Of a DNA stretch of 32,681 nucleotides, positions 1 to 32,681 are shown in pieces (the first letter of the stretch is position 1; the number at the start of each line of letters is the position of its first letter). Origin of the DNA: a virus; the IMG/VR virus record IMGVR_UViG_3300043640_000058, positions 1 through 32,681 of that record; one strand, written 5' to 3'. The notes beneath the pieces are model-generated. The model was given only the letters and a program-made list of their open reading frames with translations. It did not search any database and was not told the DNA's origin. A program made the position numbers and the translations under genes.

Positions 1-17
1 TGACACAAGGCACAATT

Positions 18-239
18 CTAGTCGGGTGGATATACTACAGTAAATGAACCGGGAAGCATTTCAGCAAACGTAATAGCTGTCCAACATGTTTTCCGATACT
101 CTTGTTCTACTGCGCTGTTCGTAGGGTCCAGAGCATACACATGAGCCTTATTAACAATGCCATTAATGAATAGCCTGAATCCATCGTATGGATTTGAAGC
201 ATCAGTACGCTGAATCTGAATACTCATAGGATTACGCAT
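18..239 (-). CDS. Hypothetical protein, 73 aa, leftward block
   Basis: I do not recognise this gene. The ATG at 239 overlaps the stop of the upstream gene by 8 nt (ATGCGTAA), the same coupling seen elsewhere in this genome, so I prefer it; a second in-frame ATG lies 12 nt further in at 227. Neither has a strong Shine-Dalgarno sequence, which fits translational coupling. The protein is small and soluble-looking, with a mixed hydrophobic middle (GFRLFINGIVNKAHVYAL) and a short C-terminal strand ending VVYPPD. It has no cysteine cluster or membrane segment. It is the last leftward gene visible and its neighbours are also unrecognised small proteins. Confidence 0.55.
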   Translation of the reverse strand: MRNPMSIQIQRTDASNPYDGFRLFINGIVNKAHVYALDPTNSAVEQEYRKTCWTAITFAEMLPGSFTVVYPPD

Positions 240-480
240 AGTCGCGCTCGTACTCAATACTAGCGAACACTGAGAGGTTATCCATACCTGCACTCTTATC
301 GAGGACGTTAATAGCCGTGCATGTATCGATCACGTTCTGATCCCGTAGCAACGACTTGATATTGGGGAACCGCTCCCTGTAGACAGGGAGATCGCTAATA
401 CTTTTAACGATAGACTTAGGCCACTCACCATCAAATATGACAATGAGCCTGTACGAGTAGTTGACCTCATCTATAGACAT
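232..480 (-). CDS. Hypothetical protein, 82 aa, leftward block
   Basis: No family is recognised. The ATG start has a good ribosome site, GGAGG about ten bases upstream. The N-terminal part is strand-like (YSYRLIVIFDGEWPK) and is followed by a helix-rich, charged stretch (VYRERFPNIKSLLRDQNVID). It lies between a zinc-ribbon gene and the last leftward gene and is coupled to the latter. A perfect 7-bp inverted repeat built on the genome-wide CCCTGTAG word (373-390) lies inside the gene and encodes part of the LPVYRE stretch. Confidence 0.6.
   Translation of the reverse strand: MSIDEVNYSYRLIVIFDGEWPKSIVKSISDLPVYRERFPNIKSLLRDQNVIDTCTAINVLDKSAGMDNLSVFASIEYERDYA
373..390. repeat. Perfect inverted repeat containing CCCTGTAG
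   Basis: The sequence reads CTCCCTG-TAGA-CAGGGAG, a 7-bp perfect inverted repeat with a 4-base loop, inside a leftward gene. It is a symmetrical variant of the dispersed CCCCTGTAG element described separately. A palindromic protein-binding site is one reading; a small RNA hairpin is the other. Confidence 0.55.
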
Positions 481-515
481 TTCTATGCAGCCTCCAATCG
501 AATGTGCTTATTTAG

Positions 516-668
516 TTAGTCCATCTCAAGCAGTTGCAAGTACCTCGGAAGACATTCGAAATGACTAATGTCTGTTGTGTTCTCACAGTCCGGGGCTGCA
601 CAACAGGGGTCAGGTACTGTCTCCTGCCCCTTAGCAATGGGCTTGTTACAGCGGGCACAGTTTCGCAT
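516..668 (-). CDS. Small zinc-ribbon-like protein, 50 aa
   Basis: The reading frame runs from ATG at 668 to TAA at 516-518 and encodes 50 residues. A well placed GGAG lies six bases before the start. The protein opens with MRNCARCNKP, a CxxC knuckle (C4, C7), followed by C22/C23, C28 and C39, which could bind one or two zinc ions. It ends in a short leucine-rich helix (YLQLLEMD). Function is unknown; small zinc-binding proteins of this kind are common among phage early genes and may bind nucleic acid or host proteins, but that is inference. It sits just downstream of the leftward terminator at 694-728, so it needs readthrough or its own promoter. Confidence 0.7.
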   Translation of the reverse strand: MRNCARCNKPIAKGQETVPDPCCAAPDCENTTDISHFECLPRYLQLLEMD

Positions 669-693
669 AATCTACTCCAATCAAATAGGTATG

Positions 694-728
694 AAAAAAG
701 CCAGGCTCCTAATTAGTGAGCCTGGCTT
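694..728 (-). terminator. Intrinsic terminator of the leftward 281-aa gene
   Basis: The arms AAGCCAGGCTC (698-708) and GAGCCTGGCTT (718-728) are a perfect 11-bp inverted repeat with a 9-nt loop. Read on the minus strand the stem is followed by six T residues (A-tract at 694-699 on the plus strand). It lies 25 bp beyond the stop of the 281-residue gene, the classic position for a Rho-independent terminator. Confidence 0.88.
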
Positions 729-752
729 CAATCATATGCATTTGCGTGGAGA

Positions 753-1598
753 TTAACGAACAGCCTTGATCGTGTAGTTCACGGTCTGCTCATTACCGTT
801 CTGGTCCTTGTACGTGTGGGGCATAACGAACTCGTGCTCATCCGGAAGGTTATTCTCGTCAAGACCCTTGAGATAACCGTCCGTCAGATCCTTAGCAGTC
901 CAACTAATGTCGGAACTCTGCTTCTTAAGGTACTGAGTCGTAAAGGTGAACGTGTACTTCTCTTCACCCTTAACGTTCTGCCACACCGTGTTGTTCTTGT
1001 CGTCCTGAGTAACACCATTAACAAGGATCTGCTTAAAGCGGATGCGCTTAGTGCCCTCACCCTTAGGACCAGTGTTCTGCTTAGCAACTCCCCTACGAGT
1101 CTTAACCTCGGCAAGGTGGATAGTAAGCTTGTCCTTAAGCATGGGCATCATAGTCTCAAACGTAAGCAGTGCATCAGCCTGATTACGAATGGACTTAGTG
1201 GACTCAGTTACATCAGTCCGAATAGCCGCAAGCTCCTCTTCGCTAAGGTCCTTAGGCATAAGACCATCGGTCTCAATAATGCCATAGCCCTGGCTGCGAA
1301 GGTTTTCCATCTGGTCTTCGAGCTTCTTGTACTCAGTAAGAAGACGAGCAATCTTCTTGTTATTGCTGGGGTTCTGCTCAAAGATCTCAGCCTTAATAAG
1401 CTTGGGATCCTTGGCTTCGGCCGCCTTAATACTGTCGATCTTCTTATTGTGGTCAGCAATCTCACCGTTGACCTTGACAATGGCTTCCTTAAACTCGCCA
1501 GGAAGCGCTTCAAACATCTGCGCCTTCTCTTCGGCAGAGAGTTCAGGAGTAACACTCTCGGTAGCGTCAACAGCCTGAGTGTCAGTAGGCGTAGCCAT
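753..1598 (-). CDS. Coiled-coil protein of unknown function, 281 aa, probably highly expressed
   Basis: No family is recognised. The N-terminal 20 residues are acidic and disordered-looking. Residues of about 25-170 are charged and helical with coiled-coil character (KKIARLLTEYKKLEDQMENL and similar). The last about 90 residues are strand-rich with a basic patch (RIRFKQILVNG) and end VNYTIKAVR. The start is backed by a strong GAGGAGAG ribosome site. Codon choice is unlike most of the window: AAG over AAA and many C- or G-ending codons, resembling the major capsid gene. It has a private terminator. I infer an abundant early protein, perhaps DNA- or host-binding, without evidence for which. It is not obviously a virion protein because it stands apart from the structural block. 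Confidence 0.8.
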   Translation of the reverse strand: MATPTDTQAVDATESVTPELSAEEKAQMFEALPGEFKEAIVKVNGEIADHNKKIDSIKAAEAKDPKLIKAEIFEQNPSNNKKIARLLTEYKKLEDQMENLRSQGYGIIETDGLMPKDLSEEELAAIRTDVTESTKSIRNQADALLTFETMMPMLKDKLTIHLAEVKTRRGVAKQNTGPKGEGTKRIRFKQILVNGVTQDDKNNTVWQNVKGEEKYTFTFTTQYLKKQSSDISWTAKDLTDGYLKGLDENNLPDEHEFVMPHTYKDQNGNEQTVNYTIKAVR

Positions 1599-1785
1599 GA
1601 TAGATCTCTCCTCGTTGTTGTACTGTTCATGTGGTTTGGTACTAGCGTAAGTCTATCACAGATGGGTGGTAGACAGAGCTATGACGCAAGTCGAACAGTG
1701 AGTGAAAGTTCAAGGGTCACTCTGCCCCGGTACTATGGAATCATTTGACTGATTTCCATAGCTCATAGCTTACGGCTATTAATCG
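1599..1785 (-). promoter_or_regulatory. Leader region of the 281-aa gene with a bulged hairpin
   Basis: This 187-bp gap separates two leftward genes. It contains an inverted repeat, CTATGGAA (1733-1740) with TTCCATAG (1754-1761), extended inward by ATCA/TGAT with one bulged base. No T-tract follows on the minus strand, so it looks like a regulatory or mRNA-stabilising hairpin rather than a terminator. A weak extended -10 (TGATAGACT on the minus strand, about 1652-1660) lacks a recognisable -35. A strong ribosome site GAGGAGAG lies at the low-coordinate end. Confidence 0.4.
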
Positions 1786-2046
1786 TCAGCTCTCACTAAT
1801 GCGTACTTCACTCCTGTACTTATCGATGTAAATAACGTAGCTGTTACCCTGGTTATTCACGTCAATGAATACATAATGCACATCGTCATCGAACCTGACC
1901 ATGGACTTGAAATAATCCATAGTCGCGCTCATGTGCTCAATAAAACTGAGCAGAGACTTAGTCTCATAGATAACTGCCTTGGACTTGTCGTTCATGCTAA
2001 GTGCATCACTGTGACGGATAACCGAAGAAAGAACCACGTAGTCCAT
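1786..2046 (-). CDS. Hypothetical protein, 86 aa
   Basis: Unrecognised. The ATG follows a GGGGTGG ribosome site. The protein alternates helical stretches (KAVIYETKSLLSFIEHMS) with strand-like segments near the C-terminus (VHYVFIDVNNQGNSYVIYID). It has no cysteines or membrane helix. It starts 2 bp after the stop of a 41-residue candidate gene, so the two are probably cotranscribed leftward. Confidence 0.6.
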   Translation of the reverse strand: MDYVVLSSVIRHSDALSMNDKSKAVIYETKSLLSFIEHMSATMDYFKSMVRFDDDVHYVFIDVNNQGNSYVIYIDKYRSEVRISES

Positions 2047-2048
2047 TT

Positions 2049-2174
2049 CTAGCCACCCCAGACAATGTAGTTGTAAGAGACCTTGTTGTTCGCGATAGTG
2101 TAACTAGCAGAGTGAAGCGTAATAGTAGTGAGTTTAACTTGACCCGTGCTTGTGATTACTGCGATGTGTTTCAC
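2049..2174 (-). CDS. Candidate small protein, 41 aa, GTG start
   Basis: The frame opens with GTG at 2174 and ends TAG at 2049-2051, 2 bp before the next leftward ATG. The product is strand-rich and threonine-, serine- and tyrosine-rich (VKLTTITLHSASYTIANN) and ends YIVWGG. An AAAGG sequence lies about 12 bases before the GTG, a somewhat long spacing. The tight join to the next gene supports it being real. No family is recognised. A rightward frame over the same bases is less convincing. Confidence 0.45.
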   Translation of the reverse strand: MKHIAVITSTGQVKLTTITLHSASYTIANNKVSYNYIVWGG

Positions 2175-2189
2175 GTGCTATCGAGACCT

Positions 2190-2218
2190 TTGACAGTCGC
2201 GATAGCTGTACCTATATA
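2190..2218 (+). promoter_or_regulatory. Sigma-70-type rightward promoter
   Basis: TTGACA (2190-2195), a 17-bp spacer and TATATA (2213-2218) make a near-consensus housekeeping promoter. The predicted start is near 2225, just upstream of two tiny ORFs with good ribosome sites. It lies in the control region between the leftward and rightward gene blocks. This assignment is from sequence match only. Confidence 0.7.
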
Positions 2219-2229
2219 CCTAGATACTG

Positions 2230-2280
2230 GCGCGAGGATTATGGTATGCCAGTACGACCCTGACATTAGCGCGAGGATTA
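2230..2280 (+). repeat. Direct repeat of a Shine-Dalgarno leader, GCGCGAGGATTA
   Basis: The 12-mer GCGCGAGGATTA occurs at 2230-2241 and again at 2269-2280, 39 bp apart. Each copy places GAGGA immediately before an ATG. The identical leaders suggest a local duplication or two coupled leader peptides. Confidence 0.7.
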
Positions 2281-2297
2281 ATGAAGCACGCGACTAA
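2241..2297 (+). CDS. Tiny ORF 1, 18 aa, possible leader peptide
   Basis: This 18-residue frame (MVCQYDPDISARINEARD) starts just after GCGAGGATT and lies about 16 bp downstream of the predicted start site of the 2190 promoter. Its last codons overlap the second tiny ORF. It could be a leader peptide or a genuine very small phage protein. Size alone makes this uncertain. Confidence 0.35.
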   Translation: MVCQYDPDISARINEARD

Positions 2298-2352
2298 ATG
2301 GCTAGAGATTGCCTATCGCGCTAAAGCCTCTATCTACGGCGCACACTGTTGA
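2281..2352 (+). CDS. Tiny ORF 2, 23 aa, possible leader peptide
   Basis: This 23-residue basic frame (MKHATKWLEIAYRAKASIYG and three more residues) starts after a second copy of the GCGCGAGGATTA leader and overlaps tiny ORF 1. The composition would suit a short amphipathic helix. A TTGACA sequence at 2354-2359 follows directly but has no convincing -10. Confidence 0.38.
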   Translation: MKHATKWLEIAYRAKASIYGAHC

Positions 2353-2638
2353 GTTGACAAGGAACAGTTAATTCAGCAAACAACCAAACTAAGTAGCGAC
2401 CCTTCGTTTGCTATTAAAGGGCCCCCGCTTACGCGTCTATTACCGGCTCTTAACCGTGATCGCGTTACGGATCTCGCTACCGTTCCTAATACCTAGCGCG
2501 TTAGTGGCCGCGTCATTAGTGCTCGGTCTCTGTCTGCTGTTTAGTTATTCTCCCTACACCCAGAACAATACTAGTGCGGCCTCATGTTGTCTAAATTTCC
2601 ACCCGTATTTCCCTTTATGGTATTTAACCTATTCCGAC
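2353..2638. other. Control-region gap with no recognisable gene
   Basis: About 290 bp between the tiny ORFs and the promoter of the regulator gene hold no convincing gene on either strand. One open frame encoding about 80 hydrophobic residues starts at TTG without a ribosome site and I do not accept it. The segment is locally CG-step rich (GCGCG, CCGCG, GATCGCG), and has short CCGT/ACGG inverted repeats. It could hold operators or a non-coding RNA, but I cannot show either. Confidence 0.4.
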
Positions 2639-2668
2639 TTGACAGTTAGCCTGTAAACCACCTATTAT
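2639..2668 (+). promoter_or_regulatory. Promoter giving a probably leaderless mRNA for the HTH regulator
   Basis: TTGACA (2639-2644), an 18-bp spacer and TATTAT (2663-2668) lie directly before the ATG at 2676. Only seven bases separate the -10 box from the start codon, so the transcript should begin at or within a base or two of the ATG. Leaderless mRNAs are well known in actinobacteria. No usable Shine-Dalgarno sequence is present. Confidence 0.72.
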
Positions 2669-2675
2669 AAGAGAC

Positions 2676-3182
2676 ATGAACCCGATCTCTTATGCCCGGA
2701 ATCTTACGGACTTCTCTACTACAGCTCTGGCTAAAAGGCTTGATGTTTCTAGACAATATATTTCCCGTCTTGAACAGGGTCTTTATGACAAGCCTAATAA
2801 AATCTTGCTCGACTGGACTACTGAAGCTCTTAATAGGAGTTTGGCTAAGCCTGTTAATGCTGAGCAAGTAGAACAACTTTATAGGGAGTGGCAGTGGCAA
2901 AAGCGAGAGTCCACTAAAGAATCCAGAGTTCTTTCCCCCTGTAGAGTCACTGATTATGACAAGGTTGCGCAACCGGAAATTATTTATTATCACAAGATTT
3001 TTCGACAGTGGCGCCGAGACTTTTTTGTGTCTCCCCACGAATTTGCTGTAGAACTATGTCTGCATCCGTCTCCTGTAGTTGATTATGAAGACGGTAATAC
3101 TCACAGCATGCCTACTGGTCTTAAGTCTGTTATGAACAGGCTCAATCTCATTGGTGAGGGATTTAAAACTAATGAACGTTAA
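2676..3182 (+). CDS. Double helix-turn-helix (XRE-like) DNA-binding regulator
   Basis: The 168-residue protein has an XRE-type HTH at about residues 8-45, including the recognition stretch TTALAKRLDVSRQYISRLEQG. A second HTH-like unit lies at about 110-160 (VSPHEFAVELCLHPSPVVDYE then MPTGLKSVMNRLNLIGEG). The linker is charged and contains WQWQKRE. Such two-domain XRE proteins act as transcription regulators in phages. It is first in the long rightward block and is probably translated from a leaderless mRNA. It could bind the dispersed CCCCTGTAG sites, one of which (2936-2944) lies inside the gene, but there is no direct evidence. An excisionase-like or replication role is less likely. Confidence 0.75.
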   Translation: MNPISYARNLTDFSTTALAKRLDVSRQYISRLEQGLYDKPNKILLDWTTEALNRSLAKPVNAEQVEQLYREWQWQKRESTKESRVLSPCRVTDYDKVAQPEIIYYHKIFRQWRRDFFVSPHEFAVELCLHPSPVVDYEDGNTHSMPTGLKSVMNRLNLIGEGFKTNER

Positions 3183-3336
3183 ATTTATTAGTAAATGGCT
3201 TATCGCCAGACGTTTTAAAAAGCATAAACATAATCTATATCAGAGTAGTTTTGCTTATGGCTATTTCTGTCTATATCCAGAATGTGACTTCTTTCTTAAG
3301 GCAGAGGATTGTTTTGAAGGAGGATCGGACCAATGA
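3172..3336 (+). CDS. Hypothetical small basic protein, 54 aa
   Basis: The ATG at 3172 overlaps the stop of the HTH gene (ATGAACGTTAA) and follows GGTGAGGG. The N-terminal half is basic (FISKWLIARRFKKHKHN). The C-terminal half has two cysteines in FCLYPECDFF and a third in EDCFEGG, a weak zinc-knuckle pattern. The stop overlaps the start of the small terminase gene as ATGA, so the three genes are probably coupled. A TTG 21 bp upstream is an alternative start. Function is unknown. Confidence 0.6.
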   Translation: MNVKFISKWLIARRFKKHKHNLYQSSFAYGYFCLYPECDFFLKAEDCFEGGSDQ

Positions 3337-4067
3337 CTACAGAGACTAGGAATGTTAAATATCTAGATCCTTGGATTATTGATGCTGTTAATTTCATCGA
3401 ACGGCATCATAGTGTCGCTGGTCAGGTACCCCGTGATGATGATATCATGGAGTATCTAAAGCTTACTAAGAAGCATCAGGGCATTAATTCTGAATCTATT
3501 TCAACTCTTAAAAGCAACGCGATGTTCTTGGCATCTATGGAATCTCGTGGAATTGTTATTAATGTTAATAAAGATGGTGATCTTCGAGAAGTTAATGGTT
3601 TGACTCCTCGACAGACTGCCGCTGCTTCAGTAATGATGAATCTTATTGATCGACGTAGTGATGAAAAGAAGCTGCGCGATATTGGCGTTAGTACTGAAGA
3701 GTTTAGTAACTGGATGCAGAATACTGAGTTCTCTAACTATATGGCTCAGCGTTCTGAACTAATGATTACTAACATGACTCATGAAGCGCATCTAGGTCTA
3801 GCGCGTGGAGTCCGTCAAGGTAACCCATCCAGCATTAAACTCTATTATGAGATGACTGGACGTTATAATCCTAACGAGGAAAATAACGTTAACATCCGAG
3901 TGCTTATTGGTCGTGTACTAGAAGCTATTCAGATGGAAGTTAAAGAGCCTGAAACTCTTAATAAACTAGCTATCAGGCTTAGTCAGATCACACTAGAATC
4001 TGGCACTTCCCCTGTAGGAAATGCACTACCGTTTGTTCCGGGTAATGCAACCAGGAAAGAACTGTAA
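3333..4067 (+). CDS. terS: Terminase small subunit (putative)
   Basis: The small terminase recognises phage DNA and recruits the large subunit for packaging. The 244-residue protein has a helical, HTH-like N-terminal half (WIIDAVNFIERH through the 70s), a linker (NGLTPRQTAAASVMMNLIDR) and a helical region containing NMTHEAHLGLARGV and SIKLYYEMTGRYNP. The last pattern, with bulk residues leading to a TGRYNP-type end, is typical of phage small terminases. A very strong AAGGAGG ribosome site precedes the ATG. One CCCCTGTAG copy lies 50 bp before the stop and encodes SPVGN. Unusually the large subunit is 3.3 kb away, beyond the endolysin and fibre genes. Confidence 0.72.
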   Translation: MTTETRNVKYLDPWIIDAVNFIERHHSVAGQVPRDDDIMEYLKLTKKHQGINSESISTLKSNAMFLASMESRGIVINVNKDGDLREVNGLTPRQTAAASVMMNLIDRRSDEKKLRDIGVSTEEFSNWMQNTEFSNYMAQRSELMITNMTHEAHLGLARGVRQGNPSSIKLYYEMTGRYNPNEENNVNIRVLIGRVLEAIQMEVKEPETLNKLAIRLSQITLESGTSPVGNALPFVPGNATRKEL

Positions 4068-4489
4068 TGGCTGATGACAGTCATACGTTGAAACCTGTTA
4101 AATTTGGTACTGGTTCGCTAGGTAAACGAAGTACTAATAAGACCGACCAATTTGGTCAGCAGTATAGTGCTTCGCAGGATGAATCTAAATGGTCAAATCA
4201 GTCACCAGAAGATTCACGTAAAGCGCATTCACGTTCTGATGTAGATACCGGTCCTAGCGCGCTGCATCATACGATTGGTAATAAGCATAATCAGGCTAGT
4301 CCTGGTGATCATATTCATGAAGGTAAAACTTCTAAGAAACTTGGTCCTATGATGGCTAACCCTGCGTTTAATCCAGCATTGCCAGTATCGAGTAGTAATA
4401 AGCAGTTTATTCCTGAATGGCATGCTCTGCCTACAGGGGCTAGTATTATTGCCCTTCTGCACAATTTTATTGAATTTAGGGATGTATAA
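4067..4489 (+). CDS. Fibre-associated or adhesin-type protein, 140 aa
   Basis: The start overlaps the terminase stop as TAATG. The N-terminal half is polar and disordered (KFGTGSLGKRSTNKTDQFG). The middle has a histidine-rich segment, LHHTIGNKHNQASPGDHIHE, whose HNQASPGDHIHEG pattern recurs in phage tail-fibre and baseplate proteins, where histidine clusters can bind metal. The C-terminus is hydrophobic (ASIIALLHNFIEFRDV). Its position directly before the endolysin and fibre genes fits a virion surface or tail-tip role. A CTACAGGGG copy sits about 50 bp before its stop. Confidence 0.55.
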   Translation: MADDSHTLKPVKFGTGSLGKRSTNKTDQFGQQYSASQDESKWSNQSPEDSRKAHSRSDVDTGPSALHHTIGNKHNQASPGDHIHEGKTSKKLGPMMANPAFNPALPVSSSNKQFIPEWHALPTGASIIALLHNFIEFRDV

Positions 4490-4491
4490 CA

Positions 4492-5304
4492 ATGGCTAAG
4501 CCTATGACAGCTGCTCAGTCAATAGCTATGCTTAAGAAATGGCATATTCCCTATATTGAGCACGGTAGTTGGGAGACTCATAATCGAGGATCCAGAGGTA
4601 ACGGATTTAGTGATATCAATGGTCTAATCGTTCACCACACGGGCTCCAGTGGGTTGGACCAGTGGGAGAGCCTCTACGATGGCACTGCGGCCCTCCCTGG
4701 CCCCCTCTGTCACTGGGGTTTGGACCAGAAGGGGACCATCCATAATATTGGATGGGGCAGATGTAATCATGCTGGTGGTGGAGATCCCGCAGTATTGAAG
4801 CACGTTATTAATGAAGACTATACCGGAGTTCTCCATACTAAATATGGTGAGGGAGATCCGGGAGCGACCGATGGTAATGGTCACTTCTATGGTGTAGAGA
4901 TTTGGTATGATGGTAGTCATGAGATGTCAGATGAACAGTACTTTACGCTTATGCGTCTGAGTGCTGCTATCTGTGACTTTCATAAGTGGTCAGAGAAGTC
5001 TGTTATTGCACACGGCGAATGGAATAATCAGAAGTGGGATCCCGGAGTTTCTAAGGATCACATGATGAATATGTCTGTTGTCCGTGAAGATATTGCTGAG
5101 ACTATTAAGTTGGGACCTGCCATGACTAGCAAGCCTGTAGTTTATAAGGATGTTTGGGAATTCGATGGAGCGGAGCCTCCTACGGGCCATGCCACTCCTG
5201 ATAATCCCACATGGGCAGCTATTAATATTGCTCGTATGTCTGCTGAGTATGCAGAGAAGGCTTTTAAGAACACTGAGGAAATTCTCAAGATTCTGAAGGG
5301 TTAA
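4492..5304 (+). CDS. N-acetylmuramoyl-L-alanine amidase endolysin (Amidase_2)
   Basis: This enzyme cuts the bond between N-acetylmuramic acid and L-alanine of peptidoglycan. The 270-residue protein carries the Amidase_2/PGRP fold from about residue 40 to 205. The zinc site can be read as H48 or H49 (LIVHHTG), H174 (VIAHGEW) and D183 (KWDPG), with E136 (GVEIW) near the catalytic position. The C-terminal about 60 residues include a helix (YAEKAFKNTEEILKILKG) and may aid oligomerisation or wall binding. There is no signal peptide, so export should need a holin. Bases of about 4634-4741 over the active site are much richer in GC and use different codons from the rest, suggesting mosaicism. Confidence 0.88.
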   Translation: MAKPMTAAQSIAMLKKWHIPYIEHGSWETHNRGSRGNGFSDINGLIVHHTGSSGLDQWESLYDGTAALPGPLCHWGLDQKGTIHNIGWGRCNHAGGGDPAVLKHVINEDYTGVLHTKYGEGDPGATDGNGHFYGVEIWYDGSHEMSDEQYFTLMRLSAAICDFHKWSEKSVIAHGEWNNQKWDPGVSKDHMMNMSVVREDIAETIKLGPAMTSKPVVYKDVWEFDGAEPPTGHATPDNPTWAAINIARMSAEYAEKAFKNTEEILKILKG

Positions 5305-5306
5305 CA

Positions 5307-5975
5307 TTGGGAGAGTACACAGATAACCAGAAATTCTACCTGATTGATCCTACAGAACTAGTTTCTGTAGAGAGTGATATTAACTATAATCTGCATCGCG
5401 CGGATAGTCGTGTCCGCTCTCTTATCGAGTATACAACTGTTGATCCTAGTGTTAGCAATATTAGTGTATCTACAACTATTGATAAAGACACTGGTTATAA
5501 ATTCTATAAAGCCTATAGTAACTCTGTTTGGAGTTATGACGGACGTAGTACTCAAGTGCTACAGGACTTTAATAGTATTGTAGACCCTTGGTCAGTCGAA
5601 GGTATTACATTTGAACCTGGGTATGGATCCCCTTCAGCTTTCCCACAAGACCGTATCGCGTATTCAGTCAGAGATAATTTTGTACGCTTGCGCGGCAGGT
5701 TGGTACTTAATGATACTTCTAATGACCTTCCCCTCGCTTCTGTAGAGAATTGTTTTACTCTACCTACTAATATTCTGCCGCTTACTCAGAAGTATTTTTT
5801 CTGTAATGGCGGTAATGCTGCATCTAACCAGTTTCAAACATTCCGTGTGTTTATCCCTCCAAATGACGCTTCAGATAAACGTATTGAATTTATTAAGTAC
5901 GGCGGTAATGCTTCAGGATCAGGAGATAGATATCTATCTCTTGGAGATATTTACTATCCGATAGGAGACATCTAA
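5307..5975 (+). CDS. Tail fibre or receptor-binding protein, 222 aa, TTG start
   Basis: The start is TTG after GAAGGG. The N-terminal 45 residues (NQKFYLIDPTELVSVESDIN followed by YNLHRADSRVRSLIEY) look like a virion-attachment helix shared by phage fibre-type proteins. The rest is strand-rich and low in charge, like the beta-sandwich of minor tail or receptor-binding proteins. It follows the endolysin and precedes two more proteins with fibre-like architecture. An 8-bp inverted repeat of the dispersed motif lies near its 5' end. The exact role and partner are inferred from style and context. Confidence 0.62.
   Translation: MGEYTDNQKFYLIDPTELVSVESDINYNLHRADSRVRSLIEYTTVDPSVSNISVSTTIDKDTGYKFYKAYSNSVWSYDGRSTQVLQDFNSIVDPWSVEGITFEPGYGSPSAFPQDRIAYSVRDNFVRLRGRLVLNDTSNDLPLASVENCFTLPTNILPLTQKYFFCNGGNAASNQFQTFRVFIPPNDASDKRIEFIKYGGNASGSGDRYLSLGDIYYPIGDI
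5350..5370. repeat. Perfect inverted pair CTACAGAA / TTCTGTAG
   Basis: Eight-bp arms (5350-5357 and 5363-5370) flank the 5-bp loop CTAGT, 43 bp into a fibre-type gene. Each arm is a variant of the dispersed CCCCTGTAG element with the C/G run replaced by TTC/GAA. Confidence 0.6.
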
Positions 5976-6121
5976 TGAGTCTTGGACTTCCCCCAGAACC
6001 AGATGAGCCACCTACAGGTCCTTATTATCCCCCTACGGGAGACCCTTTCCCTGTAGAGCAAAATCCCGATCCGTATACTCCTGCGGAGACTCCTAGTTTC
6101 CAGGTTGAAGATGGGAATTAA
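5975..6121 (+). CDS. Proline-rich small protein, 48 aa
   Basis: The start is in a TAATG overlap with the previous stop, and the stop abuts the TTG of the next gene. Of 48 residues about a third are proline, in repeats such as EPPTGPYY, YPPTGDP and DPFPVEQNPD. Several of these are encoded by variants of the CCTACAGG/CCCTGTAG element. Proline-rich linkers are common in virion surface proteins; the role here is unknown. It is too short for default gene calling but the two-sided coupling supports it. Confidence 0.6.
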   Translation: MSLGLPPEPDEPPTGPYYPPTGDPFPVEQNPDPYTPAETPSFQVEDGN

Positions 6122-6751
6122 TTGTCATATTTTGATTTTAATTATGTAACGGATCCACCTGATGATGAACTAGTTAATCCCATTACGCAACTTAATGATA
6201 ACTGGCAAGAAGTTAATGACAAGATTAAACCGTATAATTCTAGACCTAATACGTTGATTAACCCCCCTAAAGGGGCTGAGGCAATCGATGATCAGGGACG
6301 TATTGGTGTTTGGGATGGTACACAGTGGAACTTTTCACTAAATCACGCTGGAACTATTACTAGTTGGCAGACATTTGCTCTAAGAACTGGTGTCCAGGAA
6401 CGCGCTGGATTTACACCGTTGGCTAAGGTGGATACACTTAAAGGTCAAGTTATTCTTACTGGTGCGGTGCAACTGGGTAGTACCGCAACAGCGTGGTCAA
6501 CTACAGCAGCTACAGAAATTACAACTGATACGGCTATTCAAGCAAGCCTTGCCCCTGTTAATGGTGGATTTTCTTATCATCAGTGTGCTACTGGTCAAAA
6601 TACTACTGCTAATGCTTTTGCATCTGCTGTAGTTTGGGCTGAACTTAAAGCTACCCCAACTCCGCATGTTGCTCTTATGGTTAGATATCAGGGTGACGCA
6701 GGTGGAGGTAACTTTGTTCAGCTAGACAATGTTAGATGGTGGTTCCGATGA
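6122..6751 (+). CDS. Tail fibre-type protein, 209 aa, TTG start
   Basis: The start is TTG directly after the previous stop, with GATGGGA as ribosome site. Residues 1-75 include NPITQLNDNWQEVNDKI, typical of the N-terminal attachment helices of fibre proteins, and a linker with GRIGVWDGTQWNF. Residues of about 80-209 are strand-rich and low in charge (TLKGQVILTGAVQLG, VALMVRYQGDAGGGNFVQL), ending in VRWWFR, like a jelly-roll head domain. It is probably a receptor-binding or minor tail protein. Confidence 0.6.
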   Translation: MSYFDFNYVTDPPDDELVNPITQLNDNWQEVNDKIKPYNSRPNTLINPPKGAEAIDDQGRIGVWDGTQWNFSLNHAGTITSWQTFALRTGVQERAGFTPLAKVDTLKGQVILTGAVQLGSTATAWSTTAATEITTDTAIQASLAPVNGGFSYHQCATGQNTTANAFASAVVWAELKATPTPHVALMVRYQGDAGGGNFVQLDNVRWWFR

Positions 6752-7431
6752 GCACACCTAATTATGGATTCTTTCTTCCTACAGGCGAAGATTCCATGTC
6801 AGACGTTAAGAAGAATATTACAGACTCTTTTAAAACAATTGAACCTCGTAATAACATCACAGTAATTCCATCCGGGGGAGTACTCCCTCAGACTGGTGAT
6901 TATAATATTGGGGATCGTATCTTTAGAGATGATCCTCGTTCGGGTTTTGCCAGTGGTCTTTATCCAAGTGTTTATATTTTGATTTGTAAGGATCCTGTTT
7001 GGGGATGGCACTGGAGACCTGTCCAGGCCGTAATTTCTCCCTGGGTTACTATTCCTGCTACTGCTATTAACAACGTATTGTTTGAGCTGCATCCCACATT
7101 TAAATTTCAGATTGCGCTAGATAGTAAGGGTATGTGTTATTGGCGTGGTGCTATCAGATCCAAGGTTGTTGGTATTACACCTAACTCTTCAATGATTATT
7201 TTTAATGATGTTCCCGTAGCACTTCGTGCTGGTTTTGATGTCCTACATAGTGTGGTTCTTAGTCCTGCTACAGGAACTACGGGACGTCCTGGTTATGTAG
7301 GTGGTCGTATGGGTATTAACGCTGATGGTTCAGGATCCTTCAGATTTTTTAATAGCGCGACTGTTGTTCAGAATATTTGGTTCAACGGACTAATGTATCC
7401 AAACTCTCAGAGGCTGTATTATGCCCCATAA
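6748..7431 (+). CDS. Minor tail or fibre-type protein, 227 aa
   Basis: I place the start at the ATG overlapping the previous stop (ATGA), not at the earlier alternative codon. The N-terminus (MSTPNYGFFLPTGEDSMSDV then KKNITDSFKTIE) resembles the short helical anchors of phage minor tail proteins, which often open with a YGF.LPxxGD-like pattern. The rest is strand-rich with glycine-rich turns (GTTGRPGYVGGRMGI) and ends in an aromatic strand. It overlaps the terminase large subunit by 11 bp. It is likely a virion surface protein; the specific role is unknown. Confidence 0.6.
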   Translation: MSTPNYGFFLPTGEDSMSDVKKNITDSFKTIEPRNNITVIPSGGVLPQTGDYNIGDRIFRDDPRSGFASGLYPSVYILICKDPVWGWHWRPVQAVISPWVTIPATAINNVLFELHPTFKFQIALDSKGMCYWRGAIRSKVVGITPNSSMIIFNDVPVALRAGFDVLHSVVLSPATGTTGRPGYVGGRMGINADGSGSFRFFNSATVVQNIWFNGLMYPNSQRLYYAP

Positions 7432-8950
7432 AGAGCGTAAAATTACTTCGCTTGAAGATGCTATTAAAGAGATGTCTGATGGCCTTTCTAGAGTTGCCTA
7501 TGCACCAGATATTAATCTCTACGGTCCTCATCCTAAACAACTCAAATTTCATGGTTCAGAAAAAGACACTCGTCTATATATTGGAGGAAACCGGTCAGGT
7601 AAAACGACCGGAGGTATTGTTGAAGATATCTGGTGGCTGACACATAGACATCCTTACGTTAAAACTCCTTCGCATCCTGTAGCTGGACGTATTGTTTCAG
7701 TCGACTTTCTAAATGGTATTGCCAAAATTATTATTCCGCAGCTTAAGCAGTGGATTCCCCCATCGGAATTGCGTGGGGGATCCTGGTTTACTGCATATGA
7801 TGCTGCTGAACGCACACTTAATTTTGAAAACAAATCATTCGTTGAATTGATGTCTTACGACCAGGATCTTGACAAGTTCGCTGGAACTAGTCGGGACTTT
7901 ATCCACTATGATGAGGAACCTCCTAAGAGTATCTACAGTGAATGTCAGGCACGACTAATTGACCGTAAGGGTCGATCCTGGCTAACTATGACTCCTGTAG
8001 ATGGAATGACTTGGGTTTATGATACTCTTTATGAACCTAGCGTATTGGGTATCAATGTTAATGTTGATGTAGTAGAAGTTGACATGGCAGAGAATCCCCA
8101 TCTTGATAAAGAAGCCATCGATAAGTATTTGGCTAGTCTTGATGAAGATGAACGCAAGGCCCGTGGACATGGTAAGTTTGTTCAAATGGGTGGTCTTGTA
8201 TATAAGGCATTTAAACGAGACACCCATGTGATTGATGTTATTGATCCTAAAGAACTTTCAGGTAAGAATTACAAATGGTATATGTCTCTTGATCACGGTT
8301 TTAACAATCCTACAGCTGTACTATGGCATGCAGTAGATCCAGATAACAAGGTTATTACCTTTGCTGAACATTATGAGTCTGAACAGATTATTGAATATCA
8401 TGCTGAAGTAATTAAGAGTCGTGAAAAAGAGTGGGGTAGGTTGGCAGATATGCGTATCTGTGATCCTGCTCTAGGTCAACGTCAAGCAGTTACGGGAACT
8501 TCTATCCAGACTGAATACGCTATGCGAGGTATCGGTATGGCTATGGGAAATAACAATGTACTAACTGGCGTAGCTAAGGTTAATCAATATTTGAAGCCTG
8601 GCGCGAATAGTATTCCTAACTGGCAAATTACAGCAAACTGTGCTAACCTCATTAAAGAGATACAGCGACTCCGATGGAAGACCTGGGCCTCTAAAAAGCA
8701 ACAAGAGAAGAACAACCCTTATGATGAGATTCATAAAAAAGATGACCATGCTTGCGATTCGAGCAGGTATTTCTTCTCCTTTATGCCAGAGCTTAAGCCG
8801 ATCATTACTGGTCCACCTAGGAACTTGGCAGTTCCTCCGATTGGTGGCAATAGTGCTAAGCGTATTGATCTACCTAATATTGATCCTAATCTAACGCCCG
8901 CTGCACTTAGCAAGAAGACAGAATGGAAAGTAGTTCTTAACGATGACTGA
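7421..8950 (+). CDS. terL: Terminase large subunit
   Basis: This is the packaging motor: an N-terminal ATPase and a C-terminal RNase H-like nuclease. In the 509 residues the Walker A motif is GGNRSGKTT (55-63) and the Walker B motif is DFIHYDEE (159-166), with the second E as catalytic glutamate. Candidate nuclease acidic residues are D291 (SLDHG), D348 (RICDPALG) and D441/D445 (KDDHACDSSRYF). Length is normal for the family. It overlaps the preceding fibre gene by 11 bp and the next gene by 8 bp. The separated small subunit is the gene at 3333. Confidence 0.95.
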   Translation: MPHKERKITSLEDAIKEMSDGLSRVAYAPDINLYGPHPKQLKFHGSEKDTRLYIGGNRSGKTTGGIVEDIWWLTHRHPYVKTPSHPVAGRIVSVDFLNGIAKIIIPQLKQWIPPSELRGGSWFTAYDAAERTLNFENKSFVELMSYDQDLDKFAGTSRDFIHYDEEPPKSIYSECQARLIDRKGRSWLTMTPVDGMTWVYDTLYEPSVLGINVNVDVVEVDMAENPHLDKEAIDKYLASLDEDERKARGHGKFVQMGGLVYKAFKRDTHVIDVIDPKELSGKNYKWYMSLDHGFNNPTAVLWHAVDPDNKVITFAEHYESEQIIEYHAEVIKSREKEWGRLADMRICDPALGQRQAVTGTSIQTEYAMRGIGMAMGNNNVLTGVAKVNQYLKPGANSIPNWQITANCANLIKEIQRLRWKTWASKKQQEKNNPYDEIHKKDDHACDSSRYFFSFMPELKPIITGPPRNLAVPPIGGNSAKRIDLPNIDPNLTPAALSKKTEWKVVLNDD

Positions 8951-9236
8951 TATTGATGATGTTTATAGAGAACGTCAGCATCTAGTATCTAATCTTAGTG
9001 CTAAGCATCCATCAGGTCTAGTATCTAGTGTAGATGAAGATGGTGTTACTTGGCCTATTGTTTATATTGAACTTCCTACAGGTCAGGTTTCATGGCATAT
9101 CAGTGATGTTGATCTAGATTTGTTTAGTCATGTACCTTATCGAGATATTAAATGGGACGGCCATAATACTTCTGAAAAGTATCGCCGCCTAGATGCGTAT
9201 ACCCAGTCTCTTGTGAAGGAGAATAATAATGACTGA
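8943..9236 (+). CDS. Hypothetical protein, 97 aa
   Basis: The ATG overlaps the terminase stop in the 8-nt unit ATGACTGA, and its own stop does the same with the next gene. The protein has a strand-rich middle (VTWPIVYIELPTGQVSWHI) and a conserved-looking end with KWDGHNTSEKYRRLDAY. I recall this WDGH..EKYRRL pattern from uncharacterised actinophage proteins, but no function. It sits between terminase and portal among other small acidic genes. Confidence 0.65.
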   Translation: MTDIDDVYRERQHLVSNLSAKHPSGLVSSVDEDGVTWPIVYIELPTGQVSWHISDVDLDLFSHVPYRDIKWDGHNTSEKYRRLDAYTQSLVKENNND

Positions 9237-9501
9237 CCTTGACCCGGAAATTTGGAATACCCCGAATCTCGGATCTGCTTCACCTGTCCCGTTTATGGAT
9301 GAGGTAGAGGCTCAGCGCGTTGAAGACTATGATGCTCGTCTTAATAACCGAGAGCCACTTATTGCTAGGCGTGCTCCCGAAGATCGTGCTCCTCATTTCA
9401 TGGAGCCGCATACTGTTCCGTCATCGGTAGATATTAAGGTTAATCTTACGGACCCGAATGCTCCGGAAGAGTTTGATTTTGATTCGAAGGACTATGAGTA
9501 A
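9229..9501 (+). CDS. Hypothetical acidic protein, 90 aa, DYE tail
   Basis: The protein is acidic and mostly disordered-looking, with many prolines (RRAPEDRAPHFMEPHTVPSS) and no cysteines. It ends in FDFDSKDYE, very like the end of the next protein (VFDASDYE). It is coupled on both sides (ATGACTGA, TAATG). The shared acidic tail suggests a common partner or docking site. Function is unknown. Confidence 0.6.
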   Translation: MTDLDPEIWNTPNLGSASPVPFMDEVEAQRVEDYDARLNNREPLIARRAPEDRAPHFMEPHTVPSSVDIKVNLTDPNAPEEFDFDSKDYE

Positions 9502-9980
9502 TGGAAACGTCTCCACAAGCACGTATCCAAATTATTAACACAGCTATCCTTGCTCCTGGTATTTGTATTGTTTGTGGTAGTGCTGGTACGGAAGATAGAG
9601 AATTTCTAGATTTCGGTAAGCAGCTCGACTGGTATGGCGCGGTTTATCTCTGCACTCTTTGTGTTCCTGAGATGGCTACAGCTTGCGATTTTATCCCTGG
9701 TAATAGCTTTCACAAGCTATACGATGAGCATCGCAAGCTACAGATTAGTTATGATCAACTTTCATCTGAACATGTGAAGGTTAAAGATGCTTTGGGTAGT
9801 CTACTTGTTGGCACTGCTGGTACTATCGTTGACAATAACGGGACTACTTTTCCTGTTGTGGAAGAGTCAGACAGCACTAATGAGTCTAACGAATCGTCAA
9901 CAGTCGGAGATTCAGAGACTGACGAATCTACTGTCATCGAAGGACCTGATGACGTATTCGACGCTTCAGACTACGAATAA
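9501..9980 (+). CDS. Zinc-finger coiled-coil protein with acidic tail, 159 aa
   Basis: Residues 20-60 hold two CxxC knuckles, C22/C25 (CIVCG) and C51/C54 (CTLC), consistent with one zinc ion. Residues of about 72-95 form a short coiled coil (LYDEHRKLQISYDQLSSEHV). The last about 45 residues are serine- and acid-rich and end in VFDASDYE, matching the tail of the previous gene product. No enzyme motif is seen. Position between terminase and portal suggests a head-assembly or packaging accessory, which is inference. Confidence 0.65.
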   Translation: METSPQARIQIINTAILAPGICIVCGSAGTEDREFLDFGKQLDWYGAVYLCTLCVPEMATACDFIPGNSFHKLYDEHRKLQISYDQLSSEHVKVKDALGSLLVGTAGTIVDNNGTTFPVVEESDSTNESNESSTVGDSETDESTVIEGPDDVFDASDYE

Positions 9981-10149
9981 TGTTTCTCTTTCCCCTGTAG
10001 ATAACTCTTTTGCAGTGTCTGGTAATGATGAAGCATTGTCCAAGTATATTGCAGAACAATATGAAGCTCAGGGACTAGATCCCCGTGGCGCATTTGATAG
10101 TCCAGATGATGCAATTCAGGACTTCGGCGGTATGGAAGCCTTTAGATAA
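9949..10149 (+). CDS. Hypothetical protein, 66 aa, internal start decided by SD
   Basis: The ATG at 9949 lies inside the end of the previous gene, preceded by GAAGGA with ideal spacing. The TAATG at 9980, the style used by many neighbours, cannot be the start because it reads MFLFPL and then stops at the TAG of a CCCCTGTAG copy. The protein reads MTYSTLQTTNNVSLSPVDNS, followed by an acidic helical part (DEALSKYIAEQYEAQGLDPR) and DFGGMEAFR. Function is unknown. It sits 12 bp before the portal. Confidence 0.55.
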   Translation: MTYSTLQTTNNVSLSPVDNSFAVSGNDEALSKYIAEQYEAQGLDPRGAFDSPDDAIQDFGGMEAFR

Positions 10150-10161
10150 GAAAGGGGGATA

Positions 10162-12300
10162 TTGAGTCTCACGGAGCCGTCTTTTTCTCCTGTAGGGAAA
10201 TCTTCTAAATATGATGCTAACCAGCTAGACGAGTTGGCTAATAAGACTAAAAAAGAAGATTTTAATAACAAGGTTATTGAGTGGACTCAATCGGCGTATA
10301 AGCGTTGTCGTACTATGCGTCAACAGATTGAGCGCCAGTGGTATCTTAATCTTGCCTTCTACATTGGAAGGCAGAATGTAACTGCTATTCAGGCAGGTAC
10401 AGGTAATACAGCGGGAACGCGGCTCTATATCCCTCCTGCTCCTTATTATAGGTCTCGCCCTGTTATTAACAGGATCAGGCCCATTATCCGTACTGAACTT
10501 GCTAAACTAACTGCTCAGAAGCCTACTGCTAGTATCGTTCCCTCTACAGGGGAAGATAGAGATCTAGCAGCAGCACAGGCAGGTGAACAAATTTGGGACT
10601 CGGTTTATCGCGATAAGAAGATTAAGTCTATCTTCGGTCGTAGTATGCTCTGGACTCTTACTTGTGGTGTCGGTTTTATGAAAACTTATTGGGATGCCAA
10701 TAAGAAGGATAAAGCTGGGCAGCCTGGTGATTTCTGTTATGAAACTGTCAGTCCATTTCATATTTTTATTCCGGACATGCTTACTCAGGATTTGGAAGAT
10801 CAACCTTATGTTATTCACATTCAAACTAAGTCTCCTGAATGGGTAAAGGCTAATTACCCTCAGGTTAATCCTGTGCCTAATGTAATGGCAGCGGATGATA
10901 TTCTTAATGACAGTTTTCTTAACCTGGTTGGGGCCGGGGACTATCGTAAGAATTCTATCCTCTGTTATGAGGTATGGGCTAAGCCTGGCCAGGTAGAGTT
11001 TCTCCCTAAGGGCGGAATGTTCACCATTATTGGTGATACAATTGTCCAGATGGTTGAGGGCAATCCATATATGCATCAACAGTACCCTTACGTTAAATTT
11101 GAACATATCCCTACAGGAAGATTTTACGCAGATTCTATTATTGTAGACCTAATGCCCATTCAACGAGAATACAATCGAACTCGTGGGCAGATGATTGAAG
11201 CTAAAAATAGAATGGGTCATCCTCAACTATTGGCAGCTGAGGGTTCAGTAGACGCATCTAAGATTAATACTGAACCAGGTCAGGTTATTACGTATAAGCT
11301 AGGATACCCTCCCCCGGAACCTCTGCCTTTGCAGAACCTTCCTGCTTATATTGTTCAAGAGTCTGATAGGCTTTTGCAGGATTTTGAAGATATTAGTGGA
11401 CAGCATGCAGTATCTAAGGGTCAAGTACCTCCAGGTGTAACTGCTGCAACTGCTATTAGCTTCTTGCAGGAACAAGACGAGTCTATGCTTTCTACTACAT
11501 TTGGTAGTATTGAGGATGGCTTTGAGAAGATCGGTTATCAAACTCTTTGCTATGTAAAGCAGTATTGGAATACCCAACGTACGGTTAAGGTTGTGGGCCG
11601 AGATGGTACCTTCAATGTACTATCTTTTGCAGGCTCAGATCTTAGGGATAATACTGATATCCGTATTGAAGCTGGTTCAGCACTTCCGACATCGAAGTCT
11701 GCTAAACAAGCCTTGCTAATGGACCTAATGTCTCAAGGTTTTATTCCTCCTGAAAAGGGTCTAGAACTTATGGACGTTGGGGGAGTGCAACGACTTTACG
11801 AAGATATTCAAGTGGATGGTGCTCAAGCCACCCGTGAGAATATGAAGATGAGCACTGTTACTGACCAAAATCTTGAAGATTATCTCAATACCTTTATGGG
11901 ACCTATGGATCCTACGACAGGCCAGCAGCAACTTATTGATCCTAATACACAAGCACCTCTTGTAGATGCTATGGGTCAACCTACGGCTCCGCCGCTTATT
12001 GTTCCTGTTAATAGTTTTGATAATCATGAAGCTCATATTGCTGCTCATAATAACTACCGTAAAGGTCAGGAATATGAGGAGCTTGAACAGAGAATTAAGG
12101 ATCTGTTCGAGGAGCATGTTAATCAGCATATGATGGCACTAGGTGTAATGCCGGGTATGCCTGCACCGGATCCTAATGCTAATCAAGTTACTTCAGGGCA
12201 GGTAGCTAGTAGTGGATTGCCTGTACCTCCTGAAGAAGATCCAGCAGCACAGCAACAGTCACAAGGACCACCCCCCGATAGTCAGGGACAGGTGATGTAA
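10162..12300 (+). CDS. Portal protein (P22-like)
   Basis: The portal forms the dodecameric ring at the DNA-entry vertex. At 712 residues the length is close to P22-type portals. The N-terminal helical stem region includes DFNNKVIEWTQSAYKRCRTM and the conserved-looking SRPVINRIRPIIRTELAKL segment. A later part has PIQREYNRTRGQMIEAKNRM, and the C-terminus is helical and then glutamine- and proline-rich. The start is TTG after AAAGGGGG with a short gap; no in-frame ATG occurs for about 50 residues, so TTG is the best choice. The codons 26-39 bp after the start carry a TCCTGTAGGG variant of the dispersed motif (SPVGK). Confidence 0.9.
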   Translation: MSLTEPSFSPVGKSSKYDANQLDELANKTKKEDFNNKVIEWTQSAYKRCRTMRQQIERQWYLNLAFYIGRQNVTAIQAGTGNTAGTRLYIPPAPYYRSRPVINRIRPIIRTELAKLTAQKPTASIVPSTGEDRDLAAAQAGEQIWDSVYRDKKIKSIFGRSMLWTLTCGVGFMKTYWDANKKDKAGQPGDFCYETVSPFHIFIPDMLTQDLEDQPYVIHIQTKSPEWVKANYPQVNPVPNVMAADDILNDSFLNLVGAGDYRKNSILCYEVWAKPGQVEFLPKGGMFTIIGDTIVQMVEGNPYMHQQYPYVKFEHIPTGRFYADSIIVDLMPIQREYNRTRGQMIEAKNRMGHPQLLAAEGSVDASKINTEPGQVITYKLGYPPPEPLPLQNLPAYIVQESDRLLQDFEDISGQHAVSKGQVPPGVTAATAISFLQEQDESMLSTTFGSIEDGFEKIGYQTLCYVKQYWNTQRTVKVVGRDGTFNVLSFAGSDLRDNTDIRIEAGSALPTSKSAKQALLMDLMSQGFIPPEKGLELMDVGGVQRLYEDIQVDGAQATRENMKMSTVTDQNLEDYLNTFMGPMDPTTGQQQLIDPNTQAPLVDAMGQPTAPPLIVPVNSFDNHEAHIAAHNNYRKGQEYEELEQRIKDLFEEHVNQHMMALGVMPGMPAPDPNANQVTSGQVASSGLPVPPEEDPAAQQQSQGPPPDSQGQVM

Positions 12301-12566
12301 TGGCTCAGAATCAGCTTGGTGTTGTTGACTCTAACTTCACTAATGCCAATAGAACTCAGGGAAACGTAACTAACCTTACGACTCCCCTTAATTATACTAG
12401 TGTTTCTGCACTTCGTGCGCGTCTAACTGCACTTGATGCGTTCACTTATAGTGCTGCTAATCTTGATATCCTGTCAGTTAATGACATGGTTTATGCAGTA
12501 CGTAGTATCGATGACCGTACTACTATTGCTGATTATCAGCCTGCTCAGGTTGCGAGGACCTCTTAA
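12300..12566 (+). CDS. Hypothetical protein, 88 aa
   Basis: Coupled to the portal stop by TAATG. The sequence is neutral and rich in N, T, A and S, with a helical middle (SVSALRARLTALDAFTYSAANL) and no cysteines. No family is recognised. It lies between portal and scaffold with other small proteins and could be a minor head component. Confidence 0.6.
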   Translation: MAQNQLGVVDSNFTNANRTQGNVTNLTTPLNYTSVSALRARLTALDAFTYSAANLDILSVNDMVYAVRSIDDRTTIADYQPAQVARTS

Positions 12567-12721
12567 TGGTCACGCTACCTAGAGATAATGATGCTCAGGC
12601 AATGGTGGATAATGCCACTAGCGCTTTGGCTGGTAGAGGCTCTAGAATGGCACCAGGGAAGAAACCTACAGGTGGACGTCCTGAGGCGATTACTCGTCGA
12701 CTACAGAAGATGAATAAATGA
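12566..12721 (+). CDS. Hypothetical basic protein, 51 aa
   Basis: The start is in a TAATG overlap with the preceding gene and the stop overlaps the next ATG (AAATGA). The second half is basic and glycine-rich (MAPGKKPTGGRPEAITRRLQ). The PTGG codons are a CCTACAGG variant of the dispersed motif. Two-sided coupling supports the call. Function is unknown. Confidence 0.6.
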   Translation: MVTLPRDNDAQAMVDNATSALAGRGSRMAPGKKPTGGRPEAITRRLQKMNK

Positions 12722-12897
12722 ACGATTATTCAGCTATTAAAAAGGAAATTCCGGATAGTAAGGCTACGGCTATTAAGCGTCGTCTTGCTAAGGGTAAGGG
12801 TAAACCAGGAAATTTTGATGGTCCTGGTGACGGTGTTCATACGAAAAAGACTAAAAATTCCGTAGCTAATAAGGATCAGGACGATAAAAATGACTGA
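12718..12897 (+). CDS. Hypothetical lysine- and glycine-rich protein, 59 aa
   Basis: The ATG overlaps the previous stop and the stop overlaps the next start in ATGACTGA. The protein is highly basic and disordered (AIKRRLAKGKGKPGNFDGPG then KKTKN), ending in an acidic DQDDKND. A DNA-binding or small head-associated role is possible but not shown. Confidence 0.6.
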   Translation: MNDYSAIKKEIPDSKATAIKRRLAKGKGKPGNFDGPGDGVHTKKTKNSVANKDQDDKND

Positions 12898-13162
12898 TAG
12901 GCATCCTTCAGTTTCTGATAAGATGGCTTTCTTTGAGCATAATCATCTTCCTGAGCCACTCTTCTCTGTAGCGCGGATTTGTTCTGTAGCTGCTAATGAA
13001 GTTCTTTCTACTGTAAATGATGACCCTCAGCTTGCTTTGGGACTTCAGAAGCTTATTGAAGCCAAGGATTGTTTTGTTAGAGCGGCAGTAGTTCAGGAGA
13101 ACAAGCGTAAGGGTAACGCTAATACAGGTGCCCCGCTTCCTCGTCCTGACGAAGTCGTTTAG
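12890..13162 (+). CDS. Acb2/Tad1-like hairpin-domain protein, putative anti-CBASS/anti-Thoeris sponge
   Basis: Family members of the Acb2/Tad1 hairpin type sequester cyclic nucleotide signals made by bacterial immune systems. The 90-residue protein shows the pattern I associate with this family: FFEHNHLPEPL at residues 14-24, a helix with spaced small residues (VARICSVAANEVLSTV), the turn NDDPQL, and the closing helix LGLQKLIEAKDCFVRAAV. The last about 20 residues are a disordered tail. The match is from memory of the family pattern, not a search, so ligand binding is untested. It sits between a basic small gene and the scaffold, coupled upstream by ATGACTGA. A structural role cannot be excluded. 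Confidence 0.6.
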   Translation: MTDRHPSVSDKMAFFEHNHLPEPLFSVARICSVAANEVLSTVNDDPQLALGLQKLIEAKDCFVRAAVVQENKRKGNANTGAPLPRPDEVV

Positions 13163-13225
13163 TTATTAACTGGGTTTAGGGCCTCCACGAGGTACGAGCC
13201 CGAATAGCATTAAGGAAACTGCATA

Positions 13226-14011
13226 ATGGGTACTGCAATTGAACCGACAGGTGATGAAGTACAGGGCGAAACTCCTGATCAGAGTGAAGCTCCAGGGCTA
13301 AACCCTGCTTGGTCCGAAGTGCTTAGTGTATTGCCCGAGAACTTTCATAGTGTAGTTACTCCACACTTTCAGCAGTGGGATAATGCAGCTCAGGCTAAGA
13401 TTGAAGCTGCTAATGCCACGCTAAAGGAGTTCGAAGGTTATAAGCCGTATGTAGAGCACGGCATTGCTCCGGATGACATTGAACAAAGTCTGCGTATTAT
13501 GTACCAGATTAACAATGATCCGGAGAGTGTCTATAAGGCTCTGGCAGAAGCTTATAAATACGGCCAAGCTCCTGCTACTCCAGTAGCTAATGAATCTGGA
13601 GAGTCGGTTGAAGAGAAGCCAGCTGTAGATATTGCTGGTAATCCTGAATTTGCTAAGTTGCAGCAAGGCTTGGAACTAGTTTCACAGATTGTTCTCAACG
13701 ATGCACAGGCTAAACAGGATGCTGCCGCAGATATTGCTCTTGATAAGGAGCTTGCGGATCTAAAGACGGAGCACGGCGAGTTTGATGAGAAGATTGTTCT
13801 TTCTCTGATGCAGAGTGGTATGACCGCTAAGGATGCTCATAAGACCTTTAGTGATGTCGTTAACTCTCAGAAAACTTCGTTTGCTCCGAATATCCTGGGT
13901 GGTACTTCCAGTGGTGCAGGTGTTCCTTCTAATGCTATTGATGTAACAAAGCTCGATGGTAAAAGTACTCGTAATCTCGTGGCTGAGATGCTTAAGTCTC
14001 AGTTGAGTTAG
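13226..14011 (+). CDS. Capsid assembly scaffolding protein
   Basis: Scaffolds guide procapsid assembly and are absent from the mature head. The 261-residue protein sits directly before the major capsid gene, the usual place. It is acidic, helical and low in aromatics beyond the first third, with an acidic disordered N-terminus and a charged helical core (QDAAADIALDKELADLKTEH). The C-terminal part ends TRNLVAEMLKSQLS, where scaffolds often bind the capsid protein. The ATG follows AAGGAA. A 63-bp gap upstream contains no obvious promoter. Confidence 0.8.
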   Translation: MGTAIEPTGDEVQGETPDQSEAPGLNPAWSEVLSVLPENFHSVVTPHFQQWDNAAQAKIEAANATLKEFEGYKPYVEHGIAPDDIEQSLRIMYQINNDPESVYKALAEAYKYGQAPATPVANESGESVEEKPAVDIAGNPEFAKLQQGLELVSQIVLNDAQAKQDAAADIALDKELADLKTEHGEFDEKIVLSLMQSGMTAKDAHKTFSDVVNSQKTSFAPNILGGTSSGAGVPSNAIDVTKLDGKSTRNLVAEMLKSQLS

Positions 14012-14027
14012 ATAAGCTTGGAGGCTT

Positions 14028-15224
14028 ATGGGCGCTACGCTCACCACTGCAACGAATATCCTTAAGGAAATTTACGAGCCGCGTATTCAGGACCAGATGC
14101 AGAATGAGCTTAAAACCTCTAAGCGTCTGGAGCAGACTTCTGAGGGAGTTACTTCAGAAGTTGGCGGTAAGTATGTAGTTTTCCCTCTGCATGTTCGACG
14201 TAACCATGGTATTGGTGCTCGACTTGAGGGAGAGGCACTTCCCGTAGCCCGTAATCAGGGTTATGCACGTGCTCAGGTTAGTCTTGCGTATCTTTATGGT
14301 TCTCTCCGACTGTCTGGTCAGAGTATGGAACTTGCGAAGACTAACGGACAGGCTTTTGCATCTGTTCTGGACCAGGAAGTTAATGGAGTCCAGACAGACC
14401 TTGCAAAGGATATGAACCGTCAGGTTTATGGTACTTCGGTTGGTGCTATTGGAACTATCACGGGTGCTAATACCACTGTGACTATTCCGATGACTAATAC
14501 GCAGTATGTAGAGGTCGGTGAGGTCATCGATATCTACACTTCTAATGGTGTCACTCTTAAGACCCAGGCAGCCGGTAATACTGTCACGGCTGTTAATAAG
14601 AATGTCTCTATTGTTCTTGACGTTGCTCCCGGATCTGCCACCATTGCAGGTGACATTATGGTTCGTCAGGGTAACCTCAACCGTGAGACTATCGGTCTTT
14701 CGCAGATTATCAATGACACGGGCACTCTTTATAACGTTGACCCTACCGTTGAGCCGGTATGGAAGTCCGTTATGAATAACAACGGTGGTGTTAATCGCGC
14801 CCTGTCCGAGTCGCTTATGACGAAGATGATTGATGACATCTTCACTAATGGTGGCAAGACTACTGCGATGTTCACAACTCTTGGTGTGCGTCGTAGTTAT
14901 GCTAACCTGCTTACTCAGCAGCGTCGTTACACTAATACCACCAAGTTCGAGGGTGGATTTAGTGGTCTGGCATTTACTACGGATAGTGGCGAGATTCCGA
15001 TGATTTCGGATGTCGATTGCCAGCCTAACCGTATGTACTTTGTTAACGAGAAGATGCTGAAGATTTATCGTGAGAGTGACTGGTCATTTATGGACCGCGA
15101 TGGTTCTAAGTGGCAGCGTGTTATTGGTTACGATGCTTATGACGCTACTCTCTATAAGTACTGCCAGCTTGGTACGCATCGGCGTAATACTCACGGTCTT
15201 GTTTCGGACATCACTGAGAGCTAA
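14028..15224 (+). CDS. Major capsid protein
   Basis: At 398 residues it has the size and position expected of an HK97-fold capsid protein, right after the scaffold. The helical N-terminus (TTATNILKEIYEPRIQDQMQ) leads to a basic loop region (VFPLHVRRNHGIGARLEGEA) typical of capsid E-loops, then strand-rich insertions, then a conserved-looking end (WSFMDRDGSKWQRVIGYDAY). The codons differ from neighbours, favouring C-ending and AAG codons, as expected of the most expressed gene. The ribosome site is a perfect GGAGG. No CCCCTGTAG copy lies inside it, but a hairpin of two copies follows it. Confidence 0.9.
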   Translation: MGATLTTATNILKEIYEPRIQDQMQNELKTSKRLEQTSEGVTSEVGGKYVVFPLHVRRNHGIGARLEGEALPVARNQGYARAQVSLAYLYGSLRLSGQSMELAKTNGQAFASVLDQEVNGVQTDLAKDMNRQVYGTSVGAIGTITGANTTVTIPMTNTQYVEVGEVIDIYTSNGVTLKTQAAGNTVTAVNKNVSIVLDVAPGSATIAGDIMVRQGNLNRETIGLSQIINDTGTLYNVDPTVEPVWKSVMNNNGGVNRALSESLMTKMIDDIFTNGGKTTAMFTTLGVRRSYANLLTQQRRYTNTTKFEGGFSGLAFTTDSGEIPMISDVDCQPNRMYFVNEKMLKIYRESDWSFMDRDGSKWQRVIGYDAYDATLYKYCQLGTHRRNTHGLVSDITES

Positions 15225-15242
15225 GCCCCGATAAATGATTAG

Positions 15243-15279
15243 GCCGTCTACAGGGGCAGTATACTTCCCTGTAGACGGC
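15243..15279 (+). terminator. Terminator-like hairpin after the capsid gene, made of two inverted motif copies
   Basis: The arms GCCGTCTACAGGG (15243-15255) and CCCTGTAGACGGC (15267-15279) are a perfect 13-bp inverted repeat with an 11-nt loop. TTTCTT follows. It lies 18 bp after the capsid stop, the right place to end or attenuate the capsid transcript. Each arm contains one copy of the dispersed CCCTGTAG word. Confidence 0.78.
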
Positions 15280-15303
15280 TTTCTTGTATATGAAGAGAGG
15301 CTC

Positions 15304-15687
15304 ATGTCAGAACCCGAATCCCTTAATACTATGTTCCAGAATTCATTTGTAAAAGTTGCTGACGGAAAATACGCTCTTACTACACTTGGTGGACCAGTGG
15401 TAGACAACAGTGTAGGCACAGCAGCAATTGTAGATGGTGCTGTAACTTCAGCTAAAATTGCTGATGGCACTATTGTTGATGCTGATATTGCAGCTGCTGC
15501 AAATATTGCGGGCTCCAAACTTGCTAATGCAGGTGTAGTTCTTTCTAAGCTTGGTGCAGATGTAACACCTAAGCTTATTACAAAGCAGGCTGCTCAGTCT
15601 AACTCTACTGCTGTAGATGTTCCTGGTGTTGTAACTGATATTAACGCGATTCTTGCTAAATTGCGTTTGGCTGGAGTTATCGCATAA
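15304..15687 (+). CDS. Head fibre (trimeric decoration) protein, 127 aa
   Basis: I choose the ATG at 15304 because it follows GAGAGG and leaves the hairpin non-coding; a longer frame back to 15235 would put the hairpin in the gene. The middle has collagen-like or beta-helical turns repeating I-x-D-G/A spacing (AIVDGAVTSAKIADGTIVDA). The C-terminus, VPGVVTDINAILAKLRLAG, matches the end pattern of phage head-fibre proteins (Phage_fiber_2 type). It lies directly after the capsid gene, as decoration proteins do. I recall the family pattern but have not searched it. Confidence 0.7.
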   Translation: MSEPESLNTMFQNSFVKVADGKYALTTLGGPVVDNSVGTAAIVDGAVTSAKIADGTIVDADIAAAANIAGSKLANAGVVLSKLGADVTPKLITKQAAQSNSTAVDVPGVVTDINAILAKLRLAGVIA

Positions 15688-16151
15688 TGCAAATTAAAAA
15701 TGGAAATTTTTATTTCCCTGTAGATGGTCATTTTGTTAGTGAGAAACAAGTTCGTATTAATCAAATCCTTCAGGACTATGATAAGAACTTGCAACTACAG
15801 TGGATTCCATCCGGTGAACGCTCTGATAATGATATGGCTTTCAGAGTAGTTGCTTTTCCTGATGGACGGGCTCCTTATCTTGTATGTGTTGGTCAAGAGG
15901 CTGATGAAAGACTTCTTGCTAAAGTACTTGAAGCAGATCAGGTAAACAATCCTAATAAACTTAGCTACATTGACAATTACAATGCCGCGTTGGAGCTTGT
16001 TAGAGAGAAAGAAAAGAAGGAGGCGCGCCAAGAGGATCATGATCTAGCTGCGTCTATTCTTCGTAGTAACAAGGAAAACTATAGGCACGGAGGAGTTAAC
16101 TTTGAACGTCCAGGAGGTCGTGACCCGAGTAAAACGTACATTTGGAGATGA
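15687..16151 (+). CDS. Hypothetical head-associated protein, 154 aa
   Basis: Coupled to the head-fibre stop by TAATG. Residues 1-15 read MQIKNGNFYFPVDGHFV, where FPVDG is encoded by a CCCTGTAG copy 30 bp into the gene. The middle includes DKNLQLQWIPSGERSDNDMA and a strand region (APYLVCVGQ). The C-terminal half is charged and helical (LVREKEKKEARQEDHDLAAS). I recall similar LSLQWIP-type proteins next to capsid genes in actinophages, without function. It overlaps the adaptor gene by 50 bp. Confidence 0.6.
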   Translation: MQIKNGNFYFPVDGHFVSEKQVRINQILQDYDKNLQLQWIPSGERSDNDMAFRVVAFPDGRAPYLVCVGQEADERLLAKVLEADQVNNPNKLSYIDNYNAALELVREKEKKEARQEDHDLAASILRSNKENYRHGGVNFERPGGRDPSKTYIWR

Positions 16152-16776
16152 AGCCGGAGTACAGATTACAGATCAGGATCTAATCCGTTGGATTAACGAC
16201 GGACAAGAGGAGATCTGTACAAATAATGAAGGTCTGATGGAAACTACATCAGCCTCAGATTCTGTAGCTAACCAGGCAGAATATGATGTTCCTGTAGATT
16301 TCTCCGTGTTGCGTAGTCTTAAATATAAGGGATATCGACTTAAGGCTCTGAGTTTTGCAGAGTTTAATGAATATCTTGATGGGTACAGTGCTACTCCTAA
16401 TTCTTACGGTCCTGGCACTCCTGTAGTATTTATGGTGTGGAATAACAAGATTACGTTGTTTCCCACACCAGATGCAAGTATTACAGCAGCTATTGGGATC
16501 TTCTATATTAAACGTCCTTCCCCTGTAGGAAATCTTGCTGATGATCTAAGTATTCCGTTGCAGTATCATAATGCTGTTGTTAATTTTTGTCTACAGCAGG
16601 CTTACGAGCTTGATGAAGACTATGCAAAGGCTCAGGTTAAAAAGGGTCAATTTGATGACACTATGATGAAACTTAATGATCGCAATAAGTGGACAGCACA
16701 AGAGTACTATCCAACTATTACGACACTTCCCCAAGATGATAATTTCAGTGATTGGGGTGGTTATTACAATGGCTAA
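16102..16776 (+). CDS. Head-tail adaptor protein, TTG start
   Basis: Adaptors join the portal ring to the tail nozzle in short-tailed phages. The 224-residue protein opens with MNVQEVVTRVKRTFGDEAGV and QITDQDLIRWINDGQEEI, the helical opening typical of this family, and later has strand-helix pattern and a C-terminal helical part (AVVNFCLQQAYELDEDYAKA). The TTG start is supported by GGAGGAG six bases upstream. Its end overlaps the nozzle ATG by 8 bp (ATGGCTAA). One CCCCTGTAG copy encodes SPVGN. Confidence 0.78.
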   Translation: MNVQEVVTRVKRTFGDEAGVQITDQDLIRWINDGQEEICTNNEGLMETTSASDSVANQAEYDVPVDFSVLRSLKYKGYRLKALSFAEFNEYLDGYSATPNSYGPGTPVVFMVWNNKITLFPTPDASITAAIGIFYIKRPSPVGNLADDLSIPLQYHNAVVNFCLQQAYELDEDYAKAQVKKGQFDDTMMKLNDRNKWTAQEYYPTITTLPQDDNFSDWGGYYNG

Positions 16777-18466
16777 GGATCCGTCAGCAGTACAGGAATT
16801 GTCTATCGGCCCTTTTGCTGGTGGCATTAACACCTATTCTGACCCTGCAATGATTGCGGATGACGAACTAGTAGACTGTGTTAATTTTGACCTAAGTCTT
16901 GATGGTTCACTAGTATCGCGACCGCCATGGAGCGTACTTACTTCTAGGATGGATCCTAGTACAAGTGGTTCCGTAGATTCTCTTGATTCTTATCAAATTG
17001 TAATTGGTACTGGAACTTTTGAAGGTAACCGTTATGTCATTGTCAATAGTTCACATATTGCGGGCGTACCTGCTTCATATATTTACTATGTCGATGGCCC
17101 GGTGGCAGGGCTATTGGCAAAAATCGGTGATGGAGTTCATAGTAAGGCTCATCGCTACGCTGACGATGTTTATCTTGTACCTGATATTCAGTCTCCTAAT
17201 TTGGGTTTGGTATACGATCTTTCAGGGGGTTTGGTAACGCTTATCCCAACTATGCCACAAGGTTATGCTTCTGTTGTGTATAAAGATCGTCTGTGGATTA
17301 GTGGACGACGTAATATCACACTAAATTCACGATTGTACTTTTCAGATCTGGCTTTGTTTAGTACCTGGCCAGGAACTAACTTCTTTGATATTAATCCTGG
17401 GGATGGTGATTCTGTTAATGACCTGGTGGTGTACCAGGATAACCTAATTATCTTCAAGGATAACGCAACTTATGTCCTGGCTTATGACACGGGTCCCGCG
17501 CAAGCTGTTCTACAGGAAATCAATAGCGATATTGGTTCTATGGGTGGACGTTGTGTAGACGTATATGAAAACTCTATCTTTGTTCTTAAATACAATCAAC
17601 TTTACGAAATGTCTAACTACGACTATGTACGTGTAAGTGTTAAACTACCATTTGAATATGATGCTACACTTCCTACAGGAAATTATTCAACAAGTGGACA
17701 ATACTGGCGATACCCATTCTGGCTCCGGATTGTAGGGGACAGAGCTATCGTTAGATTTTATAATCGAATCTATGTCTACCATCTGCGACTTAGAGGATGG
17801 ACGCGATGGGATTCTGAAGATCCTAATATTAAATACATGGGCCCGCCTACACGTCTTGATAATACAAATACTGGACTACGTAGAGGCTTTGATACCTATA
17901 TTGCAGGGTCTACTCTTGGCAAAGGTATTGATGCACAAGGTACAGGTTCAGTAGGCGCATGGAAAATGTATTTTAAGCTCTTTAAAATGGAAGATCAATA
18001 CACTCTTACTAACACTGAAAATGGTAATGTTACGCCTTCCGTTCCCCCTGTAGACGTCAATTTGAGTATGCTAACTAAACAGTTTGATATCGGTCTCAGT
18101 CATAGATTTAAGCGTTTGATGCACTGGGGTCTAGACTGCTATACTGGCAGGGGAGTCACGGGGACGCTATTTCCATTCTCCGTAGCTTATAAAGTTACTT
18201 GGAATCAATTGGCATTGTATCATTGGCATGAACTTAATACTTGGGATTATCCTCTAACTGACATTCCAGGAGTTACACAACAAGTTAGTTCTGGTGCAGG
18301 TATTCAAATCAAATTTGTACGATTCCCTAAATCACTAAGATTTAGATTGCTTCAATTTAAAATTGAGATGATGACTAAGGGAAATAAAGAAGACGGACCA
18401 GCTTATATTTATTCACTAACTGCATTTGTGGCAGCTCATCAGCTTGTGCCTAAGGCAGTGAACTAA
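16769..18466 (+). CDS. Tail nozzle or tail hub protein, 565 aa
   Basis: I start at the ATG in ATGGCTAA overlapping the adaptor stop, since MAKDPSAVQELSIGPFAGGI starts with the GPFAGGIN..D pattern common in podovirus nozzle proteins; an earlier frame start lies inside the adaptor gene. The rest is strand-rich with repeated blade-like units (VYKDRLWISGRRNI, VYQDNLIIFKDNATYVLAYD, IFVLKYNQLYEMSNYD), suggesting a beta-propeller. No catalytic motif is seen. The place after the adaptor fits the nozzle that closes the short tail. Confidence 0.75.
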   Translation: MAKDPSAVQELSIGPFAGGINTYSDPAMIADDELVDCVNFDLSLDGSLVSRPPWSVLTSRMDPSTSGSVDSLDSYQIVIGTGTFEGNRYVIVNSSHIAGVPASYIYYVDGPVAGLLAKIGDGVHSKAHRYADDVYLVPDIQSPNLGLVYDLSGGLVTLIPTMPQGYASVVYKDRLWISGRRNITLNSRLYFSDLALFSTWPGTNFFDINPGDGDSVNDLVVYQDNLIIFKDNATYVLAYDTGPAQAVLQEINSDIGSMGGRCVDVYENSIFVLKYNQLYEMSNYDYVRVSVKLPFEYDATLPTGNYSTSGQYWRYPFWLRIVGDRAIVRFYNRIYVYHLRLRGWTRWDSEDPNIKYMGPPTRLDNTNTGLRRGFDTYIAGSTLGKGIDAQGTGSVGAWKMYFKLFKMEDQYTLTNTENGNVTPSVPPVDVNLSMLTKQFDIGLSHRFKRLMHWGLDCYTGRGVTGTLFPFSVAYKVTWNQLALYHWHELNTWDYPLTDIPGVTQQVSSGAGIQIKFVRFPKSLRFRLLQFKIEMMTKGNKEDGPAYIYSLTAFVAAHQLVPKAVN

Positions 18467-18732
18467 TGGATCTATTCGGAAATAAACGAGTGCCTCCGCC
18501 TACAGGGGGAACTAAGGCATTTAACCCATATGCAGCTGGAAATAAGCACTATGGTGCTGGTCGCGCTATGCCTACTTTGGGGCCTGTAGCTAGTCCTCAA
18601 GGTTATGATGAACGCGATAATAGGGCGCAGGCTCGTAAAAATGCGATTATGCGCAGAATGAAGGGATCGGAAACTGGTAATCCCATGAATAAATCTGTTA
18701 TGGGTTATTCCTCTAAGGGGTCGTTTAGCTGA
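18466..18732 (+). CDS. Hypothetical tail-region protein, 88 aa
   Basis: Coupled by TAATG. The protein is basic and glycine-rich with NKHYGAGRAMPTLGPV and a helix (YDERDNRAQARKNAIMRRMK). The PPTGG codons near the start carry a CTACAGGGG copy. It is probably a minor virion or ejection component because of its position, but no function is recognised. Confidence 0.58.
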   Translation: MDLFGNKRVPPPTGGTKAFNPYAAGNKHYGAGRAMPTLGPVASPQGYDERDNRAQARKNAIMRRMKGSETGNPMNKSVMGYSSKGSFS

Positions 18733-19181
18733 TGGCTACTGTTAAGCCGCCTCCCACGCGTGCTCAGGATATTAAGACTCGGGAAGACGCTATTAAGCGT
18801 AAGCTCGAAGAGACTAATCATAAGAATTGGCTAGCCGCGCAGGCTAAGATTAGTTCCAAAACAGGTGGAACTAAAACATACGATGCTAAGGTAATCGATT
18901 CAGGTACTGGCGCAGCTAAAGGTATGTCTAAGTCTGATTATGGATCAGGCTCAGGTGCAGCTATCCCTTATCAGGTAGGTACTGCTAAATGGACTGCCAC
19001 TAAGGCTAATCCTAAAGCTCCTAAGCCTAAGCCTCCAGCTAAGCCGTTTAAACCCGGTACTGTTGGACCTATTAAACAAAACCCTAAACCGCATTACGGT
19101 AGTGGTTCTCCATTCGACAATAAAACTCCACTATCTACTACGTCTGGTACGGCTATTTATCGTCGACTTAAGAGGCTGTGA
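18732..19181 (+). CDS. Lysine/proline-rich hypothetical protein, 149 aa
   Basis: Coupled by TGATG. The first 40 residues form a charged helix (REDAIKRKLEETNHKNWLAA). The rest is basic and low-complexity, with repeats of K-P and G-S-G (PKAPKPKPPAKPFKPGTVGP), and no cysteines. Such proteins between nozzle and ejection genes may enter the cell with DNA, but this is inference. No family is recognised. Confidence 0.58.
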   Translation: MATVKPPPTRAQDIKTREDAIKRKLEETNHKNWLAAQAKISSKTGGTKTYDAKVIDSGTGAAKGMSKSDYGSGSGAAIPYQVGTAKWTATKANPKAPKPKPPAKPFKPGTVGPIKQNPKPHYGSGSPFDNKTPLSTTSGTAIYRRLKRL

Positions 19182-19186
19182 GGTAG

Positions 19187-19600
19187 ATGGCTAGTTCTAG
19201 TAAGTGGCTAGCTGGAGACACTACATACCAGCAGCAACTGTCTAATTATAATAAGTCCAAGACTGACTATAACTCTCAGTATACCCGCCAGAAGAATATC
19301 ACTACCCGTGATTATGCCGAGATGCTTCGGTCTATGAATAGGCAGGGTACTACTGATAGGGTAGATCAGCAGAATGATTTTGCTGGTCGAGGTATTCTTA
19401 AATCCGGGGTCTTTGCTAAGGCTCTAGGGGATTATAATACTGAATTTAACTCCAAAGTTAAGAATCTGCAAACCGGTAAGTCAGACGAAATTGGTGATCT
19501 GGATTTGCAGAGAACTAACTTTCTCCGACAGCTTACTTTGGAATCAGATGCAGCTAAGCAGGATGCACTAAGGCGTCGAGCAGCTAAGTTGGGGATCTAA
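19187..19600 (+). CDS. Helical virion-associated protein, 137 aa
   Basis: The ATG follows GAGGTAG. The protein is helical and rich in Q, N and D (TTYQQQLSNYNKSKTDYNSQ, LTLESDAAKQDALRRRAAKL), with a glycine-rich turn in FAGRGILKSGVF. No family is recognised with confidence. It lies in the ejection-protein region and is coupled to the next gene by TAATG. Confidence 0.58.
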   Translation: MASSSKWLAGDTTYQQQLSNYNKSKTDYNSQYTRQKNITTRDYAEMLRSMNRQGTTDRVDQQNDFAGRGILKSGVFAKALGDYNTEFNSKVKNLQTGKSDEIGDLDLQRTNFLRQLTLESDAAKQDALRRRAAKLGI

Positions 19601-20835
19601 TGGCACAGCCAGGACCATTTGATACCTCGGGACAGTCTGAATCTCTTGGTGATGCTATTCGTAGACAGGCTGCTGCTCAAAGTCATGCAGCTACTGCGAC
19701 TAAGCAGAAGAAGAATGGTACAGCCCCTAAAGATCCGTTGTCTCAACTTATGGATCAAATTAGGGGCATTAACGTCGAAGCTACGCCTCTAGATATGCTT
19801 ATGAGGCAGGCTACAGGTTCAGCTGGGGCACAATTTGACCCACTAATTAAACAGCTTCAGGCTCAGATGTCTAGTACTACAGATCGTGGCCATGCTAATC
19901 AGGCACAGGCCAAGCAGATGTATAATGATCTGGCTACTGATATTTCTGGCGAAGCTGGGGGTATTGCATCTCAAGCGGATCAGGCTAGTCAGCAAGCACA
20001 ACAGCGTTATGACGGTACACAGAAAGAGTTGTCAGATCAATATAATGATCAGGCTGCTCAACAAGCTGCTCTATATAAGCAACTGGGTATTCAAGCGGCT
20101 GCACCTGAAGCTTCTCAGCAAGCAGGAGATGACCAGGCTTATTTTCAGCAGCAGAGTAAAACTGATGAAGATAGTGCGTTGGCTCAGCTTCAATCAATGA
20201 AGCAGGGTGACCTTAGTTATAACCAGCAGTCAGCAGATAATACTCGTCTAGCGGGTGTTAATACTGCTCAAGATATTGGTGCTCAGCTAGAGCAATATCT
20301 GCAAAATGCTGGTGGACAAATGGCAGGACTACAGTCCGGACGCGAAGGTGCAGTTCAATCTATGCTGGCTCAATTGCAGCAGCAAGATGCTTCACGTGTC
20401 CAGGATCAGGAAAAGACACAGTATGATCAGCTAATGGATATGTTTAATCTACAACTAAAAATGCAGGATCAGGCTGGTAAGCAAGGTGCTGATCCGCTAT
20501 TCAAGGGAACTAATGGTCCCTCTGGGGCTAGTAATTACCTTGGACAGATGTATGGCAGTGGAGATAGTTTCAGTTCTTCAGCTATCATGGATGCTATTAA
20601 TGACGTTATGTCTAGTCCAGATGCTGTTGCTGGAAAGTATCAAAGTGATACAATGAAGGACCAGTACGGACAGCCGACAACTCTTGATGTTACCCCTGAA
20701 CATCTTGCGGATCTACTCCGTAAGCGTATGCAAGATGGCGATCCTGGTACTCCGCTGTCTAATAGTTCGTTCAGTAGTAGCGATATTAACAACGCTATTA
20801 ATGCTCTGCTCGCTTATCAAGGGAAGTTGAAGTAA
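19600..20835 (+). CDS. Glutamine/alanine-rich internal virion (ejection) protein, 411 aa
   Basis: Residues of about 80-290 are a long A/Q-rich helical stretch (SQADQASQQAQQRYDGTQKE and similar), and the C-terminal third is soluble and mixed. Such composition is typical of proteins carried in the capsid and ejected with DNA in podoviruses, though no sequence family is recognised. It is coupled upstream and downstream by TAATG and precedes a small membrane protein and the 1398-residue protein. Confidence 0.65.
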   Translation: MAQPGPFDTSGQSESLGDAIRRQAAAQSHAATATKQKKNGTAPKDPLSQLMDQIRGINVEATPLDMLMRQATGSAGAQFDPLIKQLQAQMSSTTDRGHANQAQAKQMYNDLATDISGEAGGIASQADQASQQAQQRYDGTQKELSDQYNDQAAQQAALYKQLGIQAAAPEASQQAGDDQAYFQQQSKTDEDSALAQLQSMKQGDLSYNQQSADNTRLAGVNTAQDIGAQLEQYLQNAGGQMAGLQSGREGAVQSMLAQLQQQDASRVQDQEKTQYDQLMDMFNLQLKMQDQAGKQGADPLFKGTNGPSGASNYLGQMYGSGDSFSSSAIMDAINDVMSSPDAVAGKYQSDTMKDQYGQPTTLDVTPEHLADLLRKRMQDGDPGTPLSNSSFSSSDINNAINALLAYQGKLK

Positions 20836-21002
20836 TGTTCTCTAAGGAACCGATTGCCTGGCTCGGCGCAGCTATTGTTGTTCTCCAGGTAGCTACTGGA
20901 GTTATCCAGGATCGCGGAATTACCGTCACAGGTATTGAGGCTATTCTGACAGTTATCGCGACCATCACTGGTAGGAAGCTCGTTTCTCCTGTAGGGAAGT
21001 AA
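20835..21002 (+). CDS. Small membrane protein, candidate holin, 55 aa
   Basis: The frame is coupled to the previous stop by TAATG. Two hydrophobic helices at about residues 6-24 (PIAWLGAAIVVLQVATGVI) and 31-46 flank a short turn (QDRG), and a basic end GRKLVSPVGK follows. Small two-helix proteins that start MFSKEP-like are frequent in actinophages and are often called holins or membrane proteins. The last codons (SPVGK) carry a TCCTGTAGGG motif variant 12-15 bp before the stop. Holin function is inference; the 81-aa gene at 26628 is a rival. Confidence 0.68.
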   Translation: MFSKEPIAWLGAAIVVLQVATGVIQDRGITVTGIEAILTVIATITGRKLVSPVGK

Positions 21003-21007
21003 TTAAA

Positions 21008-24000
21008 ATGCTTGAGGGATATAAGCCTATTGATTTCAGCGGTGTATTTCCCCCTGTAGATTTGGGACAAGTACGCAATAAGGTTGGGCTCTCTCAGGCA
21101 GCGATTGGTATTCTAGCTAACTCACAATTTAGTCAAACTCCTATTTCCAGCCTACTGGGTCAGGGTCTTACTTCTAAGGGTGAAGTTCCTAAGCGTAAGC
21201 AGACTCTTTTTGGCCGCGCTGTTGATCTTCTTAGTACTCCTTCTTATCTAGTTGCTAATGCTACAGATGATGCTATTGCAGGTCATCAAAGTCATGATTC
21301 AGATAGTATTCTGGCCGATATCGGTCAAGTTATTGGTGGCGTTGTAACTGGTACTGGTAGAGGTATTGGTACTGGATTTAGAGGCGCATTTGCAGGTAGT
21401 GAAACTGCTGCTGATCCTCAAGATAAAATCTATCTTGGGGATTCGCTTATTCGCCTTGATACGCATATGTCTGCTGAAGAGGCTAAGAAGCCCGAAAACT
21501 TGGAAGCTGTACGTTCCAAGCTAATGGGTAAGAAGATTAACCAGTTTGATGATAGTGATGAAAACAAGTACTTCTATGACTTCGACAAGAAGAAAGTAGA
21601 AGTTACTGATGACGATATTGAAGACTATTTTAAGCACATGGGAGTCTACGGAGTAGCAGCTAGCGCGGTATCAGATCCACTAAACTTTGTTAAGGGTCCC
21701 ACAGGGATTCTTAGTGGAGTCAAGGGAGCTGCTGAAGTTCCTGAAGCTGCTACTGCTGTTAATAAGGCTTCAGATGTACTTGCTCCGCTTAATACTGGAA
21801 CAGGTATTTCTTCTGTAGATCTCAGTGCACTAGGTAAAAAGCCTAATGGTTCTTATAAAGTATCTTTCCCTACAGGGGCAGTACAGAATGCTGTTGCTGC
21901 TCCGTCTAGTATTACACCTATTGTTCCTAAAGCTCTTGAACTAAATCAAGTTGATCCACTTGATAGTATTCTGGGTGGTTGGTCTGCTGGATCTAAGACT
22001 ATTGATAAGGTTGGCGATAGCCTTGCTCCTGTAGGAAAAGTACCTGATGAGCAGATTGCTATTGCTAATAAACTCTCAGCTCCTGATGCTATTGGTAAGC
22101 TAACTGGGGATCTACTTAGAAAAGCTGCTACAGGGGAAATGAGTGGTCTTATTGGACATCTTGCTAATAAATACCCTGGAGTTGACTTTAGTCAAACCTC
22201 TAAGCTTGTTGAACATATTGCTAAAATTCCTGACTTTGCTAAGCGTCTAGGTTCCCCTGTAGAGCGCAAGAAAATTGTTGGGGCATTTCATAGGACTATT
22301 CGAGCTGATGCAGAGGCAATGAAAATTGCTCCTCCTGTTAAATCAGCTGGAACACTTATTAACGATGCTTCCAAGGTTGATCCTGTTAATCTACAGAGGC
22401 TAGTACAGGGAGCTAAGCCAGGTCAAATTGTATCTAAGAATCCTGTTCGCGATACTGCTATGGCGGATGCCACTGTAGCTAAGTTTGAAGGGCAGATTCT
22501 GGGTAATCAGTATCCCGCTGGTATTAGGGATAAGGTTGCTTATGACAGGTCTGTATCAGCTGGAAGAACTGCGCGCTATTCAGGTTCTCAGCAGGTACAA
22601 ATGTGGAACCATATTACACATATCATGAAGGACATTAAAAGTCCTAACCGTTTCGCTGTAGCTAACAATATCCTTCGTAAAGTTGAAGACTCTTTCATTG
22701 CCAAGGGTGCTAAGCCTGTTAATGGCGTACGAACTGTTGATTCTGTGCCACTAAGGCTTAGTCAAGTACTAGATGCTATTGGTCCAGCGGCAGCAGCAAT
22801 GAATCCCACACTTCTTACTAAAATTCTTCGCGGTGACCCTACTGCACTTAAGGGATTGCCTACAGAAGTAATTCAACGCATTGAGGCATTTAAAGCAGGA
22901 GAAGCGCTAGTAGATAGTAGTAGTGTTGTTGCTGGTGTTAATGCTGCTTCTAAGAATATTGATGATATTACTAAGGGTCCTCTTTCTGCTGGACGTACTG
23001 ATGAAGCTGTAACTATTGGATCCCGTGTAGCACAGGATATTACTCGTGCTGCTGGAGGTAGCCCTGTTGCAGGTAATCAGGCAGCTAAGTATATCAAGGA
23101 TAGTTACGCGCCTAAGTCACCTATCGACTCTGCAATTAGAGCAGCTCATATTAATACCACAGCCTTGATTAGTCATCCCTCTGTAGGGGCTAGTCAAATT
23201 ATGAGGTATGGTAATGGTCCTGCTATTACACGAGCTATTAATAAGGTTATCGGTGGACCACGTCTTGCAGTACTTGGGACTAAAGTAGGCGAACCTGCCG
23301 CAGTAGTTGAATGGCTAGGAGCACGCTTTAATGCTGCATATAAGAATGCAGACATGCGCCCTATCTATTTGAAGCAAGCCGCAACGGCTAAATCCACTGT
23401 AGCTAGACGTGCTCAGTATCTAAATAATTTGGCTAAGCAGTTCAACGTAAACGATTTGGACCTATGGAATGGTGCCCTCAAGGGTGCACAGGGGCTCCAA
23501 GAGCCGATTGTGGGCTCTCCTGAGGCACTTCTGAGCCGTGAGATCCTCACAGTTATGGAGAATCTCTTCGGTAGCTCCGGACTTAAATCTAGTGTTGCTC
23601 TAGAAAATAGTGTAGTCGGTCGTTCACAACTCTTTATGGATGAACTTAATAAGAATCTCAGACGTTTTGGTTTGGGAGACTATCAGTTCACTAAAAAGGG
23701 TAAGTACAAGACTGGTACCGAATGGCTTAATTCTTGGGAATCATGGGATGTAAAGCGTCCTATGGAGTTTCTGTTCAAAATGCAGAATGTAGTGGAACAC
23801 ACTACTCGTGAAAAGCTTATGTTTGATGAAATTGCAGGTCGATTTGGTAACTATACTAGGTCGGGTGTATTTACTCATACAGTTAGCCATCCACGACTTG
23901 CTGGTGCTTACTTTGGTAAAGAAGCTGCTGAGCAAATTAACCAGTTTACCCGTAATCTTAAGGACATCGCTAAGCCTAATTCTAAGCAGATGCAGATGTT

Positions 24001-25204
24001 CGATAAGGTGCTAAGTAAGTGGAAGGCAGGCGTAACTATTTACGTCCCGTCCCACCATATTCGTAATATGATTGGCGATGTCTATTTTAACTGGCTAGGT
24101 GGAGTTAACTCAACACGAGCCTATGGGACAGCATTTAAGGTTATGCAGTCCCAGAGGGGTCGTTATGAGGGACTGGCCGAGCTTGACAATCTCACTAACC
24201 CCAAAGCTATTCAGCGCGCTATGTCTGGTAGTTCTTCTAATGCAGTCGGTAAGCAGACTGCTCTTACTATGCGCAATGGTACTCACGTTACTAATGACAT
24301 GGTTTACGTAAGTGCATTTCAGCATGGTATTCTTCCGAGTACACGAGTATTGGAGGATATTCCAGATGACGTTGCCTCAGGAATTGATAAATTCAGGCCC
24401 CTCGGAGGTAGAGCACAAAAAGCTGCCCACACGCTATCTGAAGGACGAGACCATTACGTACGACTCGCACATTATGTTGATGTTCTTAAGAAGTCTGGAA
24501 AATCATTTGAAGCAGCTACAGAAGAAGCGGCAGGAGTAGTTCGTAAGTGGCATCCAGATGGTATGGATCTCACTAAATTTGAACGCAACGTTGTGCGCCG
24601 TATGTTTCCATTCTATAGTTGGACTCGCAAGGCTCTTCCCCTTATTATTGAATCTTTGGTAGCCACACCAGGTAAGGTAATGGCATATCCTAAGGCTGAA
24701 TATCTACTTCAGCAGATGATGGGCATTCAAACTGGACCTATGTCAGATCCATTTCCTTATGATCAACTATTTCCAGATTGGATTAGGGAAAAGGGCATTG
24801 GTCCTACTATGGGTGGCCCCGGAGATTATACGGTAGCCAACCCTAGTAACCCTACTCTAGATCTAATTGCACAGCTTAATCATCCTGGACGTATGGGTAT
24901 GGGAATGCTTAATCCTGCTGCTCGTATTCCTATTGAGCTGTCTACAGGGGTAGATGCACAGACAGGTGCCCCTATTGATGGTCTGGATCCTGACTATATT
25001 GCTAAACAGATTCCAGGAGTTAGCCACGTTGGACGCATTAGTGGTGAATTTGGAGTATCTGATACCACTAAGGAAAATTCTTCAGGATTCAACGCACAAA
25101 ATATTTTCAACCTACTAACTGCGTTGAATGTACAAAATACTGGACCATATCAAAAGAGCGCAGAGTTTGATATGCGCGACTACCTTAAGCAACAGAGAGG
25201 TTAG
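21008..25204 (+). CDS. Large internal virion / ejection protein, 1398 aa
   Basis: The largest gene in the window. In short-tailed phages the place after the nozzle and ejection genes is that of large internal proteins that form the transenvelope channel. It has no recognisable enzyme motif. The N-terminal third is glycine/valine-rich with hydrophobic segments (IGQVIGGVVTGTGRGIGTGF), and the C-terminal half is helical (KWKAGVTIYVPSHHIRNMIG, VRRMFPFYSWTRKALPLIIE). Several dispersed-motif copies fall in it (21051, 21870, 22128, 22254, 24942). About 23461-23580 is GC-rich with altered codons. A tape-measure role is unlikely because no long-tail genes are present. Confidence 0.72.
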   Translation: MLEGYKPIDFSGVFPPVDLGQVRNKVGLSQAAIGILANSQFSQTPISSLLGQGLTSKGEVPKRKQTLFGRAVDLLSTPSYLVANATDDAIAGHQSHDSDSILADIGQVIGGVVTGTGRGIGTGFRGAFAGSETAADPQDKIYLGDSLIRLDTHMSAEEAKKPENLEAVRSKLMGKKINQFDDSDENKYFYDFDKKKVEVTDDDIEDYFKHMGVYGVAASAVSDPLNFVKGPTGILSGVKGAAEVPEAATAVNKASDVLAPLNTGTGISSVDLSALGKKPNGSYKVSFPTGAVQNAVAAPSSITPIVPKALELNQVDPLDSILGGWSAGSKTIDKVGDSLAPVGKVPDEQIAIANKLSAPDAIGKLTGDLLRKAATGEMSGLIGHLANKYPGVDFSQTSKLVEHIAKIPDFAKRLGSPVERKKIVGAFHRTIRADAEAMKIAPPVKSAGTLINDASKVDPVNLQRLVQGAKPGQIVSKNPVRDTAMADATVAKFEGQILGNQYPAGIRDKVAYDRSVSAGRTARYSGSQQVQMWNHITHIMKDIKSPNRFAVANNILRKVEDSFIAKGAKPVNGVRTVDSVPLRLSQVLDAIGPAAAAMNPTLLTKILRGDPTALKGLPTEVIQRIEAFKAGEALVDSSSVVAGVNAASKNIDDITKGPLSAGRTDEAVTIGSRVAQDITRAAGGSPVAGNQAAKYIKDSYAPKSPIDSAIRAAHINTTALISHPSVGASQIMRYGNGPAITRAINKVIGGPRLAVLGTKVGEPAAVVEWLGARFNAAYKNADMRPIYLKQAATAKSTVARRAQYLNNLAKQFNVNDLDLWNGALKGAQGLQEPIVGSPEALLSREILTVMENLFGSSGLKSSVALENSVVGRSQLFMDELNKNLRRFGLGDYQFTKKGKYKTGTEWLNSWESWDVKRPMEFLFKMQNVVEHTTREKLMFDEIAGRFGNYTRSGVFTHTVSHPRLAGAYFGKEAAEQINQFTRNLKDIAKPNSKQMQMFDKVLSKWKAGVTIYVPSHHIRNMIGDVYFNWLGGVNSTRAYGTAFKVMQSQRGRYEGLAELDNLTNPKAIQRAMSGSSSNAVGKQTALTMRNGTHVTNDMVYVSAFQHGILPSTRVLEDIPDDVASGIDKFRPLGGRAQKAAHTLSEGRDHYVRLAHYVDVLKKSGKSFEAATEEAAGVVRKWHPDGMDLTKFERNVVRRMFPFYSWTRKALPLIIESLVATPGKVMAYPKAEYLLQQMMGIQTGPMSDPFPYDQLFPDWIREKGIGPTMGGPGDYTVANPSNPTLDLIAQLNHPGRMGMGMLNPAARIPIELSTGVDAQTGAPIDGLDPDYIAKQIPGVSHVGRISGEFGVSDTTKENSSGFNAQNIFNLLTALNVQNTGPYQKSAEFDMRDYLKQQRG

Positions 25205-25206
25205 TC

Positions 25207-26082
25207 ATGGCAGTAGCTGATTTTCTTGATACCTATCAAAATGCTATGGCTAACAAGAAAATTGTTAACCCTCTTTCGTCTTCTAATACACGTAACCTTT
25301 CCAGTCCAAAATTGGGCAGTCCAACTAGAGCTATTAATCCGCTACCTGCTGCACAATCTAATAGCTTCGGTACCAGTGTTCCCGGTCTACTAGATACACG
25401 TACTAGTGGTGCACTGGATCGTTATATGCAGTCTAAGTCTGCAAATACTACTGACCTGGCTGCACAATATACCGATAAAGCAGCCGGCATTATTCCGACA
25501 GATAAATACGGTATCGTACAGAATAAAACTACGCCATTTAATGATGCTTTTAATAGTCAGCTTGGTGCTATTGATGCCAAAGGTAAGTCTGCTCTAGCTA
25601 CATCAGAAGCACAAGCATCCTGGCAGCAACAACAGCAACAGCTAGAGCAAAATGCAGGGTTCCAAATTAACTGGACTCCTGGTGCTTCTAGTGGTAATGC
25701 TGGTGCAAAAGCCGTCAGCATGGCTATGTCTGCTTACAATAATCACACCCCTTATGTTTGGGGTGGAAATTCCCTTAGTGGGGGAGTAGACTGTAGTGGA
25801 CTAGTACAACAGATTTACAAGAAGCTGGGAATTAGTCTTCCTCGCAGTACTTATGAACAGGCTAAGGCCGGTAAGACTGTTAGTCTCGGAAGTCTACAAG
25901 CTGGAGACCTGGTATTTTATAATACTGGAAGTAAGGATCCTAACGGGATCGGTAGCCTTAGTCACGTGGCTATTTATATCGGTAATGGTCAGGTTATTAG
26001 CGCGTTGAATACTAAGTCCGGTATTAAAATTCAGCCACTTAATAATAATGGCGGGGCAGTTAAGGCGGTTAGACCATGGTAG
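25207..26082 (+). CDS. NlpC/P60 cell-wall peptidase, virion-associated, 291 aa
   Basis: NlpC/P60 enzymes cut peptidoglycan stem peptides. The domain spans about residues 165-291, with the catalytic cysteine C196 in DCSGL, the histidine H253 in LSHVAIYIG, and the usual PYVWGGNSLSGGVDCSG lead-in. The N-terminal 160 residues are low-complexity and disordered with a glutamine run (SWQQQQQQLEQNAGF). The disordered part and position in the tail block suggest a virion enzyme for DNA entry rather than release. It overlaps the next hydrolase by 7 bp. Confidence 0.88.
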   Translation: MAVADFLDTYQNAMANKKIVNPLSSSNTRNLSSPKLGSPTRAINPLPAAQSNSFGTSVPGLLDTRTSGALDRYMQSKSANTTDLAAQYTDKAAGIIPTDKYGIVQNKTTPFNDAFNSQLGAIDAKGKSALATSEAQASWQQQQQQLEQNAGFQINWTPGASSGNAGAKAVSMAMSAYNNHTPYVWGGNSLSGGVDCSGLVQQIYKKLGISLPRSTYEQAKAGKTVSLGSLQAGDLVFYNTGSKDPNGIGSLSHVAIYIGNGQVISALNTKSGIKIQPLNNNGGAVKAVRPW

Positions 26083-26621
26083 GACCAGCTGATAGTAACC
26101 TTCCGGGATTTCTCAGTGAGCTAAACAATATCACGAGTAAAGGTAACTATCAGGTCGCTGCTAAACTAAACCCTGTTAAACCTAAGACTATTAACCTGGG
26201 AATGCCTTCTCTACAGGGGGTAGGTGGAGGTTCTACTGGTAGTGCAGTTGGTGACCTAGCTAAACTTATGAAGGCTATTAAGTCTCAGGAATCTAATAAC
26301 AATTACAGTGCAACTAACCCATCCGGTGCTTCAGGTGGTTATCAAATTCTTCAAAGTAATTTTGTTAATCCTGGTGGTTGGGATAAAGAAGCTCTAGGTC
26401 GTGATATTTCTTATAATGAGTTTATGGGTAGCCCTCAACTTCAGGATCAAATTGCTCAGTATAAACTAGGTCAGTATCTAAAGAAGTATGGCGCAGCAGG
26501 AGCAGCAGCGGCATGGTATGGTGGAGAAGGTTCTGTAAAAAATATGTACTCTACGACCACTCAGACCGGTGGTTATCCTAGTATGTATGCTTACTGGACA
26601 TCCGTACTAAGTAAGATGTAG
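26076..26621 (+). CDS. Lytic transglycosylase-like (lysozyme-fold) protein, 181 aa
   Basis: Residues of about 65-180 fit a transglycosylase-like or lysozyme-fold domain: a helix with the likely catalytic glutamate in IKSQESNNNYSAT, then SGASGGYQILQSNF and a C-terminal AAAAWYGGEGSVKNMY pattern. The N-terminal 60 residues are linker-like. It would cut glycan strands, complementing the NlpC/P60 peptidase encoded just before. The start (ATG in ATGGTAG) overlaps the previous stop. The fold call is from motif style and is not a confirmed family hit. Confidence 0.75.
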   Translation: MVGPADSNLPGFLSELNNITSKGNYQVAAKLNPVKPKTINLGMPSLQGVGGGSTGSAVGDLAKLMKAIKSQESNNNYSATNPSGASGGYQILQSNFVNPGGWDKEALGRDISYNEFMGSPQLQDQIAQYKLGQYLKKYGAAGAAAAWYGGEGSVKNMYSTTTQTGGYPSMYAYWTSVLSKM

Positions 26622-26627
26622 AGGGAT

Positions 26628-26873
26628 ATGCACGATGGTGATGACCTGGATATTCCCGAAAGTAATAGGGAAATTGCTCTACATCTGAAAGCTATTCGAC
26701 TTGACCAAACGGGAATCAGGGGGGAGTGTTCTCACCTTAATTCTCGTCTTGATGCTCTTGAGACAACGATTGAACAACGTAGATACAAGTTCCAAGATGT
26801 CTTGCTCGGATCCTTGCTGTTGCCTCTCGTGGGTGGTATCCTTCTATTCCTACTCACAAAAGCTCTAGGTTAG
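26628..26873 (+). CDS. Coiled-coil membrane protein, holin-like, 81 aa
   Basis: The N-terminal 50 residues form an amphipathic charged coiled coil (AIRLDQTGIRGECSHLNSRL then DALETTIEQRR), and the last about 24 form one membrane helix (VLLGSLLLPLVGGILLFLLT). This layout, coiled coil then C-terminal helix, is known in XhlA-type holin-associated proteins and tail-anchored proteins. It ends the virion-enzyme block. It could act with the 55-aa protein at 20835 to release the amidase. Function is inferred from architecture. Confidence 0.68.
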   Translation: MHDGDDLDIPESNREIALHLKAIRLDQTGIRGECSHLNSRLDALETTIEQRRYKFQDVLLGSLLLPLVGGILLFLLTKALG

Positions 26874-26875
26874 CT

Positions 26876-26916
26876 TCTAAGCGATTCTTAGAGTGCACAA
26901 GGCGGGGGGTTCCGCC
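26876..26916 (+). promoter_or_regulatory. Leader of the WhiB gene with two hairpins, one over the ribosome site
   Basis: An inverted repeat TCTAAG-CGATT-CTTAGA lies at 26876-26892. A second, GGCGG-GGGGTT-CCGCC, lies at 26901-26916 and ends one base before the ATG. Its G-run is the only ribosome-site candidate, so the second hairpin could hide or present it. No promoter is obvious here. This is a possible translational control element. Confidence 0.5.
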
Positions 26917-26917
26917 C

Positions 26918-27229
26918 ATGACTGATACTACAAATGACGGGGTGTCTTTGTGGCAACAGCGAGCGCTTTGCGTTAATCAACCGTCATCTATTTTCTTTGT
27001 TGATGAAAACAAAGATAACCGACCAAGCAGTAAGACCGAATACAAGCGATTCTGTGATTCTTGCCCTGTAGAACAGGAATGTCTTGAATATGGAATCGTG
27101 TACAACATGTCTGGAGTTTGGGGCGGAACTACAGACAAGGAACGGCACAAGTTTACAGCCGTTAGTGTTAGTATGCTTAGGGACGACTACATCGAGTCTG
27201 GATTGTTTAATCCAGTTCTCAAAGTCTAG
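26918..27229 (+). CDS. WhiB-family iron-sulfur transcription regulator
   Basis: Wbl proteins bind a [4Fe-4S] cluster with four cysteines and act with the host sigma factor. They are specific to actinobacteria and their phages. The cysteines C18, C46, C49 and C55 (FCDSCPVEQEC) match the C-x(n)-C-x2-C-x5-C pattern, and GVWGGTT (66-72) is the family turn. Residues 74-77 (KERH) and after supply a short basic tail. At 103 residues it is a typical length. It is the last rightward gene before the bidirectional terminator, and CCCTGTAG encodes its CPVEQ. It may alter host transcription late in infection. Confidence 0.93.
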   Translation: MTDTTNDGVSLWQQRALCVNQPSSIFFVDENKDNRPSSKTEYKRFCDSCPVEQECLEYGIVYNMSGVWGGTTDKERHKFTAVSVSMLRDDYIESGLFNPVLKV

Positions 27230-27238
27230 ACAATGCGA

Positions 27239-27274
27239 AAACCCCCGGTGGCCAATAGAGGCTACCGGGGGTTT
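27239..27274. terminator. Bidirectional terminator between converging blocks
   Basis: Arms 27239-27253 and 27260-27274 (AAACCCCCGGTGGCC and GGCTACCGGGGGTTT) pair over 15 bp with one G-U and a 6-nt loop. T-rich or A-rich flanks on both sides (CTTT on the plus strand, TTTT on the minus strand) suit both directions. It separates WhiB, read rightward, from the leftward replication genes. Confidence 0.92.
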
Positions 27275-27290
27275 CTTTATGCCTATTTAG

Positions 27291-27488
27291 TTATTCTACA
27301 GAAGGCGCCTTCTCTGGAACAATAAGCGGCATCTGCTCCCAGATATAGGCATTACCATCGCGACTTACTGTGATTTTTGATACGTCTACGATATTACCCT
27401 CCCGAAGCAATAGCATTACTCTGGGGTCGTTATCACCAGCCTCTTTTACTCTTTCGGCCATCTGCATAAACAATTCACTCAGCTTCAT
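27291..27488 (-). CDS. Hypothetical protein, 65 aa, paralogue-like to its neighbour
   Basis: The ATG follows AGGA at good spacing and overlaps the stop of the next leftward gene by 14 bp. The protein is helical then strand-rich (MKLSELFMQMAERVKEAGDN, then VDVSKITVSRDGNAYIWEQM). It shares the layout GD-x-DP-x-V...GNAYI with the next gene (GDVDPYVIV...GVAYI). No function is recognised. Confidence 0.6.
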   Translation of the reverse strand: MKLSELFMQMAERVKEAGDNDPRVMLLLREGNIVDVSKITVSRDGNAYIWEQMPLIVPEKAPSVE

Positions 27489-27690
27489 TTTTAGTCCTAC
27501 ACGTAATCGCTACGAGTTTTTTCGAAATTATATAAGCAACGCCATCAATATTAGCTTTAATTCCCCCTGTAGAAATATTATTTACAATTACATATGGATC
27601 AACATCACCAAAAACTTGCTGGGTTGCTAGCAATTGTCGAATTAGTTCTGTTAATTTAATTGGAAGTGGATAAGGTTCCCTATCACTCAT
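27475..27690 (-). CDS. Hypothetical protein, 71 aa, paralogue-like to its neighbour
   Basis: I start at the ATG at 27690, which overlaps the upstream stop in ATGAGTGA and follows AGAGAG, rather than at a longer frame. It has the same two-part layout as the 65-aa protein: a helical N-terminal part (LPIKLTELIRQLLATQQVFG) and DPYVIVNNISTGGIKANIDG then VAYI. A CTACAGGGG copy (27564-27572 on the plus strand) encodes STGG. Function is unknown. Confidence 0.58.
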   Translation of the reverse strand: MSDREPYPLPIKLTELIRQLLATQQVFGDVDPYVIVNNISTGGIKANIDGVAYIISKKLVAITCRTKNEAE

Positions 27691-28135
27691 CAGAATCTCT
27701 CTGTTCTGGAAGTTCTGTAAACATGTTCCCTGACTCAATCAGTGCGGCCGTAGCAGAAGGTCCAATAATCTTTGGAACTAGACCCTTACCCTTAACATTC
27801 CAACGAGCAGCATCGGACTGTCGAGCAAAGTTCCAGATAATACCTAGGTCAGCTAGTGCCCAAGCTCTGCATTCTTCTGAGCAGTACTTAACCTTGTGGT
27901 AACTGAAGAGAAAATGATTATCACATCGTTGACACTTTTTAGCACTGAAACCCTTACCACGAGTCTCAACATAAAACAGAACAGATTCAGCTTCTAGATT
28001 ATGCCTAATAGCTGCATCTGCACCAATTTCAGTCTGCGGAACCTCCTCTAGTAGCGCATCGATATCCATACCCAGTGTAGCAGCGAGCTTAGTAATTCGA
28101 TCAATCTCGTTTTGCCGCGCTGTTTTCTTAGCCAT
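27683..28135 (-). CDS. Zinc-finger protein, 150 aa
   Basis: Residues 66-92 hold C68-x2-C71 (CQRC) and C85-x3-C89 (CSEEC), a four-cysteine zinc site within KKCQRCDNHFLFSYHKVKYC. An N-terminal charged helix (ARQNEIDRITKLAATLGMDI) and a C-terminal helical part (LGIIWNFARQSDAARWNVKG) flank it. It probably binds nucleic acid in the replication block, but no exact family is recognised. The stop overlaps the next ATG by 8 bp. Confidence 0.65.
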   Translation of the reverse strand: MAKKTARQNEIDRITKLAATLGMDIDALLEEVPQTEIGADAAIRHNLEAESVLFYVETRGKGFSAKKCQRCDNHFLFSYHKVKYCSEECRAWALADLGIIWNFARQSDAARWNVKGKGLVPKIIGPSATAALIESGNMFTELPEQRDSDE

Positions 28136-28146
28136 GTTAGTTCCCG

Positions 28147-28596
28147 CTACTCAAAGATCGGATGCTTGCGCAATTTAAGGTCGATAAGTCTATGGACACC
28201 ATGTGCATAAGCAGAAATATCATCCGGACAGTGCCAACTACGAGGTTTTCTAGCTAGCTCAGGATAACCAGCCCATTTAAGAGCACCTCTGAGATTCCCT
28301 GGCTTCTGTAGGAAAATCATAGATCGTTCGCCTAGCAGGGTACTAATCATTTCAACTGCACCGATACATCGCGATGCAGGCATATCAGATCCAGTTTGAG
28401 CGATTGCCATATCTTGTCTAAGACTGTAATCCTCCATGATGAATCTCATCCTCTCATCTTGTGGAAGAGCAGCGAGAACCATCTTAAGAAAACTTCTAAA
28501 ATTTTCAAGCCTCATTATAGACTTATTGATATCACTACCATCTTCTCTAAAGGTAGCGACACCAACATTTTCACCTGGATCTACAGAGATGAACAA
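28147..28596 (-). CDS. RuvC-like Holliday junction resolvase
   Basis: An RNase H-fold nuclease that would resolve branched DNA before packaging. In the 149 residues the catalytic acids can be read as D6 (SVDPGENVGV), E55 (IMEDYS), and D125/D126 with H133 (PDDISAYAHGVHRL), the usual order of RuvC-type enzymes. The start is TTG with AGAAGGA 12 bases upstream; no better start is in frame. It lies among the DNA polymerase genes, supporting a recombination role. Family identity within RuvC-like proteins is not certain. Confidence 0.85.
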   Translation of the reverse strand: MFISVDPGENVGVATFREDGSDINKSIMRLENFRSFLKMVLAALPQDERMRFIMEDYSLRQDMAIAQTGSDMPASRCIGAVEMISTLLGERSMIFLQKPGNLRGALKWAGYPELARKPRSWHCPDDISAYAHGVHRLIDLKLRKHPIFE

Positions 28597-28613
28597 CTGG
28601 TTCTCAAGTCCTT

Positions 28614-28874
28614 CTATGGGAATGGCAATGGTGAGTTATCAGGATTGAAGATTCCTTCGTCTCCTGGAGGTGGGTCTACCGCCCTAACATTAGCAATATC
28701 AGTTACAAAAAATCCCATACCATAATCAAAATGAACCATTCGACCTACAGTTTTTTCAGTCTTACTCTCATAGGGAGGATCAATTTTAACAACCCATCCT
28801 GAACCACCATCCCCATTATCGTAAGTAATATCTACATACTTCCCTACGAGTTGGTCTAGATCTTTAAATTGCAT
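28614..28874 (-). CDS. Hypothetical strand-rich protein, 86 aa
   Basis: The protein is short and strand-rich with several G-D turns (KYVDITYDNGDGGSGWVVKI and MVHFDYGMGFFVTD), suggesting a small beta-barrel such as an SH3-like fold, and ends in a proline-rich tail (DEGIFNPDNSPLPFP). No function is recognised. It lies between the resolvase and a small helical gene. Confidence 0.6.
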   Translation of the reverse strand: MQFKDLDQLVGKYVDITYDNGDGGSGWVVKIDPPYESKTEKTVGRMVHFDYGMGFFVTDIANVRAVDPPPGDEGIFNPDNSPLPFP

Positions 28875-28876
28875 CT

Positions 28877-29125
28877 TTAAGCCTCATCACTTCTAGGAGT
28901 GGGACCAGGACAGCTATCATAATCACTCGTATAGAATTCTTTTTCAGTTCTGGTATACTTTTCGCGATTACCGTCAAAGGTTGCCATCCATACTTCAGTT
29001 TCAGCAGATTCTGACATTAGAAAATCTCTTGTAATTCTAAGAATCCCCAAACTACGCATATCTGCTACCAAGTTATTAATCATCTCTTCAGTAGCTTCAT
29101 CAAGTTTCTTACGCGGCTTCGACAT
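28877..29125 (-). CDS. Hypothetical protein, 82 aa
   Basis: The start is ATG at 29125, overlapping the polymerase end by 17 bp and preceded by GGGGGAAAG; a longer frame upstream lies inside the polymerase. The N-terminal half is charged and helical (KKLDEATEEMINNLVADMRS), and the second half includes EVWMATFDGNREKYTRTEKE. No family is recognised. Confidence 0.6.
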   Translation of the reverse strand: MSKPRKKLDEATEEMINNLVADMRSLGILRITRDFLMSESAETEVWMATFDGNREKYTRTEKEFYTSDYDSCPGPTPRSDEA

Positions 29126-30326
29126 AATCTTTCCCCCACAACTCTTCTTCCACATCAAATGGAAGACCGAAATCAATCTCAGCTTGTACATTACTCATAG
29201 TCTCTTTGATAAGCTTGATGTACTGATCAAGATACTTACGCTTAACCTCGAAGATTACTGAGTCATGTACCATAAGAAGCATACGACAATCAACGCTGTC
29301 TACAGTAGTAAAGAGTCGAATCATAGCACTCTTTACAATTTCAGCTAGTCCCCCCTGTAGGATAGAGTTGAAGGCAATTCGAGCACCGTCAACCTTAGTG
29401 TGTCTAATACGACCAGACCATAGGTGAACATAGCCGCGCTGCTGTGCTTTTTGCTGTGCAGCTTTTGAGAACGCTACAATACGATCGTGGTAAGCTTCCC
29501 AGTCCGTGATAAACGAGTCGGGATCATCGCCACCCAGAATTAGTGCTAGCTTTTTACGCTGCGCACCATACATCTTGGCATATGTAAGAGTCTTACACTG
29601 CTTCTTAGGCCGTCCAAGAGCAGCTGTCATCTCTTCCCACATACTACGACCACTAGTAAAGGTATCAATAAGATTCTGTTGTTTTGCATAACCAGCTGCT
29701 AGACGCATTTCACCCTGTGAAAAGTCAGCCTGGACTAGTACATAATCGTCATCTTCGGCTACGAAAGTTTTCTTAATATTACGATTCCATGGCTTAGCAG
29801 TTTCCTTAGGTACCTGCTGTAGATTAGGATCGTGACAACTAACACGACTAGTTTTAGTACCATGAAGCCAGTATTCACAACGTAGGCGCCCATCAGGACT
29901 CAACATGCTTACAAATTTCTCATAACACAGTCCTAGAGTAATACCCCAGCCTCTATATTCAAGAATATTTTGAGCTACCGTACCCCATTGACCTGTCGTA
30001 TACTTAGGATTATTAGCCAGGATAAGTTCATAATCAGCCATAGCTTCTTTATCAAAACTAGGCTTCCCACTCTGTTCACTGACCTTGAGTACTGGCAACC
30101 CCATTTCCTTAAGGAGGAGGGTGTTTAGATCCTTATTAGATCGAGGATTATAGCCATTCAACTCTCTTCTGAGTTGATTCATACGGCCCTTACCTACAGC
30201 AATCTCCTGTAGAGCAAGCTCTTTATTGATGCGAATTCCTCGGCCTTCCATAGCTTGGAAAACCTCAACGTTCTGCATCTCCCGATCCCATAGATTCGGG
30301 ATTGGGCTTTGGAACTTCACCACCAC
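29109..30326 (-). CDS. polA: DNA polymerase I, family A polymerase domain only, 405 aa
   Basis: This replicates phage DNA. The family A palm motifs are clear: motif A with D201 (VQADFSQGEMRLAA), motif B with KKQCKTLTYAKMYGAQ at 241-256, and motif C with H354-D355 (LMVHDSVIFEV). The template-binding stretch GTKTSRVSCHDPNLQQVP at 156-173 is typical. The exonuclease domain normally fused in front is absent here; it is encoded by a separate gene at 30575. The start is one of three adjacent GTG codons. The gene overlaps the upstream zinc-ribbon gene by 62 bp. A CTACAGGGG-type element (29352-29360) encodes the conserved LQGG. Confidence 0.93.
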   Translation of the reverse strand: MVVKFQSPIPNLWDREMQNVEVFQAMEGRGIRINKELALQEIAVGKGRMNQLRRELNGYNPRSNKDLNTLLLKEMGLPVLKVSEQSGKPSFDKEAMADYELILANNPKYTTGQWGTVAQNILEYRGWGITLGLCYEKFVSMLSPDGRLRCEYWLHGTKTSRVSCHDPNLQQVPKETAKPWNRNIKKTFVAEDDDYVLVQADFSQGEMRLAAGYAKQQNLIDTFTSGRSMWEEMTAALGRPKKQCKTLTYAKMYGAQRKKLALILGGDDPDSFITDWEAYHDRIVAFSKAAQQKAQQRGYVHLWSGRIRHTKVDGARIAFNSILQGGLAEIVKSAMIRLFTTVDSVDCRMLLMVHDSVIFEVKRKYLDQYIKLIKETMSNVQAEIDFGLPFDVEEELWGKDYVEAA

Positions 30327-30591
30327 GGTTAAGTGCCTTTCTAATAGTAATCAGTATAGTTTTATCCAAACGTTCTTTAATAAGATCCAGAACCTCCAAA
30401 GTGTCCAAATCTCTATCACCATCAATATAATCACTCAAGGCATTAGCTTCACCAACATACATACGTAGTGAAATAATTACAGGCTTAGCTAGGGCGGGAC
30501 GACACCCGTCACACCAAAAGATGCCGTCCTTAGTAACACCTAGTTTACTTTTATCGAAAATTTCATTACAACCATTACATTTTTCGTCCAT
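30265..30591 (-). CDS. Zinc-ribbon protein between the two polymerase genes, 108 aa
   Basis: The protein starts with a four-cysteine zinc ribbon (C5, C8, C27, C30: CNGC and CDGC), then a helical middle (ANALSDYIDGDRDLDTLEVL, DLIKERLDKTILITIRKAL) and a basic tail. It overlaps the exonuclease gene by 17 bp and the polymerase gene by 62 bp, so it is embedded in the polymerase operon. It could be a polymerase accessory or a DNA-binding factor. No homing endonuclease motif is seen. No weak ribosome site is convincing, so coupling is likely. Confidence 0.65.
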   Translation of the reverse strand: MDEKCNGCNEIFDKSKLGVTKDGIFWCDGCRPALAKPVIISLRMYVGEANALSDYIDGDRDLDTLEVLDLIKERLDKTILITIRKALNRGGEVPKPNPESMGSGDAER

Positions 30592-31174
30592 CGAAACCCG
30601 AATTCACAAAGTGTGGGTACATCGCTTCGAATAGTTTATAACACAGAACGGCATCCTCCCCTGCATATAGTCCCATTACAGCAGCAGGAAATCTTGGATC
30701 CCATCCATAAATAGCAAACCATGCTTCCCATTCTGGAGGTTTCTTTTTACCAGGGATGTTAAGTGCGTTTCGCGCTAGCCAATCAAGACCCTTAGGACTA
30801 TTCTCATTAAGCATGTGAGCCATAAGCATAGTACAATACCAACGCTTCATCTCCTGAACAAATCCCGCAGTTTGGAGAGAGATGATATCGAACTTAGCAT
30901 TATGCATCAAGATGCGTTCACGAGAAGCGATTAGATTGAATAGAAACTTTTTCTGTGAATCAGTTACGTTGCTAGACGTATGAGCCACGGGAAAGTAAGC
31001 AGAGTGATAAATATCATTGAGTTTAACAGCAGCTGAGATCCCGATACAGAAGCCGCGACCGTCACGAACGTCTTTACCATTAGTTTCCGTATCTACTGCC
31101 ATGGTATCGCAACGCATAGCAACACTAATAAAGTCTGATGGATCTAGTAGTTTAGAGGGCGAAGAAAGAGTCAT
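30575..31174 (-). CDS. 3'-5' exonuclease (DNA polymerase I proofreading domain), separate gene
   Basis: The 199-residue protein carries the three DEDD exonuclease motifs: D28 and E30 in MAVDTETNG (Exo I), N and D in LMHNAKFDI (Exo II), and YAGEDAVLCY with the final D (Exo III). In family A polymerases this domain precedes the palm domain in one chain. Here it is a separate gene upstream of the zinc-ribbon and polymerase genes. The start at 31174 follows GAGAAAG and overlaps the helicase stop. It would proofread in trans or as a complex. Confidence 0.85.
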   Translation of the reverse strand: MTLSSPSKLLDPSDFISVAMRCDTMAVDTETNGKDVRDGRGFCIGISAAVKLNDIYHSAYFPVAHTSSNVTDSQKKFLFNLIASRERILMHNAKFDIISLQTAGFVQEMKRWYCTMLMAHMLNENSPKGLDWLARNALNIPGKKKPPEWEAWFAIYGWDPRFPAAVMGLYAGEDAVLCYKLFEAMYPHFVNSGFDGRKM

Positions 31175-32681
31175 TAGCTTTCTCGTTATCCTTAGGCTTT
31201 GGAACACTTACAGCAGCCGTTAGTTCACCCATTACTGGACGCCTGAACATACGACGATCACCATCCATAAGGACACTAAAGCCAGTATTGTCACCAGAGA
31301 ACCTAGACTTAAGATATTTAATATTCATAATGCGATTTGACTCAGAGTAATCTTTACTCTCTTTCAGAGAGATAATACTACTGGCAGAGGCAGCAATAAA
31401 AGTGCTACCAAAAACGTCGTCCAAATCACTTTCCCGATACCCACTGTTAGGTGGTTCCTTACGAGAGTGGTGCACGAACATAATGGTACAGCTGTACCTA
31501 TCACGAATCATATCAAGTAGTTCTAGTGACTTAGTAACCTCTTCACTGTTTGACAAATTGGACGCTAGAGAATATGAAGCTGAGTCGACAAGAATAATGT
31601 CGGGCCGCATATTTTCTAGTTTACGCAAGAACTTCCCCATCATAGTCCCACCAGTTTGGTAGAACTTGATTTTTTCGGGACTTGCATATGTGTGGAAGTT
31701 TTTGTCTAGGGTGTCTACTTCAGCTGTTGTATAGTTCTTCTCAATCTTTTTGTAGAAGTCATTAACATCTTCAAGGCTCATCTCTAGTGAGAGATATAGA
31801 ACCTTGTATTTCTGATCATCCGGTGACTCCCAGTCCAGATACTTCTTACCGAGCGCTAGGCTAGTACATAGACCCAGAGCCAGTGTTGTTTTACCTGTAC
31901 CAGGACGTCCGACTACATAGAACATTCCTTTGTAGGGGAGTAGTCCATTAATAATCCAACGTGTATCATCTGCGTGTTGGATTACCTCTTTAAAGCTGTA
32001 TGTTTTAATCTCCTCAGCTAGTACCGTTACATCCTTGATGCCCTCATATGGCGTCTTTTGACGAACATAGTTGATGAGGCTTACATAGTACTTCTCTTTG
32101 TTCTGTCTATCCCAGAACTTTTTCCAACGCTTATCTACGTTGAGAAGCAGTGAATAGACTTCGCTGTTATCTAGCCCTTGCTCACAGCATAGATATGCAA
32201 GTTTAGTGAGAGCACTAGACCGCATACCTTCGTCCATATGAAATGCTGTGAATAGTTCCAGAAATTCTTCAGGCCATGGACCGTGTCTACCGAAGGTTTT
32301 AATAGGATTAGGAATATGCTCACGATTGAACTGTTCCAGATTATAACTATCTTCTGGAACAGGTACAGTTGCGAAATCCTCAATACGATAAGTATGTGAT
32401 GCGTACGTTTTAATAACTACTGGTGCCCCACCGCGCTTGTGGTTAAGGCTACCTACTGGACGAAGACTATGCCCTGCATCCCAAGCTCCCGTATCACCTG
32501 CTAGGGCATAACAAAGAGCCTTGTTAATTCCTTGAACTGTAACAATATCTGTATTAAACTGATCGTAACGCCAGTACCAGTGTTCATGTCCAGGTACTGA
32601 AGACTGTACTCTAACAGTTGGTTCGGGAATACCTTTTTCTTGCAACTCTTCTAGTGCGGGTACATCACCGTCAAAATCTAC
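31152..32681 (-). CDS. Primase-polymerase/helicase fusion, N-terminus outside the window
   Basis: The frame is open to the window edge, so the start is missing. The visible N-terminal part holds archaeo-eukaryotic primase motifs: VDFDGD at the edge (DxD catalytic acids), SSVPGHEHWYWRY (motif II histidine), and LRPVGSLNHKRGG (motif III). After an all-alpha linker comes a RecA-type ATPase: Walker A GRPGTGKTTLA, Walker B DIILVDSASYS, and the HHSRKEPPNSGYRESD region. This pattern suits RepA/DnaB-like helicases. The protein would make primers and unwind DNA. It overlaps the exonuclease by 23 bp. Confidence 0.88.
   Translation of the reverse strand, partial: VDFDGDVPALEELQEKGIPEPTVRVQSSVPGHEHWYWRYDQFNTDIVTVQGINKALCYALAGDTGAWDAGHSLRPVGSLNHKRGGAPVVIKTYASHTYRIEDFATVPVPEDSYNLEQFNREHIPNPIKTFGRHGPWPEEFLELFTAFHMDEGMRSSALTKLAYLCCEQGLDNSEVYSLLLNVDKRWKKFWDRQNKEKYYVSLINYVRQKTPYEGIKDVTVLAEEIKTYSFKEVIQHADDTRWIINGLLPYKGMFYVVGRPGTGKTTLALGLCTSLALGKKYLDWESPDDQKYKVLYLSLEMSLEDVNDFYKKIEKNYTTAEVDTLDKNFHTYASPEKIKFYQTGGTMMGKFLRKLENMRPDIILVDSASYSLASNLSNSEEVTKSLELLDMIRDRYSCTIMFVHHSRKEPPNSGYRESDLDDVFGSTFIAASASSIISLKESKDYSESNRIMNIKYLKSRFSGDNTGFSVLMDGDRRMFRRPVMGELTAAVSVPKPKDNEKANDSFFAL

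Follow-up and report, generated by a model that had tools for sequence, protein, structure and literature searches.

The primase-helicase of phage T7, gp4, uses short template sites (e.g., GGGTC), and its primase is DnaG-type. In the pRN1 ORF904 primase, a helix bundle recognises GTG in 5'-CTGTGCTCA-3' and the first nucleotide is placed opposite the T 5' of GTG (PMC11009956), and the ssi of RSF1010 has GTG at the proposed start (PMC4434180). The primase-polymerase of phage NrS-1 has the sites 5'-TTTGGTTA-3' and 5'-GTGG-3', with use of GTGG/GTGA (PMC8718748). Dispersed repeats of another kind, the stoperators of cluster A mycobacteriophages, are bound by the repressor, occupy promoters and short gaps between genes, and are oriented with transcription (PMC9283540).

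The window analysed here is a 32,681-nt stretch of viral DNA that gave no match to phages by megablast and in which no tRNAs were found. The first-pass annotation had reported a 9-bp word, CCCCTGTAG, in 17 exact copies, nine in one orientation and eight in the other. All were recovered (span 2936-29360; 9 on +, 8 on -), as follows:

2936..2944, + strand, exact CCCCTGTAG copy
4009..4017, + strand, exact CCCCTGTAG copy
4431..4439, - strand, exact CCCCTGTAG copy
9992..10000, + strand, exact CCCCTGTAG copy
10544..10552, - strand, exact CCCCTGTAG copy
15248..15256, - strand, exact CCCCTGTAG copy
16520..16528, + strand, exact CCCCTGTAG copy
18045..18053, + strand, exact CCCCTGTAG copy
18500..18508, - strand, exact CCCCTGTAG copy
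21051..21059, + strand, exact CCCCTGTAG copy
21870..21878, - strand, exact CCCCTGTAG copy
22128..22136, - strand, exact CCCCTGTAG copy
22254..22262, + strand, exact CCCCTGTAG copy
24942..24950, - strand, exact CCCCTGTAG copy
26211..26219, - strand, exact CCCCTGTAG copy
27564..27572, + strand, exact CCCCTGTAG copy
29352..29360, + strand, exact CCCCTGTAG copy
35..30212 (span), both strands (42+/43-), 85 core CTGTAG copies, the 17 exact 9-mers included

Dinucleotide shuffles contained CCCCTGTAG 0.17 times on average and once at most, and the codon-preserving shuffles that the annotation had proposed as a check did not give similar counts (mean 2.65, maximum 7; 0/1000 reached 17). The 9-mer represents the best copies of a looser signal with the core CTGTAG: this core occurs 85 times, compared with a mean of 42.4 and a maximum of 61 in 1000 codon-preserving shuffles (0/1000 reached 85), and CCTGTAG occurs 43 times. 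The flanks of CTGTAG are C/T-rich on the 5' side and show a slight purine preference on the 3' side. The near-palindrome TTCCC-TGTA-GGGAA, toward which copies had been said to extend, was weak, and its 3' half, GGGAA, was no general feature of the window sites or of relatives. Most copies are intragenic (15/17 exact 9-mers and 78/85 cores fall within predicted genes), and the cores are oriented at random with respect to gene direction (37 sense, 41 antisense). The signal is a genome-wide, strand-symmetric DNA signal, and the annotation was right that it is no one-strand RNA signal and that it is distinct from stoperators and start-associated sequences.

Across a comparison set of about 45 other phages, the genome-wide variants of relatives included CTGTAGC, CTGTCGCG, CTGTGG (Arthrobacter phage Jasmine), and CTGTAAAG (Shocker). 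The word family, defined post hoc after inspection of the data, has the common layout [C/G]-T-GT-N-[G/C], with C or G preferred at -2 in all genomes tested and T preferred or near-preferred at -1 in most. Since copies were about equal on both strands in every genome, no simple one-fork lagging-strand polarity was seen. Per-strand spacing was more even than that of other hexamers on both strands in Triscuit, Neferthena, Cozz, Eleri, Azira, and Adat, and on one strand only in Muddy, BigChungus, and PMBT14; for the window phage and those closest to it, spacing was no more even than chance (not significant). In four of five comparisons, positional conservation of the window sites was 2-3 times that of the average hexamer.

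Genes of the window that bear on the reader of the word are listed below, the domain limits of the primase-helicase being taken from alignment to a complete relative (G012, L082:9929-11725):

31152..32681, - strand, primase-helicase gene, 5' end lost at contig end; proposed motif reader
about 32330-32681, - strand, AEP primase part of the primase-helicase (motifs FDG, S..H.YW, RP..NHK)
about 32046-32330, - strand, helix bundle of the primase-helicase
about 31152-32045, - strand, RecA-like helicase part of the primase-helicase
29109..30326, - strand, DNA polymerase A (PolA; Pfam DNA_pol_A 7.3e-54)
30575..31207, - strand, 3'-5' exonuclease part of polymerase A, as its own ORF
27683..28135, - strand, small zinc-finger protein
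2676-3182, HTH protein
26918-27229, WhiB

The AEP catalytic motifs FDG, S..H.YW, and RP..N were invariant or near-invariant (11-14 sequences). An AlphaFold model of the N-terminal 300 residues of G012 (pLDDT 87.5), with the window's own truncated copy as one row of the underlying alignment, matched RepB' 3h20 (E 1.7e-10) as well as 3h25 (RepB' with initiator DNA) and S-2L PrimPol 6zp9, and matched NrS-1 6a9w weakly (E 0.08). As modelled, the phage primase has an AEP fold, like RepB' of RSF1010. Five helices, predicted at 217-299 of the G012 model, form a bundle C-terminal to the catalytic domain; the best match was to full-length RepB', bundle included, with a poor superposition (rmsd 19.6) that leaves the relative placement of the domains uncertain. 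Profile scores were below cut-off in the podophage clade (Pfam RepB_primase, 0.03-0.14; Prim-Pol, 0.002 for Jasmine), and above it for the Muddy homologue (RepB_primase, 4.7e-11). Single primase sequences used as queries for related loci returned 3 and 1 loci.

Presence of the word followed the AEP part of this gene. Ten relatives whose TerL, portal, and capsid genes are homologous carry no such word. In the eight of them that cover the replication region, the AEP half is missing, along with PolA and the zinc finger, but these genomes retain the RecA-like helicase, Holliday-junction resolvase, AAA, exonuclease, and SNF2-type helicase families. Conversely, 12 primase-bearing phages found by tblastn share no portal, capsid, or zinc finger with the window phage, and are uncultured or have Gordonia, Mycobacterium, Serratia, Pseudomonas, Microbacterium, or Arthrobacter as hosts; among 2080 hexamers ordered by over-representation, GTGTGG (GTGTGC in Amigo) ranked first in eight of these, third to fifth in three, and 18th in one. 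PolA without AEP (T7, D29, Bxb1, KSY1) came with no word, as did the helicase without AEP, whereas the word was present where AEP occurred without a detected helicase homologue (Amigo, rank 1; Polewnik, rank 23). Overall, 29/30 AEP carriers and 0/16 non-carriers exceeded z = 4, in genomes that are related and counts that are hence not independent. The carrier G023 failed the hexamer test, and its octamer CCCTGTAG was enriched (15 vs. 0.9). Among the families detected here, none besides the primase part and PolA was common to all carriers yet missing from word-less relatives. Motif/primase co-variation (Spearman, 14 genomes) was no stronger than for capsid; capsid and portal correlated equally well. 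As a separate observation, richness in CAATTG in the word-less group was weak under order-2 Markov.

These data bear on several other readings of the word. The many dispersed, asymmetric sites, together with the HTH and WhiB genes, could suggest stoperator-like binding by a phage repressor or a protein that blocks elongation, and the annotation had named these two proteins as candidate binders. However, both families occur in word-less relatives, the HTH family in all ten, and the sites are intragenic and random in orientation, unlike stoperators. Moreover, neither a repressor nor the packaging site that the annotation had also allowed explains why the word accompanies the AEP primase domain and helix bundle in phages whose virion genes and hosts are unrelated, and a repressor does not account for this word family in phages of Serratia, Pseudomonas, and Mycobacterium; we regard repressor sites as very unlikely. 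Codon usage or composition has next to no chance of being the source: although codon-preserving shuffles still yield 42 CTGTAG copies, their failure to reach 85 CTGTAG or 17 CCCCTGTAG (maxima 61 and 7) refutes such an artefact for the window, and both strands carry the word equally often.

Words such as Chi, KOPS, HIP1, and those of the DNA-uptake type are likewise scattered and asymmetric and change from one bacterial species to another, and a host word of this kind imprinted on the phage could look similar. Yet GTGTGG is common to AEP phages whose hosts span different phyla, and among the phage genomes compared, others from the same or related hosts, namely CapnMurica and PrincessTrina (Arthrobacter ATCC 21022) and TM4, D29, and Bxb1 (mycobacteria), are without it; we consider a host origin very unlikely. 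Somewhat less remote, if still unlikely, is that the sites serve a different replication-module protein moving along with the primase (e.g., PolA, an SSB, or a nucleoid-type protein), as PolA and the AEP part were kept or lost jointly across this set. Against this, T7, D29, Bxb1, and KSY1 have PolA without AEP and no word, on which ground PolA was rejected as reader; the zinc finger, which tracks the motif within the podophage clade, is missing from 12/12 unrelated motif bearers and is not needed; and only AEP primases have the known GTG template site that the word fits. The case against a nucleoid-type protein extends no further than co-occurrence among the families detected here.

We therefore consider that the word is very probably where the phage's own AEP primase (RepB'/Prim-Pol type) recognises its template and initiates; this primase is joined via its helix bundle to a RecA-like replicative helicase. 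Since studied enzymes of the superfamily start one base 5' of template GTG, CCCC-T/GTAG can be read as a priming site. On the template strand 5'-CCCC-T/GTAG-R-3', GTAG would be bound by the helix bundle together with the catalytic domain, the primer would begin with an A paired to the T immediately 5' of GTAG, and the pyrimidine run would template a purine-rich primer, 5'-AGGGG.... The high density of the word on both strands would allow priming of either at intervals from a few hundred to about 2,000 bases, and the recognition sequence has drifted between lineages (GTGG to GTAG, GTCG, GTAAAG) along with the entire set of sites. Enrichment, drift, strand symmetry, the AEP fold, and co-occurrence with the AEP/helix-bundle domain are observed here; that the primase reads the word, where it starts, and what primer it makes are inferred. 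Because the known enzymes need GTG but the window phage has GTAG, a change of specificity must be assumed, and enrichment in the phage words reaches beyond the recognised triplet. Both points count against priming, as do the absence of one-fork polarity, the chance-like spacing in the window's own clade, the relatedness of the genomes, the post hoc definition of the word family, the failure of G023 in the hexamer test, and the co-variation result.

More broadly, it is likely that a large phage family keeps AEP priming sites genome-wide on both strands, fairly evenly in several lineages, that a change of primase specificity rewrites the whole genome and loss of the primase domain lets the word decay, and that the over-represented word of a phage genome reveals the specificity of its primase. 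We found no paper in the open-access literature reporting genome-wide enrichment of AEP priming sites, and the repeats covered by a survey of Microbacterium phages, among them Triscuit, Eleri, and Neferthena, are different ones, with neither CCACAC nor GTGTGG in its text. In vivo start points of replicative primases are rarely visible from sequence, and here they are potentially readable from phage genomes. Genome words could serve as a cheap predictor of specificity for uncharacterised AEP primases, and priming would account for dispersed phage repeats otherwise ascribed to repressors. Since the cultured phages Jasmine, Muddy, Cozz, Shocker, and Serbin are included, the specificity of the primase, how it evolves, and Okazaki-type spacing would be directly testable.

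Among known systems, T7 gp4 is alike in that short template sites serve a primase-helicase; however, its primase is unrelated (DnaG-type) and enrichment is much weaker, GGGTC being mildly enriched in T7 (94 vs. 57). Start-associated sequences of cluster K sit just upstream of start codons, whereas the window sites are intragenic and occur on either strand. Cluster A stoperators likewise comprise more than twenty dispersed asymmetric sites (PMC9283540), but differ in sequence, intergenic or promoter placement, transcription-tied orientation, and binding by a repressor. NrS-1 offers a phage AEP enzyme whose GTGG is the word core in Jasmine, Muddy, and Gordonia phages, although it resembles our model only weakly in structure (E 0.08) and the available part of its description (PMC8718748) does not describe genome-wide site enrichment. 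RSF1010 RepB' with ssiA/ssiB shares the fold (3h20, 3h25) and GTG at the proposed start site, but has one 40-nt hairpin site per strand, compared with dozens of short sites per strand in these phages. The pRN1 site shares the C-T-GT-N layout, a first primer base opposite T, and an AEP plus helix bundle; it is known from oligonucleotide templates, whereas here GTAG/GTCG/GTAAAG variants occur and the site is repeated across an entire phage genome.

All 17 exact copies of CCCCTGTAG that the first-pass annotation had reported were recovered where it placed them (9 on the + strand, 8 on the -). The word is enriched: 0.17 copies were expected under dinucleotide shuffles, and 1000 codon-preserving shuffles gave a mean of 2.65 and a maximum of 7. 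Mismatch analysis of the window showed the invariant part to be CTGTAG, which is present in 85 copies, symmetrically between strands (42 +/43 -), and is preceded by pyrimidines, the nearest three positions being mostly C or T. Sites lie within genes, in sense and antisense orientation alike. In four relatives, window sites were retained in place in 34-44% of aligned cases vs. 14-15% for average hexamers, and in a fifth in 17% vs. 13%; the sites therefore show both conservation and turnover.

The 32.7-kb viral window encodes TerL, a P22/SU10-type portal, an SU10-like capsid and adaptor, WhiB, polymerase A and a protein resembling Holliday-junction resolvases. A primase-helicase gene runs off the contig end, leaving only its C-terminal part. 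Polymerase A is split (29109-31207, - strand), as in some relatives; in others the gene is fused. Its ORFs are:

30575-31207, - strand, exonuclease ORF
30265-30591, small ORF between the exonuclease and polymerase ORFs
29109-30326, - strand, polymerase ORF

Relatives were collected via TerL (62 loci), the cultured ones being Arthrobacter podovirus Jasmine, Cellulosimicrobium DS1 and Microbacterium Shocker. Most carry a CTGT-based genome-wide word that drifts in sequence (CTGTAGA, CTGTAGC, CTGTAGG, CTGTAGCG, CTGTCGCG); variants in cultured phages are CTGTGG (Jasmine, Adat), CTGTCG (DS1) and CTGTAAAG (Shocker). One group of relatives, with a GC content near 50% and TerL identities of roughly 63-71%, has no such word. 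Shocker contains CCTGTCG in 48 copies and a second dispersed word, TACCCTAA (15 copies vs. 0.04 expected), unrelated to the putative priming word. Jasmine and Adat carry annotated genes for Lsr2-like nucleoid proteins at each end of the genome; in Jasmine these fall within the terminal repeat.

Gene-family profile searches covered 24 motif-bearing contigs and 10 motif-less ones, i.e., podophage relatives with the same virion genes. Two families, polymerase A and a small zinc-finger protein, occurred in the motif-bearing set and were missing from the motif-less one. The HTH protein and WhiB, earlier named as candidate binders, did not follow the distribution of the word. The primase-helicase of bearers is about 600 residues long; its counterpart in the motif-less group lacks the N-terminal primase part and has about 380. 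Co-variation between motif and proteins did not single out the primase. The zinc-finger protein (27683-28135, - strand) is conserved, with the pattern C-x2-C ... YCS..CR..AL...GI.W, and in Jasmine and Adat its gene overlaps an annotated whiB on the opposite strand. Podophages G003, G004, G005, G007, G009, G011, G021 and G024 (e.g., loci L078-L080) keep the RecA-like helicase, but the primase half, polymerase A and zinc finger are absent, either through loss or because they were never acquired; their replication is apparently host-dependent.

By tblastn, primase-helicase homologues occur in many Gordonia, Mycobacterium, Serratia, Pseudomonas and Microbacterium phages. Twelve such genomes were unrelated to the window in portal, capsid and zinc finger, and only two showed any TerL similarity. 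Under an order-2 Markov model, GTGTGG (GTGTGC in Amigo) ranked first among 2080 hexamers in 8 of the 12, third to fifth in three and 18th in one. The best ranks reached by such a word were 52-725 in motif-less podophages and 55-259 in T7, lambda, TM4, CapnMurica and PrincessTrina. Brevundimonas phage Polewnik, which carries an archaeo-eukaryotic-type primase (AEP), has CTGTGG at rank 23. Overall, the word co-occurs with the primase, reaching z >= 4 in 29/30 AEP carriers vs. 0/16 non-carriers, although the genomes are related and the P value is only indicative. Polymerase A alone was rejected as a candidate, the word being absent from T7, D29, Bxb1 and KSY1, which encode polymerase A and no AEP domain. 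In T7 (L207, L208), GGGTC, an established site of its primase, was mildly over-represented (94 vs. 57, order-2 Markov).

Per-strand spacing was more even than that of similarly abundant hexamers on both strands in Triscuit (CV 0.31), Neferthena, Cozz, Eleri, Azira and Adat, as expected of priming sites, and on one strand in Muddy, BigChungus and PMBT14; it was not more even in the window's clade, Serbin or Lebethron. Since the word is strand-symmetric along the genome, both strands would need priming, or forks would run both ways.

For relative G012, whose primase-helicase is complete, the N-terminal 300 residues were modelled from an alignment to 10 homologues, one of them from the window. 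AEP motifs are present in this alignment, and the Muddy homologue scored above the Pfam RepB_primase cut-off. The model was confident (pLDDT 87.5) and matched RSF1010 RepB', RepB' in complex with initiator DNA, and cyanophage S-2L PrimPol. A helical segment follows the catalytic domain, as in RepB' and pRN1, but how the two are positioned towards each other is uncertain.

In vitro studies have already established short template sites of AEP primases; none of the open-access literature searched described sites spread over a whole genome and drifting together with the primase. The pRN1 helix bundle reads a GTG triplet in template 5'-CTGTGCTCA-3', where synthesis starts with ATP opposite the T immediately 5' of that triplet (PMC11009956). 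GTG also lies at the proposed start in RSF1010 ssi (PMC4434180), the NrS-1 sites are GTGG and GTGA (PMC8718748), and 5'-GTG-3' was named the strong site of such enzymes in 2025 (PMC12205980). In the phage words, position -2 is C or G and position -1 usually T, followed by GT-N-[G/C], which is also the layout of the pRN1, RSF1010 and NrS-1 template sites. We infer that the primase recognises the word as a start site, with the window's form read as template 5'-CCCC-T|GTAG, which would yield primer 5'-AGGGG.
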